Assembly (NCBI RefSeq): GCF_003096355.1
Contig: NZ_QEKI01000004.1
Span: 372,001 to 436,000, forward strand
Direction: 5' to 3'
DNA length: 64,000 nt
From: Pontibacter virosus
Lineage (GTDB): Bacteria; Bacteroidota; Bacteroidia; Cytophagales; Hymenobacteraceae
Shown here: positions 1-64,000 of the stretch, piece after piece
Position numbering within the stretch: position 1 is the first letter of the stretch
Layout: each line of letters starts with the position of its first letter
Program-made: the position numbers and the translations under genes
Notes under the pieces: generated by a model
Seen by the model: the letters and a program-made list of their open reading frames with translations, nothing else
What the model was told of the DNA's origin: nothing
The model's database searches: none

Positions 1-1273
1 CAATCACCTCTGCTCTCACGCTGCGGGCCATATCGGTTACTTCTTCCGGGCGCTCGTCTATGAGCAGGATCATCAGGTATACCTCCGGATGGTTTTCGGA
101 GATAGCGTTGGCGATCTCTTTCAGCAACACGGTCTTACCTGTCTTCGGCTGCGCCACGATCATACCACGCTGGCCTTTACCGATCGGGGCAAACAGATCG
201 AGGATACGGGTTGAAAGCAGGTTGGGCTTGGTCGTCAGTTTCAGGCGCTCTTCCGGGAAAAGCGGTGTCAGGTGCTGGAAAGGGATACGGTCGCGGATTT
301 CCTCTGTAGTTCGTCCGTTCACCAAATCCACCTTGAGCAGGGCAAAGTACTTCTCCCCTTCTTTCGGCGGACGGATCTGTCCTTTCACAGTATCGCCCGT
401 CTTCAGACCAAACAACTTGATCTGCGAAGGAGACACATAGATATCGTCTGGCGAGGCCAGGTAATTGTAATGTGTAGAGCGAAGGAAGCCGTAGCCATCC
501 TGCATCAACTCCAACACACCTTCATTTAGGATTATTCCGTCAAACTCGCGGAAGTTATTGCTACTTGCGGCTGCGTTCTGCTGACGGCGTGGCGCATTAT
601 CTCCGCCACGGTTGCTCTGGTCAGGGCGGCTATCGCTGCGATTGCCCACTTCAGGACGCTGCTCGCGATCAGCTCGGTTGCCTACTTCAGGGCGCTGCTC
701 ACGATTGTCGTTTCTTTCATTTCTTTCGCTACGCTCAGGACGCTGAGATTCAGTTCTGTCATTGCGCTGCTCCGTTCTCTCTGCACGTTCAGGACGCTGC
801 TCTGTTCTCTCCACACGTTCCGGACGAGCCTCGGTGCGCTCCACACGCTGTTCCTGTCGCTGCTCACGCGGCGTGCCATCGTTGCGGTTGTCGCGGCGGG
901 TCGTTACGCGCTCACGTTGTGGACCGTGGTCCTTTACGGGTGCTGCTTGTTGTACTAAAGTCGGGCTGGTTTGCTCGCGGCGGGCTGCTTCGCGGACAGG
1001 TTTTGCCTGGGCTGGCGCCTCGGCTACTGGTGCCTCTTGCTCTTCACTGATCGTAATTGTGTTTTCCGTAGCGGCGGGTTCGCTGGCGGCTGTACTGGAG
1101 GAGGATTTTACTTTTTTCGGCAATTTGTCGGGAGGGGTTATGGCTTGCTGGTCAAGGATTTTGTAGACCAGATCCTGTTTGCTGAGTTTCTTGAAATTCT
1201 TAACACCCAGGTCTTCTGCAATTTCCTTGAGTTCTGAAAGAAGCCTATCTTTCAATTCTTCAATATTGTACAT
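1..1273 (-). CDS. rho: Transcription termination factor Rho (C-terminus beyond window)
   Basis: Rho is the RNA-binding hexameric ATPase/helicase that ends transcription of untranslated RNA. The gene is read leftwards from an ATG at 1271-1273, and its 3' end lies outside the window, so 424 codons are visible. The first 45 or so residues form the helical Rho N-terminal domain (start [19 protein letters not shown]). A long low-complexity segment at about residues 55-240 follows, very rich in Arg, Glu, Pro and Gln, with repeated RPER.ERTEQ units. After it come the RNA-binding cold-shock-like domain ([18 protein letters not shown]) and the start of the ATPase domain, with the Walker A motif AQPKTGKT and the [11 protein letters not shown] segment. 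Inserts between the N-terminal helices and the RNA-binding domain are known in Bacteroidetes Rho. Identification is secure. Confidence 0.96.
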
Positions 1274-1525
1274 AAATGTGGTATGGTAGTTAAATTAACC
1301 TGCTTGGCACGCATGGGCGGACGCAGCGAGAGCTTGACTTATTAATTCGGAAAATGAATGAATGCGATAGAGTTTTGTGCGGCTCAGGAAAGGGCCTGCC
1401 ATAAATTGCACTGCAATGTTATTGCAATGCTTATTAATTAACAAATATTAGCGGAGAATTTGTTGAAAATGTTTCAGATTTTCCTTAAAAGATTTCGTAA
1501 ATGCCGCTTACAACCTAAAAAAGTA

Positions 1526-1533
1526 TATTTTTG
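1526..1533 (+). promoter_or_regulatory. Bacteroidetes-type -7 box upstream of serS
   Basis: TATTTTTG matches the TAnnTTTG consensus used by the Bacteroidetes primary sigma factor. It ends 22 bases before the serS ATG at 1556. I see no good TTG -33 element at the expected spacing. The box lies inside the upstream extension of the open frame, which supports starting serS at 1556 rather than at the earlier in-frame ATG at 1460. Confidence 0.55.
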
Positions 1534-1555
1534 CAGCTATACAAAGACTCAAACT

Positions 1556-2830
1556 ATGCTACAGCTAAACATTTTAAGAGAGCAGACAGCGCTTGTGATA
1601 GCTGGACTTACCAAGAAAAACTACAAAAATGCCGCCCAAGAGGTAGAGGCTATTGTAGCCCTGGACCAGCAGCGCCGACAGGTGCAAAGCCAGCACGATG
1701 AGCTGCAGGCCCGTGCCAATACCATCTCAAAAGAGATCGGTATACTGATGAAGAACGGCGACCGCGAAAAAGCGGAAGCCTCCAAAGCAGAAACATCAGA
1801 GTTAAAGCAGCAGACCAAATCGCTGAGTGAGCAGCTAGCCGCCATCGAAGAGCAAATACAGCAAGCACTATACAAGCTGCCGAACCTTCCGCATGCAAGT
1901 GTTCCTGAAGGTAGAACAGCAGAAGACAACGAAGTAGTTCTACAACACGGTGAAATTCCTACACTGCACGAAGGCGCCCTGCCACACTGGGAGCTCATCC
2001 AGCAATACGACATCATCGACTTCGAGCTGGGCAACAAGATTTCCGGCGCTGGTTTTCCGGTATACAAGAAGCAAGGCGCCCGCCTGCAGCGCGCACTCAT
2101 CAACTTCTTCCTGGACGAGGCCATGAAAGCCGGCTACATAGAAGTGCAGCCACCTATTTTGGTGAACGAAGCCTCTGGCTACGGCACCGGTCAGCTGCCT
2201 GACAAAGACGGCCAGATGTACCACGCCACTGAAGACAACCTATACCTGATCCCGACGGCCGAGGTGCCGATCACGAACCTGTACCGTGACGTGATTGTGC
2301 CGGTGGAGCAGCTGCCGATCAAGAACGCGGGCCATACACCGTGCTTCAGAAGAGAAGCCGGATCGTGGGGAGCCGATGTGCGTGGTTTGAACCGCCTGCA
2401 CCAGTTCGACAAGGTAGAGATTGTACAGATTACGCTGCCAGAAAAGTCATACGAAACGCTGGAAGAAATGAGCAGCTACATCCAGGGCCTGCTTCAAAAA
2501 CTGGAGCTCCCTTACCGTGTGCTGCGCCTGTGCGGCGGCGACATGGGCTTTACCTCTGCCCTCACCTACGACATGGAGGTATACTCTACTGCCCAGAACC
2601 GCTGGCTGGAAGTAAGCTCTGCCTCGAACTTTGAGACTTACCAGTCTAACCGATTGAAACTGCGCTACAAAACGGAGTCGGGTAAGACGCAGCTGCTGCA
2701 CACGCTCAATGGCAGTGCCCTGGCATTGCCGCGTATCGTAGCCGCTATCCTCGAAAACAACCAGACACCAGACGGCATCAACATGCCGAAGGTGCTGCAC
2801 CCATACCTGGGTTTTGAGAAGATTTCCTAG
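1556..2830 (+). CDS. serS: Serine--tRNA ligase
   Basis: Class II aminoacyl-tRNA synthetase that charges tRNA-Ser (and tRNA-Sec where present) in the cytoplasm. The 424-residue length is normal for the family. Residues ~30-105 form the antiparallel coiled-coil arm that grips the tRNA long variable arm. The catalytic core follows: motif 2 is seen as FRREAGSWGADVRGLNRLHQ near residue 264, with the TAEVP segment before it, and motif 3 as GSALALPRIVAAILENNQ near residue 385. The open frame extends upstream to 1460, but residues before MLQLNILREQ do not look like SerRS and overlap a promoter box, so 1556 is chosen as start. A strong hairpin terminator follows the stop. Confidence 0.97.
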   Translation: MLQLNILREQTALVIAGLTKKNYKNAAQEVEAIVALDQQRRQVQSQHDELQARANTISKEIGILMKNGDREKAEASKAETSELKQQTKSLSEQLAAIEEQIQQALYKLPNLPHASVPEGRTAEDNEVVLQHGEIPTLHEGALPHWELIQQYDIIDFELGNKISGAGFPVYKKQGARLQRALINFFLDEAMKAGYIEVQPPILVNEASGYGTGQLPDKDGQMYHATEDNLYLIPTAEVPITNLYRDVIVPVEQLPIKNAGHTPCFRREAGSWGADVRGLNRLHQFDKVEIVQITLPEKSYETLEEMSSYIQGLLQKLELPYRVLRLCGGDMGFTSALTYDMEVYSTAQNRWLEVSSASNFETYQSNRLKLRYKTESGKTQLLHTLNGSALALPRIVAAILENNQTPDGINMPKVLHPYLGFEKIS

Positions 2831-2872
2831 AAAGTGAAAATTTTAAGGTTGTAGAGATTCCTCTATACCTGA

Positions 2873-2917
2873 ACAAAGAAGCGCCGCTGAGTTACTTCAG
2901 CGGCGCTTCTTTGTTTT
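2873..2917 (+). terminator. Rho-independent terminator after serS
   Basis: Perfect 18-bp inverted repeat, arms 2873-2890 and 2897-2914 (core AAGAAGCGCCGCTGA), with a 6-base loop and a following T-rich tail. It stands 42 bases after the serS stop. Confidence 0.9.
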
Positions 2918-3034
2918 ACTGGACTTATACCCCAATGCTTGAAGTCAATTCTTAGCGTTTGGAATTGAAGATTCATTCCTTGATCATCTTCAAACCTTTA
3001 ACTTTCCAGAGCTTCCTATCTCCAAATCGGGGAA

Positions 3035-3445
3035 CTATCCAAACTGCTCCAGGTACTGCTGGTAGTAATTCTTAAGCTTATACTTTTTGAGTGTTTCAGT
3101 CTTGGCCTGTTGTATACCTGCTTCGCTAAGCGATGTCTGCGAGAGCAGCTTCTGCAGCGGACTTTCAGATGTTTCGTCTGCTGAGTTTAGTGTCACTTCT
3201 TCGTACCGGGCCAGAAACTGCTCAGACAGGGCTAGCTTGTTTTTTTGCACTTGTACAAAGCCAGCTGACACCAGCTTTTCGAGCCCCTGCTCCAGGTCTT
3301 GCAACGCCAGCACATCGCCATCCAGGGCGTCGATCATCAGCAGCACATCCTGCAGGGTAGCGCCGCCTTCGCCGCCCGTTGCCAGCAGCAGGGCATCGAG
3401 TAATTGCTCGTCAGTGGCCTGCCAGCTCAGATTAAATTTGGACAT
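3035..3445 (-). CDS. Small soluble protein of unknown function, winged-helix-like
   Basis: A 136-residue protein without signal peptide or membrane segment. I do not recognise a named family. The N-terminal ~75 residues read as a helix-rich domain beginning SWQATDEQLLDALLLATGG, followed by LQDVLLMIDALDGDVLALQDLEQGLEKL and VSAGFVQV. The pattern of three helices plus a short strand is like winged-helix domains, where such a 'leaf' often senses or binds nucleic acid. The C-terminal half is polar and ends in a Lys/Tyr-rich helix (KKYKLKNYYQQYLEQFG). It stands alone between serS and the TraB/GumN gene, converging with serS and diverging from the gene at 3567. Function cannot be assigned; that it is a real gene is supported by its composition and clean start after the divergent spacer. 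Confidence 0.75.
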   Translation of the reverse strand: MSKFNLSWQATDEQLLDALLLATGGEGGATLQDVLLMIDALDGDVLALQDLEQGLEKLVSAGFVQVQKNKLALSEQFLARYEEVTLNSADETSESPLQKLLSQTSLSEAGIQQAKTETLKKYKLKNYYQQYLEQFG

Positions 3446-3566
3446 ATTAATTACTTTTCTGAATCTTTATAGGTGCCGTTTGCGCAAAAGCAGCAAACGG
3501 CCTTTTCATTTGCAAAACTACAGCTATCCCGCTCAATCTGAAACAACCTTTTATCATCTTATACAC

Positions 3567-4514
3567 ATGCATTTCAAAAACAAAATTGCCTGGCTATACC
3601 TGTTAGTAGCCTTCCTTATCTGCCCTACCCTCAGCCAGGCCCAGAAAGTAAAATCAAAACCGGCTAAAACGACTACTGCCCAGGCACAGCCTGTTACCTC
3701 CGCCAAATCGTTACTCTGGGAGATCAGCGGAAACGGTCTGAAGCAGCCGTCTTACCTGTACGGCACTTACCACCTGCTCAACGCCAGCTACCTGAACACG
3801 GTACCGGAAGTAACTGAGCGGTTTATGGAAAGCCGTGGTGTGGTGGTAGAAACCGAGATCGATTCAGCTAAAATGATGCAACTGGGTGCCAAAATGGTGA
3901 TGCCAGACAACAAGCTCTCAAACCTGTTGAGCAAAGAGGATTATGCCCTGGTAAACAAGGAAATTAAAGAGCAGTTTGGCTTTGAGCTGAGCATGGCCGA
4001 CCAGATGAAGCCGATGACACTGCTCCTGATGCTTTCCCTGAAAGACTACCAGCGCATGGAAGTGCTGAAGGAATACACCGGCCAGCCGCTTGACATGTAT
4101 TTTGCCAGCTACAACAAGAAAAGCAAAAAGAAGGTGAGCACACTCGAAACCATGGAACAGCAGTTTGACCTGCTTTACAACCACCATCCGCTGGATAAGC
4201 AGGCTGAGCAACTGGTGTCTTATGTGAAGAACAAGGAAACGGCTATGCAAATGTCTGACAAACTCGTGCAGCTATACTTTGACAAAGACCTGGCAGGTAT
4301 GTGGGCGCTTTCACATGAATACAACGAACTGACCGGCGGTGGCGACATGGCCTACATAGCCGACGACCGCAACAAAAACTGGATGACCAAGCTCCCTGCC
4401 ATCATGAAAGAGCAGTCTACTTTTATAGCAGTTGGTGCCATGCACCTGCCTGGCGAAAACGGCCTGCTGCAGTTGCTGCAAAGAGCCGGCTACACCGTGA
4501 AACCGCTGCAGTAA
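3567..4514 (+). CDS. TraB/GumN (TIKI-like) family protein, exported
   Basis: A 315-residue protein of the TraB/GumN/TIKI superfamily, whose eukaryotic TIKI members are metalloproteases; bacterial roles are mostly unknown. A signal peptide is visible at residues 1-26 (KIAWLYLLVAFLICPTLSQAQ), so it is exported to the periplasm or outer surface. The two family hallmark GxxH motifs are present: GTYH near residue 66 in SYLYGTYHLLNASYL, and GAMH near the C-terminus in FIAVGAMHLPGENGLLQLL. A conserved Glu in VVVETEID follows the first. The open frame continues upstream to 3087 antisense to the preceding gene, but residues before MHFKNKIAW are not family-like, so 3567 is the start. Family assignment is firm; substrate is unknown. 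Confidence 0.9.
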   Translation: MHFKNKIAWLYLLVAFLICPTLSQAQKVKSKPAKTTTAQAQPVTSAKSLLWEISGNGLKQPSYLYGTYHLLNASYLNTVPEVTERFMESRGVVVETEIDSAKMMQLGAKMVMPDNKLSNLLSKEDYALVNKEIKEQFGFELSMADQMKPMTLLLMLSLKDYQRMEVLKEYTGQPLDMYFASYNKKSKKKVSTLETMEQQFDLLYNHHPLDKQAEQLVSYVKNKETAMQMSDKLVQLYFDKDLAGMWALSHEYNELTGGGDMAYIADDRNKNWMTKLPAIMKEQSTFIAVGAMHLPGENGLLQLLQRAGYTVKPLQ

Positions 4515-4524
4515 ACCAAACCTC

Positions 4525-4542
4525 CAGGTATAGCTATACCTG
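4525..4542. repeat. 18-bp perfect palindrome built from the dispersed GCTATACCTG motif
   Basis: CAGGTATAGCTATACCTG reads identically on both strands. It consists of two head-to-head copies of the short motif that recurs across the left part of the window. It lies just after the TraB/GumN stop and before a terminator hairpin. Confidence 0.7.
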
Positions 4543-4548
4543 AAAACG

Positions 4549-4592
4549 GCATCGCCCGCACAAGTTTAAACCTGTGCGGGCGATGCTGCTTT
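4549..4592. terminator. Terminator hairpin between convergent genes
   Basis: Arms 4549-4561 (GCATCGCCCGCAC) and 4574-4586 are perfectly complementary around a 12-base AT-rich loop, followed by TGCTTTTA on the plus strand. It serves the TraB/GumN gene and could also stop transcripts of the convergent GT9 gene. Confidence 0.75.
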
Positions 4593-4622
4593 TATACCTG
4601 CCTAGTGTATACCTAAGCTGCT

Positions 4623-5621
4623 TTATACCTTAAAAGGCTGTCGCTCGATGGCACTGAAATCGATATCGCGCATGCACTTGAAATGGCCCTTGGGGCACTT
4701 GCTATACCCAATTTTAGAGCAGGGCCGGCAAGGCAGTCCGTTTACTTCGAGCACCTTATACCTGGTCCTGAAAGGATACATGCCAAACTCAGGTATGGTA
4801 TTGCCCCACACACTGATGATGTCCTTTTGAAAAGCCGCCGCAATGTGCATCAGCCCCGTGTCGTGGCTCACCGCCTGCTGTGCCTGCCGCACCAGCGAGG
4901 CCGAACCAGCCAGGCTATACCTGCCACAGGCGTTGTAGATGGTTGTTGGTTGTTGATTGCTTGTTGTTGATTGATTAAAATGAGCAGCGATCTCCTCTCC
5001 TACCACTGCGTCTTCTTTGCCACCTAGCAGGACGATTGGCTGTTTTAGCTCCGCACACAGCTCGATGATGCGCTCCGTGGGAAGTCGCTTGGTATAGTGC
5101 TGTGCCCCGATGGCGAAGGCTGTATACCCTCGCCGGAAGGGCTCCGGAAGTGAATTAATGTCTACTTCGGCATCGGCAGGTATAAAGTAATCCAGCCCTT
5201 TGCCGTCGTCTTGTATACCCAGTGGCGCAGCCGCCACCAGGTAGCGGTTCACAATGTGCACGTCCGGCAGGCGGTTCACTTTCAGATTCACCATCAGCCA
5301 CTTCTCAAAGTTGAGTTTATCGAAACTTTTGGAGGCTTTGCCCAACCGCATTTTGATGATGCGGGTGCGCAGGTTGTTGTGCAGGTCTACTATAAAGTCG
5401 AAGTTCTCGGCCTTGAGTTGCTGCACCAGTTGGTTCAGGCTGCCGTCCAACGTATGTACCTTATCGATGTAAGGGTTGGGCACCAGTATACCTCTAAAGG
5501 CCTGCTTGGTGCCGTAATGCACTTCTGCGTCCGGCACCTGCTGCTTTATGCAGCGCACCACCGGCGTTGTCAGCACGATGTCGCCGATAGAGGAAAAACG
5601 GAGAATAAGGATTTTCGGCAT
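4623..5621 (-). CDS. Glycosyltransferase family 9 (heptosyltransferase-like)
   Basis: A 332-residue GT9 enzyme, the family of ADP-heptose:LPS heptosyltransferases, expected to act at the cytoplasmic face of the inner membrane in outer-core or LPS glycan assembly. It starts MPKILILRFSSIGDIVLTTP, the typical GT9 N-terminal Rossmann fold with the conserved GD. The C-terminal donor-binding half has VSHDTGLMHIAAA and WGNTIPEFGMYPF. A cysteine-rich tail, CRPCSKIGYSKCPKGHFKC, is also present in the second GT9 at 16626. It is read 3 bases after polX, so the two are translationally close and probably co-transcribed. Residues around STTSNQQPTT are a low-complexity insertion encoded by tandem CAATCAACAAC-like DNA. 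Donor and acceptor sugars are unknown. Confidence 0.88.
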   Translation of the reverse strand: MPKILILRFSSIGDIVLTTPVVRCIKQQVPDAEVHYGTKQAFRGILVPNPYIDKVHTLDGSLNQLVQQLKAENFDFIVDLHNNLRTRIIKMRLGKASKSFDKLNFEKWLMVNLKVNRLPDVHIVNRYLVAAAPLGIQDDGKGLDYFIPADAEVDINSLPEPFRRGYTAFAIGAQHYTKRLPTERIIELCAELKQPIVLLGGKEDAVVGEEIAAHFNQSTTSNQQPTTIYNACGRYSLAGSASLVRQAQQAVSHDTGLMHIAAAFQKDIISVWGNTIPEFGMYPFRTRYKVLEVNGLPCRPCSKIGYSKCPKGHFKCMRDIDFSAIERQPFKV

Positions 5622-5624
5622 TCG

Positions 5625-7328
5625 CTACTTTATCTTCTCGCTCCGGGCCTTAAAATACGCTTCCACTTCCTCCGCAGACTTCGCATTGAAGGTCATCTCT
5701 TTGGTCAGTCCACCTTTGCGGCCGACCAGTACGCCATAGCGCATGTCGTCGTAGCCGCTGGTGTGGTGGGCATCCGGGTTAATGCTCAGCATCACGCCCT
5801 TCTCCAGCGCATAGTGCACCCATCGCCAGTCGATGTCGAGGCGCCAGGGGTTGGAGTTGATTTCGATGATCACGTTGTTGGCAGCGCAGGCGTCGATTAC
5901 CATTTTATGATTGATCGGGTAGCCTTCGCGGCGCAGTAGCAGGCGACCGGTTGGGTGACCGAGCATGGTGGTATAAGGGTTCTCGATGGCTGTGATCAGG
6001 CGGGCCGTGGCCTTCTGCTCATCCATGTTGAGGTTACTGTGGATGCTGGCCACAATGAAGTCAAAGGTCTTGAGGATATCCTCTTCGTAGTCCAGGGAGC
6101 CATCGCCCAGAATATCCGACTCTATCCCTTTGAATATCCTGAAAGGCGCCAGTTTCTGGTTCAGCTCGTCAATCTCTTTCTGCTGCCGCAGCACGTCTCC
6201 CTCGCGCAAACCACCGGCATAGGCGGCCGTTTTGCTGTGGTCGGATATACCTAAATACTGGTAGCCCATGTCGCGGCAGTAAGTGGCCATTTGCTCCAGG
6301 GTATGGGCGCCGTCCGAGTAGGTGCTGTGATTATGCAGGATGCCTTTCAGGTCACCAAGCTCCAGTAGCTTCGGCAACTTGTTTTCCATGGCAAGCTGCA
6401 GTTCGTTGGCGCCTTCCCGCAGCTCCGGCACGATGTAGGCCATACCTGCCGAGGCGTAGATATCCTCTTCAGAACTGTGACTGCTTTCGCGGACTACGGT
6501 GAGCATATTTTTGCTGGCTGCAAATACCTGGGAAAGGTGTGCTGGCGAAGAAGAGCGTATGAAGCGTTCATTCTGGAAATTAGCCGGGCTGGCAAAGCGG
6601 ATCTCAGTGGCCAGTCCGCTCAGGCTGTGCTTGCCGCGCCATACCATGGGGCCTGAGCTTAGCTCGTCCTGCTGCAGTTCATCCAGTTTGTTCAGGGTAG
6701 TTTCCGCTTCTGTTGGATTGTCGGTGCTCACAACCAGTTCCAGCTTCACTACTATCTCCAGGCAACGGCGCACATCGCCAACCAGCGCTACTTCAGCATC
6801 TGGAAGGGCCTGTTGTACCTGCTCCAGCAATGCCTGGGCAGCTGATTCGGCTTCTGCATAGAGCAGTTTGCCTCGGTTCTGCTGCGTAAACAGTAGCGCC
6901 TGTTTGATGTTCTCCTGGGTTTTGGCACCGAAGCCTTTCAGCTTGCTTACTTTGTCCTGCTCGCAGGCGTCGAGGAGTTCCTCCACTGTTTCCGCTCCCA
7001 GCTCTTTCCAGAGGTTACGCACTTTTTTCGGGCCAATGCCTTTGATGCGCAACATCTCTACCACGCCCGGCGGCGTTACCGAAAGTAGCTGGTCCAGTTC
7101 TGTAAAAGAACCCGTCTCGGTGATCTCGATTACGCGGGCGGCGATGCTCTTGCCCACGCCTGTTATACCTTCCAGCTCGGCCTGGCTTTTGAGTGACAGC
7201 GGCTCCTCTACCAGTTCCAGCGCAGCGGCGCCGTTCACGTACGAACGCACCTTAAACGGATTTTCGTCGTGCAGCTCCATGAGCTCGGCGGCCAGCTTAA
7301 ACAGCTTTATGATTTTCTTATTTTCCAA
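5625..7328 (-). CDS. polX: PolX-family DNA polymerase/PHP 3'-5' exonuclease, polymerase site degenerate
   Basis: About 568 residues in the PolX layout: helix-hairpin-helix N-domain, family X nucleotidyltransferase core, and a C-terminal PHP phosphoesterase. Helix-hairpin-helix motifs are seen in ITGVGKSIAARV and IKGIGPKKVRNLW. PHP metal-site motifs are intact: LHNHSTYSDG, GISDHSK, GIESDILGDGSLDYEED, HPTGRLL, EINSNPWRLD and NPDAHH. The polymerase palm reads GDVRRCLEIVVKLELVVST, where active PolX has GSxRRxxETxxDxDxLV, so the catalytic Asp pair is replaced by Lys and Glu. Base-excision repair polymerase activity is therefore doubtful, while nuclease activity may remain. An in-frame ATG at 7370 exists, but a TAnnTTTG box lies between it and the body, so the TTG at 7328 (LENKKIIKLF) is preferred. 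It forms an operon with the GT9 downstream. Confidence 0.9.
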   Translation of the reverse strand: MENKKIIKLFKLAAELMELHDENPFKVRSYVNGAAALELVEEPLSLKSQAELEGITGVGKSIAARVIEITETGSFTELDQLLSVTPPGVVEMLRIKGIGPKKVRNLWKELGAETVEELLDACEQDKVSKLKGFGAKTQENIKQALLFTQQNRGKLLYAEAESAAQALLEQVQQALPDAEVALVGDVRRCLEIVVKLELVVSTDNPTEAETTLNKLDELQQDELSSGPMVWRGKHSLSGLATEIRFASPANFQNERFIRSSSPAHLSQVFAASKNMLTVVRESSHSSEEDIYASAGMAYIVPELREGANELQLAMENKLPKLLELGDLKGILHNHSTYSDGAHTLEQMATYCRDMGYQYLGISDHSKTAAYAGGLREGDVLRQQKEIDELNQKLAPFRIFKGIESDILGDGSLDYEEDILKTFDFIVASIHSNLNMDEQKATARLITAIENPYTTMLGHPTGRLLLRREGYPINHKMVIDACAANNVIIEINSNPWRLDIDWRWVHYALEKGVMLSINPDAHHTSGYDDMRYGVLVGRKGGLTKEMTFNAKSAEEVEAYFKARSEKIK

Positions 7329-7348
7329 GACGATGTTGTGTATAAGTA

Positions 7349-7356
7349 CAAAGATA
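7349..7356 (-). promoter_or_regulatory. -7 box upstream of polX
   Basis: On the minus strand this reads TATCTTTG, a perfect TAnnTTTG box. Transcription would begin near 7343, downstream of the in-frame ATG at 7370, which is why the TTG at 7328 is taken as the polX start. No clear -33 TTG is visible. Confidence 0.55.
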
Positions 7357-7488
7357 GAAAAAGCCGCCATACCTTTGCCACCCCCATCCGGCGTCCTTTT
7401 ATATTACGGGGCTTCTATATAAAGCAGGAAATCCCTATCTTGGCTATCTATTTAGCTGTTTGTAAAAGACGCTCACAAAACAAAAAAT

Positions 7489-7887
7489 ATGAAATACGCT
7501 TCGCTCTTATGCGTTTTGTGCCTCATGTTGCTGGCCAACACCTGCCGAAAGCAGGCAGAAGCTGAGCTCCTGGGCCAAACCTGGTTACACTCTTATGAAG
7601 AAGACGAGGAGGATGTGCTCGTGTATCGGCCCAACAGCTACGACTTTCCTCCGTCAAGAGGGCGAACCGGCTTTACGTTGGAGCGTGAGGGCGTGGCCAA
7701 GCAGTATGTTATAGCCCCTGCCGACGGGTTGGAAGAACATGTCGGCATCTGGGAGTACAAAGACAAGAACACCATACGCGTACACATCCAGGGCAACGGC
7801 TACCCCGAGCAGCGATACACCATGGAAGTCGTGTCGCTCAAAGACAGTGTGCTGAAGGTGCGGATAAAGCCTGAAGTGCAGGACTAG
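7489..7887 (+). CDS. Small exported protein, possible lipoprotein, unknown function
   Basis: A 132-residue protein with an N-terminal export signal (MKYASLLCVLCLMLLANTC). The Cys after LLANT could be a lipidation site, although the -1 to -3 residues are not an ideal lipobox. The mature part is a compact beta-rich domain with recurring strands (GQTWLHSYEED, VLVYRPNSYDFPPSRGRTGFTLE, KQYVIAP, GIWEYKDKNTIRVHIQG, QRYTMEVVSLKDSVLKVRI). This pattern resembles lipocalin-like META/copper-resistance-type domains, but no hallmark is clear, so no function is given. It is divergent from polX and stands upstream of the LprI-like gene with a 55-base gap. Confidence 0.75.
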   Translation: MKYASLLCVLCLMLLANTCRKQAEAELLGQTWLHSYEEDEEDVLVYRPNSYDFPPSRGRTGFTLEREGVAKQYVIAPADGLEEHVGIWEYKDKNTIRVHIQGNGYPEQRYTMEVVSLKDSVLKVRIKPEVQD

Positions 7888-7942
7888 TTGCTGATAAAAA
7901 CTTTGAAGGTCGCGCTATAAGCTAGTTATGGGCAATAAGTAT

Positions 7943-8506
7943 ATGAAAAAGCTTACGATAATTGGGGTACTATTATTGATAGCCTTTTATGGTGCCTCAG
8001 GTCAAGACCCACGACCTCTAACTGAGAAAGAGTTGACTCAGTTGAAAAATGAAATTGAGATACAATCGAAGAATTTAAGGACTCAATTAGAGGAGGATGA
8101 TTCTTTTATTTCGGATTATCAAAAGGAAATTTCTATTGAGTTTACCGTAGATACTTTTAAAATTGAAAAGGTGTACGGTAAAAGAATAGATGTAGATTAT
8201 TCAACAAAAGGAATGGTAAATGCTACCCATGAACTAAAAGGAGAATATGACAAACTATTGAATAAGTACTACAAAATTCTAGTTTCAAAATTGTCTCCAT
8301 CTGATCAGTTGGTACTAAAGGAAGCACAAAGAAGTTGGATCGCTTACCGCGACAATGAAAGTAAGTTAATAGGAGTAATGTCAAAGGGTGAATATTCTGG
8401 AGGAGGAACAATTCAAAGGATGATAGTATCATCTAGTATTCTGACTTTAACAAAAGAAAGAGTGTTTCAATTAGTATCTCATTTGTCTTCGATTGCAGAT
8501 GAATAA
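7943..8506 (+). CDS. Exported LprI/DUF1311-like protein
   Basis: About 187 residues with a signal peptide (MKKLTIIGVLLLIAFYGASGQ). The C-terminal half contains LSPSDQLVLKEAQRSWIAYRDNE, which is typical of the DUF1311/LprI N-terminal family; some members of that family inhibit lysozyme. The remainder is Lys/Glu-rich and helical. An in-frame ATG 15 bases upstream (7928, MGNKY) is an alternative start; the MKK start gives a standard signal peptide. Base composition is clearly more AT-rich than the neighbouring genes, suggesting recent acquisition or a different mutational history. Family call is moderately sure; function as a lysozyme inhibitor is only an inference. Confidence 0.8.
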   Translation: MKKLTIIGVLLLIAFYGASGQDPRPLTEKELTQLKNEIEIQSKNLRTQLEEDDSFISDYQKEISIEFTVDTFKIEKVYGKRIDVDYSTKGMVNATHELKGEYDKLLNKYYKILVSKLSPSDQLVLKEAQRSWIAYRDNESKLIGVMSKGEYSGGGTIQRMIVSSSILTLTKERVFQLVSHLSSIADE

Positions 8507-8607
8507 AAAATTAAAGCCCATAACAAGACCTACAAGGTAGCTTCGCCATCTTATAGCAGAGCCGATTCAACCTAACTATTATAAAGAAATTACCTATACC
8601 TTACCAC

Positions 8608-9012
8608 ATGCAATACTGGTTAGTAAAATCAGAACCTGAGGCCTATTCCTGGGCCAGATTTGTAAAAGAAGGCCGTGTATGCTGGGACGGCGTTCGCAAT
8701 TACCAGGCCCGCAACAACCTGCAGCTGATGCAGCCTGGCGACCTGGTGCTGTTTTATCATAGCGTGTCTGAAAAAGCCATTGTGGGCATGGCCAAAGTAG
8801 CGAAAGCCGCCTACCCTGACCCAAGCGCCGATGACCCGAAGTGGATGGCGGTAGACCTGGTACCGGAAAGCGAATTTAAGGCTCCCGTAACATTGGACCA
8901 GATTAAGAAAGACCCACGCTTGGAGAACATTGCCCTGCTGCGTCAGTCGCGCCTGTCGGTGATGCCGCTCAAAGCCGAGGAGTTTGACGTGCTGCTCGCC
9001 CTGGGCAATTAA
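8608..9012 (+). CDS. EVE domain-containing protein
   Basis: A 134-residue single-domain EVE protein (PUA-like fold, related to human thymocyte nuclear protein 1/YTH reader folds). EVE domains bind modified bases in DNA or RNA and occur both as stand-alone housekeeping proteins and in modification-dependent restriction systems. Hallmarks are the start MQYWLVKSEPEAYSW, the WDGVRNYQARNNLQLM segment, the GDLVLFYHS strand and the VGMAKVAKAAYPDP segment. No nuclease is fused or adjacent, so it is the stand-alone type. Start at 8608 is the natural one. Identification is firm; the bound base is unknown. Confidence 0.93.
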   Translation: MQYWLVKSEPEAYSWARFVKEGRVCWDGVRNYQARNNLQLMQPGDLVLFYHSVSEKAIVGMAKVAKAAYPDPSADDPKWMAVDLVPESEFKAPVTLDQIKKDPRLENIALLRQSRLSVMPLKAEEFDVLLALGN

Positions 9013-9118
9013 ACCGGGGCGGCTTGCCGCACACAGGCACAACGTTACTTTACAAAAAAGAGTACAAAGCATTTAACTGCCTTATACCTACTGCCAGCCG
9101 GCAGCACAAGATTGTAAC

Positions 9119-10597
9119 ATGCCATACCTGCGCCCTTTGCTGTTCTGCTTTGCTGCGCTGGCACCTGTCCTGTTGTGGGCACAGGAGCCCCTGCAGCCCG
9201 TGCGCCTCGAGCTTCCCTATCAGCTCGAAACCAGCCGTGTAGAGGTAATGGCCCTGCCCGACAGCAGTCTGCTGGTTTACAGTCGCAAGTCCGACACATG
9301 GGCAAAAGACCCTGATTTCACCCTCGAGAAGTACAACGCACAACTGGAGCCTGTCTGGAAAAGCCAACTGGATCTAAAGCCTGAGTACGAATTTGTGCGC
9401 CACTACACCGAGGCGCCCTTTACCTATCTCATCTTTCAGGCAGCCAAACCCACACTCTATACCTTCGTGCGCCTACACCTGGGTAGTGGCGCAGTAACAC
9501 AGAGCGAGTTAACACTCGACAAAGTAGAGTACATTTATGAATTCAATGTGCTGCGCGGCAACCATTTCCTGATCACCGGCAACAATTACGACACAAAGCC
9601 AAACCTGCTATACCTAAACCCCGAAAAACCACAGCCCACCATGCTACCGGCCCTTTATGGCGAAGAGTCCTCTTTCTCTGACCTGCATACCGACCACGTG
9701 CATGGTCGCGTAGATGTAGTGTTGGTCGAGACTAACCGCCGGGTATCGCGCTTGCAGGTCAAGAGCTTTGACCACAACGGCAAGCTGCAGCAGAACTACT
9801 TTATTTTGCAGCCCCAGGCCAGGAGCCTGCTCAACGCCGAGGTAACACCCGGCGACACGCTTTCCCGCATGTTGCTGGGCACTTACGGGGCCAGGGACCT
9901 ACGTTTTGTGCAGGGCTTTTTTACCTCGCCGGTGGCTTCTAAAATTGTGGAAGGAGAATTTTACTCGCTGCTGGATCTGCAGAACTTCTTTAAATACATG
10001 AAGCCCCGCCGCGAAGAGCGCACCCGCAAGCGTGAGTTCGCCCGCATTGCTGCCGGTAAGGAGCCCCTGCAGCGCTACCGCATGCTCCTGCACGACCTGA
10101 TCCAAACTCCCAACGGGTATGTTCTGGCCGCAGAGGTATACTTTCCGCAATATCGCAGCAGCAGCGGTTACTTCGACAGCCGTGTCAGGGGATTGGAACG
10201 AGTGGCGCAGGCTTACAAGCGTACGCATGCCATTGCCCTGGGCTTTGATCGGGATGGTATTCTGCTGTGGGACAATACTTTCCCGCTGCGCGACGTGCTA
10301 ACCTCCTCTCTTACCCATGCTGTAGAAATAGCCAGCTTGCCTGATGGTCGCCTGGTGATGGCCCACCCTGACCGTGAGAAAATTATCTATCGCCGGATGG
10401 AGCAGAACAAGTTTACAGACAAGGAAACCTCCATAGAGCTCCTGCCTTACGAAAAAGAAGAAAAAATCATCAGCACAGATTTGCCAGGCCTGATCCGCTG
10501 GTATGGCCCTCACTTCGCCGCTTTCGGCTTCCAGCGAGTACGCGTCCCGAATGGCCCCAACCGCGCAGTCTTCTACATCAATAAGATTAGTTTTTGA
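9119..10597 (+). CDS. Large exported protein of unknown function
   Basis: A 492-residue protein with a signal peptide (MPYLRPLLFCFAALAPVLLWAQ). I do not recognise the family. The sequence has many short beta-strand blocks of similar rhythm (for example EVMALPDSSLLVYSRKSDT, YEFNVLRGNHFLITGNNYD, HAVEIASLPDGRLVMAHPD), the pattern of propeller-like domains in which each blade is 40-50 residues. A basic helical segment (MKPRREERTRKREFARIAAGK) interrupts it around residue 295. No catalytic motif is apparent. It stands alone; the following 275 bases are a low-complexity spacer before pyrR. An envelope location is likely. Confidence 0.85.
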   Translation: MPYLRPLLFCFAALAPVLLWAQEPLQPVRLELPYQLETSRVEVMALPDSSLLVYSRKSDTWAKDPDFTLEKYNAQLEPVWKSQLDLKPEYEFVRHYTEAPFTYLIFQAAKPTLYTFVRLHLGSGAVTQSELTLDKVEYIYEFNVLRGNHFLITGNNYDTKPNLLYLNPEKPQPTMLPALYGEESSFSDLHTDHVHGRVDVVLVETNRRVSRLQVKSFDHNGKLQQNYFILQPQARSLLNAEVTPGDTLSRMLLGTYGARDLRFVQGFFTSPVASKIVEGEFYSLLDLQNFFKYMKPRREERTRKREFARIAAGKEPLQRYRMLLHDLIQTPNGYVLAAEVYFPQYRSSSGYFDSRVRGLERVAQAYKRTHAIALGFDRDGILLWDNTFPLRDVLTSSLTHAVEIASLPDGRLVMAHPDREKIIYRRMEQNKFTDKETSIELLPYEKEEKIISTDLPGLIRWYGPHFAAFGFQRVRVPNGPNRAVFYINKISF

Positions 10598-10840
10598 TGG
10601 TTGAGTTGTTAAATTGTTGAGGGTTGAATCGTTGAGATTCAGGTTGTTGCATTACTTTTGGTTAATCTGCTCAATTTTCAAATGATTTATGGGTGCTTGT
10701 TGAGTTTTTATCAGAATTGTCGATTCTAATCTGATTCACTCTTCCTGATATCAATCAGCAATTAACAATTGTCAATAAGCAATTCAACAATTCAACCATC
10801 CAACAATTTAGCCATTTAGCTATCCTACAATTCAACTGAA
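10598..10840. repeat. AT-rich low-complexity intergenic spacer of GTTGA/CAATT units
   Basis: The first part repeats GTTGAGTTGTTAAATTGTTGAG-like units and the second half repeats the complementary CAATTCAACAATTC-like units, so the two halves can pair. Similar runs occur before the O-methyltransferase gene (about 19900-19960), and a related tandem occurs inside the GT9 gene near 4940-4975. No gene is seen here. Confidence 0.6.
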
Positions 10841-10845
10841 CATCC

Positions 10846-10853
10846 TATATTTG
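10846..10853 (+). promoter_or_regulatory. -7 box of pyrR-pyrB
   Basis: TATATTTG is a perfect TAnnTTTG match ending 19 bases before the pyrR ATG. The implied 5' leader is only about a dozen bases, too short for a PyrR-type attenuator. Confidence 0.6.
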
Positions 10854-10872
10854 CAACCAAGACCCCCAGGCT

Positions 10873-11421
10873 ATGCAGAAAAGACTCATCGTAAACCACC
10901 AGTTGCTCGAGATTATGGTGATGCGCCTTTGTCACCAACTCATCGAGAATCATGGCGACTTTTCTGATTCTGTGATCATTGGTCTGCAGCCCCGCGGACG
11001 CCAGGTGGCACAACGCATCCAAAGCACCCTGAAAGCTATACTCGGCACTACCGTTCCAACCGGCTACCTCGATACCACGTTCCACCGCGACGATTTCAGA
11101 AGAAGGGAAACGCCGCTGGCCGCCAACGCCACGCACATCGACTTCCTGATCGAAGGCAAAAAGGTGATCCTGGCGGATGACGTGCTCTATACCGGTCGCT
11201 CGGTAAGGGCCGCGATGGATGCCATGATCTCTTTCGGACGCCCGGCCAATGTGGAGCTACTGGTGCTCATCGACCGCCTCTACAGCCGCCACCTGCCTAT
11301 TGAGCCAACCTACGTAGGCCGGCGCGTTAACTCCCTGCAATCGCAGCGGGTGCTGGTGGAGTGGCAAGGGTCCGAAATACAAGAAGACAATATCTGGTTA
11401 GTGACCAAAAACGAAGAATAA
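10873..11421 (+). CDS. pyrR: PyrR: bifunctional pyr regulator/uracil phosphoribosyltransferase
   Basis: A 182-residue type I phosphoribosyltransferase of the PyrR family. In Firmicutes PyrR binds pyr mRNA in a UMP-dependent way and has weak uracil phosphoribosyltransferase activity. The PRPP-binding motif is seen as VILADDVLYTGRSVRAA near residues 97-113, preceded by the flexible loop region (DTTFHRDDFRRRE) and the SVIIGLQPRGRQVA segment. The conserved C-terminal VGRRV and DNIWLV segments fit PyrR rather than Upp. It is 7 bases upstream of pyrB, so the two form an operon in which a pyrimidine sensor precedes the first committed enzyme. Confidence 0.93.
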   Translation: MQKRLIVNHQLLEIMVMRLCHQLIENHGDFSDSVIIGLQPRGRQVAQRIQSTLKAILGTTVPTGYLDTTFHRDDFRRRETPLAANATHIDFLIEGKKVILADDVLYTGRSVRAAMDAMISFGRPANVELLVLIDRLYSRHLPIEPTYVGRRVNSLQSQRVLVEWQGSEIQEDNIWLVTKNEE

Positions 11422-11428
11422 AGCACCC

Positions 11429-12352
11429 ATGCAAGAGCTCAGCGTCCGGCATCTACTCGGCATCAAAGACATTACAGCAGAAGACATTCAACTCATTTTC
11501 GAGACCGCTGATAACTTTAAAGATGTTCTGAACCGGCCCATCAAGAAAGTGCCCTCGATGCGTGATATTACCATTGCCAACGTCTTCTTCGAGAACTCTA
11601 CCCGCACACGCCTTTCCTTCGAGCTAGCCGAAAAAAGGCTTTCCGCCGATGTGATCAATTTCTCGTCCAGCGGCAGCTCCGTGAAGAAAGGCGAAACCCT
11701 GCTTGATACAGTAAACAACATCCTGGCCATGAAAGTGGACATGATCGTGATGCGCCACTCCAGCCCGGGAGCTCCACACTTTCTGAGCCGCCACATCGAC
11801 GCCAACATCGTAAACGCCGGCGACGGCACCCACGAGCACCCCACCCAGGCCCTACTCGACTCCTTTTCCATTCGGGAGAAGCTGGGCGAAGTAGCAGGCA
11901 AGAAAGTAGTCATTATCGGTGATATCCTGCACTCGCGCGTAGCCCTTTCCAACATCTTTGCCCTGCAGAAACTCGGTGCCGAAGTTATGGTATGCGGCCC
12001 TGTCACGCTGCTACCCAAGTATATCAAAGAGCTGGGTGTAAAAGTGGAATTTGATGTCCGCAAAGCCCTTGCCTGGTGCGATGTAGCAAATGTGCTGCGT
12101 ATACAGCTCGAGCGCCAGCAAATGAAGTATTTCCCATCTCTGCGCGAGTATACGCTCTATTATGGCATCGACAAGAAGATGCTCGACAGCCTCGATAAGG
12201 AAATCGTGCTCATGCACCCTGGCCCGATCAACCGTGGTGTAGAGCTCAGCTCCGATGCTGCGGATTCCCATCATTCCATCATCCTCAACCAGGTAGAGAA
12301 CGGCGTGGCCATCCGTATGGCAGTGCTATACCTGCTGGCTTCGAAGCAGTAA
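11429..12352 (+). CDS. pyrB: Aspartate carbamoyltransferase catalytic subunit
   Basis: A 307-residue aspartate transcarbamoylase, which joins carbamoyl phosphate and aspartate to make N-carbamoyl-aspartate, the committed step of pyrimidine synthesis. The carbamoyl-phosphate motif STRTR is at residues 57-61, followed by SSSGSSVKKGETLLDT (the mobile 80s loop) and HEHPTQALLD near residue 139. HPGPINRG near the C-terminus is the aspartate-side loop. No PyrI regulatory subunit is nearby, so it is probably the unregulated or trimer type, with control through PyrR or substrate. Start 11429 gives the normal family length. Confidence 0.96.
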   Translation: MQELSVRHLLGIKDITAEDIQLIFETADNFKDVLNRPIKKVPSMRDITIANVFFENSTRTRLSFELAEKRLSADVINFSSSGSSVKKGETLLDTVNNILAMKVDMIVMRHSSPGAPHFLSRHIDANIVNAGDGTHEHPTQALLDSFSIREKLGEVAGKKVVIIGDILHSRVALSNIFALQKLGAEVMVCGPVTLLPKYIKELGVKVEFDVRKALAWCDVANVLRIQLERQQMKYFPSLREYTLYYGIDKKMLDSLDKEIVLMHPGPINRGVELSSDAADSHHSIILNQVENGVAIRMAVLYLLASKQ

Positions 12353-12644
12353 AACTCACTTTATCATTTTTGAAGAAAGCTGTATAGGTATAGCGGCGTT
12401 CGCAACCGCTTGGCTATTTTGTCGACTTGCCGGCGGAGCTTTCTTTATCTTGTAGTTACCGTTAGTGCAGGTATAGCAGGTATGGCGCAAGCGTCCACGC
12501 TCGTGACGGCTATGGTGGGGCCTCTGGCCTCTTTGTCTGGTATGCCTATACCTGGCGTAGCTGCTGCTGTAGGTATAGCAAACTGTTTTGTTCTATAGCT
12601 TGCCCTGGCCGGGCGGGTCTTACTTTTTTCCCTGATGAAAACCG

Positions 12645-13072
12645 AGGGCCCCTACCCCCACTCGCTGACCGCTCTTGACAGGAGGACCCCTTCACCCCCA
12701 ACACAAAATCGTCACTGGGGCACCTGTCATAGTTATCTGCTTCGTAGTGGACGTGCGAGTTAGTCTTGCTACACCTGCCGGTGGTCTTCCTAAAGCATTT
12801 AGAACTTATACCTTGGGAGGTAATGGCGGAGATTCCCCTCTGGGGGTAGGGGTCCTCTATAAGAGAGGGGTAGAGGTGTGTTAATCGTGCACAAATAGTA
12901 AGCAGCTACAATGCTATACCTGTAAATTGGCAGTTACAGATTCCCCGCCTTATACAAGGAGGGGTTAGGGGTGGTTGGATCCGGTACAACAAAAGGACTG
13001 CTGTTCTACAATACTATACCTGTAAATTGGCAGTTACAGAAAGTCCCCCTTCGAAGGGGGCAGGGGGATGAC
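12645..13072. repeat. Cluster of four REP-like G/C-run inverted repeat units
   Basis: Four short units carry a C-run arm, a small spacer, a complementary G-run arm and a trailing GGGGTAGGGGT-type tail. They lie at about 12645-12704 (reverse orientation), 12831-12880, 12941-12976 and 13041-13072. Examples are CCCCGCCTTATACAAGGAGG and CCCCCTTCGAAGGGGG. Such units are widespread interspersed repeats in Bacteroidetes intergenic DNA and would form hairpins in RNA. Confidence 0.7.
12906..13040 (+). repeat. 35-bp direct repeat, two copies 100 bp apart
   Basis: Bases 12906-12940 and 13006-13040 are identical except for one G-to-A change. Each begins CTACAAT, contains CTATACCTGTAAATTGGCAG and leads directly into one of the REP-like units, so the whole 100-bp block (spacer plus unit) is tandemly duplicated. 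Confidence 0.85.
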
Positions 13073-13243
13073 AATCGTGCTCGAGAATCCTGTCAATCCT
13101 TAAATCCTGAAAATCCTGATTCAGACAAGCTATACCTCTGTAGCCCACTTATACTCTCACTAATCTGCAAGACGCTGCGAGTTTTTTTCACTTCCATCCG
13201 ACTCTGAAAATCCTTAATCCACACTACAGCTCCCCACTAACAC

Positions 13244-13279
13244 AAAAAGGCCCCGCAGATTGCTCTGCAGGGCCTTTTT
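13244..13279 (-). terminator. Terminator of the OmpA/TSP3 gene
   Basis: Arms 13244-13258 and 13265-13279 (AAAAAGGCCC core) pair over 15 bp with a single wobble around a 6-base loop. On the minus strand the stem is followed by a run of T. It lies 28 bases after the OmpA stop. Confidence 0.85.
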
Positions 13280-13306
13280 AACGTTTAACCTTAACGGCTA
13301 TTTATG

Positions 13307-14761
13307 TTACTCCAGATTCAGTTGCATGTCTGGCGTGTTCATCTCGAATCCGACACGTCGGTTCTGAGCACGGGCAGCAGCAGTTCTGGCTTTAGAGAGT
13401 CTTGTATTAACCTGTACAAGTGGCTGAGTTTCACCGTAACCTCTTGTTACCAAACGGTCTGGGTTTTGTACACCACGCTGGATCAGGTAATCCTTCACAG
13501 CTTGTGCTCTTTGCTCAGACAGTGCCTGGTTGTACTCTTCTGAACCGATGTGGTCAGCGTGACCTTTGATCAACAGTACGTGGTCAGGGTATTTCTCAAG
13601 CGCTACCACGATGCTGTCAAGCAGCTGGCGGTAACCGTCTTGTACGCGAGCCTGGTCAAATTCGAACTTAACTTTCTCTTCGATCAGTTTCTTAGTACGA
13701 TCGTCCAGCTCAGGGCAGCCTTTAGTTTCGGCAGTACCTGCAGAGTTAGGGCAAAGGTCTTCGTTATCCGGAACACCGTCACCGTCAGAGTCAACTGGGC
13801 AACCATCGGCACCTACTTGAACACCAGATGGCGTGTCAGGGCACTTATCGTCTTTGTCTGGAACACCGTCACCGTCGCTGTCTGGGCAACCTTGTGTGGC
13901 AGCAGTACCTGGCTCGTCTGGGCACTGGTCATCTTTGTCAGCTACACCGTCACCGTCGCGGTCAGGGCAACCACCCAGGTTAGCTACGCCAGCCTCAGTA
14001 GGGCACTCATCCTGGTAATCCGGAACACCGTCGCCGTCAGTATCGATTGGGCAACCGTCTTTGTCAACCTGTACGCCAGTTGGAGTGTCAGGGCACTTGT
14101 CTCTTCTATCCGGAACACCGTCAGCGTCAGTATCTTTCGCTTTGCCCAGGTTAATGCCAAGGCCGATGTTGTGCTGCAAGAAGCGGTCGTTGATGTTCGA
14201 CTCGATGTTGTCATACTTGTCGTTGCTAGTGAAGTGTGCTCTTGTTTCCAGGAATAGGCTCACGTTTTCAGAGAATCTGAAACGAAGACCAGCACCACCA
14301 AAACCAGCTCCGGCAATGAAGTTATCTTCATAGTTGCCAGTTGGCGAAGTACCTTCTGGTCTTACGAAGTGAGCACCACCACCTACCGACAGGTATGGAC
14401 CGATGAAAGCATCTTCTTTCAGGATGTTGCCATACATTTTCAGTCTCAGTCCAACCATGGCCATACCCAGTTTGGTATTCATGGAGTATCCGAATCTGCT
14501 GAATTCAGTGTTACCGTAGCTCAGGTGCAGACCAGCGTCGAAAGACGGGCTCAGGTATTGGTTCAGCGATACGCCGCCTCCCCAGCCCATTTTACTTTTC
14601 CACCAGTTGTTTCCTAAATCACCTTTATATTGGAGCGCACTTCCATATAGCTGGAGGTTTGTCCGTTGGTCAGCGTTTTGCGCTTGTACCTCTGTATTGG
14701 CAGACAGTAGGAATACAAAAGCAAAAGCAGTTGTAAATAGTTTCGTTAGAGTTTTTCGCAT
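13307..14761 (-). CDS. Outer-membrane OmpA-family protein with thrombospondin type 3 repeats
   Basis: A 484-residue outer-membrane protein. It has a signal peptide (residues 1-28), then an N-terminal eight-stranded-type beta-barrel domain to about residue 200 (GGVSLNQYLSPSFDAGLHLSYG and similar strands). About five calcium-binding TSP3 repeats follow (DTDGDGVPDYQDECP, DRDGDGVADKDDQCP and others), then a C-terminal OmpA/Pal peptidoglycan-binding domain (IKGHADHIGSEEYNQALSEQRA). It tethers the outer membrane to the wall. The frame is open upstream to 14800, but MRKTLTKLFTTAF at 14761 starts a proper signal peptide. A terminator follows, and the gene is monocistronic. Confidence 0.93.
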   Translation of the reverse strand: MRKTLTKLFTTAFAFVFLLSANTEVQAQNADQRTNLQLYGSALQYKGDLGNNWWKSKMGWGGGVSLNQYLSPSFDAGLHLSYGNTEFSRFGYSMNTKLGMAMVGLRLKMYGNILKEDAFIGPYLSVGGGAHFVRPEGTSPTGNYEDNFIAGAGFGGAGLRFRFSENVSLFLETRAHFTSNDKYDNIESNINDRFLQHNIGLGINLGKAKDTDADGVPDRRDKCPDTPTGVQVDKDGCPIDTDGDGVPDYQDECPTEAGVANLGGCPDRDGDGVADKDDQCPDEPGTAATQGCPDSDGDGVPDKDDKCPDTPSGVQVGADGCPVDSDGDGVPDNEDLCPNSAGTAETKGCPELDDRTKKLIEEKVKFEFDQARVQDGYRQLLDSIVVALEKYPDHVLLIKGHADHIGSEEYNQALSEQRAQAVKDYLIQRGVQNPDRLVTRGYGETQPLVQVNTRLSKARTAAARAQNRRVGFEMNTPDMQLNLE

Positions 14762-15145
14762 AATTTTAAAAAGTATATTTTGATATGACAATACGTACAT
14801 ATTTTCAGGTAAGTTTTTTTATATTTCTATAAAAAAACAGACGGAACGTATATTTCGATACGTCAGGCGGGTAGTTGTTGCATTGTTGTAGTTTTTATCC
14901 ATAAGCAAAAGCATTTTGTTAATGTCTAAAAAATGTCCTTGACAGCTTAAATCTTAAATCTACTCCTATACGTTGGTTGCACTACTTTACCTGTTATTTG
15001 CAACCGTGTATCACTCTAATTCAACCTTTTTTCAGGTCGAGGGTTGTGTGCTCAACATCAATAAATGCAAAGCATCTGTTTTTTAACGTAAATACAATAA
15101 AAAAGGCTGCAAGTAGTTATATGTAAACCCTTGCTATGCACGCTC
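14762..15145. other. AT-rich gene-free spacer upstream of the OmpA gene
   Basis: The 384 bases between the Xaa-Pro aminopeptidase stop and the OmpA start are AT-rich and contain no credible gene. They should hold the OmpA promoter and a leader, but I found no clean TAnnTTTG box on the minus strand. Confidence 0.5.
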
Positions 15146-16438
15146 TTAGCGCTTTTGCATCAGCCTTTCAATGTCATCTGCCTCCATCGGAATATTCTTC
15201 ATCAGGTCCACCGGCCCGTTTCGTGTAATCAGAATATCATTCTCCAATCGCACACCTATACCTTCTTCCCGGATATAGATACCTGGTTCGCAGGTAAACA
15301 CCATTCCCTCTTCAAAAGAGCGGTACTTGCTGCCCACATCATGCACATCGAGCCCTAAGTGGTGCGAGGTGCCGTGCATAAAATATTTCTTGTATAGCGG
15401 GTTAGCCGGGTCCTGGTTGCGCACATCACCTGCATTAAGCAAGCCGAGTCCGATCAGTTCATTCTCCATCACCGTCCCCACAAACGCGTGGTACTGATCA
15501 AGCGAGTTGCCGGGCACCAGCATTTGGGTGGCCGCTTGCATCACACGCAGTACCGCATCGTATACCTCGCGCTGGCGCTTGGTAAACTTACCGTTCACCG
15601 GCACGGTGCGCGTCATATCAGCGGCATAGTTGGCGTACTCTGCCCCAACGTCCAGCAGCAAAAGGTCGCCGTCCTTACACTCCCGGCTATTGTCGGTGTA
15701 GTGCAGGATGCAGGCATTCTCGCCCGACGCGATGATGGGGCTGTAAGCCGGGCCGCGTGAGCGGTTGCGTATAAACTCGTGATAAAGCTCTGCCTCCACT
15801 TCGTACTCCATCACCCCGGGCTTGATAAACTGCAGTAGTCTGCGAAAGCCCAGTTCGGTGATATCGCACGCTTTACGAAGAAGGTCTATTTCGGTTTCGG
15901 ATTTGATGGCACGCAGGTGGTGCATGATGGGGGCGCTGCGCTCGTAACGGTGCAGCGGGTATACCTCCTGGCACCATTTAATGAAGCGGGCATCGCGTGT
16001 CTCTACCTCTACCACGGCACGCAGGTGCTCGTTGGTGTTCAGGTATACGTGCTCGGCCTCGGCCATCAGGCTGTTGAAAACCTGCTTAAAGTCTTTCAGC
16101 CATAGCACAGAGGCTATACCTGACGTTTCGCGGGCCTGCTCTTTGGTAAGCTTATACCCTTCCCATATCAGGATGTGCTCGTTCGACTCACGCACAAACA
16201 GCACTTCCTTCATGCGCTCGTCGCGTGCGTCCGGGAAAAGCAATAGGATGCTTTCCTCCTGGTCTACTCCCGAAAGATAGAAGAGGTCGCTGTTTTGACG
16301 GAACGCCATGGTGCCATCCGCATTGGTCGGCATTACATCATTAGAATGAAAAACAGCAAGAGAGGAAGGCTTGAGCTGCCGCACAAAATTGCGCCTGTTA
16401 TAGCAGAACAGCTCCCTGTCGATGGGCTGGTATTTCAT
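15146..16438 (-). CDS. pepP: Xaa-Pro aminopeptidase (aminopeptidase P, M24B)
   Basis: A 430-residue M24 metallopeptidase that removes an N-terminal residue preceding proline, cytoplasmic (no signal peptide). The N-terminal ~165 residues are the aminopeptidase P N-domain (FRQNSDLFYLSGVDQEESILLL). The C-terminal pita-bread domain keeps the five di-metal ligands: Asp in LLLDVGAE, Asp in AADMTRT, His in HGTSHHLGLDVHD, Glu in TCEPGIYI and Glu in GVRLEND. Length and order match PepP. A well-formed promoter lies upstream at 16507-16536. Confidence 0.93.
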   Translation of the reverse strand: MKYQPIDRELFCYNRRNFVRQLKPSSLAVFHSNDVMPTNADGTMAFRQNSDLFYLSGVDQEESILLLFPDARDERMKEVLFVRESNEHILIWEGYKLTKEQARETSGIASVLWLKDFKQVFNSLMAEAEHVYLNTNEHLRAVVEVETRDARFIKWCQEVYPLHRYERSAPIMHHLRAIKSETEIDLLRKACDITELGFRRLLQFIKPGVMEYEVEAELYHEFIRNRSRGPAYSPIIASGENACILHYTDNSRECKDGDLLLLDVGAEYANYAADMTRTVPVNGKFTKRQREVYDAVLRVMQAATQMLVPGNSLDQYHAFVGTVMENELIGLGLLNAGDVRNQDPANPLYKKYFMHGTSHHLGLDVHDVGSKYRSFEEGMVFTCEPGIYIREEGIGVRLENDILITRNGPVDLMKNIPMEADDIERLMQKR

Positions 16439-16506
16439 AGTTTTGTAGGTATAGTAGCTAGGTGCAGTAGTTCGTCAGGTTCTGAGGCCCGACTGAACTT
16501 GCACTG

Positions 16507-16536
16507 CAAAGGTAGTACTTTTATATCAACTGCAAA
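16507..16536 (-). promoter_or_regulatory. Promoter of the Xaa-Pro aminopeptidase gene
   Basis: On the minus strand TTTG (16533-16536) is followed after 18 bases by TACCTTTG (16507-16514). This matches the Bacteroidetes TTTG / TAnnTTTG arrangement, with spacing one base short of the usual 19-21. The leader to the start codon would be about 60 bases. Confidence 0.6.
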
Positions 16537-16625
16537 TACCTTTATAGAAAAAACCTAATATTGCAGCTGCCTCTAACTTGTCTTATACCTTTTACTCCCA
16601 CACTCTGGTCACTACTATAACCTGC

Positions 16626-17624
16626 TCAGGCTGTGCGGTTAGCGAGCACTTCCAGCAACTGTACTGTTCCTATATCTTTTGCACATTTAAAATGTCCTTC
16701 CGGGCAGGACTTATAGCCATGCAGACCACAAGGACGACAGTAAAGTGGCTCTTTTTTCTCGACAACGGCTGAGAAATTGGCCAGCGGTCCGAAGCCAAAG
16801 CGCGGCACCGTGGAGCAGAAGATGGCACAGGTAGGTGCATCCAAAGCAGAGGCCAAGTGCATGGGGCCGGAGTCGTTCACGTAGTTGAGGACGGCATCGC
16901 GCATCAGGGCCGCCGACTGCAGCAGGTTAAGCTGTCCGCACAGGTTTTCCACCCGCCGGTTTCTGGTTTTGCTGATGATCTCCTCGCAGTGGGCTTTGTC
17001 GGCCGGTGCCCCGAGCAGGTATACGGTATACCTGTTGTCCAGCTGATCGAGCAGCTCCACCCACTGCTCCAGCGGGTACTGCTTGGTAAACCAGACCGAG
17101 GTAGGTGCCATGCAAATAAAGGATTCCTGCTTTAGCGGCTGCACTCTGTTAAAGTCTTCCGGAGAAGGGTATAGCCTGGGCTTGGCCGCTTGTCCGTCGG
17201 TGATGCTGGCGATAAGCAGGTGGTTGCGCTCGACCTCGTGCGTACTGGAGTCAATGTCGTGCGTGTAGCGGCGGGTAAAGAAGCGGGAGAAAGGATTTTT
17301 GTCGAAGCCTATTGTCTCCCGGGCACCAGAAAGTGCGGTGAGTATACCTGTGGCCCCGAAGCGCTGCAGGTTCACTACCAGGTCGTAGTGCTCCTGCCGG
17401 ATCTGCCGGAGCAGACGCATCAGGCTTTTGTACTTGCCTTCCTGCTTGTTCCAGATCAGGACCTGCCGCAGCAGCGGGTGCCCTTTCAGCAGCGACTCGT
17501 TGCCTTTGCGAACCAGGAAGTCGAGCTGCGCCTCCGGATAATGGGCATGCAGTTTTTCCACCAGCCCCGTTGCCAGCACCACATCGCCCAGAAAGGCGGT
17601 CTGTATGATCAGGATCTTTTTCAT
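16626..17624 (-). CDS. Second glycosyltransferase family 9 (heptosyltransferase-like)
   Basis: A 332-residue GT9 protein with the same layout and length as the one at 4623: start MKKILIIQTAFLGDVVLATG, acceptor-side Rossmann fold, SVWFTKQYPLEQWVELLD, and the donor-site segment NYVNDSGPMHLASALDAP. Its C-terminal cysteine cluster (CRPCGLHGYKSCPEGHFKC) matches that of the other copy. It is probably a LPS or outer-core sugar transferase in the cytoplasm. It stands alone, with a TAnnTTTG box just upstream and a divergent lipoprotein gene at 17787. Sugar specificity is not visible. Confidence 0.9.
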   Translation of the reverse strand: MKKILIIQTAFLGDVVLATGLVEKLHAHYPEAQLDFLVRKGNESLLKGHPLLRQVLIWNKQEGKYKSLMRLLRQIRQEHYDLVVNLQRFGATGILTALSGARETIGFDKNPFSRFFTRRYTHDIDSSTHEVERNHLLIASITDGQAAKPRLYPSPEDFNRVQPLKQESFICMAPTSVWFTKQYPLEQWVELLDQLDNRYTVYLLGAPADKAHCEEIISKTRNRRVENLCGQLNLLQSAALMRDAVLNYVNDSGPMHLASALDAPTCAIFCSTVPRFGFGPLANFSAVVEKKEPLYCRPCGLHGYKSCPEGHFKCAKDIGTVQLLEVLANRTA

Positions 17625-17640
17625 CAGGTATAAGCTGCCG

Positions 17641-17648
17641 CAAAGCTA
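17641..17648 (-). promoter_or_regulatory. -7 box of the second GT9 gene
   Basis: On the minus strand this is TAGCTTTG, a perfect TAnnTTTG match whose last base is 16 bases before the start codon at 17624. The leader would be about 10 bases. Confidence 0.55.
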
Positions 17649-17786
17649 CGCCAATGCGGCTAGACTTGAAAGTTTAGAAGCTGCAGGTATAAGTTAGCCC
17701 GGCCTTTCACGGAAAAGAGCAAAAATATTTTTCTTCTTAGCGACAGGAAAGTTAGTTTAGCAGTTCTTTTAGCCACGCTTCCCCGT

Positions 17787-18539
17787 ATGAAATCACTATT
17801 ACATCCCACTAAACTCTTTGCAGCTGCCCTCCTCTTCCTGACCACAGGTTGTGTGTCTACCTACATGCCCAATGTGCCTAACGTACCCATGTTCACTGAA
17901 AAAGGCGAACTGAGCGCCGGCGGACACATCACACCGAAAGGCAATATCACGTTCAACACGGCCTATGCCGTTACCGATAACATCGGGGTGATGCTGAACG
18001 GCTCCATGCTGAACCAGGAGCGCAAGAAGCGGGACTTCCGCCATAACCTGATAGAGGCCGGGGCTGGCTATTTCACCACGTTTGGTTCGAACCAGAATCG
18101 GGTGCTGGAGATATACGGTGGCTTTGGCGGTGGCAGCAGCGACCGCACCGAGAAAGAAGAGAAAGAAGGCGTGATGACCTATACCCGTCGTGAGGCAGGT
18201 TTCAGCAAATATTTCACGCAGGTGAATTTCAGCTCCAAAAAGAAAAAGTCGCTGCGCCTGTTCGGAAACGAGTTCCCGCTCAACTACGGTACGGCCCTGC
18301 GTGTAAGCTACGTCAATATGAACAAGCACCTGCTCAATGCAGTAGAGCAACCCAAAGAGGACAACATTTTCCTGGAGCCGATCTTCTATACCCGCATGAC
18401 GCTCACGCCATCGGTGCAGCTGCAGTACACGAGCGGCAGTAACTTTGGTCTGCGCAACCGCAAGGCGCTCACCGCAGGCTATTCTGTATTTTCGCTGGGC
18501 TTCGTGATCAACGTCGGCGGCCGCAGCCTCGACCGCTAA
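17787..18539 (+). CDS. Envelope lipoprotein with barrel-like strands, unknown function
   Basis: A 250-residue lipoprotein: signal with lipobox LTTGC (MKSLLHPTKLFAAALLFLTTGC). The mature protein has alternating amphipathic strands (ELSAGGHITPKGNITFNTAYAV, GVMLNGSMLNQE, RVLEIYGGFGGGS, KYFTQVNFSSKKKKSLRLFG, LTPSVQLQYTSGSNFG, FSLGFVINVGG), typical of small outer-membrane barrels or barrel-like surface proteins. No family is recognised. It lies between the second GT9 (divergent) and the M16 protease (65 bases downstream, with its own promoter box). Confidence 0.82.
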   Translation: MKSLLHPTKLFAAALLFLTTGCVSTYMPNVPNVPMFTEKGELSAGGHITPKGNITFNTAYAVTDNIGVMLNGSMLNQERKKRDFRHNLIEAGAGYFTTFGSNQNRVLEIYGGFGGGSSDRTEKEEKEGVMTYTRREAGFSKYFTQVNFSSKKKKSLRLFGNEFPLNYGTALRVSYVNMNKHLLNAVEQPKEDNIFLEPIFYTRMTLTPSVQLQYTSGSNFGLRNRKALTAGYSVFSLGFVINVGGRSLDR

Positions 18540-18577
18540 CATTCGGCGGGCAAGCAGCCTATTTTGGTAATTTTGCC

Positions 18578-18585
18578 TATCTTTG
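18578..18585 (+). promoter_or_regulatory. -7 box upstream of the M16 protease gene
   Basis: TATCTTTG fits TAnnTTTG and ends 19 bases before the ATG at 18605. No convincing -33 element at normal spacing. Confidence 0.5.
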
Positions 18586-18604
18586 CAGGCTAATTGCGAA
18601 CTGA

Positions 18605-19843
18605 ATGCTTGATTATCATATTCATACATTGCCGAACGGTATTCGAATCGTTCACAAACAAGTACTACATACCAAAATAGCGCACAGCGGCTTTATCCTG
18701 GACCTGGGCAGCCGCGATGAGCAGCCTGACCAGTTAGGGTTGGCCCATTTCTGGGAGCACATGGCCTTCAAAGGCACGGCCAAGCGCAAGTCTTTCCACA
18801 TCCTCAACAGACTGGAGTCGGTGGGCGGCGAACTGAACGCCTATACCACCAAAGAGAAGCTCTGCTTTTACAGCTCCGTGCTCGACAAACACTTCGATAA
18901 GTCTTTCGAGCTCCTCACCGACATTACCTTCCACTCCATCTTCCCTGAAAAGGAAATCGAGAAAGAGCGAGGCGTGATACTCGAGGAAATGGCCATGTAC
19001 CTGGACACCCCGGAAGAGGCGATCGTGGATGAGTTTGACAATGTGGTGTTCGACTCTCACCCACTTGGCAACAACATTTTGGGTACCAAAGAAAGCGTGT
19101 CTGGTTTCAAGAAGGACGACTTTCAGCGTTTTATTAAAGACAACCTGAGTACTGAGGCCCTGGTGTTTTGCTCGGTGAGTAACCTGCCTTTCGAAAAGGT
19201 GGTAAAGCTGGCCGAAAAGTATTTGGCTGACATTCCGACCATCAGCAAACCACGACAGCGCGTCGCTTTCGAGAAATACATACCGAAGACGGTGACGTTC
19301 GAGAAACCGATCTCACAGGCGCACTGCGTGATTGGCTGCCCGGCTTACGCCCTCAACGATGACCGCCGCATACCTTTCTTCATGCTAGTGAACCTGCTTG
19401 GTGGTCCGGGTATGAACTCACGCCTGAACCTGGCCGTTCGCGAAAAGCACGGCCTGGTGTATACCATCGACGCTAACTACGCTACCTACATTGATACCGG
19501 CCTGCTGTCTATTTACTTCGGCACGGAGAAGAAGCAGCTCAAGCGCACCACCTCCCTGGTGCTGAAGGAGCTCAAGAAGCTACGCGAAAAGCAACTGGGT
19601 TCGCTGCAGCTGCATACTGCCAAAGAGCAGCTGATGGGTCAGCTGGCCATGGCCGAAGAAAGCAACATGGGCCTGATGATGATGATGGGCAAGAGCATCC
19701 TCGACCAGGGTCATATCGACACCCTAAACGAGATCTTCGAACAGATCAAAAATACCACCGCCCAGGACCTGATCGATATTGCCAACGACGTGCTCCGTGA
19801 AGATAAGCTGAGCTTCCTGAATTATGTGCCTAGTAAAGACTAA
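18605..19843 (+). CDS. M16 family zinc metallopeptidase (pitrilysin/processing-peptidase type)
   Basis: A 412-residue insulinase/mitochondrial-processing-peptidase-like protease. The inverted zinc motif HxxEH is seen as HFWEH at residues 48-52, with the distal glutamate in the ERGVILEEMAMYLDTPEE segment. The C-terminal M16 half-domain contains LLGGPGMNSRLNLAVREKHGLVYTI, which carries the conserved R/Y pair that positions substrate. No signal peptide, so it is probably cytoplasmic. Closest to the PqqL/YmxG-like single-chain peptidases. Start at 18605 gives a proper N-terminal strand (HTLPNGIRIVHKQ). Confidence 0.92.
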   Translation: MLDYHIHTLPNGIRIVHKQVLHTKIAHSGFILDLGSRDEQPDQLGLAHFWEHMAFKGTAKRKSFHILNRLESVGGELNAYTTKEKLCFYSSVLDKHFDKSFELLTDITFHSIFPEKEIEKERGVILEEMAMYLDTPEEAIVDEFDNVVFDSHPLGNNILGTKESVSGFKKDDFQRFIKDNLSTEALVFCSVSNLPFEKVVKLAEKYLADIPTISKPRQRVAFEKYIPKTVTFEKPISQAHCVIGCPAYALNDDRRIPFFMLVNLLGGPGMNSRLNLAVREKHGLVYTIDANYATYIDTGLLSIYFGTEKKQLKRTTSLVLKELKKLREKQLGSLQLHTAKEQLMGQLAMAEESNMGLMMMMGKSILDQGHIDTLNEIFEQIKNTTAQDLIDIANDVLREDKLSFLNYVPSKD

Positions 19844-19962
19844 AGGCTAAATTGCTATAGGGTTACATTGTTAAAAAGGCGACTCCTACAGAGGCTGACT
19901 GCCACTAATTCACTAATTGAGAAAACAACAATTTAACCATCAACCATTTAACAATTAAACAG

Positions 19963-20607
19963 ATGGAATTTCTGGACGAAGAACTGCAACAGTACGCAGA
20001 GGAGCATACCTCGCCGGAGTCGGCGCTGCTGCACAAGATAAACCGCCAGACGCACCTGAATGTGATGCGACCGCGCATGCTGTCCGGTCACCTGCAGGGC
20101 CGCCTGCTTTCCATGTTCTCCCACATGATCCGTCCCAAGCAGATCCTGGAGGTGGGCACCTATACCGGTTATTCGGCCCTTTGCCTGGCGGAGGGACTGC
20201 AGGAGGACGGCACACTGCACACCATCGACATCAACGAAGAGTTGGAAGACACGGTGCGTGGTTATATTAAGGAGGCGGGCCTGAGCGAGAGTGTGAAATA
20301 CTACATCGGCAATGCCCTGGAGATCATTCCTACCATCGACGCTACTTTTGACCTGGTGTTCATTGATGCCGACAAGTATAATTATGCCAACTATTACGAT
20401 CTGGTAATCGACCGTGTACGTTCAGGCGGCTACATCATTGCCGACAATGTGCTCTGGAGCGGCAAGGTGCTGGCCAAGTACCGCAAGAAGCTCGATGAAG
20501 ACACAGCTGCGCTCCTGGATTTCAATAAAAAATTACAGGACGATCCGCGGGTAGAAAACATCCTGCTGCCTGTGCGGGACGGGCTAATGGTTGCCCGCAA
20601 AAAATAA
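19963..20607 (+). CDS. O-methyltransferase (catechol/caffeoyl-CoA type)
   Basis: A 214-residue class I SAM-dependent methyltransferase of the family-3 O-methyltransferase group. The SAM-binding motif I is LEVGTYTGYSALCLAEGL at residues ~62-79, followed by the acidic strand HTIDINEE. The metal/substrate segment is VFIDADKYNYANYY near residue 130, then the GGYIIADNVLWSG motif. It is preceded by a low-complexity CAATTTAACCATTTAAC-like spacer. The substrate is unknown; related bacterial proteins methylate small catechols or tRNA uridine (TrmR). Start and stop are clean, and a terminator follows. Confidence 0.92.
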   Translation: MEFLDEELQQYAEEHTSPESALLHKINRQTHLNVMRPRMLSGHLQGRLLSMFSHMIRPKQILEVGTYTGYSALCLAEGLQEDGTLHTIDINEELEDTVRGYIKEAGLSESVKYYIGNALEIIPTIDATFDLVFIDADKYNYANYYDLVIDRVRSGGYIIADNVLWSGKVLAKYRKKLDEDTAALLDFNKKLQDDPRVENILLPVRDGLMVARKK

Positions 20608-20612
20608 CAGAG

Positions 20613-20636
20613 AAGCGGCCCGTGCCGCTTTTTTTG
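20613..20636 (+). terminator. Terminator after the O-methyltransferase gene
   Basis: Short stem AAGCGGC/GCCGCTT (20613-20619 and 20624-20630) with a CCGT loop and a T-run tail, five bases after the stop. Confidence 0.85.
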
Positions 20637-20948
20637 TGTCTAGTAGGTATAGCTGCCAGGTATAGAAAAAGTGCCGGGGTATAGGTATACCAGACCACAT
20701 CGAATAACCTCTACTCTGCAGTTGTTGGCGCAACAGTCCGCAAGTGCTCCCCTTTACTTATCAACACTAAAAAATTTCTATAAAATAACTTCGTTCTAAG
20801 CTTTAGAATGCGGGGTAAATTGCGTTAATTTTGCAAGTGTATCTCTATATAGAGAACATACTATACCTTAATGAGTTATCCACATCTGTTTCAACATATA
20901 CTGTAGCCGTTTTGTGGATAGCTTGGCTTACTTTACCCGTTTACCTTT
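20637..20948. other. Gene-free leader region of the LysM gene with a motif cluster
   Basis: About 310 bases without a gene. Bases 20643-20690 carry four close copies of the GGTATA core in both orientations. The rest is AT-rich, with the promoter box of the next gene near its right end and a leader of over 100 bases. Confidence 0.6.
20826..20833 (+). promoter_or_regulatory. -7 box upstream of the LysM transglycosylase
   Basis: TAATTTTG fits TAnnTTTG. It would give a leader of about 110 bases to the ATG at 20949. A -33 TTG is not clear. Confidence 0.5.
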
Positions 20949-23528
20949 ATGAAGAGACCATTACCTTTCCTGCTCCTCCTGCTCCTGCCATTGATTACTA
21001 TGGCACAAACTGTCACCGTGCCTCACAACTTGTATTTTGGTGACATCCACCTGCGCATTTCACCCCGGGCACAGGAAGAGATTCAGAAAAAAGTGGATGC
21101 CCTGCACCGTAGTCCCAAGTACTTTCAAATGAAAGTAGAGTTGGCTGATGCCTATTTTCCGCTGATTGAGCGCACGTTTCAGGAAGAAGGCGTTCCGGAC
21201 GATTTCAAATACCTGGCCCTGCAAGAAAGCGGCCTGCGCGGCGATGCCGTGTCAACCTCCAATGCGGTGGGCTACTGGCAGTTCAAAAAAGAGGCAGCCC
21301 TGGACTTCAACCTGCGCATGGACCATTTGGTGGACGAGCGCCGGCATATTGTGGAGGCCAGTCGTGGTGCTGCCCGTTATTTTAAGCGCAGCAACAACTA
21401 CTATAACAATTGGTTCAATGCGCTCCTGTCGTATTACCATGGCTACTCGGGCGCCAAGGCCTATACCAAGGAGTCTGACAAGGGCAGCAAAAAGATGGAC
21501 ATCACAGAAAAATCCGATCCATACCTGTTGACTTTCCTGGCACACAAAGTAGCCTATGACAGCTTTATCGGAAAGAGCGCTCCGCCCGTGGTTTCACTGC
21601 GTGAACTGCGTGCCACCCCCGGCCAAAGCCTCGCTGACATTGCACTAGCTTATGAAACCGATCCGTCTGAACTGGAAAGATACAACAAGTGGTTGCTGGG
21701 CGGCACTATACCTGCCGACAAGGATTATTACGTGATGCTTCCGGTTCGCCACACGACCGAGCCTGGCATTGTGGCATCTACAGAACCGGTTCGCACAGCT
21801 CCTATCCGCCAGACGGGTACTATACCTGCGGCAGGCAGCATTATTAAACGTAACAACTTGAACGCCATCGTGGCCGGCAAAGGCGATACCAAAGACAAAC
21901 TAGCCATCAAAGCCGGTATTACCACCCGCAAGCTGCTGCGCTTTAACGACATGCGCGACTTCGACAAGTTCGAGGAAGGCGAGGCTTATTACATTGAAGC
22001 AAAACGACTGAATGCCGACAAAGAGTACCACGTGGTACAGCACGGAGAAACCATGCAGGAAATTGCCCAGCAATACGGCATCCGCATGGACTATCTGCAG
22101 TTTAAGAACCGTATGAAACGCGCGGAGGTGCCTGTACCGGGTCGCGTGCTTTGGCTGCAGAAGCGCCGTCCCGCCAAGGTGGCCATCGAAGTACGTGAGT
22201 TAAAGCCAGTACCGGGTGCTGAAAAGCAGAATGTTACAGAGGCCCAGGAAAAAGACCCACAAACTGCTACGGCTTCGGCTAAGACAACAGCTAAAGAGCC
22301 TGCTGCCCAGCAAGAGGATTTCCTGACCCGCTTTAAAAAGAGCTGGAACAAACTGAAAGGCCAGCCGACAGCCCCTGAACAAAGTGAAGCACAAACTGCT
22401 GCCACAGAAAAACAGGAAGAGGAAACTGTTGCCGCCGCTACGCCTGCCAAAGAAGCTGAACAAGGTATAGCCCAAGAAGAAACAACAACAGAGGTGGCCG
22501 TCACCACAAAAAATGAAACGGTGCCTATACCTGTGATGAAGCAGCCAGAGCAGGAGGTGAAAGCCACAGAACCAGTTGCACAGCAAAAAGCGACAACGCC
22601 AGCCGCTGCGGAAAAGCCAAAGAATACCACGCTATACCCTGGCAAGAAGGCCCAGGAAACAGAGGAGCAAAAAACGGTAGTTCAGGAGACGCAAGCTGAA
22701 GTGACAGAAGAGGAGAATGCTGAGTGGGCAGTAGGTCTGAGCGAAGATGTGTTTGTGGGTTTCTCCGGAAACGAGGAGGAAGAAACAGCTGAAGTGTTCG
22801 AAGCGGAGAAAACAGTGGAAGCTGTTGCCACCGAGCGTGCGACAGCCAAGCCTACTCCTGTTAAAGCTGCACCGGCAAAATCAACCCCTGCTAAGACTGA
22901 GCCAGTTAAAACTACCCAAGCCAATCCGATAGCGAAAGAAAATGCTGCTCCGCCTACCAAACCTGCCCGCCACATCGTAAAGCAGGGCGAGTCGCTGTGG
23001 GCCATATCGAGGCTGTATGCCGTGACCGTGAACGACATCACGACCTGGAACAACCTCGGTGACGCGCCGATTAAAATTGGCCAGGAGTTGATTATAGCAG
23101 AGCCGCAGACATTACCTGAGGAGTCTGCCCGTAACGTTGAGGCAAATACAGAGCCCCCAGTTGCTGCTGAAAAAACCGAGATCCACACCGTATCTGCCGG
23201 TGAATCGCTGTACGTGCTGTCGCGCAAGTATAACGTGACGGTGAACGAACTGAAAGCATGGAACAACCTGCGTAGCAGCGCACTTTCCATCGGACAGGAG
23301 TTGCGTGTAACTGCTCCTGCTGATCAGGAGGGTAAAAACGAGGATCTGGAAGAAGCTCCTGCAGAAACCTTCACAGGTTCCAGCACCCAGCACACGGTGG
23401 CATCCGGTGAGAGCCTCTACCAGATCTCCCGCAAGTATGGTGTTACGATCAAGGACATTATGGAGTGGAACAACAAATCTGACTTCAACGTGAAGCCCGG
23501 CGACAAACTGACAATCAGAAAGAAGTAG
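20949..23528 (+). CDS. Exported lytic transglycosylase with multiple LysM domains (MltD-like)
   Basis: An 859-residue cell-wall enzyme. Signal peptide (MKRPLPFLLLLLLPLITMAQ), then an SLT/MltD transglycosylase domain at residues ~60-215. The catalytic Glu sits in YLALQESGLRGDAVS, followed by NAVGYWQFKKEAA and the NNWFNALLSYYHGYSGAK region. Three LysM-like units follow (near residues 215, 310 and 360). A ~230-residue Ala/Thr/Glu/Lys-rich linker comes next, then three canonical LysM repeats at the C-terminus (HIVKQGESLWAISRLYAV, HTVSAGESLYVLSRKYNV, HTVASGESLYQISRKYGV). It cleaves glycan strands while anchored to peptidoglycan in the periplasm. The six carbohydrate-binding units and the long disordered linker are at the high end for MltD-type enzymes. 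Confidence 0.93.
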   Translation: MKRPLPFLLLLLLPLITMAQTVTVPHNLYFGDIHLRISPRAQEEIQKKVDALHRSPKYFQMKVELADAYFPLIERTFQEEGVPDDFKYLALQESGLRGDAVSTSNAVGYWQFKKEAALDFNLRMDHLVDERRHIVEASRGAARYFKRSNNYYNNWFNALLSYYHGYSGAKAYTKESDKGSKKMDITEKSDPYLLTFLAHKVAYDSFIGKSAPPVVSLRELRATPGQSLADIALAYETDPSELERYNKWLLGGTIPADKDYYVMLPVRHTTEPGIVASTEPVRTAPIRQTGTIPAAGSIIKRNNLNAIVAGKGDTKDKLAIKAGITTRKLLRFNDMRDFDKFEEGEAYYIEAKRLNADKEYHVVQHGETMQEIAQQYGIRMDYLQFKNRMKRAEVPVPGRVLWLQKRRPAKVAIEVRELKPVPGAEKQNVTEAQEKDPQTATASAKTTAKEPAAQQEDFLTRFKKSWNKLKGQPTAPEQSEAQTAATEKQEEETVAAATPAKEAEQGIAQEETTTEVAVTTKNETVPIPVMKQPEQEVKATEPVAQQKATTPAAAEKPKNTTLYPGKKAQETEEQKTVVQETQAEVTEEENAEWAVGLSEDVFVGFSGNEEEETAEVFEAEKTVEAVATERATAKPTPVKAAPAKSTPAKTEPVKTTQANPIAKENAAPPTKPARHIVKQGESLWAISRLYAVTVNDITTWNNLGDAPIKIGQELIIAEPQTLPEESARNVEANTEPPVAAEKTEIHTVSAGESLYVLSRKYNVTVNELKAWNNLRSSALSIGQELRVTAPADQEGKNEDLEEAPAETFTGSSTQHTVASGESLYQISRKYGVTIKDIMEWNNKSDFNVKPGDKLTIRKK

Positions 23529-23541
23529 TTCTTTAAAAGAT

Positions 23542-23590
23542 CTCAAAACCGAAAGAGCCAGCTGCAATAACTGGCTCTTTCGGTTTTGAG
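23542..23590. terminator. Bidirectional terminator between convergent genes
   Basis: Perfect 20-bp arms 23542-23561 and 23571-23590 (CTCAAAACCGAAAGAGCCAG) with a 9-base loop; A-rich on one side and T-rich on the other. It separates the LysM gene and the convergent MFS gene. Confidence 0.93.
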
Positions 23591-23602
23591 GTATAGCTGC
23601 CA

Positions 23603-24931
23603 TTATCGTTTCCCCGGAGGTCCGGTCAGTTTTGTAGCGGTGCGAAGACCGGTGGCAATCTCTGGTACAATGCCGAGGCGCTCGTAGATGGGCTGCACCA
23701 TCAGGCGCAGGCGCTTCAGGTTCCAGGCGAAAGGGATAACACTGACAGCGCAAAGCAGACCACAACCCAGCAAGGTATAGGCTACCCCGACCTGCTCGGC
23801 AATAGCACTGGCCAGCATGCTGCCAAGTGGTGCCATCCCCATAAAGGCAGTGGCGTAAAGGCTCATCACGCGCCCCCGCTTGTCCTCGTCTACCAGCGTT
23901 TGAAGCAGCGTGTTGCAGGAGGCCATCGTCACGATCATACCGAAGCCCGTAAACAGCATCAGCACCAGCGATAGCCAGAGAATCGTGGAAAAAGAGAAAG
24001 CCATCAGGGCTGTTCCAAATAAAGTCATCGTAAAAACAATGACTTTACCGAGGCCAATCACCGATTTACGCTGCGCCAAAAACAAGGCACCTGATAAGGC
24101 CCCCAGCCCTGAAGCGCCCATCAGGTAGCCAAGCGTGTTGGCCCCACCGTGCAAGATGTCGCGGGCGAACACGGGCAGCATCACGCTGAAGGGCATACCG
24201 AATAAGCTGATCAGGCCCACGATTATGATAAGTGTCCGGATAGGCGGAAAACCGAAAGCATAGGAAAAGCCCTGCCTGAGGGAAGTCCACATATTCTCCT
24301 GCCGTATCTCCCGCACAAAGGGATTGAGACGCAATGTCAGGAGCGAAGCCAGCACCGCCAGGTAACTCACCGCGTTGATCAGGATGCAAACACCCTCCCC
24401 TACCCAGGCAATCAGTATTCCCGCAATCGAAGGCCCCACCAATCGGGCCATGTTGAACATCGAGGAGTTGAGCGCAATGGCGTTACTGATGTCTTCCCGC
24501 TTGTCGACCAGTTGCACCACAAACGCCTGGCGGGTCGCTACATCAAAGGCGTTGATTGTGCCGAGCACCACCATCAGCGTCAGCACATGCCATACCTGTA
24601 CCGTACCGGTCAGCACCAGTGTAGCCAGGGTACCCGCCTGCAGCATCGACAGGAACTGCGTGACCAGCAATACATGGTGGCGGTTAAACTTATCGGCCAG
24701 CACCCCGGCGAAGGGACCAAGTAGAAAGGAAGGGATTTGATTGGCGAATGTGACGGCACCCAGGAGAAATACCGAATCGGTAAGGCGGTATATTAGCCAG
24801 CTAATGGCGATCTGCTGCATCCAGGTACCGATGAGCGATATGCCCTGCCCCATGAAAAAGACCCGGTAGTTGCGCGAGCGCAAAGCCCGGAACATCCCTC
24901 CTATCTTCCCTGAGTCAACTGTTTCTGTCAT
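23603..24931 (-). CDS. MFS transporter, EntS/DHA3-like
   Basis: A 442-residue inner-membrane transporter of the major facilitator superfamily with about 12 predicted membrane helices. The start FRALRSRNYRVFFMGQGISLIGTWMQQIAISWLIYRLT is typical of the enterobactin-exporter (EntS)-like DHA3 group. The loop motif FAGVLADKFNRHHVLL between helices 2 and 3 is the MFS signature. The second half has GASGLGALSGALFLA. Probable export of a small hydrophobic molecule; substrate unknown. Monocistronic. Confidence 0.92.
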   Translation of the reverse strand: MTETVDSGKIGGMFRALRSRNYRVFFMGQGISLIGTWMQQIAISWLIYRLTDSVFLLGAVTFANQIPSFLLGPFAGVLADKFNRHHVLLVTQFLSMLQAGTLATLVLTGTVQVWHVLTLMVVLGTINAFDVATRQAFVVQLVDKREDISNAIALNSSMFNMARLVGPSIAGILIAWVGEGVCILINAVSYLAVLASLLTLRLNPFVREIRQENMWTSLRQGFSYAFGFPPIRTLIIIVGLISLFGMPFSVMLPVFARDILHGGANTLGYLMGASGLGALSGALFLAQRKSVIGLGKVIVFTMTLFGTALMAFSFSTILWLSLVLMLFTGFGMIVTMASCNTLLQTLVDEDKRGRVMSLYATAFMGMAPLGSMLASAIAEQVGVAYTLLGCGLLCAVSVIPFAWNLKRLRLMVQPIYERLGIVPEIATGLRTATKLTGPPGKR

Positions 24932-25217
24932 GCTGTTCCTTCGCTATGCCTGTTTGGCACAGGCTTTATCTTACGGTTAGTCGTGTTTGTTGAGTTATAA
25001 TTATACGCTTTATTTATGAATGCCTGTCGGTAAATTACTTAATGCGCAGGGGATCAATACGAGCTTAGTTTTGTTTTGCAGCAGGGCTGTTTTTAGTTTG
25101 GGCAGCCGACCGATTTTCTGTAATTTTAACATCCCGAAAATGACCGAGAGTATAGAAAGAACTATACCTGCGTGTCATTCTTATTTCATCATTCGTCATT
25201 ACTAATTCTGTATAGTC

Positions 25218-28200
25218 TTGCCAGTTTTTTCGCACTTACACACCCATACCCAGTACTCCCTGCTCGACGGTCAGGCCAGCATCAGCGCGCTCATGAAAAA
25301 GGCGCAGGCCGATGGCATGCCCGCCGTTGCCATGACCGACCACGGCAACATGTTCGCCGCTTTTAACTTCGTGAACGAGGCCAATAAGTATAACGTGAAG
25401 CCGATCGTCGGCTGCGAGTTTTATCTGGTGAAAGACCGTCACCTGAAAACCTTTACCAAGGAACAGAAGGACGTGCGGCATCACCAGTTGCTCTTAGCCA
25501 AGGACCAGGAGGGTTACCAGAACTTGGCCAAGCTCTGCTCGCTTTCCTACATCGAGGGGGTATACAGCAAGTGGCCGCGCATTGACAAGGAACTGCTGCT
25601 CAAGTATAGCAAAGGCCTGATCGCGACCAGCTGCTGCATTGGTGCCGAGGTACCGCAGGCGATTCTCTGGAAAAGCGAAGAAGAGGCAGAAGAGATATTT
25701 AAGTGGTGGCTCGATGTTTTTGGGGAAGACTACTACATCGAGATACAGCGCCACGGCCTGATGAACATCGACGGCACGGGCAAGAGCCAGGAGGACATCA
25801 ACCAGGTGCTGCTGAAGTGGGCGAAGAAGTATAACTGCAAGGTAATCTGCACCAACGACTCGCATTATGTGGACCAGGAGGACTGGAACGCGCACGACAT
25901 CCTGCTTTGTGTGAACACCGGAGAGGACCAGAGCACCCCGGTGGGTGACTTTACCACCAAGTATTACCGCTTCCTGAGCGACGACCAGAAGGTAATCTAC
26001 GACACCGTGGAGAACGTGCGCAGCAAGTATAGCAATCACATGAACGTGCGTCAGATGCTGCAGCGCATTGACGAGGCCGGCCCGAAAACGCGTTTTGGTT
26101 TCCCCAACGACCAGTTCTACTTCAAGACGCAGGCCGAAATGAACCAGTTGTTCAAGGACGTGCCGGAGGCGGTGGACAATACCAACGAGATCGTAGACAA
26201 GATCACGCCGCCGAAGCTGAAGCGCGACATCCTGTTGCCGAACTTCCCGATTCCGCCTCAGCACGCTGACGCCGATGATTTCCTGCGCCACCTCACCTAC
26301 GAGGGTGCAGCCAAGCGCTATTCTGAAATTACCGCTGAGGTTACCGAACGACTCGATTTTGAGTTGCACGTGATCAAGACCATGGGCTTTGCGGGTTACT
26401 TTTTGATCGTGCAGGACTTCATTAACCGTGGTCGCGACATGGGCGTGTTCGTAGGTCCGGGTCGTGGTTCAGCCGCCGGGTCAGCGGTGGCCTATTGTGT
26501 CGGTATCACGAACATCGACCCGATCAAGTATAACCTCCTCTTCGAGCGATTCCTGAATCCGGAGCGTGTGTCCATGCCCGATATTGACATCGACTTCGAC
26601 GACGTGAACCGCCAGCGCGTGATCGACTACGTGGTGGACAAGTATGGCAAAACGCAGGTAGCCCAGATCATTACTTTCGGTACCATGGCTGCCAAATCGT
26701 CGATCAAAGACGTGGCTCGTTCTACTTCCCTGCCACTGGCCGAGGCCAACGAGTTGGCCAAAATGGTCCCTGAAACTCCGGGCACGACACTGGCGAAAGC
26801 CTTTATGGAAAACCTGGAGTTGGCAGCCATACGTGAGGGGACGGATGCACGTGCTGCCGTGTTGAAGCTGGCTGAGAAGCTGGAGGGCTCCGTGCGCAAT
26901 ACAGGTATACACGCGGCGGGCGTGATCATCGCGCCTGACGACATCACCAATTACATTCCTGTTTCGACCTCCAAGGACTCCGACCTGTTAGTGACACAGT
27001 TCGATGGCAAGGTAATCGAGAGCGCGGGTATGCTGAAGATGGACTTTTTGGGTCTGAAAACCCTGACCATCATCAAAGACGCCATGGAACTGATCAAGAA
27101 GAACCATGGGGTGGAGATTGATATCGACAACATTCCGATAGACGACGAGAAGACCTACGAACTGTATCAGCGTGGCGACACGATCGGTACGTTCCAGTTC
27201 GAGTCGGAAGGCATGCGCATGTACCTCAAGGACCTGCAGCCGACCAACATAGAAGACTTGATTGCCATGAACGCCCTCTACCGTCCGGGCCCGATGCAGT
27301 TCATTCCGAACTTTATCAACCGTAAGCACGGCAAAGAGGAAGTAGAATACCCGCACGAGCTGCTCGAGCCGATCCTGAATTACTCGTACGGGATTATGGT
27401 ATACCAGGAGCAGATCATGCAGACGGCCCAGATTCTGGCCGGTTACTCACTTGGTGGCGCCGACTTGCTGCGCCGCGCGATGGGTAAGAAGGACATGAAA
27501 AAGATGGCCGAGGAGCGTGAGAAGTTTATTGCCGGTGCAATGGAAATGCACAAGATCCCGGCAAAGAAAGCTTCGGAAGTGTTCGACGTAATGGAGAAGT
27601 TCGCCCAGTACGGCTTCAACCGCTCACACTCCGCCGCTTACTCCGTGGTGGCTTACCAGACGGGTTACCTGAAGGCCCATTACCCTGCCGAGTACATGGC
27701 GGCGGTATTGACAAACAACATGAACGACATCAAAAAGGTGACGTTCTTTATTGAGGAAGCCCGCAAACAAGGTGTTGCTGTGTTGGGTCCGGACGTGAAC
27801 GAGTCCTTGCTGAAGTTCAACGTGAACGAACAGGGGCAGATCCGATTTGGTCTGGCCGCTATCAAAGGTACCGGCGAAGCAGCCGTAGACGCCATTATTT
27901 CAGAAAGAGAAAAGAACGGCCCTTATCAGGATATTTTCGACTTTGCGAAGCGCATTAACCTGCGTGCCGTGAACAAGAAGACCTTTGAAAGCATGGCCTT
28001 GGCGGGAGCATTTGACTCGTGGGGCCTCTACCACCGTGCCCAGCTGATGGAAGTGCCGGAAGGCGAAAACATCAGTTTGCTGGAGAAGGCGGTTCGCTAC
28101 GGCAACAACTACCAGGCGGAGCAACAGGCGGCCCAACAGTCGCTGTTCGGGGGTAGTGCCGCCGTGGCTTCGCCGCTACCGAAGATCCCGGAAGTACAGG

Positions 28201-28841
28201 TATGGACTCAGGCCGAAATGCTGCGCCGCGAGAAGGATGTGGTAGGTTTCTACATCTCGGGGCACCCGCTCGACCAGTTCAAGATGGAGATTGACTCCTA
28301 TTGCACCTCCGCGCTGGCTGACATTGCCAACCACAAGAACAAAGACATTAACGTGGCCGGCATGGTGTCGGAGGTGGTGATCCGAACGGCTAAGAACGGC
28401 AACCCTTTTGCGCTGTTCTCCATCGAAGACTACGACACCACGCTGCAAATGGCCCTGTTTGGCGAAGACTACATGAAGTTCCAACCCTACCTGCGGCAGG
28501 GGCTATACCTGTTCATCCGGGGCAAGGTGCAGCTGCGCTACCGCACCGAAGACCAGTGGGAGCTCAAGCCAACCAATATCCAGCTCCTAGGCGACGTGAT
28601 GGACAAAATGGCGCAGGGTGTGCAATTGAACGTTAACCTGCAATTGCTTACACCGAATATTGCCGAGGCCCTGGAAGAAGCCATCGCGACCAGTCCGGGA
28701 CAGAAGCGACTGGAAATTACCCTGCACGTGCCGGACGAAAAGCTGGTGCTGCCCACTTACTCCCGCAAGTACCGCGTTGATCCAAAAGTGTTTCTAGGTC
28801 AGATCAAGGACCTGGGGCTGGGTGAGTGTAAGTTGCTGTAA
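25218..28841 (+). CDS. dnaE: DNA polymerase III subunit alpha, TTG start
   Basis: A 1207-residue replicative C-family polymerase. Starts FSHLHTHTQYSLLDGQAS with the PHP domain (residues 1-~270, MTDHGNMFAAF). The palm active site has GPGRGSAAGSAVAYCVGITN and the acidic motif PDIDIDFDD near residue 454; the third catalytic Asp follows in the thumb/finger region. C-terminal helix-hairpin-helix and OB domains follow (VAGMVSEVVIRTAKNGNPFALFSIEDYD near residue 1050). An in-frame stop at 25203-25205 leaves TTG at 25218 as the only sensible start; the next ATG would delete the PHP metal ligands. The PHP His/Asp set looks complete, so intrinsic proofreading may be present. Essential chromosome replication gene. 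Confidence 0.97.
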   Translation: MPVFSHLHTHTQYSLLDGQASISALMKKAQADGMPAVAMTDHGNMFAAFNFVNEANKYNVKPIVGCEFYLVKDRHLKTFTKEQKDVRHHQLLLAKDQEGYQNLAKLCSLSYIEGVYSKWPRIDKELLLKYSKGLIATSCCIGAEVPQAILWKSEEEAEEIFKWWLDVFGEDYYIEIQRHGLMNIDGTGKSQEDINQVLLKWAKKYNCKVICTNDSHYVDQEDWNAHDILLCVNTGEDQSTPVGDFTTKYYRFLSDDQKVIYDTVENVRSKYSNHMNVRQMLQRIDEAGPKTRFGFPNDQFYFKTQAEMNQLFKDVPEAVDNTNEIVDKITPPKLKRDILLPNFPIPPQHADADDFLRHLTYEGAAKRYSEITAEVTERLDFELHVIKTMGFAGYFLIVQDFINRGRDMGVFVGPGRGSAAGSAVAYCVGITNIDPIKYNLLFERFLNPERVSMPDIDIDFDDVNRQRVIDYVVDKYGKTQVAQIITFGTMAAKSSIKDVARSTSLPLAEANELAKMVPETPGTTLAKAFMENLELAAIREGTDARAAVLKLAEKLEGSVRNTGIHAAGVIIAPDDITNYIPVSTSKDSDLLVTQFDGKVIESAGMLKMDFLGLKTLTIIKDAMELIKKNHGVEIDIDNIPIDDEKTYELYQRGDTIGTFQFESEGMRMYLKDLQPTNIEDLIAMNALYRPGPMQFIPNFINRKHGKEEVEYPHELLEPILNYSYGIMVYQEQIMQTAQILAGYSLGGADLLRRAMGKKDMKKMAEEREKFIAGAMEMHKIPAKKASEVFDVMEKFAQYGFNRSHSAAYSVVAYQTGYLKAHYPAEYMAAVLTNNMNDIKKVTFFIEEARKQGVAVLGPDVNESLLKFNVNEQGQIRFGLAAIKGTGEAAVDAIISEREKNGPYQDIFDFAKRINLRAVNKKTFESMALAGAFDSWGLYHRAQLMEVPEGENISLLEKAVRYGNNYQAEQQAAQQSLFGGSAAVASPLPKIPEVQVWTQAEMLRREKDVVGFYISGHPLDQFKMEIDSYCTSALADIANHKNKDINVAGMVSEVVIRTAKNGNPFALFSIEDYDTTLQMALFGEDYMKFQPYLRQGLYLFIRGKVQLRYRTEDQWELKPTNIQLLGDVMDKMAQGVQLNVNLQLLTPNIAEALEEAIATSPGQKRLEITLHVPDEKLVLPTYSRKYRVDPKVFLGQIKDLGLGECKLL

Positions 28842-28903
28842 TTGATTTGAAAATTTGGAGACAAGGGAGATTCAGAGTTGAGTAGACCTGTCTCTTTAGG
28901 TAT

Positions 28904-28940
28904 AGAAAGGTATGCTGCGCAAGTGGCATACCTTTCTGCT
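28904..28940. terminator. Terminator after dnaE
   Basis: Perfect 12-bp arms 28904-28915 (AGAAAGGTATGC) and 28926-28937 with a 10-base loop, followed by GCTTT. It lies between the dnaE and DUF3575 genes, which converge. Confidence 0.7.
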
Positions 28941-29555
28941 TTAAAAGGCATAGCCGAGCGACATACCTAGCCGAAGATCATAAGGTGAGGGTTTGTGGTA
29001 CTCTATCTCTTCCTTCGTATAATTTGATTTGCTGATCAGCTTTTGGTGAAAATGATAACCTATTCCCCAGAACAGATCAATAGTAAAACCTTTAGGCTTC
29101 ACTTGCTGGTATCCCATTATTGCTCCAGCGCCATACCCTGCCCATTGCTCGTATTCCCGATCGGGTTCGCTGAAAAGCCAAAAGCCATTTCCTCCTTCTC
29201 TTTCATTGTTTATGCGTAAGCGGTACTTCATGTAGGGCCCTGCATAAAATCCATTAAGAGATTTTCCCTTCGGATAGAATTTAAAATCGGATGTGATCGC
29301 ATAAGTAGAAGAAAAATCGTCTTTCATCAAAGTGAGTCGCCTCGGATAAGCGGTAGCTGTTAATGCCCCTGCAAAATGTGGGGTGATATGGCGCTCATAA
29401 GAAACATTGAAAGACCCAATAAACAGAGGTATTATATTAAGCTTAAATGCATTGGGCCTTTGTAGTTTACTATCTTCTCCCTCGATATCTTGCGCGCAAA
29501 CTCCCCGGGTTATAAGCAAGAACAGAAACAAAGCTAAAGTGCACCTAGTCTTCAT
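28941..29555 (-). CDS. DUF3575-like outer-membrane barrel protein
   Basis: A 204-residue exported protein with signal peptide (MKTRCTLALFLFLLITRGVCAQ). The mature chain has amphipathic strands typical of an eight-stranded barrel (FKLNIIPLFIGSFNVSYERHI, GALTATAYPRRLTLM, AITSDFKFYPKGKSLNGFYAGPYMKYRLRI, GAGAIMGYQQVKPKGFTIDLFWGIGYHFH), ending in GMSLGYAF, the aromatic C-terminus expected for BAM insertion. The pattern fits the DUF3575 family. More AT-rich than its neighbours. Function unknown beyond the envelope location. Confidence 0.85.
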   Translation of the reverse strand: MKTRCTLALFLFLLITRGVCAQDIEGEDSKLQRPNAFKLNIIPLFIGSFNVSYERHITPHFAGALTATAYPRRLTLMKDDFSSTYAITSDFKFYPKGKSLNGFYAGPYMKYRLRINNEREGGNGFWLFSEPDREYEQWAGYGAGAIMGYQQVKPKGFTIDLFWGIGYHFHQKLISKSNYTKEEIEYHKPSPYDLRLGMSLGYAF

Positions 29556-29745
29556 CGAATCATCGGGTTGAAAGCTTTATAAAATCAAAATACCTATAAT
29601 TCAATAATTGTCATTATAACTTATATTAACTAAAGATAATATATTGAGTTGTTGCAAGTCCTTTTTATGCTTCATTTTTCTCGCTGTCTTGCGCATGCAA
29701 CTTTTATCAGCAACATTTGTTTATACAAATAAATATACCCTCGGC

Positions 29746-29777
29746 TTGTAAATCCGTATGTATAAGTTCTAAATTTG
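29746..29777 (+). promoter_or_regulatory. Promoter of trxA
   Basis: TTG (29746-29748), 21 bases, then TAAATTTG (29770-29777). This is one of the best matches to the Bacteroidetes consensus in the window. The leader to the trxA ATG is about 120 bases. The rest of the 345-base gap upstream of trxA is AT-rich and has no gene. Confidence 0.7.
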
Positions 29778-29900
29778 CGACGGGTTTTGCCCGATAACAG
29801 GACAGCTTGTCAGGCTGGAGCACTTTGGGCTTAAATTTGACAAGCTATAAAATGTTACTATATTTAAAACACAGAATTTAACCAACAAAACGTTATAGTT

Positions 29901-30227
29901 ATGGCTAACAAAGCATTAGAAATCACTGACGCTAATTTTGATGAGATCATCAATTCAGATAAACCCGTGCTCGTAGACTTTTGGGCAGAGTGGTGCGGTC
30001 CGTGCCGCATGGTAGGCCCTATCGTGGAAGAGCTGGCTGGCGAATACGAAGGCAAAGCCGTGATCGGCAAAGTGGACGTAGACGCCAACCCACAGACTTC
30101 TGCCAAGTTCGGTATCCGCAGCATCCCAACGCTGCTCGTTTTCAAAAACGGACAGGTAGTAGACAAGCAAGTTGGTGCTGTGCCTAAGAACGTACTGGCT
30201 GGAAAGCTGGATGCGCAGATGGCTTAA
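29901..30227 (+). CDS. trxA: Thioredoxin
   Basis: A 108-residue thioredoxin, the cytoplasmic disulfide reductase. The active site WCGPC is at residues 31-35 (Cys32/Cys35), with the cis-Pro loop [13 protein letters not shown], the buried Asp in [11 protein letters not shown] and a normal length. No signal peptide. Well-formed promoter upstream and terminator downstream, so it is a single-gene unit. Confidence 0.97.
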
Positions 30228-30252
30228 GCACTGGTCTGACATTATTTAAAAG

Positions 30253-30284
30253 CGAAAGCCTTTCCAAGACTGGAAAGGCTTTCG
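30253..30284. terminator. Terminator after trxA
   Basis: Perfect 14-bp arms 30253-30266 (CGAAAGCCTTTCCA) and 30271-30284 with a 4-base loop; A-rich before and T-containing after. Probably used from both sides, as the DUF421 gene converges. Confidence 0.9.
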
Positions 30285-30287
30285 TGT

Positions 30288-30785
30288 TTATGAGTCTTTC
30301 TTTACTATACTGATATCCCCGCTTCGCTCTAAACAACCATAGGCCACCTCTTTTACACCGGTCACACCTCCTACGCGCAAGGCTTCCTGCAGGTCGTTCT
30401 CCGTGAGGTTGTGCTTTTTTAGTTCTCCCTCTTGAATTTTCCCGTCCTTTATCAAGCAGACTGGGTTTCCTTTGATAAACGGACCAATAAAGCCACCAGT
30501 ATTGTAAGCCAGAAAAGCCAAAAAGCGATGAAGGAGAACTAGTGTGAGGGCCGCGGCAAGTGTAGGCCAGAAGGGAGAGTTGCCAGTAATGGCTCGACTA
30601 AGGACTGATCCATAGATGATCCCCAACACGATATCAAAGGCAGTGTGCTTGCCGAAAATGCGTTTGTTGCCGATCCGCATGATGATTAAGGCAACAATAA
30701 ACACCAGCACCGCCCGAACAGACATCTGCCACCACGTGAGCGAATCGGAGCCTATACCCAACAGCGAATCCAGATAATCAACCAT
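30288..30785 (-). CDS. DUF421 (YetF-like) membrane protein
   Basis: A 165-residue protein with three N-terminal membrane helices (MSVRAVLVFIVALIIMRIG, AFDIVLGIIYGSVLSRAI, WPTLAAALTLVLLHRFLAFLAY). A small cytoplasmic alpha/beta domain follows (NPVCLIKDGKIQEGELKKHNL, LQEALRVGGV, VAYGCLERSGDISIVKK). This is the DUF421/YetF family, common in spore formers and Bacteroidetes, with unsettled function. It is 41 bases downstream of the 642-residue gene and may share its transcript. Length is short for the family, but both domains are present. Confidence 0.9.
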   Translation of the reverse strand: MVDYLDSLLGIGSDSLTWWQMSVRAVLVFIVALIIMRIGNKRIFGKHTAFDIVLGIIYGSVLSRAITGNSPFWPTLAAALTLVLLHRFLAFLAYNTGGFIGPFIKGNPVCLIKDGKIQEGELKKHNLTENDLQEALRVGGVTGVKEVAYGCLERSGDISIVKKDS

Positions 30786-30826
30786 ACACTCCCAACGCGT
30801 AAAATTGTGGGAATGTTATTGGCAGA

Positions 30827-32755
30827 TTACTGGCACTCACACAGTTTCTTATCTAACTCGCAAAGCAAGGCATAGTGTTGCTCTACTTCTTTCATCAGGT
30901 TCGTTAGCTGTTTGTTATAGGCCTGTACTTGTTGCAGGCGCGGGTTCTCGGGTGTGCTTTTGGCAAGTGTGTCAAGTTCCTTTATGGTAGCGGCAAAGGC
31001 GTTGCTTCTCTCTCCTAATTTGGCATAGTACTGGTCCATGCCATTGTCAGAACTAACTATGGCCACAGCCTGCAGGTTATTGTCGAAGCACAGCTGCCAG
31101 CGCAGGTGGCGCAGTACTTGCTGCTCGGCGGCGCTTTGTAGCTTGCCCATCTCTTTCGTCTCCTCCTTTAACCTGGAGTTCTCGTAGCGTTTGTTATACT
31201 CGTTCACTGCATCACGCACCTTTTCGCGGCAGCTCAGGCAGTTGCTTGTGTTGGCCTTGTCCTGTAAGGCATTGCGCACAGAGAGCGTTTCGTCAGAAGC
31301 CTGTGCCTCCGCCAATTTCTTCACCTCTTTTTCAAACACTTCGCGGTACTGCATGTCTTCGAGCCTCTTGGTCAGGCGCACAATGGCCTCCCCCTCCACT
31401 GAGGCAGATAGGTAATCTGCACGGGGCAACTCCACCGATGACAGCTTTGCCAGCGCGGCTTCGCGTTTGGCGGGTGTATCCCATGCTTTCGGGTTATTTT
31501 CAAGCTCCTGCAGTGTGTTCACCAGCACCTTAGCGTTTTTCAGGTTATGGTCGGCATCCAGGTATAGGTCTGCATTAGCCAGTATGGACTCGTATTCTGA
31601 GCGGAAGATGTTCTTATAAGTGCTGTTCTTCTCAAACTCCTTTTCGCGGGCCTCAAAGGCGGTCTTCATGCGCTTGTACTCCTGCATGATGCCGAACAGG
31701 TTTTTGGCATTGATCTCCGGGCTATTGTTGCGGTAGTTAAGTCGGTAAGCATTCAGGTTCTGCTTCATCTCGGCGAATATGCGCAGGAACTCCACGTACA
31801 GCTTTTCCTGGCGATAGGTCTCGTCATTCATCAGCTTCGTGTCGTAGGCCGTCTGGATCTTCTGCTTGCGCTTCTCGATCAGGTCCATCGTCACTTCATC
31901 GCCGGTCAGTACGTCCACTTTGTAGAGCGACTTGTAGTTGGCCACCACAATGTAAGGGTACTCCTTATACCCGATGGCGTCTTCTATTTGCTTGCGGTCC
32001 AGCTTGCTCGTGTTCTTGCTGAGGTAGTCAGCCAGTTTGGCTGGCTTTAACGTAACGGTCTTCACATTGCCCGGCACGAACACATAAACCTTTACCGAGT
32101 GCAGACGCGTGTCAAAATCCTGCCCTTCATACAATCGGATAGTGGAGCTGAACTTATACTCTTTCTTCTTGGCACGTGAGTTGAGCAGGTTGCCAAACTC
32201 CCCTACCAGTGACATCACCGCCACAGATGGATTGGTCAGGTTCGAAAGGTTGACCAGTTGGCTGGCCACCAGGTTGAACACCTGATCACCGTCCTGGTTT
32301 GTGACTGCTTTTGCATTGATCGCTGCGTCTATACTGTTCTGGGCAGAAGTCAGCGGCATTTTGTCGATAATGCGTACCACTTCCAGGTGGTCGCTTACCT
32401 GCGTGTGGTACTCTTTCTTGTCGGTGTTGATGTGAAAGTTGAAGAGCGGGTACACGATCTGATCATTGCCGAAGAGCTTCAGGTTTTTGAGCTGCGCCGT
32501 GATGAACAGATACTCCAACTCATAGGCATATTTTTTCTTGCTTTTCTTCTTTACCCCCGACTCCAGCTCGTTGAGAACGCGGTTGAACTGACCGCCGTTG
32601 AAGAGATAAATATCAGTGGAAAGGTATTGCCACTCGTCCGAAAATTCAAATTTATCGTTGTAACTATAACCCAGTCTTGTTTCGATGTTCTGCTGGGCAA
32701 AGGCCTGCTGGCATAGCAACAGGGCTATCGCAAAGAGTGAATAAATTTTCTTCAT
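30827..32755 (-). CDS. Exported helical protein of unknown function
   Basis: A 642-residue protein with signal peptide (MKKIYSLFAIALLLCQQAFAQ). The N-terminal ~300 residues are mixed alpha/beta (ETRLGYSYNDKFEFSDEWQYL, KVYVFVPGNVKTVTLKPAKL). The rest is strongly helical and charged with heptad-like stretches (MQEYKRMKTAFEAREKEFEK, RLTKRLEDMQYREVFEKEVK, MKEVEQHYALLCELDKKLCECQ). A CLSCREKV pair and several Cys near the end suggest disulfides or metal binding. No family recognised. Its position ahead of DUF421 may mean a two-gene unit. Confidence 0.82.
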   Translation of the reverse strand: MKKIYSLFAIALLLCQQAFAQQNIETRLGYSYNDKFEFSDEWQYLSTDIYLFNGGQFNRVLNELESGVKKKSKKKYAYELEYLFITAQLKNLKLFGNDQIVYPLFNFHINTDKKEYHTQVSDHLEVVRIIDKMPLTSAQNSIDAAINAKAVTNQDGDQVFNLVASQLVNLSNLTNPSVAVMSLVGEFGNLLNSRAKKKEYKFSSTIRLYEGQDFDTRLHSVKVYVFVPGNVKTVTLKPAKLADYLSKNTSKLDRKQIEDAIGYKEYPYIVVANYKSLYKVDVLTGDEVTMDLIEKRKQKIQTAYDTKLMNDETYRQEKLYVEFLRIFAEMKQNLNAYRLNYRNNSPEINAKNLFGIMQEYKRMKTAFEAREKEFEKNSTYKNIFRSEYESILANADLYLDADHNLKNAKVLVNTLQELENNPKAWDTPAKREAALAKLSSVELPRADYLSASVEGEAIVRLTKRLEDMQYREVFEKEVKKLAEAQASDETLSVRNALQDKANTSNCLSCREKVRDAVNEYNKRYENSRLKEETKEMGKLQSAAEQQVLRHLRWQLCFDNNLQAVAIVSSDNGMDQYYAKLGERSNAFAATIKELDTLAKSTPENPRLQQVQAYNKQLTNLMKEVEQHYALLCELDKKLCECQ

Positions 32756-32901
32756 AAAATACGCATAGCCGGTTTAGTGGCAGATTCAGGTATAGCTTTT
32801 GCTTCTGAACCTAACGTTAAGACTTGAAATTAAGTGCCTTATCGGTTTGCAAAATTGCCTGGCCGATCAGATTTTTTTAAAAATAAACGAGTACAAAATC
32901 C

Positions 32902-33294
32902 ATGCTCAGAGTACTAATCATGGCGATTGCCATCCTGTTAATCCAAAGTACAGCACAACCCGCATCCGCACAGGGCTCTCAGGAATACAGCGTTGCTTCC
33001 GTCCCTATGTCGGAGGAGCAGAAAGTTCAGAAATTGATCGAGTACGTCCGCACGCTCGAAGGTGCCACGTTCATTCGAAATAACAGTGAATTTGCGCCAG
33101 AGAAGGCTGCAGAGCACTTGTCTTCCAAATGGGAAAAGCACGGCTCTAAAGTAAAAACAGCCGAGGGATTTGTGACGAAACTGGCTTCTGAGTCTTCGTC
33201 GGGCACGCCTTACAGCATAAGGTTCGCTGACGGCACTACCAGCACCACCCGTGATGTACTGCTTCGCAGACTAAGCACACTGGTCGTACAATAG
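32902..33294 (+). CDS. Small exported DUF5329-like protein
   Basis: A 130-residue protein with a signal peptide (MLRVLIMAIAILLIQSTAQPASAQ). The core EQKVQKLIEYVRTLEGATFIRN, then EFAPEKAAEHLSSKWEKHGSKVKTAEGFV and SGTPYSIRFADG, is the DUF5329 pattern seen in many Gram-negative bacteria. Function unknown. It is divergent from the 642-residue gene and stands 83 bases before the next gene. Confidence 0.88.
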   Translation: MLRVLIMAIAILLIQSTAQPASAQGSQEYSVASVPMSEEQKVQKLIEYVRTLEGATFIRNNSEFAPEKAAEHLSSKWEKHGSKVKTAEGFVTKLASESSSGTPYSIRFADGTTSTTRDVLLRRLSTLVVQ

Positions 33295-33377
33295 GCGCAT
33301 ATACTGTACAAAAACAGGTATAAGTATAGCGGAAACGGAATGCTATACTTGAACGCGGACATAGACGTTACGTATCT

Positions 33378-33764
33378 ATGACGACAAACCTGATCCCAAT
33401 GCTACAGTTACTTGAAGAGTCGAGAGAAGAGCTAGTTGCTTTTCGCCTGGCGGGCAGCATAGACCGGCATGACTATGAAGTAATGTTACCGATCCTGGAA
33501 GAGAAGATCAAACAGTACGGTAAGATACGCGTGTATGCCGAGTTGCAGGAAGCTGAGGAGATTTCGTTACAGGCGCTCTGGGAAGACTTGAAATTTGACT
33601 TCCGCCATGCGGGTGATTTTAAGAAAGTGGCGCTCGTTGGCAACCAAAGGTGGCTGGACTGGTTTACCGTCATGGCAAGTCCTTTTACCACGGCAAGGGT
33701 AAAGTACTTTGAACCAACCGACCGCGAGAAGGCACTTGAGTGGGTGCGAAAAGACGAAGAGTAA
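33378..33764 (+). CDS. STAS/SpoIIAA-like domain protein
   Basis: A 128-residue soluble protein with the STAS/SEC14-like ('SpoIIAA-like') pattern: ELVAFRLAGSIDRHDYEVMLPILEEKIK, IRVYAELQEAE, LKFDFRHAGDFKKVALVGNQRWLDWF, then MASPFTTARVKYFEPTDREKALEWV. Proteins of this group are small lipid-binding-like folds of unclear role in Bacteroidetes. Follows DUF5329 by 83 bases and may be co-transcribed. Confidence 0.88.
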   Translation: MTTNLIPMLQLLEESREELVAFRLAGSIDRHDYEVMLPILEEKIKQYGKIRVYAELQEAEEISLQALWEDLKFDFRHAGDFKKVALVGNQRWLDWFTVMASPFTTARVKYFEPTDREKALEWVRKDEE

Positions 33765-34024
33765 AAAATCAAGCCAGACTGCCTTTTTGGTCTTTAAAAC
33801 CTTGTCAGCCCATTCTCCCTCATTCCTTACTACAACATCAAAAATATTTATCTCTTAAGCTGTATAAAATACATAGCTTTAGCATAATATTTGCTCTTCA
33901 GCTCAGACTGGCAAGGGGCAAGGTTAAATCGATTTATACTTCCAGGCCTCATTTTTCGTTTTGTCACATAGTTGCCAGTAAAAATCAATTACAAACAACC
34001 AGATCAATAAACACCCTAACACAC

Positions 34025-34741
34025 ATGAAATCTAATTTCACGAAAGCATCACTGTCACTACTTCTATGTGGCGCCCTCATGTCATCATGCGTTTCCTCTA
34101 AAAAGTACGACGAGCTGAAAGCCAGTAAAGAGGCTCTGGAACGCGAACAGGCCGCCAGCCGCGAAAAGGAAAAAGAGCTAAGTAATACGCTGCGTGCGCG
34201 TGAGCAGAAACTGACAGAATTGGAGCGCGCCATGAACGACCAGAAAAAAATACTGGACGACCTGCGCAACGAGGTGAATACTGCGCTGGCCGGTTTTAAC
34301 CAGGGAGACCTGAGCGTGAACATCAAAGACGGCAAGGTATACGTGTCTATGTCTGACAAGCTTTTGTTTGCCACCGGCAGCACCAAAGTGAACAATACCG
34401 GTAAGCAGGCCCTCGACCAGTTGGTAGATGTGCTGAAGAAGAACCAAAGCGTGGGCGTGATGGTAGAAGGCCACACCGATGATGTGGAGGTACGACCAGG
34501 CACGAAGGACATTGCCGACAACTGGGACCTGAGCGTGCTGCGCGCCACTGAGATCACCCGCCTGATGGCACAGCGCGGCTTGTCGCCCGACCGCATCACA
34601 CCGGCCGGACGCGCCTTCTTCCAGCCGATTGACACAGGTCGTACGCCTGCCGCCAAAGCCAAGAACCGCCGTACAGAAATCATCCTGACACCTGACTTCA
34701 CAGAGATCTACAAGATCCTAGGCATCCAGTCTATGAAGTAG
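34025..34741 (+). CDS. OmpA-family peptidoglycan-binding lipoprotein
   Basis: A 238-residue lipoprotein. Lipobox LMSSC after MKSNFTKASLSLLLCGA; then an ~80-residue charged coiled coil (YDELKASKEALEREQAASRE and LRAREQKLTELERAMNDQKK). A C-terminal OmpA/MotB domain follows, with LLFATGSTKVNNTGKQAL, MVEGHTDDVEV and NRRTEIILTP. It probably links the outer membrane to the wall like Pal or the flagellar-motor-type OmpA proteins of Bacteroidetes. The frame is open upstream to 33740, but the lipobox fixes the start at 34025. A terminator follows. Confidence 0.93.
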   Translation: MKSNFTKASLSLLLCGALMSSCVSSKKYDELKASKEALEREQAASREKEKELSNTLRAREQKLTELERAMNDQKKILDDLRNEVNTALAGFNQGDLSVNIKDGKVYVSMSDKLLFATGSTKVNNTGKQALDQLVDVLKKNQSVGVMVEGHTDDVEVRPGTKDIADNWDLSVLRATEITRLMAQRGLSPDRITPAGRAFFQPIDTGRTPAAKAKNRRTEIILTPDFTEIYKILGIQSMK

Positions 34742-34762
34742 TCTTTTTACCTGCATAAAACA

Positions 34763-34797
34763 AAAAGGCCGCTGCTCCTATGGGACAGCGGCCTTTT
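34763..34797. terminator. Terminator between convergent genes
   Basis: Perfect 12-bp arms 34763-34774 (AAAAGGCCGCTG) and 34786-34797 around an 11-base loop, A-run before and T-run inside the right arm, so usable from either side. Confidence 0.9.
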
Positions 34798-34831
34798 CTA
34801 TAGGTATTAATTGAGTGCTATACCTGCTGAC

Positions 34832-35356
34832 TCACTCCGCTATACCTTTGCCCAGTGCTTTGGCTTGCTCTATGGCCTGAAACAGTTCTTTGGCGTGCTG
34901 TGAGCCGATCAGAACAGACTGTTGATTGTAGAAGCGCAGCAGTACCCCTTCCCTTCCCGACGTGCTGTAAGCCTTGCCTTTTGTTCCCCAGCGTATACCC
35001 CAGCCGCCGTATTCACCAATGGGGTTGTAAGTGACCTTCTCGATGTCGCGCACGGTATGCAAAGGTATACGCACCGGTTTCAGATGGAAAGGGCGGAAGC
35101 GCACCTGTAGCATACCTGGCATTACCTCCGTTGTCAGCGTTATCCAGTAGAAAAAGAAAGGAAGCCCGAAACTGATCAGGGCCACCATAATACTCAGCGG
35201 CACATCCGACAGGGGCCGGTTGCCGAAGGTGCCGCCCAGCAGGACCTGGTACACAAAACCTGCCAACAAAATGGCCGCCAGACCCAGCAGCAGCGCCCAT
35301 AGCCAGAACTGCGTGAACCGTTGCTTTTCCCGGAACAAAATGCGTTGCTCTTCCAT
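34832..35356 (-). CDS. Two-TM membrane protein of the DUF6141 type
   Basis: A 174-residue protein with two membrane helices near the N-terminus (FWLWALLLGLAAILLAGFVYQVL and SIMVALISFGLPFFFYWITLTTEV) and a small C-terminal domain (MLQVRFRPFHLKPVRIPLHTVRDIEKVTYNPIGEYGGWGIRWG). The cytoplasmic end resembles PH-like bPH domains and the GYGG/GWGIRWG segment is typical of the family. Function unknown. It starts 75 bases after the PLP-enzyme gene's stop, separated by a weak hairpin. Confidence 0.85.
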   Translation of the reverse strand: MEEQRILFREKQRFTQFWLWALLLGLAAILLAGFVYQVLLGGTFGNRPLSDVPLSIMVALISFGLPFFFYWITLTTEVMPGMLQVRFRPFHLKPVRIPLHTVRDIEKVTYNPIGEYGGWGIRWGTKGKAYSTSGREGVLLRFYNQQSVLIGSQHAKELFQAIEQAKALGKGIAE

Positions 35357-35373
35357 TTATAGCTATACTTTAC

Positions 35374-35409
35374 GAAAATAGCCGCCCCACTTGTGAGCGG
35401 AACGGCTAT
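35374..35409 (-). terminator. Probable terminator of the PLP-enzyme gene
   Basis: Arms 35378-35384 (ATAGCCG) and 35403-35409 pair around an 18-base G/C-containing loop; on the minus strand the stem is followed by TTTT. Weaker than the other terminators. Confidence 0.5.
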
Positions 35410-35430
35410 ACCTTTCAGTCTTTATTTAGA

Positions 35431-36570
35431 TTACCCAATGGCTTGCTCAAGGTCAGCCAGAAGGTCCTCGATGTCTTCTATACCTACACTCAAACGGATC
35501 AGCGAGTCGCTCAGGCCAGCTTTCAGACGCTCGGCACTCGGGATGCTGGCGTGTGTCATAGAGGCCGGGTGTCCGCAAAGCGACTCCACACCTCCCAGCG
35601 ACTCGGCCAGAGCAAAGTACTTGAAGCGCTCGAGCGTGGCGATGGCGTCTTCCATCCTGTCGCCTTTCAACATAAACGAAACCATGCCGCCGTACGAGCG
35701 CATCTGTTCTTTGGCTACCCGGTGGCCCGGATGATCTTCCAGGCCCGGCCAGTATACCTTCTCCACCTTATCGTGGTTTTTGAGGTACTGGGCTACGGAA
35801 CGGCCGTTTTCGCAATGGCGCTCCATCCGGATGTGCAACGTCTTAAGGCCACGCAATACCAGGAAGCAGTCCTGCGGACCAGGTGTACCGCCGCAGGCAT
35901 TCTGGATAAAGGCCAGCTTCTCTTGCAGCTCGTCATCTTTTACGATCACAGCACCCATCACCACATCCGAGTGACCGGCCATGTACTTGGTGAGCGAGTG
36001 CATCACGATGTCGGCTCCCATATCGAGCGGTGTTTGCAGGAACGGGGTAGCAAAGGTATTGTCAGCCACTAGCAGCAGGTTGTGCTTTTTGGCGATGGCG
36101 GCGCAGCCTTTGATATCGATGATGTTAAGCAGCGGGTTGGTTGGCGTCTCTACCCAGATCATGCGGGTGTTCTCATTCACCAGCGCTTCTACCCTACTCA
36201 GGTCGCTCATGTCGGTAAAGTGGAACTTAAGGCCGTAGTTGGCGAATATTTTCGTAAAGATACGGTAGCTACCGCCGTACAGGTCGTTGGTCGAAATTAC
36301 TTCTTCGCCCGGCTTCAGCATTTTGATAATGGCATCGATGGCAGCCATACCTGAAGAGAAACAAAGGCCATGCTTCCCGTTCTCCAACTCAGCCAAAGCA
36401 TTTTGCAAGGCCGTTCGCGTCGGGTTGTGCGTACGCGAATACTCGTAGCCCTTGTGGTCGCCCGGCGAGCGCTGCACGTAAGTGGAAGTCTGGTAGATGG
36501 GCGTCATGATGGCGCCTGTGGTTGGGTCCGGCTCCACGCCGGCATGTATAGCTTTTGTTCCGAATCTCAT
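35431..36570 (-). CDS. Cystathionine gamma-synthase/lyase family PLP enzyme
   Basis: A 379-residue Cys/Met metabolism PLP-dependent enzyme. The PLP lysine is in HSLTKYMAGHSDVVMG, and phosphate and substrate contacts are in NPTRTALQNALAELE, SSGMAAIDA, YGGSYRIF, ETPTNPLLNIIDI and LAESLGGVESLCGHPASMTH. Enzymes of this group either make cystathionine from O-acyl-homoserine plus cysteine or cleave it to cysteine. Start MRFGTKAIHAGVEPDP is typical. No neighbouring methionine or cysteine genes help decide between synthase and lyase. Confidence 0.92.
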   Translation of the reverse strand: MRFGTKAIHAGVEPDPTTGAIMTPIYQTSTYVQRSPGDHKGYEYSRTHNPTRTALQNALAELENGKHGLCFSSGMAAIDAIIKMLKPGEEVISTNDLYGGSYRIFTKIFANYGLKFHFTDMSDLSRVEALVNENTRMIWVETPTNPLLNIIDIKGCAAIAKKHNLLLVADNTFATPFLQTPLDMGADIVMHSLTKYMAGHSDVVMGAVIVKDDELQEKLAFIQNACGGTPGPQDCFLVLRGLKTLHIRMERHCENGRSVAQYLKNHDKVEKVYWPGLEDHPGHRVAKEQMRSYGGMVSFMLKGDRMEDAIATLERFKYFALAESLGGVESLCGHPASMTHASIPSAERLKAGLSDSLIRLSVGIEDIEDLLADLEQAIG

Positions 36571-36733
36571 AGTATCTATTTAAAGGATAAGTGGTTTGAT
36601 GCAAGTTAATAAATTTACCACCAGGAGTTGAAGCACTGTAGGGGGCTTCGCGCTTCTCAGCACATATCGTAAAAATTTTATTGGCCGTACCAGAATCTAC
36701 GTATACCTTCAGCAATTCTTGCCTGCAAGGCTC

Positions 36734-36741
36734 TATCTTTG
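36734..36741 (+). promoter_or_regulatory. -7 box of the TVP38/TMEM64 gene
   Basis: TATCTTTG matches TAnnTTTG and ends 15 bases before the ATG at 36757. It overlaps an upstream in-frame TTG (36739), which is therefore not the start codon. Confidence 0.6.
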
Positions 36742-36756
36742 ACTAAAACGCCTACT

Positions 36757-37476
36757 ATGCCTAAACTGTCCATGCTGCGGACTTTTATACGGGAAAACGC
36801 GCCTTCGTTTATTTCCATGCTGCTGCTGGTCATCGTGCCGCTGGTTGTCAGCTCTTCGGCCGCTGTATACCTGTACCAGAACGAAACCCTGCTACAGGAC
36901 CTGAGCTGGCCGCAGATGCTCCTCTACTTTGTCGTGATCTCCTTTACCATGTCACTGGCCCTCACCCCAACTACGTTTGTGGCTTTGGTGAGCGGCTTTT
37001 ACCTCGGCTGGCCTGGCTTTGCGGGTGTAGTGGTGTCTTACGGCATCGCTTCGCTTATCGGCTATACCCTGGCCCGCCTCATCGACCATGGCAAAATGAT
37101 GTCTTTCCTCAATCGCTTTGAAAAAACAATGTACCTGATGCAGGAGCTGCGCGACCAAAGCTGGAGCCTGATCTTTCTGACACGCATTTCGCCTGTGTTG
37201 CCCTTTGCCCTTATGAATTTCGTACTCTCGCTGCTACAGGTTGACAAGACCCGATTTTTTTTAGCAAGCATTGTGGGGATGCTGCCGCGCACACTTTTCT
37301 TCTTCTGGGTGGGTACGCAGGCCAGCGATGTCATAAAATTACTGCAGGACCCCGGCAGCAACAAAGGAAGTCAACTGTTGATGATCGCGCTGGTAATCAT
37401 ATCAATAGGCGGGTTATACTTTATTTTTGACCATGCCCTGAAGAGGGCGCTTCGGAAAGCGACGGCAAAAAATTGA
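36757..37476 (+). CDS. TVP38/TMEM64 family membrane protein
   Basis: A 239-residue integral membrane protein with about five to six helices, of the TVP38/TMEM64/DedA-related group (VTT domain), implicated in lipid scrambling or small-molecule transport. The VTT region is visible as LALTPTTFVALVSGFYLGWPGFAGVVVSYGIASLIGYTLARLI, then RDQSWSLIFLTRISPVLPFALMNFVLSLLQV and SIVGMLPRTLFFFWVGTQASD, including the conserved Arg/Pro turn. The frame also opens at a TTG at 36739, but that codon is part of the promoter box; the ATG at 36757 (MPKLSMLRTF) is used. Followed by tRNA-Arg. Confidence 0.92.
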   Translation: MPKLSMLRTFIRENAPSFISMLLLVIVPLVVSSSAAVYLYQNETLLQDLSWPQMLLYFVVISFTMSLALTPTTFVALVSGFYLGWPGFAGVVVSYGIASLIGYTLARLIDHGKMMSFLNRFEKTMYLMQELRDQSWSLIFLTRISPVLPFALMNFVLSLLQVDKTRFFLASIVGMLPRTLFFFWVGTQASDVIKLLQDPGSNKGSQLLMIALVIISIGGLYFIFDHALKRALRKATAKN

Positions 37477-37495
37477 GAAAAATTCGCTCTGGGGC

Positions 37496-37526
37496 TTGCA
37501 TCGCAAGAAAAAAGGCCTTTACTTTG
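37496..37526 (+). promoter_or_regulatory. Probable promoter of tRNA-Arg
   Basis: TTG (37496-37498), then 21 bases, then TACTTTG (37520-37526). The -7 box is one base shorter than the TAnnTTTG consensus but is well placed 20 bases before the tRNA. Confidence 0.45.
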
Positions 37527-37545
37527 CATCACCATAACGGAAAAT

Positions 37546-37619
37546 GGTCACGTAGCTCAACTGGATAGAGCATCTGACTACGAATCAGAAGGTTAGGGGT
37601 TCGACTCCCTTCGCGACCA
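37546..37619 (+). tRNA. tRNA-Arg (anticodon ACG)
   Basis: A 74-nt cloverleaf. Acceptor arm GGTCACG/CGCGACC (one A-C mismatch at the fifth pair), D-arm TAGCTCAACTGGATAGAGCA, anticodon stem TCTGA/TCAGA with loop CTACGAA giving anticodon ACG. T-arm AGGGG-TTCGACT-CCCTT, discriminator A. CCA is not encoded. The ACG anticodon, deaminated to ICG by TadA, reads CGU/CGC/CGA codons. Confidence 0.95.
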
Positions 37620-37629
37620 CTTGAAAATC

Positions 37630-37667
37630 AGCCACTTACGAATAAAATCGTCAAGTGGCTTTTTTTA
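37630..37667 (+). terminator. Terminator after tRNA-Arg
   Basis: Arms AGCCACTT (37630-37637) and AAGTGGCT (37653-37660), extended by ACGA/TCGT with a one-base bulge, followed by seven T. Just beyond it is the palindrome-like GTGCACACAATTTGCACACA. Confidence 0.85.
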
Positions 37668-37878
37668 TGTGCACACAATTTGCACACAGATTTCCTGTTC
37701 AAGAGCTAATTATCCCGCCCTTTATATCTCTTCCTATTTCGCTCAAAAAATTTAGAAATTATAACGAACAAACTTCATTAACTTAAAATGTGATTTGACT
37801 TACCAACACTAAGCAAGCTTGTTGCCATTCACAGAATAAGATGCCTATGAAATTGTAAGTGCTTAATCTTGCGTAAAA

Positions 37879-39048
37879 TCACTTGAAAATATCGCTGCCA
37901 TAGAGGAAGAAGCCGACGCGGCCCTGCAGGGGGTGCAGGTATGGGGCGCGGTCCTTCTCGTGCAACAGGTTGTACTGCAGAAGCGCATAGCCCCTGAGCT
38001 TTTTGTAGAGGGTGTAGTCCTTGCCCAGCCCCGCCGACAGCCCAGACACCCATTCTCGACCAAGCGTCTCCTCCTGCGTGAGGGGATCCATGTGCGCCAC
38101 CGGCGCACTTAAGCCTTCGTATTGTAGCCGTGCAAAAAAGCCGCTTTTGATCTGGAAGTCTGAAAAGAGGCTGTACCCCCCCACCCGCTCCGCGCCGCCT
38201 ACAAAGGGCTTTTCCTTCACGCTCAGGTGCAGGCGGTATTGCCCGCCTAAGCCAGCCGAAAGACGTTCCGAGAAGCGCCAGGCCACCGTCGGCCCCAGGT
38301 CCAGGAAGAAGCGCTCCTGCTTACCCGCCTGCCAGAGGCTGCCCACCACCAGACGCTCCGTCCAGTGCTTACCTTTGAGCGGGTTGGGTCCCAGTATGCC
38401 TTTTCGCATGTCCTTCATGCTCTCCACTTTGCTTGCCCGGCCCTTGTACTTGTCGAAATCGGCATGCGCCTGCCCCAGCTTGTCGAAGGATTCGGTAAAG
38501 GGCTCCCCTGCCGCCTTCAGCGCCGCCTGCCTGGCTTTTGCCTTCAGCTCATCTTGCGAAGCGGGCAGCTGCCCCATCGCGGGGGACTGGGGCAGCCGTG
38601 TAGCAGTGCTCTTCCGCCCGGCCTCCTCCAACTGCTGCAGGGCCTGTTCGAGCTCCTCGGGCTGGAGCTGGGCGGCCAGGGTCTCCCTTCCCTCCTGCAG
38701 CTGGTGCTCCAGTCTCGTACTCACCTCCTTCAGCTCTTCAGGCAGCACCGACTCCCCTGCTACAGCCTGTGAGAGACTGTCAACTCTTCGTGCCAGCGCC
38801 TTCCCCTCCTCGCCCAGCTGCCGCAGGCTGTCAAGTGAAGCATGCAGGCGAGAGGAGTCCTGCAATGTGTAATCGATTACCCGCAGGCTGTCCTGCCAGG
38901 CGATCATCTCGCGCAGCATCTCCCCGGCCTCCGGTGCTCCGGTCGGCAGATACTGTTTGGTTTGCTGGGCAAACGATGCAAAAGAAAGCAGAAGGAAGGT
39001 TAGAAGGTAAAAACAGACTCTGAAATGGGACGAAAGCAGGTAGCGCAT
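37879..39048 (-). CDS. Exported coiled-coil/beta-barrel protein beside the RHS locus
   Basis: A 389-residue protein with signal peptide (MRYLLSSHFRVCFYLLTFLLLSFASFAQ). Residues ~50-190 are a long charged helix/coiled coil (SLRQLGEEGKALARRVDSLS, LQPEELEQALQQLEEAGRKS). Residues ~225-389 are alternating amphipathic strands (RLVVGSLWQAGKQERFFLDLGPTVAWRF, RLSAGLGGQYRLHLSV, GYSLFSDFQIKSGFFARLQY, LSAGLGKDYTLY, GYALLQYNL), ending GRVGFFLYGSDIFK, the look of an outer-membrane barrel. High GC and codon use are like the RHS genes rather than the cargo between them. No family is recognised. Its position at the end of the first RHS module, beyond the structured repeat, suggests an accessory envelope component, but that is inference. 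Confidence 0.78.
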   Translation of the reverse strand: MRYLLSSHFRVCFYLLTFLLLSFASFAQQTKQYLPTGAPEAGEMLREMIAWQDSLRVIDYTLQDSSRLHASLDSLRQLGEEGKALARRVDSLSQAVAGESVLPEELKEVSTRLEHQLQEGRETLAAQLQPEELEQALQQLEEAGRKSTATRLPQSPAMGQLPASQDELKAKARQAALKAAGEPFTESFDKLGQAHADFDKYKGRASKVESMKDMRKGILGPNPLKGKHWTERLVVGSLWQAGKQERFFLDLGPTVAWRFSERLSAGLGGQYRLHLSVKEKPFVGGAERVGGYSLFSDFQIKSGFFARLQYEGLSAPVAHMDPLTQEETLGREWVSGLSAGLGKDYTLYKKLRGYALLQYNLLHEKDRAPYLHPLQGRVGFFLYGSDIFK

Positions 39049-39363
39049 AAAGTAGTTTTGTTTTCTTCGAAAAGGTAGCTGGTTTTTGATGCAGTGCTCC
39101 CAAAAAATGGATGGGTAACGCTCCTACAAGATAGGACATTACGTCTACTTTTCAATAAATCATGCTGCACTGCAACTTACATAGGCAAGAAAGGAATTGA
39201 AAATACTCTTCCCTTTCACAAGGCAAGGCTCCTAGGGTGGAAGGGGCCGGAAAAACCCCTTGACCTTTCGTGCCGCTGGCCAGTCAGCTGCCATCAGGTA
39301 TAGCGCCTGCTATAAGGTATAGGTATAGCTTTACCCATAAGGTATGGCACCAGCTATAAACAA

Positions 39364-39703
39364 AAAGCCCCCGGCTGATTCCGGGGGTTGGGGGCAAGAT
39401 CTAGCGCGAAGCCGCTGCGAGCGGAGGCCAGAGCCAGCCAGGGGGAGAACACCCGTGAGGGTGGGCGGCTGGCTGCGCGGCGGCTGACCCGCAGGCGAGC
39501 ATAACGCGGGCTGTGGTTTTTGTTTTTGGCCTTAGCCCCGCAGGGTTTTAAACAACTCTTAAAACAAAAAAGGAACAGCCGTGAGGAGTACCGCAGGCTG
39601 GCAAGCGAAGGCAAAAGCAAGGCCGACCGAAGGGAGCTTGTACAGCCTTGCTTTTGCCGGAGTGCAGTCCTGCCGAGGACACGGACGAACCCCGCTCTAC
39701 CTG
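39364..39703 (+). repeat. GC-rich structured element, copy A
   Basis: About 340 bases matching copy B (53692-54024) along their length with only scattered substitutions and small indels. It opens with the hairpin CCCCCGG-CTGATT-CCGGGGG (39368-39387). It continues with CAGCCAG/CTGGCTG arms enclosing a CACCC-GTGA-GGGTG hairpin (39435-39475). It ends with a perfect 14-bp stem, GGCAAAAGCAAGGC (39610-39623) with its complement (39645-39658). It lies downstream of the first RHS/immunity pair. Short open frames on both strands resemble each other between copies only because the DNA does. Possibly an RNA gene, a mobile-element remnant or a recombination platform. Confidence 0.8.
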
Positions 39704-39898
39704 CTTAGACTTTTCTATTGGTATTAGCTTTTGTTCTGAGAGTAGACGGTAAACGCAAAAGCCTAATCCAGAGTGGAAAAGGATACTGCTATTAATCAGG
39801 AATGAGGGCATGGGATACAAAGCCGCCATAGCGAGGGAGCAGCACATGAACTCAGCTTTACACGTTTCTACTCCACATTAATTTTCAGCATGCGAAAT

Positions 39899-40363
39899 TT
39901 AATTAGAAGGACAAGGAAGCAAAGTAAAAAGTACATTTAAACACCCTATATCAATCAAATCAAAATCATACTTAGTATTAATTATATTGCTCTTCGTTGA
40001 TTTATTAAATTCCCCATATCTATAAAAAAAATCCTTATAGCTATTAACTAACATAACTCTTCCATCTAAATCATTCAGTTGTATAAACGATGAATATACA
40101 TATAAAGCAATATCTCTATTTTCATCACTAGTGTTCCAAATCACATATAACTTGGCGGAGCTTAATGTCTTTATATAATTAGCGCTTGGGGGCAGTATAC
40201 TATAATACTTCCCGGGAATAATATAGGTCTGCCCTCCTAGCTTTCTCCAGATCGTAATGTACTCCGTTTTATCTTTATTGTGTACAAAACTCCTTTTATA
40301 ATCTAAAAAGTAATATAAACACAATATGATGAAGATGGGAAAAATATAATATTGCTTTTTCAT
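39899..40363 (-). CDS. Candidate immunity protein of RHS module A (membrane-anchored)
   Basis: A 154-residue protein starting 8 bases after the RHS-A stop. An N-terminal hydrophobic helix (YYIFPIFIILCLYYFLDY) anchors it with the rest presumably outside the cytoplasm. The mature part is a small mixed-strand domain (EYITIWRKLGGQTYIIPGKYYSILPPSANY, KLYVIWNTSDENRDIALYVYSS, DLDGRVMLVNSYKDFFYRYG). Very AT-rich and unlike the RHS core in composition. No family is recognised. By position (last gene, right behind a variable toxin tip) it fits an immunity protein. The membrane anchor implies protection in the periplasm; this is inference from location, as no fold is known. Confidence 0.75.
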   Translation of the reverse strand: MKKQYYIFPIFIILCLYYFLDYKRSFVHNKDKTEYITIWRKLGGQTYIIPGKYYSILPPSANYIKTLSSAKLYVIWNTSDENRDIALYVYSSFIQLNDLDGRVMLVNSYKDFFYRYGEFNKSTKSNIINTKYDFDLIDIGCLNVLFTLLPCPSN

Positions 40364-40371
40364 GCTTACTG

Positions 40372-43300
40372 TTATTTTGTAGCTCCTCTTGGATAAAATA
40401 TTTCAGGATAATTTCTTTTCAATGTTTGTAAAGCTCGCCCTCTAGCTGCTGCTCTTGCCCTTCCAATTTGAGCGCCTTCTCTATGCCCTAGCCTTTGAGC
40501 ACTCACACTTTGAAGCCCCTCACTTTTACCGCCACTATAAATTTGTTCTAAACCATTAAAAGCAATTTTCGCAGCACTCCATCCAATATTGTTTACACCC
40601 GCTATATATCCAGCAGCATAATTACCAAAATCTCTAGCAGATCCGTATATTTTGGTTCCGTCACTTTCAGTTCCGTATTGGGAACCCCTATGATGGTATT
40701 CACGATCATTATACCTTTCGTCATTTTTACTAAGAGGAACTCCGTTTTCATCTAATCTTTTTAAATCATAATCTCCTCCAGATATTGCGTTAGCCATATA
40801 ATTCACAAGACCCGGCTCATTACTTCTTATATCATTAATAAAGTCAGAACCTTCTGTAGAGTTTACATCAATGGTACCTTTCCACCCCTGTTGATCTACC
40901 GGGTCATGCTTATCATCGTTATAGAATGAATACATAGTGGCTGAGTTTCCAATTTTTTCACCAGTACGTTTACCATCTCCATCAACAACATATATTCCTC
41001 TATCACCATCGTTTAAATTTCCTCCAACAACTTTATAAGTCCCATCTTCTTTCTGTACAACGTCTGTACTGATCATCCCATCTGGGTCAATAAACCTGAT
41101 CGGGTTATCAAAGGCGTAGTTGTAAGGTGAGTGCCTGCGCATTTGATCCGCCAACGGATCTACCACATGCCACCTGCCAATCTGGGCGTCATACATCCTA
41201 GCTCCGTAGTCCATCCAGTTCAGCCCGAGCTCAGTCTGCTTCTCCTTTCCGTTGTACTGGAACTTGTGGTCCGGCGTCCCTTGCTTCTCGATGCCCACCA
41301 GGTTCAGGCCCCATGGGTCGTAATGGTTCTCCTGCACGAGCATCGGCTGGGTCTGGCTCACGCCCATGTCGTCGAACCAGGCCGCCTCGTAGCTCTCGTT
41401 TGCCAGGAACACTTCCACAAAGCCGTCCTGCTGGGCTGTGTATTCCAGCTCCAGCTTCTCCCACTGTCCGTTAGCCTGCCTCGTGAGCAGCTGGTAGCCC
41501 GAGTCCAGGTAAGAGGAGTCTTTGGCATAGGCAATATAGCGCATGTAGGCGACAGGCGCTCCCTTTTCTTTCTGCAGCACCTGCGGGACTATTGCAATAC
41601 CCGCCCCGATGTAGGGGAGCGCCTTGCCGTTGCCCGTACCCAGCTCACTTACCGTGCCCACGCCGGCCCTGGCCGCCCCTAAGAGCCAGGAGGCCAGGCT
41701 CAGGCCTTTGTTGCCGCGCACCTCCTCCTCGTACAGACCGAAGGCCTCAGCCTTCACGATGTCACCCGCCCGCACGATCAGGCGCTTGCTCGGTCCCAGC
41801 GGCCTGTTGCGTCCGGCGCCCAGCAGGGCCGCGTGTGAGCCCGAGCGGGAGCGGCCCCGGTCAAGGTGGCGCGTCTCTGCCACGTGGCCGAACTCGGCCT
41901 CCTCCTGCTGCGCGGCCATCATCTCCATGGTCGCCTGCGATGAGGTGGTCACCTCCTCGACAAAGCTCACGCGCAGGTTGCCCAGGTGGTCTTTCAGGTG
42001 GTACTCGTAGCGCCACACTTGGTCCGTTGCCGGCTCGTAGAGCGCCCGCCCCTCCGGAGTGTGGGCGAAGAGCGTGTCTGCCTGGTGGACGAACAGCCCC
42101 GCGTAGTCGGTGGCCACCGCCGGTCTGGCCGCCTCGTGCACCTCCTTACGAAGCTTCTCCCCCGAGGCCGTGTAAATGTATTTGATGTGGCCCTTTGCAC
42201 CCAGCGCCACGCTGTCAGGCAGGTTGAGGTGGTTGTAGCGCACGGCCGTGATGCCCTTGTTAGCATCGCTCGTCAGGTTGCCGTTGGGGTCATAGCCGTA
42301 CTCCGGCTCGGCGGCAGCGTACACGCTGCCGTTGTCTCGGAAGTCCCCTGCGGGCCCCGTGGCCGTGGCCTCATCGTCCACGCCCACCAAGCGGTTGCCC
42401 GCGTAGTGGTAACTCAGGCGGTCTACCTCCCCCCAGGACCTGGCAGGGTCTTGTCTGTCGTAAGGGCTCCCCGTAGTCAGTCCACGGCGTACCAGGCGCT
42501 GGATGTTGCCATTGGCGTCGTAGGAAAGCCCGTCCACCGTGTAGTGGTCCTGCTCTTCATCCCAGCCTGCCGCACTCTTTGCACGAAAAGCCCCTGACGT
42601 CAGGCGACCCGCCCGGTCGTAGGCGTAGGCGTAGCCCCGCAGCTTTTCGTCCGAGGCCGTGGCCCAACGCATCTCCGAGATGTTGCCACTGAACTGCCCC
42701 TGCGCCCCAAGCTCCATGCCCGTGTTGTAGCTGAGCACGAATCCGAACAGGTCCCCCTGCTGGCTCACCTGCCCCGGGTCGTTGATTGAGGCAAGCCAGC
42801 CGCGGATGTTGTAGCGCGTGTCCACCTGCTGCAGAAAAGAACCGTCAACGTTCCGGTGCAGCCTTTTCGCCGTCTCCTGGCCAAGCTCATTGTAGCCCCG
42901 CTCAGCCAGCAGCACCTTCTCCCGGCCGTCAATGGACTGCCAGTGGCTTGCCAGGCGCCCCATGTGGTCATAGGCCATGGTGTCCCGCACCATGTGGGTG
43001 CCGTCCTGGTGGGAGGTAAGCGTCACCAGAGCTCTGCCCACGAAGTCGTAGCGGGTGGCCATGCGCTCTGAAGCCACTTGCTTTGCTCCGCCCAGATAGC
43101 CGTCCGAGACAGACTGCACCAGCCGGTACTTGTCATCATAGTAGTTGACTGACACCAGCCAGTCCTCCTTGCCCAGCACCCGCGTGCGGGTGCCCGTCAC
43201 CTGCCCATTCACCCGCTCGTTGCGGGCTGTCACGCCCACCGCTGGCGTGAAATCATAGTCCTGGGTAAAGGCCGCGTGGTCATAGTCATCGTAATAGGTG

Positions 43301-46300
43301 ACCGTCAACACGTCATCTGGAGTGACCGCCACCCCTGCCGGGGAGGAATCGTTGAGCGAGTACCCTTCGCCAGAGCTGTCCCGCGTCTCAAACTGCTGCG
43401 CGGTACTGCTAACCGCGTCCTGTAGCGCAGACCGTTCGATCTGCTTATCCAGTACGCCCGTCACGACCGGGCGGCCCAACGCGTCATACTTGGTGAAGGC
43501 CCACTTTCCGGCCGCCGCCTGCACGGCGTCCCGCTGGAAGACCACCTCGTCGCGCCGGTTGTAGACCAGCTCCACCGGCCCGGCCCCTGGCACCTGCTTT
43601 TCGATCATTCTCCTGCGCCCGTCGTACTCATAGCGGAAGCACCAGTCCGTTATAAAACTCTTGTCAAGCGTGACAGTGCCGTCACCTCCCGACTGGGGCT
43701 GGTGGCTGCGGTAGCCTTCGGGCTGGATCACCAGACGCAGGTTGCCCATATCGTCGTAGACGTAGTGGGTGTCGGCCAGTCCGGGCTCCGGCTCAACCGA
43801 AAGGCAGGCGGGTTCGGAGCTGCCCGAGGCGAAGCGGGCGGCCACCTCCCGGGCGCTGAGGGCTCTGTCATAGAAGGAGAGCTCGTCAAGCCCGCCCTGG
43901 AAGCGGTACCCGCTGCTTCTATTGAGCCAGCCGATGTTCAGGGCTGCCTGGCTGGCAAAGCCCTCCGGGGAGGAGACAGTCTCCTCCTCTACCAGTACGC
44001 CGTCTACGTAGAGCTTTGTCCTGAGCCAGGCCGCATCGCGCACGGCCACCACGTGGTGCCAGGCACCGTCGGTGATCGTTGGGTTATCAGGTGCCTCTCC
44101 CAGGTAAGCCCCCGCCCCAATGTTGTCGCGTAGCTGCAGGCGCGCCCGGCCGGCCGGGTCCAGCCCGATCCACCAGTGCAGCGTGCCGCCCGACTCCATG
44201 TCGTCGCGGCCCAGCACCACTTCGTTGTCGGCGGGCGCCCCCTGCCGGCGCACCCACAGCTCAACGGTGAAACTGTCCCCGCTCCCCCAGTCATAGGCCG
44301 CGCCTGCCGCCGAGAGGCCGCCCATGCCGTCGAAGCCAATGCCCTCCCCCAGCCTGCCCGTTACTGGCGTGCTGCCGGAGCCCGTGGCCACCAGTCCCGT
44401 CTTTGCCTCTGTAAGCGAGCCCTGCGTGAAGGGCCAGTGTTGCACCGGGTCCGCTCCGCAGATTACCGAACCCAGCTCCGCTCCTTCCGGCACCACCTCT
44501 GTCTCGTGGCGCTTCATCACCACCCGTCCCTGCAGGTCCTTGTACTCCACCGTAAGCGCGTCCTCCTCGTCTCTTGTTTCGGTTACGTACAGCGTGCCGG
44601 CATTGTAGAAGTCCTGGCTTGAGAAAGAGCCTAAAACCGGGTCATAGTCCCAGCGGCGCACCTCCTCTGCCAGGTTGGTCCGGTGGCCCTGCTTGACGCT
44701 GCGGCCCGTGCCCGGCTGGAGCAGGGCGCCCGGCGCGCCCTGCTCCAGCACCCGGTTCAGGGGGGAGGCTTCGTAGACCGGCACGGCCCAAGGGGCCGCG
44801 TCTTTGGCCACGTCTGGAAACAAAGTGTTGGACGGGTCATAGAAGGCCGCCTGCTCGGCCGCGGCCGCAGGACGGAAGGAGCCCGCCGTCCCGCCCGCCG
44901 CATAGGGCAGGAAAGTCTTCTCCACCCTCCCCAGCGCGTCATAGCGGACCGGTGTGATGATGTCCTGCCCGGTCGGGCTGGCCTTGGTGAGCACCGTCTG
45001 CAGTTCACGCCCCAGCCCGTCGAAGTAGGTGACTTGCTGGCTCACCTCGCGCACCGTGCCCTGTGCCAGCGCCTCCGGCGTCGTCATCCCTCCGATCTGC
45101 GCCGTGTTGGTGATGACGTAGTTCACCTCCCGGCTAGGGGAAGAGGCCAGGGGCTCCCCGGCCGCAGACACCGTCACCGTCACCTCGGCGGTGTAGAGAG
45201 TAAGGGCCGTGGCCCACTCGTTGGTCACGCGGCAACGGTAGACGCCGGCATCAGTGGAGGAAACAGATGCTACGGAAAAAGAGCTGCCAGTGGCACCAGC
45301 GATGTCCAGCCAGGCACCCTCCAACAGGCGCTGCCATTGGTAGGAGTTGCGCGTACCACCCGTCACCACCAGCAGCTCCAGGGGCTGGCCCGATGCCAGC
45401 TCCCGGGTCTCAGGCTGCCCTAGCGGCGCCTGGCCGCCGTAGCCGAAGTAGGCCAGCGGGGTGGTGCCCACCCCCGTCAGGTTGGCCTCGATCGAACCGA
45501 AACCCAGCCTGTTGCCATAGGCTTCCACGTGTAGGGAGGAGGCGTTCGGGCCGGTGGTGAAATTGGGTATCGCGGTCAGGGCATTGCCTGTCAGGCTCAG
45601 GTAGTAGAGGCTGGGAAGGGTGGCCATCGAGGCCGGCAGCTCCCCCTCCAGTTGGTTGTTGTCCAGCCCCAGCTCCCACAGGCCGGAAAGATTGCCCAGC
45701 TCCGCCGGGACTGCGCCGCTCAGCGTGTTGTTGTGGAGGTACAGCTGGCGCAGTGCGGAAAGACTGCCCAGCGCAGCCGGAATGTCGCCGGTCAGGCTGT
45801 TGCCGTTCAGGTACAGGTACTGCAGTGCGGAAAGATTGCCCAGCGATGCGGGAATAGTCCCGCTCAGGGCACAGCCGTCAAGCCCCAGCTGCTGGAGCAG
45901 GCTCAGGTTCCCCAGCCCGGCCGGGATAGCGCCTGTCAGGGGGTTGCTGCCCATAAACAGCTGGCGCAATGCGGAAATGTTGCCCAGCGACGAAGGGATA
46001 GCGCCGCTGAGATTGTTGCCGTTGAGGAAGAGGTAGCGCAGGCTGGCAAGGCCGCCCAGAGAGGTCGGGATACCCCCGTTCAGCGTATTCCCGTTCAGCC
46101 CCAGGTCCGTCAGGTAGGGAAGTCCCCCCAGTTCCGAGGGTATGGCCCCCGTCAGGTTGTTGTTGCTCAGGTAGAGGTGGTAGAGCGAGGTCGCGTTGCC
46201 CAGGGAGGCTGGAATTGAACCGGACAGGGCGTTGTCGTGCAGGTACACATACTGCAGTCCCACCAGGTTGCCAAGTGAGGCGGGCAGCTCGCCGCTCAGC

Positions 46301-46917
46301 CCGTTGCCGTTGAGCGCCAGGCCTATTACGTCCCCGCCCTGCACCATCACCCCGTGCCAGGTGGCCATGTCGGCACTCGAAGTCCCGTTAAGCCAGTTGG
46401 CCTTCGCGTTCCAGCCCGCCCCGTTGGTGCTGTTGAAAAGCTCCTCGAGCGCCTGCCGCTCCACGGCGTCCGGCACACTCCCCTCGCCCGAGGAGCTCGT
46501 GCTCATGGTTTGCAGCGTCTGAGTCTCCCCCTGTAGCGCCTGGGCCTGCCTCTGGCTGATCTGCCGGGCCACCTGACGGTCAGCGAATGTGCGGTGGAGC
46601 GAGTCACGCCCTTTGCCGTAGGCCTGCAGAGCCCGCAGCCACGCCTGCCGGGCACTCTCCGCATCCGGGTCGAAGCTTTCTGTCTCCACAGGCTTGAGGA
46701 GCCTTTCCCGGAGCCGGGACAACTCCTCCTGGAAGCCGGCGTATCGCCGATGCCCCGTCTCGTCCTGGGCATGGGCTGTTCGTATGCCGGAGAGCATGCA
46801 AAACAGCATCCAAAGAATAAAGATGGTCCCGCTCGTCCCGGGAAACATCCTGCCCCTGCCAACAGGGTGAGTGGTACACACGGCCACTGAAATAATTTTC
46901 TGTAAAAGTGTTCTCAT
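40372..46917 (-). CDS. Giant RHS/YD-repeat protein with LRR, Ig-like and LamG domains and variable toxin tip
   Basis: A 2181-residue exported polymorphic-toxin protein. Residues ~30-52 are a signal anchor (TIFILWMLFCMLSG...HAQ), then a helical segment. Residues ~172-480 hold about 12 leucine-rich repeats of the LxxLxLxxNxLSGxIPxxLGN type. An Ig-like domain (~505-585, ending VYRCRVTNEW) and a DUF6443-like linker (~600-705) follow. A LamG/concanavalin domain lies at ~823-1040, then YD repeats from ~1045. RHS-core segments include KDHLGNLRVSF (~1642), YDPWGLNLVG (~1864), YNGKEKQTELGL and RFIDPDGM (~1940). Residues ~1943-2181 are an AT-rich tip with YDLK, then SARDFGNYAAGYIAGVN and AQRLGHREGAQIGR. 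The core is nearly identical to that of the module B protein. Followed 8 bases later by a candidate immunity gene. Confidence 0.9.
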   Translation of the reverse strand: MRTLLQKIISVAVCTTHPVGRGRMFPGTSGTIFILWMLFCMLSGIRTAHAQDETGHRRYAGFQEELSRLRERLLKPVETESFDPDAESARQAWLRALQAYGKGRDSLHRTFADRQVARQISQRQAQALQGETQTLQTMSTSSSGEGSVPDAVERQALEELFNSTNGAGWNAKANWLNGTSSADMATWHGVMVQGGDVIGLALNGNGLSGELPASLGNLVGLQYVYLHDNALSGSIPASLGNATSLYHLYLSNNNLTGAIPSELGGLPYLTDLGLNGNTLNGGIPTSLGGLASLRYLFLNGNNLSGAIPSSLGNISALRQLFMGSNPLTGAIPAGLGNLSLLQQLGLDGCALSGTIPASLGNLSALQYLYLNGNSLTGDIPAALGSLSALRQLYLHNNTLSGAVPAELGNLSGLWELGLDNNQLEGELPASMATLPSLYYLSLTGNALTAIPNFTTGPNASSLHVEAYGNRLGFGSIEANLTGVGTTPLAYFGYGGQAPLGQPETRELASGQPLELLVVTGGTRNSYQWQRLLEGAWLDIAGATGSSFSVASVSSTDAGVYRCRVTNEWATALTLYTAEVTVTVSAAGEPLASSPSREVNYVITNTAQIGGMTTPEALAQGTVREVSQQVTYFDGLGRELQTVLTKASPTGQDIITPVRYDALGRVEKTFLPYAAGGTAGSFRPAAAAEQAAFYDPSNTLFPDVAKDAAPWAVPVYEASPLNRVLEQGAPGALLQPGTGRSVKQGHRTNLAEEVRRWDYDPVLGSFSSQDFYNAGTLYVTETRDEEDALTVEYKDLQGRVVMKRHETEVVPEGAELGSVICGADPVQHWPFTQGSLTEAKTGLVATGSGSTPVTGRLGEGIGFDGMGGLSAAGAAYDWGSGDSFTVELWVRRQGAPADNEVVLGRDDMESGGTLHWWIGLDPAGRARLQLRDNIGAGAYLGEAPDNPTITDGAWHHVVAVRDAAWLRTKLYVDGVLVEEETVSSPEGFASQAALNIGWLNRSSGYRFQGGLDELSFYDRALSAREVAARFASGSSEPACLSVEPEPGLADTHYVYDDMGNLRLVIQPEGYRSHQPQSGGDGTVTLDKSFITDWCFRYEYDGRRRMIEKQVPGAGPVELVYNRRDEVVFQRDAVQAAAGKWAFTKYDALGRPVVTGVLDKQIERSALQDAVSSTAQQFETRDSSGEGYSLNDSSPAGVAVTPDDVLTVTYYDDYDHAAFTQDYDFTPAVGVTARNERVNGQVTGTRTRVLGKEDWLVSVNYYDDKYRLVQSVSDGYLGGAKQVASERMATRYDFVGRALVTLTSHQDGTHMVRDTMAYDHMGRLASHWQSIDGREKVLLAERGYNELGQETAKRLHRNVDGSFLQQVDTRYNIRGWLASINDPGQVSQQGDLFGFVLSYNTGMELGAQGQFSGNISEMRWATASDEKLRGYAYAYDRAGRLTSGAFRAKSAAGWDEEQDHYTVDGLSYDANGNIQRLVRRGLTTGSPYDRQDPARSWGEVDRLSYHYAGNRLVGVDDEATATGPAGDFRDNGSVYAAAEPEYGYDPNGNLTSDANKGITAVRYNHLNLPDSVALGAKGHIKYIYTASGEKLRKEVHEAARPAVATDYAGLFVHQADTLFAHTPEGRALYEPATDQVWRYEYHLKDHLGNLRVSFVEEVTTSSQATMEMMAAQQEEAEFGHVAETRHLDRGRSRSGSHAALLGAGRNRPLGPSKRLIVRAGDIVKAEAFGLYEEEVRGNKGLSLASWLLGAARAGVGTVSELGTGNGKALPYIGAGIAIVPQVLQKEKGAPVAYMRYIAYAKDSSYLDSGYQLLTRQANGQWEKLELEYTAQQDGFVEVFLANESYEAAWFDDMGVSQTQPMLVQENHYDPWGLNLVGIEKQGTPDHKFQYNGKEKQTELGLNWMDYGARMYDAQIGRWHVVDPLADQMRRHSPYNYAFDNPIRFIDPDGMISTDVVQKEDGTYKVVGGNLNDGDRGIYVVDGDGKRTGEKIGNSATMYSFYNDDKHDPVDQQGWKGTIDVNSTEGSDFINDIRSNEPGLVNYMANAISGGDYDLKRLDENGVPLSKNDERYNDREYHHRGSQYGTESDGTKIYGSARDFGNYAAGYIAGVNNIGWSAAKIAFNGLEQIYSGGKSEGLQSVSAQRLGHREGAQIGRARAAARGRALQTLKRNYPEIFYPRGATK

Positions 46918-47042
46918 TTGGGGTCGTTTAGCGCCGCGCCGAATTCCAGCTCAAGCAGAGCTGAACCGTGTAGTGCCGCAGCAGGTTCTCATTAGGTGCG
47001 TTAAAAAAGTTCGGGGCAACTGGAGGCCGCCGAACCGGATGC

Positions 47043-50000
47043 TCACTGTCCGGGCCCGGCATAATGGTATTCATAGCTCCTGATGACATGATGGCTCTGG
47101 TCAAGCACGGCCTTCAGGCGCCCATGCCCATCGTACTCAAAGTAGGTTGTCACTCCGTTGGCGTCAGTGGAAGAGGAGACGCCATACAGCGGATGGTACG
47201 TGTAGCTGGTCATGTGCGCCCCTTCTGGAAACAGTCTCACCTCGTCAATCAGGTTACCGACGGGGTTTGATACCGTGATAACGCCGGGGTCGGTCAGCTT
47301 CCATTCCGCCATCACCCACCCCTGCGCGTTGGCGGGGAGAGACGTCAGCGGATCCTGTCCGTTCACTTTGACAGCGTTGCTCCCCTTGGTCCAGAGCTGC
47401 ACAAAGTAGACGCCAGAGGGAAGCGTCCCGCTTCTGAGCTCCTGCCCGCTGAAGCACTGGCGCCCCGTGTGGCTCTCGGTACTGACGGCTGGGACATAGT
47501 CCCAGCCCCCGCGGTCGTCCTCAAAGCTGGTGAAGGCAACCTGGTTCTGTATCGCATTCGCAGCGCTGGCGATCGGGTGCTGCCGCTCGTCGTCCCACAG
47601 GTAGGCATAGGACGCCCTGTCGGTGACGCGGATTTCATTTGCGGTTCCAAACCTGCCGTAGACGAACTCCGCCTTCAGTTCATAGTTCCTGAGATCAGGA
47701 TTAAAGGCGGTGCGCCTATCCTCTTCCGGAGTTAAACCTTCTGTATAGGGGTGCGAACCGTCTGTGGCGGAGTTCGAGTACCGGAACGCCTGCAGGGGCA
47801 CTTCCGCCCTCCCTTCCAGGTTGCCCAGCTCGTACAGGCGTCCCGGCAGCCCCTCCTCTGTGAATACCGTTGCCTTCGCCTCAATTACCCTTCCCTCCGA
47901 TGCGTTCCCCGCCCCATGGTAAATGGTAACAGTCTCGACCGGCTCCTCTACCCTGTTCCTGGACAAAAGACCGGCGACGGCTTCTCCCTCCTCCCCTTCC
48001 TTGTAGTCCCCCGGGTAGTTAGTCACGGTCTCCAGCCACCCTCCGTCAGATGTCGGGGCCTCCGTGCGGGTGGGCATTCCGTGCCAGTCATTGTCGAAGT
48101 GATACTCCTTGCTGGTGTATATCTCGTTGGTTCCGTCGGGGCTGTACTGCCAGGTCTCATGTGCTGTCTGGTAGAAAGGCACACTCCTCAGGTCGAAGGG
48201 GCGCTGCAGGTATTGGGCCGGATATCCGGCCCCGTTGGCGAAAGTTTCATCATGCACCATGACGATCTCTTTACCAAACACTTTCTTTTCCTTTATACCC
48301 GATGGCTCTTCATAGCGGGAACCGATCTCTGCCACCCTGGCCCCATGGTGAAAAACCTCACGCTGCACGGGCACAAACCCACCCGGAGCACCGGCCGCCC
48401 TGGCGTAGGTCTGTTTTTCGCGAAGCTTGACGGGCAGAAAGGCGGCAGTCCTTCCTGCCACCCGCTCCCAGGTGAACAGGTACACGATTTTCCCCCCTTC
48501 GCCATCTGCGCCAAACACCTCCTCTACCTTCCCGAAATAGGGGTCGGGGCGGTCTATCCGCGAAAGCACGTTCTCATCGTAGGGATGGGAGTGCTCTTTC
48601 TGAACCAGGCAGGAGATGAAGCGGCCCGTGCTCGTCGTAAAATAGGCATCTTCCACCGTCACCCAACCCTCCGGCCCCCCGCCCCTTGGTTCCCGGTAGC
48701 TGAAGCTGCGCTTTTGTGTGGTCTCCCTGCCGTCGAAGTCCTCTATTTCAGAGACGACCAGCCCCTTATCCGGCAGCCCTGAGAGCGCGTACCGGAAGAC
48801 AGAGCTGCCGCCGGTAGGGTAGCTGATCTTTTCCAGCACGCAGGCCTGCGTGCCGGAAAGTGAGCTCCTCCTGTCTGAGAAGCGGGGAATGAGGGTGGTG
48901 TTGCTCTTGCCGTTGAAGTACCCGGCACTGTCCTGGCTCAGGGACAAGCGGTTGGGCAGCATTTCGGGGTTGTAGTGGAAAACGTACCGTTTGGGGTCTT
49001 GTTGATCCGCATCAAGCTCCTTTACCGCGTCCAGCCGCAGCCGCTTGTCATCCGCATCAGGCCCTGCGTCAAAATGGCCCTGCTCAAAGTCAAAAGTGCG
49101 CCGGTGCTGAGAGTCTTTGAAAACGGCAAAGCCACTTACAGCAGTCTCGATCGGTGTGCCGTCTGCCCCGTAGCTGATAGGAAGATCCGCTCTCAGCCGG
49201 TAATTCACAGACAGCACCGTCCGATCGGATGCCTCCACCGCAGCCAGGAGCGGCTCCTCCGCAATGAACCTGATGGTAGGGCACCCGCCGTTGTAGGACT
49301 CAATGTTCAGTTCACTGCACTGCGAGTCGTTGTAGATACGTTCAGCACGCACTTCCGAGGGGGTCTTGTCGTACCTGTAGGTGTAAGTCACATCCTGGTA
49401 ATGAAACTTCACCCATTCCTCTCGGAACGTTCTGATGCTGTCAAGGTAAAACACATAGCTCGGGTCAGAGTAGGCCAGCCGCTGCGTTCCGCAGCGATTA
49501 ATAACGCTGTTCGCCCCCTTAGCGCTAAGGAAATACCGGTTTCCTTTCGGGTCAGTCACCTCGAAGACAGCTTCCTTGAGCTGTTCATTGTAGCGGTCCA
49601 CCATGCTTGTCAGCCTGATCACGGTGTTGGAGGCTGGCATGGTGTAGCCGACGGAGGTGTAGCGAACCGTGGTGGTGTCATCAGCCGGGATAGAATCATC
49701 CACAGGCTTCAGAAAGAACTTATGGTTCAGCTCCCCGATGTTCAGGGTGAAGATATCGGGCATGTAGTTCTTGCCCATCGGGTCCAGGGCCTCATCGGCC
49801 AGCCGCTTGTCATCGTAGTTGTTGTACTCGATTTGGCCTGTGCTGCTGTAGCTGCCCCCAAGCTCCAGATCCCGCTTGAGCACGGATTCCACATCGTCCA
49901 GGGGACGGATCACGTCGGAGCGGCCCAGCACCGTGGCCGAGATCATGCCGTTCAAGCTGATGTTCCAGCCAAGGCCTACGCTGCCGGCGATATCATCGAC

Positions 50001-50285
50001 CTTGAAGCCCCTGGCATGGTAACTCAGTCCCACGTTCCAGTCAAAATCCTTCAACCTGATGGTGTGCAGTGGAACCCGGATGTTCGGCACCCCGGAGGAG
50101 GCGTTGACCTCCAGTTTACCGAATCGCTCGAAACTGGCAGCCTCGGGTGTAGTGGGAACGATGTTGAAGTTGTCCACGCTCACAGAGCCGGCTCCTCCGT
50201 TGTCTTTGCCCTGCTGCCCGAGTGAAGTGCCCGGCAGAAAGAAAAATAACAGAAAAAGAACACAGTATGGGTAATGATTTTTCAT
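47043..50285 (-). CDS. RHS partner (shell) protein, exported, YD-repeat C-terminus
   Basis: A 1080-residue protein with signal peptide (MKNHYPYCVLFLLFFFLPGTSLGQ). The N-terminal region (SGVPNIRVPLHTIRLKDFDWNVGLSYHARGF, then GSVGLGWNISLNGMI) is of the SpvB/TcB kind; the middle is long strand-rich repeat sequence (RYDKTPSEVRAERIYNDSQ and others). Near residue 900 lies a carbohydrate-binding-like segment (SFEDDRGGWDYV...GRQCFSG). The end is YD-type repeats (MTSYTYHPLYGVSSSTDANG, TTYFEYDGHGRLKAV), stopping where the RHS-A protein would take over. It lies 125 bases upstream of RHS-A. In Tc toxins, TcB and TcC form a hollow cocoon from such halves; here both halves carry export signals. Paralogue of the protein starting beyond 64000. 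Confidence 0.88.
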   Translation of the reverse strand: MKNHYPYCVLFLLFFFLPGTSLGQQGKDNGGAGSVSVDNFNIVPTTPEAASFERFGKLEVNASSGVPNIRVPLHTIRLKDFDWNVGLSYHARGFKVDDIAGSVGLGWNISLNGMISATVLGRSDVIRPLDDVESVLKRDLELGGSYSSTGQIEYNNYDDKRLADEALDPMGKNYMPDIFTLNIGELNHKFFLKPVDDSIPADDTTTVRYTSVGYTMPASNTVIRLTSMVDRYNEQLKEAVFEVTDPKGNRYFLSAKGANSVINRCGTQRLAYSDPSYVFYLDSIRTFREEWVKFHYQDVTYTYRYDKTPSEVRAERIYNDSQCSELNIESYNGGCPTIRFIAEEPLLAAVEASDRTVLSVNYRLRADLPISYGADGTPIETAVSGFAVFKDSQHRRTFDFEQGHFDAGPDADDKRLRLDAVKELDADQQDPKRYVFHYNPEMLPNRLSLSQDSAGYFNGKSNTTLIPRFSDRRSSLSGTQACVLEKISYPTGGSSVFRYALSGLPDKGLVVSEIEDFDGRETTQKRSFSYREPRGGGPEGWVTVEDAYFTTSTGRFISCLVQKEHSHPYDENVLSRIDRPDPYFGKVEEVFGADGEGGKIVYLFTWERVAGRTAAFLPVKLREKQTYARAAGAPGGFVPVQREVFHHGARVAEIGSRYEEPSGIKEKKVFGKEIVMVHDETFANGAGYPAQYLQRPFDLRSVPFYQTAHETWQYSPDGTNEIYTSKEYHFDNDWHGMPTRTEAPTSDGGWLETVTNYPGDYKEGEEGEAVAGLLSRNRVEEPVETVTIYHGAGNASEGRVIEAKATVFTEEGLPGRLYELGNLEGRAEVPLQAFRYSNSATDGSHPYTEGLTPEEDRRTAFNPDLRNYELKAEFVYGRFGTANEIRVTDRASYAYLWDDERQHPIASAANAIQNQVAFTSFEDDRGGWDYVPAVSTESHTGRQCFSGQELRSGTLPSGVYFVQLWTKGSNAVKVNGQDPLTSLPANAQGWVMAEWKLTDPGVITVSNPVGNLIDEVRLFPEGAHMTSYTYHPLYGVSSSTDANGVTTYFEYDGHGRLKAVLDQSHHVIRSYEYHYAGPGQ

Positions 50286-51799
50286 AATTCAGTCTTAATT
50301 TTCATACTATATTTTGTGTGCACAATGGCCGGGGTGCTACGTTGCCTGAGAGGCACCTTCGCTTTATGCCGCTCTCCTAGCAATCCAGTCGGATTTAAAT
50401 CCTGAAACATTTTGTACCCGCTAAGACAGTTTCGCAAAGCGCTGGTAGAGACAGTCACAAACAGCCTGCCCGCGCGCAGAGAACCTATGCCCTGGAGAGA
50501 CGAATAACCGCTCAGCTCCTTCCTGAGACACTTCGCGCGTTACGCTCTGATCTCTAAAATGATGTTTATGTGACTGCTAGGCTGAACCGAAATAACTTCC
50601 TGAAGCCGAGAAATACAGGGCGAACTCTTAAAGGGGACAGACCTGTTTAGATAGGCATATGCTGAAGTGTACCAGAAGGGCATGGTGACAGCCGGGCCGG
50701 CAGCCCTGCGGGTACTGTTGCTTGTAATTGGTGGCGAAACGGTAAACAGAACTGCTTGAAACTGAAGTAGAAATTGTTTTCATAATGTGGTTTTGACTAA
50801 TTATGTGTACAAAATTTTACAGAATTATACTAAGCTTGATCAGATAGGTTCTAATATATTTATATATCTTATTTAAGTTATATTACTGCTATTGAGCACC
50901 TTTCTTATCAGAACTTGCCTTTTTTTTGCGCCAAGAATATTTAAGAGGAATGTAGTGAATGACTACCAGCTTACACATAATCCTGAAAATGTTATATAGA
51001 CCTATTGGATGATCTTACAATAGCAAAAGTGATTTGAATTGCCTAAATCCTGCTTGTTATAACCAAGTCTACTGCAGACTATAAGCTCTTCACATACTGC
51101 TAAGATCTCGGTCTGTCTAGAATGTAGTAAAAGGCTTTCTCTCCGAGCAGGAGCTCGTATTAGGTAGGCCATGAGGCATACAAACTTACTAGGGAATCAT
51201 GATACATGGTAGGTCCGGCATCTGAAATTAGAGCTTTCAGATCTGAGTGGCTATCGATTCAGGCACTCCTAAGTAAGCACCCTTTACTGTAATTCCGTTG
51301 TTGCTGGTATGTGACATAAGGGAAACTCAAATGACCTTTAGGGAGGGGACACCAAAGACCTTGAAGGCCTGCCTTGCTGAACCTAGCATATAGGATTATG
51401 CAGAGGCTTTCTTACCGCACTCTGCATAATAATCGGGTTATTGACGAGCTGAGCATGGATGTGTTATGATCAGCCATACGGTACATGGTGAGGTCTCAAT
51501 CATTGATTCCCCGTTAATTTGCCAAATTGGCCGCTGGTTTACCTGTGAAATGGAATTGTAAAACTTGGGGTGAGGAAACTTCTGTGGTAGGCTAAGTTCG
51601 TACTTAGATTGGCATTGGAGACACACTGAAGGAAATGCAGGGCCCAGATTATATTCAGTTTACGAGGTAAACCCTTTCTTCTATTCTCTTGCAAAATAAG
51701 CCAGCAGCGCCTATACATTGTTTATCCGTTTTATGAAGATCAGAATGCAATAGTTCAAAGAATTAAATAAAGCCAAGAAATTTAGCGGTCGCATAAGCG
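50286..51799. other. 1.5-kb region with no convincing gene
   Basis: Between the RHS partner start and the membrane protein at 51800. The only open frames are 50-62 codons (50628-50783 and 51438-51626, both minus) with odd composition and no family resemblance. It is more AT-rich than the RHS genes and contains several hairpin-like stretches. It could be a leader/promoter region of the RHS operon plus decayed cargo. I found no tRNA, integrase or IS remnant. Confidence 0.55.
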
Positions 51800-52711
51800 C
51801 TATTGATATGAGATATAAGTTGAAACTAAACTGGAAGATACTTCAAGTAACCCCTGATGCGCTTCTTCAATTTTAGTACAACTTTTTTTGAACATTTCTT
51901 TTATTCTTTCATTAGCCTGCTCCTTGAAGATAAAGACGTTTGTAATACGGTCCAGTTTCTGATTCAAATCACTTAGGGTTTCATCATCTTTGTAGTTAAT
52001 CTTTAGAAATTCACTTACTGCATCCACCCATTCTTCCTGCGCTAAAAGAAGGCTTGAACTAGTTGCCGCATTCTCATTATTCCGGTGAAGTCGCTCTTCC
52101 AGAAACTCAGTCAAGCTATTGTATTTATCATCATTAACAAGTTGCTTTACCAATGCTCTTGCCATATGTACACTTTCATTGACCAGGTCGGTGTATTCAC
52201 TTTTTAGTTCGTTGTGGTAAATTACAGATTGTTTGTATACTTCATCAAGCTGCGGGAAAGCCATATTTAGAAAATCAATATAAGAGTACAAGCGTCTGTA
52301 TCCATAGACTGTTGATTTTGTTAACCCAAATTTGCTGATGTATGCATAATAGTACTCTTCGTGGCTCAATCCTTCTGAGAACCTTCTAATATCCAGAGAT
52401 GATACCAGTGCCGGTCTAGGCAGCTCAAAAGGGTCTTCACTAAACGAGTTATCAAACGTTTTTAAATGATCAGCCTGTTCTTTACTTGCTCCAGTTATTT
52501 TGTGGATCAACGAGGTAAAATAATGGAGCTTTCTCTCTATTGAATCTTTTTCAACCTTTCCACTTTTTTCTTTTTCCACACTTAGCTGGTAACGAAAAAG
52601 AATCAATGCGCCACAAAACCCCAAAAATGCACCTATTGAAGTAATAAAGAAATCCCCTATCCAGGAATTTTCCTCGCCATAAAACTCGCCAGATTGAAAT
52701 ATTATTTCCAT
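51800..52711 (-). CDS. Membrane-anchored helical protein of unknown function
   Basis: A 303-residue protein with one N-terminal membrane helix (WIGDFFITSIGAFLGFCGALILF, residues ~17-40), then a mostly helical soluble domain (GKVEKDSIERKLHYFTSLIHK, KFGLTKSTVYGYRRLYSYIDFLNMAF). The C-terminal end is a coiled coil (VFIFKEQANERIKEMFKKSCTKIEEAHQGLLE). No family is recognised; single-TM proteins with a cytoplasmic helical domain often sense or act at the membrane. AT-rich, with no RHS-like codon use. Divergent from the gene at 52805, 93 bases away, and unrelated in sequence; possibly a two-gene cargo with it. Confidence 0.8.
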   Translation of the reverse strand: MEIIFQSGEFYGEENSWIGDFFITSIGAFLGFCGALILFRYQLSVEKEKSGKVEKDSIERKLHYFTSLIHKITGASKEQADHLKTFDNSFSEDPFELPRPALVSSLDIRRFSEGLSHEEYYYAYISKFGLTKSTVYGYRRLYSYIDFLNMAFPQLDEVYKQSVIYHNELKSEYTDLVNESVHMARALVKQLVNDDKYNSLTEFLEERLHRNNENAATSSSLLLAQEEWVDAVSEFLKINYKDDETLSDLNQKLDRITNVFIFKEQANERIKEMFKKSCTKIEEAHQGLLEVSSSLVSTYISYQ

Positions 52712-52756
52712 TTAATTTGTATTGGTTAAACCCTTGATAAAGGCAGCTCTAAAATA

Positions 52757-52786
52757 TTGAGTAAAGTTATGATGACATTAACTTTG
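52757..52786 (+). promoter_or_regulatory. Promoter of the cargo gene at 52805
   Basis: TTG (52757-52759), exactly 19 bases, TAACTTTG (52779-52786): a full match to the Bacteroidetes promoter consensus, 18 bases before the start codon. Shows the cargo genes are expressed by the resident sigma factor. Confidence 0.7.
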
Positions 52787-52804
52787 GAGAAATAAAATGT
52801 AGCG

Positions 52805-53593
52805 ATGAAGCATAGCAACCATAAAAAAGACCGAAGGCTTGCAGTTATGCAAAACTACTTTAGTGATATCCCGAACATAGGCAATACACTTGATTTAGTT
52901 GCATTTGCAGATAGAAGCCAGATCAAGAAGAATCGAATTAGCGACTTTGCAGATTTGCTAAAAGATGATTCAGATTTTAATACCCAGACGATAAACACTG
53001 ATATCCTTCAAACCGAGGAATTTAGCGACTTATTTGAGTCCGTGCTAAGGAGGGTGGTACAGACAAGTTCTAAGGAAAAACATAGAAGATTCAGGGATAT
53101 ATTGATCAATCAAATGCTTAGCCCGAGCATCAATATTGACAGTGCTGAGATTTATTTAGACTTAATTTCAAGTCTTAGTGAAGCTGAAATCACGATTTTG
53201 CATCATTTCAACCTCTTCTATATTAAACTTAAGCCTGTTCAGCAAAATCTAGCAAGACATAACAATAAGTTGGAACAGCTTAGAGAACGATTAGAACCGG
53301 AAAGAGAACTAAAAGCTGCTGGTTATGCCAACAATTATCTTTCTCTAATCGCAGAGATTAATGAAGTGAATAATCTGATCGCATCTGAAAATGAAAAGAT
53401 CACCTTAGGCAGACATAGACTGGAAGCACCATATTATAATATAACAGAAGATCAATTCCTTTACTTCAAACAAAGGCTTTTTTCGAGAGGCTTGTTAGTT
53501 GACACGGGTATTGGGGGCATTGGTGTTGAACCTTTTGAGTATATGAGCATTACACAGTTTGGTAGGGAATTTATGGAGTACATTATTAGATAA
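52805..53593 (+). CDS. Soluble helical protein in accessory cargo, unknown function
   Basis: A 262-residue protein with no signal or membrane segment. The central part (LQTEEFSDLFESVLRRVVQTSSKEKHRRFRDILINQM, then DSAEIYLDLISSLSEAEITILHHFNLFYIKL) has the helical layout of DUF4393/Abi-alpha-like proteins, in which a helix bundle precedes the motif 'all decisions of the lifetime' type domain. That resemblance is by eye only. A helical coiled section (LARHNNKLEQLRERLEPERELK) follows, and the C-terminus ends in a winged-helix-like segment (DQFLYFKQRLFSRGLLVDTGIGG...FGREFMEYIIR). AT-rich, with a perfect promoter upstream. Possibly a phage-defence or stress cargo gene, but unproven. Confidence 0.8.
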   Translation: MKHSNHKKDRRLAVMQNYFSDIPNIGNTLDLVAFADRSQIKKNRISDFADLLKDDSDFNTQTINTDILQTEEFSDLFESVLRRVVQTSSKEKHRRFRDILINQMLSPSINIDSAEIYLDLISSLSEAEITILHHFNLFYIKLKPVQQNLARHNNKLEQLRERLEPERELKAAGYANNYLSLIAEINEVNNLIASENEKITLGRHRLEAPYYNITEDQFLYFKQRLFSRGLLVDTGIGGIGVEPFEYMSITQFGREFMEYIIR

Positions 53594-53691
53594 AAGAAGT
53601 ATAAAAAATAATTAACTCATAAAATGTATTAAGCACTTGTCACATTACAGAATCTAACTTCCTCTTAAAAGTATCAAAAGTAAAGCCCCCG

Positions 53692-54024
53692 GTTGATGCC
53701 GGGGGTTGGGGGTAAGATTCAAAGCGCGAAGCCGCTGCGAGCGGAAGCCAGAGCCAGCCAGGAGGAGAACACCCGAGAGGGTGGGCGGCTGGCTGCGCGG
53801 CGGCTGACCCGCAGGCGAGCAAAACATGGGTTGTGGGTTTTGTTTTTTGGCCTTAGCCCCGCAGGGATCTAAACAACTTCAAAAGCAAAAAAGGAACAAC
53901 CGTGAGGAGTACCGCAGGCCGGCAAGCGAAGGCAAAAGCAAGGCCGAGCGGGAGCGAGCTTGTATAGCCTTGCTCTTGCCGGAGTGCAGTCCGGCCGAGG
54001 ACACGGACGAACCCCGCTTCACCT
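53692..54024 (+). repeat. GC-rich structured element, copy B
   Basis: About 333 bases, same orientation and order of hairpins as copy A: CCCCCGG-TTGATG-CCGGGGG (53696-53715), CACCC-GAGA-GGGTG, and the GGCAAAAGCAAGGC stem (53931-53944 with 53967-53980, one mismatch). The hairpin loops vary between the copies while the first stem is kept, as in structured RNA. It lies downstream of the second RHS/immunity pair, matching the placement of copy A. Confidence 0.8.
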
Positions 54025-54077
54025 GACAACAGCCTCTCAATAGCAGTAGTTTAAGCTCTGTATAAATAAGTGGAAAA

Positions 54078-54112
54078 GCAAAAGCCCAATCCTGTGTGAA
54101 ATGGGCTTTTGC
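54078..54112. terminator. Hairpin beyond structured element copy B
   Basis: Perfect 11-bp arms 54078-54088 (GCAAAAGCCCA) and 54102-54112 with a 13-base loop. It lies between copy B and the module B immunity gene, which ends at 54189, so it may terminate that operon. Copy A has only the left arm at the matching place. Confidence 0.55.
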
Positions 54113-54188
54113 AATGCAGATACTTGGTTGAGGAAACGGGCTACAAGTCCGCGTCAACGTGGATGACACAGTTTATTTTAAAGCCTCT

Positions 54189-54695
54189 TCATATTAGATC
54201 TTCATCTATCTCACCCTTTACGATCTTAATCTCGTTTATACTGTCCCCCTTGATTGAAATTGATTCGCTTTTTAAAAAAGCATTAACATTGGCTTTCATT
54301 CTTGATTTATCAAGGATTCCATTAGTTTCAACAATTACATAAACATCAGTAAACTCTATTGCACCTTCTCTTGTAGTACATAGATTTATACGTTTAATAT
54401 CATCCGACGTAAGCGAATTATTGCTATTTACAATAATAGGTTGAAATGAACCTTCTTGTACTATCTCGCCTGCATAGCCGTATGCAATCCATTTACCATT
54501 TGGTATGCCGTTTTTAAACTCGATAAATCCTGAAATATTTCCATTATCAAATTTTGAAACTGCTTTTCCATTAAAAGGCTTCTTATTTAAATAATATGTC
54601 CCTTTTCTCTCTTGGAGCTGATCCATTGTTATAGTCGATATTGAACAACCAGCATTTAAAAATACCATTAAACAAAAATATAGAAATACCTTCAT
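54189..54695 (-). CDS. Candidate immunity lipoprotein of RHS module B, MORN-like repeats
   Basis: A 168-residue lipoprotein beginning 3 bases after the RHS-B stop. Lipobox LNAGC after MKVFLYFCLMVF. The N-terminal half has MORN-like strands (GTYYLNKKPFNGKAVSKFDN, GNISGFIEFKNGIPNGKWIA, YGYAGEIVQEGSF), a pattern seen in YwqK-type antitoxin/immunity proteins. The rest is an alpha/beta domain (TREGAIEFTDVYVIVETNG, SISIKGDSINEIKIVKGEID). AT-rich. By position and export it fits a periplasmic immunity protein for the RHS-B tip. Confidence 0.78.
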   Translation of the reverse strand: MKVFLYFCLMVFLNAGCSISTITMDQLQERKGTYYLNKKPFNGKAVSKFDNGNISGFIEFKNGIPNGKWIAYGYAGEIVQEGSFQPIIVNSNNSLTSDDIKRINLCTTREGAIEFTDVYVIVETNGILDKSRMKANVNAFLKSESISIKGDSINEIKIVKGEIDEDLI

Positions 54696-54698
54696 AAC

Positions 54699-57600
54699 CT
54701 ATTTCTTTAAGAAAAATTGAGCATTATAAATACCAGTTTGAATCATATATGCATCTCGCTTTTCATCTCCAAATCCACCGCTAGTACCACCAAATATATT
54801 TTTAAAAGTTTGATTTAGATTTGAACCTTTAAATAGATCTGAATTGGGAAACCCTGCTGCTACACCAAAAATACCATATGATATATTTCCATAATCATCA
54901 TAACGTCTCAAAGTACCGTTCAAGAATGACCATTCCCCTATAACTTTTGCAGCATAAGACAACGTGCCATCACTAGTTATGTCAGATTTCAAATCATATT
55001 TCGCATCATCCGTGACTAAGTTCCTAAATGCACGTCCTTTGGCTCCAAACATTCCACCTTTCATACTAGCAAGAGGTAGAAAATCTGAAATACCTCCTTC
55101 TACAAGAGCATTAAACTCATCAGTCATATCCATCAGATCCTCACTATAAACTTGCGCACCGACCTTTGTGCCTCTACCCTTTAATGGATGGTTACCTCTA
55201 AATGACCTCCCAGAAATACCTCCTCCCGACGTTCTACCAACTTGGTATGTTAAAGGTCTAGCTGTTGCCCATGGATCATTTTCATTATAATTATCTGCCG
55301 TCTCATCCACTACATAAACAGGTGTCTTCTTATTATTTCCTGGCTTTGTTGCTAGCAATTGACCTCCATTCAATTTATATAAAGCTGTATCTAACCCAAA
55401 AGGATCAATAAATCGAACTGGATTATTAAAAGTGTAATGATATGGAGTTGCATAGGGATGTTTTGCGCTCATAGGATCTACCACATGCCATCTTCCAATC
55501 TGGGCATCATACATCCTGGCCCCGTAGTCCATCCAGCCTAGCCCCAGCTCCGTCTGCTTTTCTTTCCCGTTGTACTGGAAGAGGTGGTCCGGCGTACCGG
55601 TTTTCTCAATACCGACCAGGTTGAGTCCCCAGGGGTCGTAGTGGTTCTCCTGCACCAGCATCTGCTCCACATGCAGCACCGACATGTCGTCGAACCAGGC
55701 CGCCTCGTGGCTCTCGTTCGCGAGGAACACCTCCACAAAGCCATCCTGCTGTGCCGTATACGCCAGTTCCAGTTTCTCCCAGCCCCTGTTAGCCTGCCGC
55801 GTGAGCAGCTGGTAGCCCGAATCCACATAGCTGGAGTCTTTGTCATAGGCAATATAGCGCAAATATGCCACAGGTGCTCCTCTTTCTTTCTGCAGCACCT
55901 GCGGGGCCAAGGCGATGCCCGCCCCGATGTAAGGCAGTGCTTTGCTTTTCCCGCTGCCAGGCTCTGCCATGGTACTCACACCAGCCGTGGCCGAACCCAG
56001 CAACCAGGTCGCAAGGTCTAGGCCCCTACTGCTTTTCACTTCCTCTTCGTAAAGGCCATATACCTCTGCACTGACTCTGTCACCCTTTCTCACAGAAAGC
56101 CTTCGGCTCGGCCCCAGCGGGCGATCATGCCCAGCCCCCACGAGTGCCGCGTGAGAACCTGAGCGCGCCCTTCCCCGGTCCAGGTGCCGCGTCTCCGAGA
56201 CACGACCAAATGTCTGCTCCTCCTCGTAAGCCATCATCGGCTCCATTGAAAGCCCCTCCATTGAGTTGACCGGCTCTGCAAAGCTTACCCTGAGGTTGCC
56301 CAGGTGGTCCTTGAGGTGGTATTCATAGCGCCACTGCTCATCTGCCGGTTTGCTGCCATCGAAAAGCGCACGACCCTCCGGTGTGTGAGCAAACTGCAAC
56401 AGCCCAGCCTCAAAAACGAAAGGTCCTGCGTAGTCGGTCGAGCCTGTCAGTTGACCATTTAAGTCGTATATCTCCTTGCGCAGCTTCTGGCCCGCGGCCG
56501 TGTAGAAAAAGCGGATATGTCCTTTGCCGTCCACTTTCACCCGCTCGGGCAGGTTCAGGTAATTATAGATGACGCTGTCAATGCCTTTGTTGGCATCAAA
56601 ATTCATGTTGCCATGGTCGTCGTAGCGGTATTCCACAGTGTTCTCACTCGTGTGGATGCCTTCGCGGAAGTCCACCGCCCACTGTGTATCCAGACCAGGA
56701 TCCGTGACCAGGTCCTGCACGTTCACCAGGCGGTTGCCCTCGTAGCGGTATTTGAGTTTGTCCACCTCGCCCCAGGCCCTGTTGGGGTCCTGGCGCTCGT
56801 GCGCGTCACCCGCTGTCAGCCCGTAGCGCAGCATGGAGCCGATGTTGCCGTTGGCGTCATAGGTAATGCCGCTGACAGAGTAGTGGTTCTCTTCCTCATC
56901 CCATAACCCGGAGGCCCCCTGGGCCCGGTAGCTCGCGCCCAGCAGCCGGTTGGCTTTATCGTAGCTGTAGGCATAACCCCGCTGCACCTTTGCTCCGGAG
57001 GCAGTCTTCCAGAGCGCCCCGGCAATGTTGCCGTTGTACTGAGGGGAATTTCCCAATGCCGACTCCTCCTGGTAGAGAAGCTTCAAGCTGAAGAGGTCGT
57101 CCTGCGGGTCGTCTGGTAGCCTGTCCAGCTCAATACCGTTGATGTCCGTTAGCCAGCCCCGGATGTTGTAGCGGTAGTCCACTTTCTGCAGAAAATCCTG
57201 CTCCCAGGGCTCCTGCCCCGCACCGTTCTTCTTATGCAGCCGTTTGGCCACCAGCTGCCCCAACTCGTTGTAGCTGTTCTCGGCTAGTATCTCCGGTCCA
57301 TGCTCGTCAATTTTCTGTTCCGTCCTCGTGTGACGGCCCATGTGATCGTACTTTAGTAGCTGGTGAATCTGATGGGCGCGCGCCGGCACTGAACCTGCAG
57401 TGGGTAGCTGGTAGGCAGAAAGGGTTTCCTCCGGCTGCCCCACGAAGTTGTAGACTGTGCCCGTCCGCTCCCATTTGGCCACCCGCTTCCCGTTCAGAAA
57501 ACCGTCACCAAGTACCTGGATCACCCGGTATTTGTCGTCATAAAAACTCACTGCCGTCAACCACACTGGTTCTCCCGATACGTCCTGTGCTCCCAACACC

Positions 57601-60600
57601 CGGGTAAGGGAGCCTGTCACCTGGCCCGTCACTTGGCTATTCAACTCTTCTAAACCCGCTCCTGCCAAAAAAGCATCATCAAAGCCGTAGCCGCTGAGCT
57701 GCGGGTAGTTATAGTCATCATAGTACGTCAATGTCTGCAGGTTATCTTTTCCCAGCACGATGCCGATCGGGGAAGAGGCATTGAGCGTATAGCCAACACC
57801 TACACCTGAATTATCTTTTGCCTCAAACTGCTGTGAAACAGCCTCTGCCGCATCCTGCAGAGCCTGGCGGTCGCGATCATCATTTACCACGCCTGTCATG
57901 ACCGGCCTGCCCAGCGCATCGTATTTGACGAAGGACCATCTCTGCGGAGAAGTTGCCTGATTGGCGTCCTGCGTGAAGATGACCTCATCGCGCCGGTTAT
58001 AGACCATCCTAGTAGGGCCTGAACCGGGCACCTGTTTTTCGATCAGCCTACGTCGCCCATCGTACTCGTAACGGAAACACCAGCGCTCCAGGAATTCAGG
58101 TGTGAACTGGGAAGAGAGCGTAATACGCCCATTCAAACTAGGGGAAGGGAGCTCCTCGCGGTAACCCTCGGGCTGTATCACCAGCCTGAGGTTGCCCAGG
58201 TTATCATAGAGGTACTGTGTGATCATGAAATCTTCGGCCACCCCCGAAACCTGGTCTGCCTCCTGAACTTTCTTCATCACCACCCGTCCCTGCCGGTCCT
58301 TATACTCTATTGACAGGGCATTATGCTCGTCGCGTACCTCTGTCACACTGAGCGTGCTCGGCAGGTAATAAGCCTCTGTGTAATATTCCGTGCTTGCTGG
58401 CCCCATGGACTTTACCTGCCACAGCCGTACTTCCCCTTCAGTGTTGGAGCGGTGCTGCAGCTTGGTAGAATGATCCGGGCTGGTCTCTACCGGGAGGCCA
58501 TCGGGCTGCCAATCCGTGCCCGGCGCCCCCTGTTTCAGCACCCGGCACAGGGGCGAGTTCTCGTATATCGGAATTGCCCAGGGATGTTCGCTTGTAGCCA
58601 CGCCCGGGCTGGATGCTGAAGGACTATAAAACAAAAACTGCTCGTTTTCCCCGGTGATGGCCTCCGGCCTGAAAGTCCCATCAGCTCCTTTCACATAGGG
58701 AAGGTAGGTCTTTTCCACCCTCCCAAACTGATCATAGCTAATCGGCTGTACGACATCCTTCCACCCCGGGCTGGCCTGCGTCTGCACCACCTGCACTGGC
58801 TTTCCCAATCCGTCGAAGTAGGTAATCTGCTGTGCCAGCGGGTCTATCGGCAGCCCATCGGCCTCCTCAGCGCTCACCACACCCTTTTCCCTGAGCGTGT
58901 TCTCCACGATGTAATTCATGTCCGAGAGGTCCCGCGCACGCTGCACCTGTATCTCATTGGAGACCACCTGATGAATGCCTCCTCCCATAGTCACGCGCAC
59001 ACTGTAGTAACCCGGTGTGGAGACATACAGCTCCCGCCCGGTCTTACCTGTGAGTACCTTCCCGTCACGCAGCCACTGGTATGTGTCATAAGCCGTAGCC
59101 GACGCCATTGTCACACCCTCTCCCGGGGCTAAGGTTGTAGACCCGTTGATAACGGTGATTACAGGAATTTCATATACCGTTGCCGTCACTGCGCTCCTGC
59201 TACTCTCGCAGCCCTGGCTCACGGATGATACATAGAATGTAGTCGTCGCTGCCAGGCTCGGGGTATAGCTGTTCCCCGTATGCAGGGGCGCCCCGCCCGA
59301 GGGGGCACTGTACCATTGGTAAGTGTAACCGCCCACCTGTGACTGTACGACCATGCTCACGGCGCCCTCCCCTACCCGTGACGCTGCCGGGACGAAGGGA
59401 GCAGGCGGCGGTGTATTCACCGTCACCTGCTCCCCCACGGCAGGCCCCCAGCAGTCTCCCGAGTTGGAATGTCCTCTCAGGTAGTAGGTGTGGGTTCCGC
59501 TGGATGTGGCTATATAAGTCTCACCACTGTTAGCGGGATCGTCGTTCATGCCATCAGGGTTCTGTCCCTGCCAGTACCAGGTCACATCCGACGAGTGACT
59601 GACAGTACGCGTCAGTATTTTGCTTCCGCAGGGGTTTGACGAGACGGATGGCGTAGCCGGGGCCGTGGGCAATGGGACCACTGTTATCCGGATCGGCACG
59701 GCCTCCCCCCAGCAGTTGGTTGCATCGTTCCGGGCACGGATGAAATAAGTGTCTGTCCGGGTGGCCGTAAACGTTTCTGCACTGTTGACTGGGTAGGTAT
59801 CCTTACCCGTCGCCGAAAGCTGCCAGAACCAGGAGATGCCCGAAGGCGGCTGGTCCCGCGTAATGGTCTTCGGCCCGCAGATGTTGGTGGATATGGTCGG
59901 CATGTTGATCGGCTGATCCACGGTCGTCACGCTCACCTGCACGGCAGCTGACACCGCTGTGCAGCCAGAACTGGTCACGGTCACGGCTACGGTGTAGGAG
60001 CCGCCCCCGGTGGCCGTAAGGCTCTGCCCCGTGGCACCTGAGATAGCGCTGCCATTAAGCAGCCACTGGTAAAGGTAGCCCGCGCCCACCGGTGCCTGCA
60101 GCAACACATTTTCCCCATTACAGAAAGTAGTGGAGCCAACTACTTGGACAGTGGCCGGGGGGAGCGGGTTCACCGCCACCTGCACGCTGCCAGTCATGGT
60201 GGCTGCACAGCCCGTGGTAAAAGAGCCCACGACCGTGTAAGTGCCCGCCGCCGTCTGGCTGCCGAAATTCACCTCACCGCCGTTGCCTGTCAAAGGAGAG
60301 CCCACGTTCGCCCCGTTGCGCCGCAGCTGGTAGCGCACCCCGCTCTGGCTGCCCTGAAGCTTCACCGACACGCCGTTGCCGCCGGCACAGTAGCTGCCCC
60401 CGCCCGTCACGCTGTAGGCGTTCGGGCCCGGGTTGGCCTGCACCGACAGGGAGCCCGTAGCCATGTAGAAGTTGCCGTCCGGGCTCGGGCAGCCGCCGGC
60501 TGCCTGCAGGGAGCCCTGCGTCGAGGTCCAGGTCACCGTCACCGAGTTGCCGTTCTGCGTGTAGGTGCCCCCGCTCACGCTCCAGAAGTCAGCCGAGCAG

Positions 60601-60881
60601 CCCACCTCTCCCGTCGCGGTGTAGGTGTAGGTCGAGCCGACGCACACAGTGGTCGGCCCTGTGATGGTGAAGGTGTAGCCCCCGTTACCCGGATCGGGCA
60701 TCAGCAGAGAGGACGCCGCCACCTGGTCACGCGCGGACTTGGACCAGTTGCCCGGTGGGAGCACCGCCGCCTTGCCCTTGCCCGGGCCCTTCTGCGCCAG
60801 TACGCTCAGCTGGGAAAGTAATAACATAATCAGCAAAACTAGAGCGCCTGCATGGCGCAGAAGGGTATAGCGTTTTCTCAT
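54699..60881 (-). CDS. Giant RHS/YD-repeat protein with Ig/PKD-like domains and type-44-like toxin tip
   Basis: A 2060-residue exported polymorphic-toxin protein. Signal peptide at residues 1-30 (LVLLIMLLLSQLSVLAQ). Residues ~50-640 are repeated Ig/PKD-like modules (for example YTFTITGPTTVCVGSTYTYT, VQVVGSTTFCNGENVLLQA, YTYQWYSAPSGGAPL), several of them Cys-containing. A DUF6443-like linker begins near 655 (NYIVENTLRE...QQITYFDGLGKPVQVV), then YD repeats. RHS-core segments are KDHLGNLRVSF (~1527), YDPWGLNLVG (~1745), YNGKEKQTELGLGW and RFIDPFGLD (~1828). The tip (~1830-2060) contains YDLK, then DDYGNISYGIFGVAAGFPNS and FGDEKRDAYMIQTGIYNA, which by eye matches the polymorphic toxin type 44 (Ntox44) pattern. 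It lacks the LRR and LamG modules of RHS-A. Its partner starts 11 bases upstream. Confidence 0.9.
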   Translation of the reverse strand: MRKRYTLLRHAGALVLLIMLLLSQLSVLAQKGPGKGKAAVLPPGNWSKSARDQVAASSLLMPDPGNGGYTFTITGPTTVCVGSTYTYTATGEVGCSADFWSVSGGTYTQNGNSVTVTWTSTQGSLQAAGGCPSPDGNFYMATGSLSVQANPGPNAYSVTGGGSYCAGGNGVSVKLQGSQSGVRYQLRRNGANVGSPLTGNGGEVNFGSQTAAGTYTVVGSFTTGCAATMTGSVQVAVNPLPPATVQVVGSTTFCNGENVLLQAPVGAGYLYQWLLNGSAISGATGQSLTATGGGSYTVAVTVTSSGCTAVSAAVQVSVTTVDQPINMPTISTNICGPKTITRDQPPSGISWFWQLSATGKDTYPVNSAETFTATRTDTYFIRARNDATNCWGEAVPIRITVVPLPTAPATPSVSSNPCGSKILTRTVSHSSDVTWYWQGQNPDGMNDDPANSGETYIATSSGTHTYYLRGHSNSGDCWGPAVGEQVTVNTPPPAPFVPAASRVGEGAVSMVVQSQVGGYTYQWYSAPSGGAPLHTGNSYTPSLAATTTFYVSSVSQGCESSRSAVTATVYEIPVITVINGSTTLAPGEGVTMASATAYDTYQWLRDGKVLTGKTGRELYVSTPGYYSVRVTMGGGIHQVVSNEIQVQRARDLSDMNYIVENTLREKGVVSAEEADGLPIDPLAQQITYFDGLGKPVQVVQTQASPGWKDVVQPISYDQFGRVEKTYLPYVKGADGTFRPEAITGENEQFLFYSPSASSPGVATSEHPWAIPIYENSPLCRVLKQGAPGTDWQPDGLPVETSPDHSTKLQHRSNTEGEVRLWQVKSMGPASTEYYTEAYYLPSTLSVTEVRDEHNALSIEYKDRQGRVVMKKVQEADQVSGVAEDFMITQYLYDNLGNLRLVIQPEGYREELPSPSLNGRITLSSQFTPEFLERWCFRYEYDGRRRLIEKQVPGSGPTRMVYNRRDEVIFTQDANQATSPQRWSFVKYDALGRPVMTGVVNDDRDRQALQDAAEAVSQQFEAKDNSGVGVGYTLNASSPIGIVLGKDNLQTLTYYDDYNYPQLSGYGFDDAFLAGAGLEELNSQVTGQVTGSLTRVLGAQDVSGEPVWLTAVSFYDDKYRVIQVLGDGFLNGKRVAKWERTGTVYNFVGQPEETLSAYQLPTAGSVPARAHQIHQLLKYDHMGRHTRTEQKIDEHGPEILAENSYNELGQLVAKRLHKKNGAGQEPWEQDFLQKVDYRYNIRGWLTDINGIELDRLPDDPQDDLFSLKLLYQEESALGNSPQYNGNIAGALWKTASGAKVQRGYAYSYDKANRLLGASYRAQGASGLWDEEENHYSVSGITYDANGNIGSMLRYGLTAGDAHERQDPNRAWGEVDKLKYRYEGNRLVNVQDLVTDPGLDTQWAVDFREGIHTSENTVEYRYDDHGNMNFDANKGIDSVIYNYLNLPERVKVDGKGHIRFFYTAAGQKLRKEIYDLNGQLTGSTDYAGPFVFEAGLLQFAHTPEGRALFDGSKPADEQWRYEYHLKDHLGNLRVSFAEPVNSMEGLSMEPMMAYEEEQTFGRVSETRHLDRGRARSGSHAALVGAGHDRPLGPSRRLSVRKGDRVSAEVYGLYEEEVKSSRGLDLATWLLGSATAGVSTMAEPGSGKSKALPYIGAGIALAPQVLQKERGAPVAYLRYIAYDKDSSYVDSGYQLLTRQANRGWEKLELAYTAQQDGFVEVFLANESHEAAWFDDMSVLHVEQMLVQENHYDPWGLNLVGIEKTGTPDHLFQYNGKEKQTELGLGWMDYGARMYDAQIGRWHVVDPMSAKHPYATPYHYTFNNPVRFIDPFGLDTALYKLNGGQLLATKPGNNKKTPVYVVDETADNYNENDPWATARPLTYQVGRTSGGGISGRSFRGNHPLKGRGTKVGAQVYSEDLMDMTDEFNALVEGGISDFLPLASMKGGMFGAKGRAFRNLVTDDAKYDLKSDITSDGTLSYAAKVIGEWSFLNGTLRRYDDYGNISYGIFGVAAGFPNSDLFKGSNLNQTFKNIFGGTSGGFGDEKRDAYMIQTGIYNAQFFLKK

Positions 60882-60892
60882 AAAGTCAGGGA

Positions 60893-63800
60893 TTACTGGC
60901 CTCGGTAATGGTACTCGTAACTCTTCAAAACATTGCCCGCGTGGTCTTTCACCACCTTCAGGCGACTTAAAACGTCGTATTCGTAATAAACAGTTTTGCC
61001 ATTTGTGTCTGCCATGCTTGTTACACCTACCAGCGGGTTATAAGTATAGGTTTTCATTTCAGCACCAGGCGGAACGATGCGTAATTCGTCTATCCGGTCT
61101 CCTGTACAGGTGACCTGCCCCCCATTGTATAGCTGTTTCACCAGGCTCCACTTATTATCGGTCGCTGACCACTTCCAGTAAGATAATGTAGACCCAGGCA
61201 GTGGCGAAAAACCGGCGGGTGGCGAAAACGTATAGTCTCCGCTATGGAATCGATTGCCCGTCTTAGCGCTTTCACCCTCCGTCCCGGTAGCCTCAAAGCT
61301 TGTATGAAATACTTGGTCAGCGGTAGCGTTTTTCACCTCGGCTGTCGGGTAGGCCGCATTATATCCCCACAGGTAAGTCAGCGGTGGGCCATACTCGGGA
61401 AGGGCTTCAATCAGGTTCCCCTTGTCATCATACGCTTTCATGTATATTTCCCGCCTGTAACGGCTGTCATGGCTGAGTTTGAAATCGCTGCTGATCACTG
61501 ATTGCACAAAGTCAGACGCTGCTATGGGCTCCTTGACGAATGCCGACAACTTCTCCTCCAACCGAATGCCCCCACCCGCGGCACCGAAATCCCTGAACTT
61601 ATTCAGCACTGAGCTCTGCAGCACCCTTCCGTTAGCATCCTGCAGCCAGACGAGCTCCTCCACAACGGGAGAGAGCATATGCGATGCCTGCATTTTCTCC
61701 AAGGTGGTCGCAGCATTGTTCTCAGACCTTAGCTCCGCCGTCATGGCCGTTGCAAACTCCTCGCAGCTCGAGTACGGGTAACACGCACGGTCCACTTCTT
61801 TGCAATGCCCCACATGGTCATTGGCAGCACACCATTGCACTTGGTCTGCATAGTAGCTGTTGAGAATCCCGTCAAAAGCGTAGTCCCCCGGATACCTGTA
61901 CTCCACAATCTGTGACTGACCCTTGCTGTCCGTCAGGGCCTGCTCCCTGATCAGGTTGCTTGCATTATAGCTGTATTCCTTCTTTGAGGTGAATGGAGGT
62001 GTTTTTTCATTGAATTCAATCAGTTCCTCCTTCACCAGGTTAAAGCGGTAGAGAGGAATCTGGTAAGCAGTGGCATAGTAGCCGCTTACAGGACTGCATA
62101 GCTTTTGCTTGCGGACCTCCACCATGCGCACCGCCTCCCGGGAGGACTTTTCATAGTGCATGATAGCCTTTCGAACTTCTCTGGCTGACTCGTCATAATC
62201 CTGCCGGAGCAGAAGCTTTCCCCTTAGAATACTCCTGTCATTGTAAGGGGAGTAAAAACTCGTCTGATAATGCGTTCTACCATTGGCAGACAGGTCTCCG
62301 TACTCAGACGTGAGTTCCACCCCGCCTGGCACGCTGGATTCAGAATTTGTATCAAAATTACTGAAAGTGTACCTGGTAAAGCCATTGCCAACAGAACGCT
62401 CTATCACCTCCGAGTACCCGATATGGCTGCCATCCCCATTCAGGCCAAAGGGAAGCAGGGAGCCACTGTTGAAATACGAATAGGTGTAGTGATTTCCCTC
62501 TATATCCTTACTTTCGTAATCATCCCACGCATACTGAGTCAGCCCGCCGAGAATGCCGCTGGAGTTCAAATGATCTGGATTTTCATTGCCGTTGAAGCCT
62601 TTCACATAGTAGAATTCCTTTGCTGCGAGCAATTGTCCGTCGTAGTTGTAAGATTTAATCTCCTTGATCCGCAGACCTCCTGCCTTGCGATTTGAGTACC
62701 CCTGTTGAAATGATACGCGGTCCCTGTCCACCACCTTGTAGTAGGCATGTGGCTCAAAGCTGAATTCAGTATACCCCTTTGTCGGGAAAGTAATTCTATT
62801 GATAGTCTCCGCCCGCTGGTACACTCCTGAGCCATCTGGTTGGCGCAAGGCATGATAGGTATGGATAGAGATATTGTTCATGCCGCACAGGTCTGCTCCA
62901 TTGAAGTAGCCCCAGTGATCGACAGCATCCACGTTGTAAGGGGGAAGCTTGACTGTTTCGTTGTAACTTATCACATACGGCTCGGAGGGCTTGCCATCCC
63001 GCCCCGTCTCCGTAACCTTGTGGAGTTTCAGCCGCCTTTTCTTTCCATCGCCATCCACAGATGGGTAATATGCCAGCGAAAACCTCTTTATTAATTGGCC
63101 ATCTTTTCCATTGATACTCATACTTTCCAGCTTCTTCCACTCCAGGTCGGACACACGCTGCAGGTACCTGGAGAAGGGATAGTAGTCTTCTGTATGCTTC
63201 AGATCCTTCTCATGATAATTAAGCTCGTCACTCTTTGAAATCGAAAAACTTACAGTGTAGTTGGCTGAGGAAATCTTTTCCAGATAAACCGGGAGAATCA
63301 GGAATCCGTCAGCCGCTCCCATTGTTGTCGAAACAGGATCACCGTCCACGCAGGTGTAACCGTGCCCGCTGAAGGTGTTTGTATGACAGCTCGTACCATT
63401 TCTTTCTGCGGACACACTGGAATCAATTATACTGTTGCCAATCGAAGCAACCGGAGGTCCCGGCCGGTAACGAAAGGTCACTTCCGTCCCTGAAGCAGGA
63501 ATAATTTTAGTGAGATACCAACTGGTGGGAACCAGCTCCTCCTCGTTCTGTCCCCTGTAGCTCACACTGAACTCCGTGGCGTCCGCCACGGTTTCATCAG
63601 AACCGTCCTGCACTTGCTGCCCTCCGAACACATACCTTGTTCCATCAGGCGTGATCAGCGTGAACTCATTGAAGAAGCGGTGTCGATAGTTCTTCATCAA
63701 ATCCGGAATGTCGAAACCGGTCGTTGTAGCGACTTTACTCGCCCGCCAGAGTACGGTAGTCTCATTGACAAATCCTGTTGCAGCGTTGAATTCCACCTTT

Positions 63801-64000
63801 ATGTCCTGATCAGACACCACTTTCCACTTACCGTCATGCCCCAGCATGAATTTGCCTGAATACCCCATGAAGTTAAAGCTGAAAACATCGGCCATTATAT
63901 CATAAGTGGGGCCTTTATAATATTCTGATTCTCTGCCTTGAAATTCAGAAAACGCCTTATAATACGCCTCCAGCCTGTGGGGTTGATCCCAGTCATCTTG
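60893..64000 (-). CDS. RHS partner (shell) protein of module B, 5' end beyond window
   Basis: The frame stays open to the right edge (35 codons upstream of the first internal ATG, reading QDDWDQPHRLEAYYKAF), so the N-terminus, about 160 residues by comparison with the paralogue at 47043, is missing from the window. The segment YDIMADVFSFNFMGYSGKF aligns with YMPDIFTLNIGELNHKF of that paralogue. The middle is strand-rich SpvB/TcB-like sequence (RYLQRVSDLEWKKLESMSING, NRITFPTKGYTEFSFEPHAY). A carbohydrate-binding-like segment (HTSFEATGTEGESAKTGNRF) and C-terminal YD repeats (TYTYNPLVGVTSMADTNG, VYYEYDVLSRLKVVKDHAG) end where RHS-B begins 11 bases later. Confidence 0.85.
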   Translation of the reverse strand, partial: QDDWDQPHRLEAYYKAFSEFQGRESEYYKGPTYDIMADVFSFNFMGYSGKFMLGHDGKWKVVSDQDIKVEFNAATGFVNETTVLWRASKVATTTGFDIPDLMKNYRHRFFNEFTLITPDGTRYVFGGQQVQDGSDETVADATEFSVSYRGQNEEELVPTSWYLTKIIPASGTEVTFRYRPGPPVASIGNSIIDSSVSAERNGTSCHTNTFSGHGYTCVDGDPVSTTMGAADGFLILPVYLEKISSANYTVSFSISKSDELNYHEKDLKHTEDYYPFSRYLQRVSDLEWKKLESMSINGKDGQLIKRFSLAYYPSVDGDGKKRRLKLHKVTETGRDGKPSEPYVISYNETVKLPPYNVDAVDHWGYFNGADLCGMNNISIHTYHALRQPDGSGVYQRAETINRITFPTKGYTEFSFEPHAYYKVVDRDRVSFQQGYSNRKAGGLRIKEIKSYNYDGQLLAAKEFYYVKGFNGNENPDHLNSSGILGGLTQYAWDDYESKDIEGNHYTYSYFNSGSLLPFGLNGDGSHIGYSEVIERSVGNGFTRYTFSNFDTNSESSVPGGVELTSEYGDLSANGRTHYQTSFYSPYNDRSILRGKLLLRQDYDESAREVRKAIMHYEKSSREAVRMVEVRKQKLCSPVSGYYATAYQIPLYRFNLVKEELIEFNEKTPPFTSKKEYSYNASNLIREQALTDSKGQSQIVEYRYPGDYAFDGILNSYYADQVQWCAANDHVGHCKEVDRACYPYSSCEEFATAMTAELRSENNAATTLEKMQASHMLSPVVEELVWLQDANGRVLQSSVLNKFRDFGAAGGGIRLEEKLSAFVKEPIAASDFVQSVISSDFKLSHDSRYRREIYMKAYDDKGNLIEALPEYGPPLTYLWGYNAAYPTAEVKNATADQVFHTSFEATGTEGESAKTGNRFHSGDYTFSPPAGFSPLPGSTLSYWKWSATDNKWSLVKQLYNGGQVTCTGDRIDELRIVPPGAEMKTYTYNPLVGVTSMADTNGKTVYYEYDVLSRLKVVKDHAGNVLKSYEYHYRGQ

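Follow-up and report, generated by a model that had tools for sequence, protein, structure and literature searches.

How might an exported Rhs shell leave a two-membrane cell while keeping its tip, and how might tips be swapped without loss of immunity? Both questions could be made testable, in a harmless bacterium, by a locus of Pontibacter virosus, studied here in a window of 64,000 nucleotides that is part of a 436,991-base contig in a genome of 4.88 Mb. An earlier note, made from the sequence alone, had described two paralogous exported RHS modules with swapped payload and immunity. We propose, with a probability of about 0.6, that the locus is an island of polymorphic antibacterial toxins and that its effector is a split Rhs cocoon built like TcB/TcC. 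If this is true, an environmental genus would offer a Tc-like shell exported by its own producer, a candidate membrane anchor and a visible layout for cassette exchange.

Organization of the locus

The locus contains two modules on the minus strand, each with the order partner, RHS gene, small gene and repeat of about 350 bp, as the earlier note had proposed and as ORF coordinates and repeat matches bear out for both. In module A, the partner (47043-50285, 1080 residues), with a signal segment, an SpvB-like N-terminal domain, a half shell and a C-terminal YD repeat, is followed by RHS A (40372-46917, 2181 residues), which comprises a signal segment, LRR, a weak Ig match, DUF6443, a LamG insert, the RHS core and a tip (40375-41067). 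The last 84 residues of the core (41074-41325), including the end of Rhs_assc_core and the sequence DPDG, constitute the piece carried by the stored tips of relatives. Candidate immunity gene A (39899-40363) and the hairpin-rich repeat A (39350-39705) close the module. Module B is made of partner B (60893-64000, 1170 residues), which extends about 405 bases beyond the window end and whose start is seen in slice L059, of RHS B (54699-60881, 2060 residues: signal segment, Ig_7 repeats, DUF6443, RHS core and an Ntox44 tip at 54702-55391), of candidate immunity gene B (54189-54695) and of repeat B (53682-54025); all of these features are on the minus strand. Between repeat B and partner A lie two divergent genes, one on the minus strand (51800-52711) with an N-terminal membrane segment and one on the plus strand (52805-53593). 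Downstream of repeat A come a gene for an outer-membrane-type protein of 389 residues (37879-39048, minus strand) and then, flanking the locus, a tRNA-Arg(acg) gene (37546-37620, plus strand) detected by ARAGORN and by the Rfam tRNA model. Position 37879, from which the earlier note had the modules start, is the stop end of this further conserved gene, which belongs to the toxin locus.

The same note regarded the two shell cores as nearly identical and the payloads as swapped upon them, which proved to be an overstatement. Between the RHS cores, 560 of 982 residues are the same (57%), and the partners are 23% identical overall; BLAST aligns the latter at 35% over 191 C-terminal residues and in a weaker stretch of 29/98, partner B being cut at the window end. 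Identity at fourfold sites is about 0.2-0.6 along the core, i.e. near saturation, with the sole exception of a tract around codons 1763-1852 (41362-41631 in module A, minus strand), where it reaches 0.68-0.80. From this pattern, the shells are best seen as paralogues of long standing that have recently shared one short tract close to the tip end. The accompanying claim that N-terminal domains, tips and immunity genes differ between the modules held: for the N-terminal parts, Pfam finds LRR, a sub-threshold Ig and the LamG insert in RHS A and Ig_7 repeats in RHS B. A conserved core joined to tips that BLAST shows to be unrelated is the pattern of Rhs polymorphic toxins.

A split shell conserved in Pontibacter and its kin

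The model of partner A gave fold matches to TcdB2-TccC3 and to the SpvB N-domain, teneurins being among the matches too; its confidence is moderate (pLDDT 65). At the sequence level, Pfam recognized SpvB in one of 15 partners and RHS_repeat in 13, and no beta-propeller family at E ≤ 0.01 in any of them. The RHS protein carries DUF6443 and the Rhs-associated core (Pfam and NCBIfam); a PAAR or VgrG-type N-terminus found no Pfam match at E ≤ 0.1, and a signal segment stands there instead. The search for a TcA component was uninformative, since PF18276 was silent in the genome itself but equally so in all 14 controls.

DUF6443 occurs in 46 of 150 genomes of the family. The sample that we analysed consists of 48 regional slices, 28 from Pontibacter (all repeat places and all DUF6443 places except a weak one of G064, plus adjoining slices) and 20 from other genera, the latter drawn from 19 of the 32 other-genus genomes that have DUF6443. 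They contain 40 full RHS ORFs with distinct tips, three of which are at slice edges; among the 37 counted, 36 have a partner match at most 2.6 kb upstream on the same strand, the exception being in L146, and the split pair is therefore conserved in Pontibacter and its kin. Co-occurrence of partner and RHS in other genomes was the test that the earlier note had set for its two-part cocoon, which thus gains support from this pairing as well as from the partner fold matches and from DUF6443 and the Rhs core. Variants of the partner were also seen: its C-terminal YD end is in a separate ORF in G083 and G117 (L065 6852-7393 and L078 5573-5767), and G075 has two tandem partner copies, the second broken into two ORFs (L062 666-7591).

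A repeat linked to the tip

Repeats A and B align over 340 nt with 90% identity (E 1.9e-130), and no third copy was found in the genome at E ≤ 0.001 among the 40 of 63 first-look candidates that were scored. Across the family, with four candidates scored per genome, the repeat is present in at least 14 of the 150 family genomes, all of them Pontibacter. A profile built from ten copies retrieved 26 elements in the 48 slices, of which 19 follow a tip at a distance of at most 2.2 kb. Every one of these is on the strand of the tip, most of them at 0.5-1 kb, just beyond the small gene. The other seven comprise two at 3.7 and 5.7 kb, one separated by a slice edge from the RHS gene that precedes it, and four without a tip in their slice (L054, L063, L072 and L076); the one in L054, from G119, is a near-complete repeat (10113-10457) in a 20-kb slice free of tip cassettes.

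The identity of repeat A to its counterparts exceeds in each case the identity at fourfold sites of the membrane-protein gene: 86% versus 77% in G046, 86% versus 69% in G099, 81% versus 70% in G111, 77% versus 57% in G101, 80% versus 57% in G087 and 88% versus 37% in G109. The repeat is thus either constrained or exchanged. Repeat A folds better than its shuffles (z -2.62, with 2 of 100 shuffles as good). Covariation is moderate, with 28 cells altered on both sides versus 13.3 in shuffles (0 of 500 as high), most paired changes stemming from one two-allele difference; further pair types are no more frequent than in shuffles (261/500). A terminator-like hairpin was detected at the end of repeat A (39368-39387, minus strand), in a scan that is not significant by itself because its two sites in the region compare with 1.4 expected in shuffles. 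Rfam, run on 37000-64000, returned the tRNA and one sub-threshold match overlapping it, with no match on the repeat. Flanked by core homology and by the repeat, a cassette may have two arms for exchange.

The membrane protein and the tRNA-Arg site

The protein encoded downstream of repeat A has a signal segment and a coiled-coil-like region, and its C-terminal part is probably a beta-barrel, judging from the UniRef name of a relative; the alternation pattern expected of a barrel is weak, with ten peaks after residue 225, yet seven before. Pfam gave nothing over cut-off for this protein (P0001), the remainder being coiled-coil or chance matches, and comparison with the PDB no match better than E 0.047. 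Weak matches to a defence library, for P0001 (E 0.0038) and for P0005 (E 0.0015), were taken as chance. A barrel of this kind would probably be too small to let the shell pass, so we read the protein as a possible anchor.

A match to it was found in 14 of the 150 family genomes, 12 of which also have DUF6443 (p 1.2e-5, kinship ignored). In ten of these 12, the distance between the membrane gene and an RHS gene is 4.3-8.7 kb in 11 measured pairs and 19 kb in one, and these pairs include other genera (two pairs in G014, and G051). As to the remaining two, in G119 the membrane gene is about 15.5 kb from an RHS gene on the same contig and on the opposite strand, and in G135 a weak match is on a different contig from RHS. 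The two genomes with the membrane protein and without DUF6443 are G109, where RHS cores are at contig ends, and G101. Conversely, the membrane protein has no match in 34 of the 46 genomes with DUF6443 and is therefore a lineage accessory. In three loci of another genus, a lipoprotein-like gene of about 366 codons follows the immunity position, in the place of the membrane protein (L139 11237-12337, L140 10967-12064, L145 5179-6282); the flanks of these loci are common, and this may be mere synteny.

G000, G099, G101 and G111 have in common the tRNA-Arg site together with the genes that lie past it. In G111, copies of both inter-module genes (92% identity for 51800-52711 and 93% for 52805-53593) are found between the repeat and the membrane gene, and a 38-residue match to partner A, between these genes and the membrane gene (L075 16565-16678), looks like the remnant of a lost module. 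At the same site in G101 (L072 2855-10157), the RHS modules are absent, and the repeat and the membrane gene are accompanied by genes that resemble a mobilisable element when judged by eye.

That four Pontibacter loci share this site lends some weight to a more ordinary reading, in which these are signal-peptide Rhs toxins of the kind already known from Bacteroidota, the repeat is a terminator carried along with the cassettes and the membrane gene a mere neighbour at the tRNA. The hairpin at the repeat end agrees with it, as do the signal-peptide SpvB/RHS toxins recorded in the accessible text of PMC3482391 and the C-terminal displacement described in that of PMC2935791. It accounts less well for the membrane gene adjoining RHS loci in two other genera (twice in G014, once in G051) and lying away from tRNA-Arg in other Pontibacter slices, or for a repeat that in G087 and G109 has remained 80% and 88% identical while fourfold sites of the membrane gene fell to 57% and 37%. 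We consider this reading possible, if on the unlikely side.

Export signals and candidate immunity genes

Both partners and both RHS proteins of the window begin with a hydrophobic, signal-like segment, as judged by eye and from hydropathy. Among Pontibacter ORFs, a strong hydrophobic N-terminus was found in 17 of 18 partners and 15 of 18 RHS proteins, under a rule that chooses the most favourable start. The small genes follow closely, gene A beginning 8 nt past the RHS A stop and gene B 3 nt past that of RHS B; their translations start with a membrane segment in A and a lipoprotein-type signal in B, and neither has a Pfam or NCBIfam family. The earlier claim that all shell and immunity N-termini carry export signals is therefore correct for the shell proteins and the two small genes of the window. 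It does not extend to immunity across the family: a gene that looks exported follows the tip in 18 of the 35 Pontibacter cassettes that have an ORF there (three more have none) and in 15 of 23 from other genera, one of these being the membrane protein, and by a comparable rule 13 of 28 ordinary genes of the window also count as exported. Exported protectors are thus not enriched, and exported immunity as a rule of the family was rejected. Export as the unusual point of the note is likewise less well supported, considering what the accessible text of PMC3482391 (Zhang et al. 2012) reports: a TcdB/TcaC class with signal peptide and SpvB, Bacteroidetes included, and signal-peptide RHS toxins as well.

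If the shell is exported, one route to the surface or the medium could be the type IX system, the complex being a cargo that passes through SprA. SprA is present in the genome (E 2.2e-157), and T9SS export of TANFOR toxins is offered as a speculation in the accessible part of PMC7073777. We nevertheless think this route unlikely: no sorting-domain model of NCBIfam matched P0003, P0004, P0008 or P0009 at E ≤ 0.1 (P0009 lacking the N-terminus of partner B), and the C-termini of the shell proteins are taken up by a tip or a YD repeat.

Tips and their stored cassettes

Tip B belongs to Ntox44 (PF15607), with 63.1 bits against a cut-off of 24, and has 35 relatives; its model is of good confidence (pLDDT 89.6) and had no PDB match at E ≤ 0.001. 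Ntox44 is termed a nuclease or a predicted RNase in the accessible literature, which makes a lipoprotein protector a poor fit. Tip A resembles the live tip of G099 (42% identity across 190 residues). Its assignment to Ntox44 was considered and rejected, as it has no Pfam match (E ≤ 0.05) and hhalign gave a probability of 0.43% against the Ntox44 profile; in a joint alignment, DxK and GNxxxG are common to both by eye. When 20 of the 61 distinct tips, tip A included, were put to Pfam, three scored above cut-off, as HNH (L062), Tox-GHH (L067) and M91-like (L055), and 17 had no family. The candidate protectors of the HNH and Tox-GHH tips are without signal, and those of the M91-like tip and of the two tips of the window have one, which fits protectors matched to the compartment of the tip (n = 5).

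Among the 61 distinct tips, 32 are singletons and 21 are in orphan cassettes bearing the core end alone. G083 provides the largest illustration (L064 1054-16878), with ten stored tips in two converging sets, six and four on opposite strands, that share one partial repeat among them. Three of the 11 tip clusters with several members mix live and stored positions, the clearest case pairing the live tip of G046 with a stored one from G083 (72% over 129 residues), whose small genes are also alike. The genome of the window has no stored tips, its two core ends both being live. The stored tips of relatives represent the C-terminal displacement described for enterobacterial rhs in the accessible texts of PMC2935791 and PMC3967940. 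That such tips vary, are stored as cassettes together with the following gene and in some cases belong to known toxin families (Ntox44, Tox-GHH, HNH, M91-like) makes it very unlikely that these proteins act as adhesins at the surface or as teneurin-like shells instead of toxins, despite their LRR, Ig and LamG display domains, the teneurins among the fold matches and the 17 tips of 20 for which Pfam had no family.

A working model

Under the split-cocoon reading, both shell halves, which bear Sec-type signals, would be exported, and the partner, with its SpvB-like domain and half shell, would meet the RHS protein, with its half shell, core plug and tip, in the periplasm or at the surface. Once joined, the halves would enclose the tip. 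Release of the tip would occur at the DPxG motif that ends the core, which is present in RHS A and RHS B and would be the self-cleavage site. The domains that vary (LRR, Ig and LamG) may serve for display or binding. Where a lineage has it, the coiled-coil and probably beta-barrel protein could anchor the assembled shell to the outer membrane. Protection of kin would fall to the gene following each tip, in whichever compartment that tip acts. Tips might move as cassettes by homologous recombination, the core end being one arm and the repeat, which probably also terminates the transcript, the other.

Several results stand against this reading or parts of it: the moderate confidence of the partner model, a tip B with no PDB match and with a nuclease/RNase label, in the literature accessible, that suits a lipoprotein protector poorly, exported protectors no more frequent than among ordinary genes, seven of 26 repeats with no tip closer than 2.2 kb in their slice, a single partial repeat among the ten stored tips of G083, and the 34 of 46 DUF6443 genomes with no membrane-protein match. 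A bolder version can be put forward only tentatively, and we regard it as rather doubtful: the locus would be a surface Tc-like weapon, a Sec-exported split cocoon with a dedicated outer-membrane tether, its cassettes bounded by the core end and by a repeat acting as recombination arm and transcript end, and its payload loaded from a stored array.

Comparison with known systems

Searches of the literature, mostly without subscription papers, returned no paper with DUF6443 or with Rhs and Pontibacter, and none with Rhs, Hymenobacter, outer membrane and toxin; a wider one, over titles and abstract starts and with the same restriction on subscription papers, found no description of such a layout. 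As far as these searches show, the locus-linked repeat and the membrane partner are undescribed, and both elements look new. The split exported cocoon itself is better regarded as a variant of known toxins, since signal-peptide SpvB/RHS toxins were reported in 2012 in the accessible text of PMC3482391. The table of that paper, in the part accessible, gives no lipoprotein protector for Ntox44, and the present locus offers a candidate one.

The closest architecture is that of the TcB-TcC cocoon (TcdB2-TccC3, YenB/RHS2), which has the same adjacent pair, a partner with SpvB-like domain and half shell, an RHS core and a variable tip; the Pontibacter loci differ from it in the signal peptides on both halves, in the candidate immunity gene, and in an RHS half that bears DUF6443 and display domains. 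In a sequence comparison with the PDB, the RHS core matched best the mosquito proteins SGS1 and SGS4 (E 4.1e-11 and 9.1e-6), which are eukaryotic single-chain salivary proteins. TANFOR toxins (PMC7073777, as far as its text is accessible) resemble the present ones as polymorphic toxins with a Sec signal, from the same phylum and with an outer-membrane step that is unsolved, but no TANFOR model is among our Pfam or NCBIfam matches and an Rhs cocoon is found here. With the signal-peptide TcdB/TcaC and RHS toxins, as set out in the accessible text of PMC3482391, the Pontibacter loci share the signal peptide, SpvB or RHS, polymorphic tips and an occurrence in Bacteroidetes; they depart from them in a shell distributed over two exported genes, in the locus-linked repeat and in the membrane protein. 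Finally, as in the Rhs C-terminal displacement loci (PMC2935791 and PMC3967940, in their accessible parts), stored tips come with a core fragment and live and stored forms are swapped between genomes, whereas the Pontibacter loci are not of the T6SS type and have, downstream, a conserved repeat that could provide the second arm.
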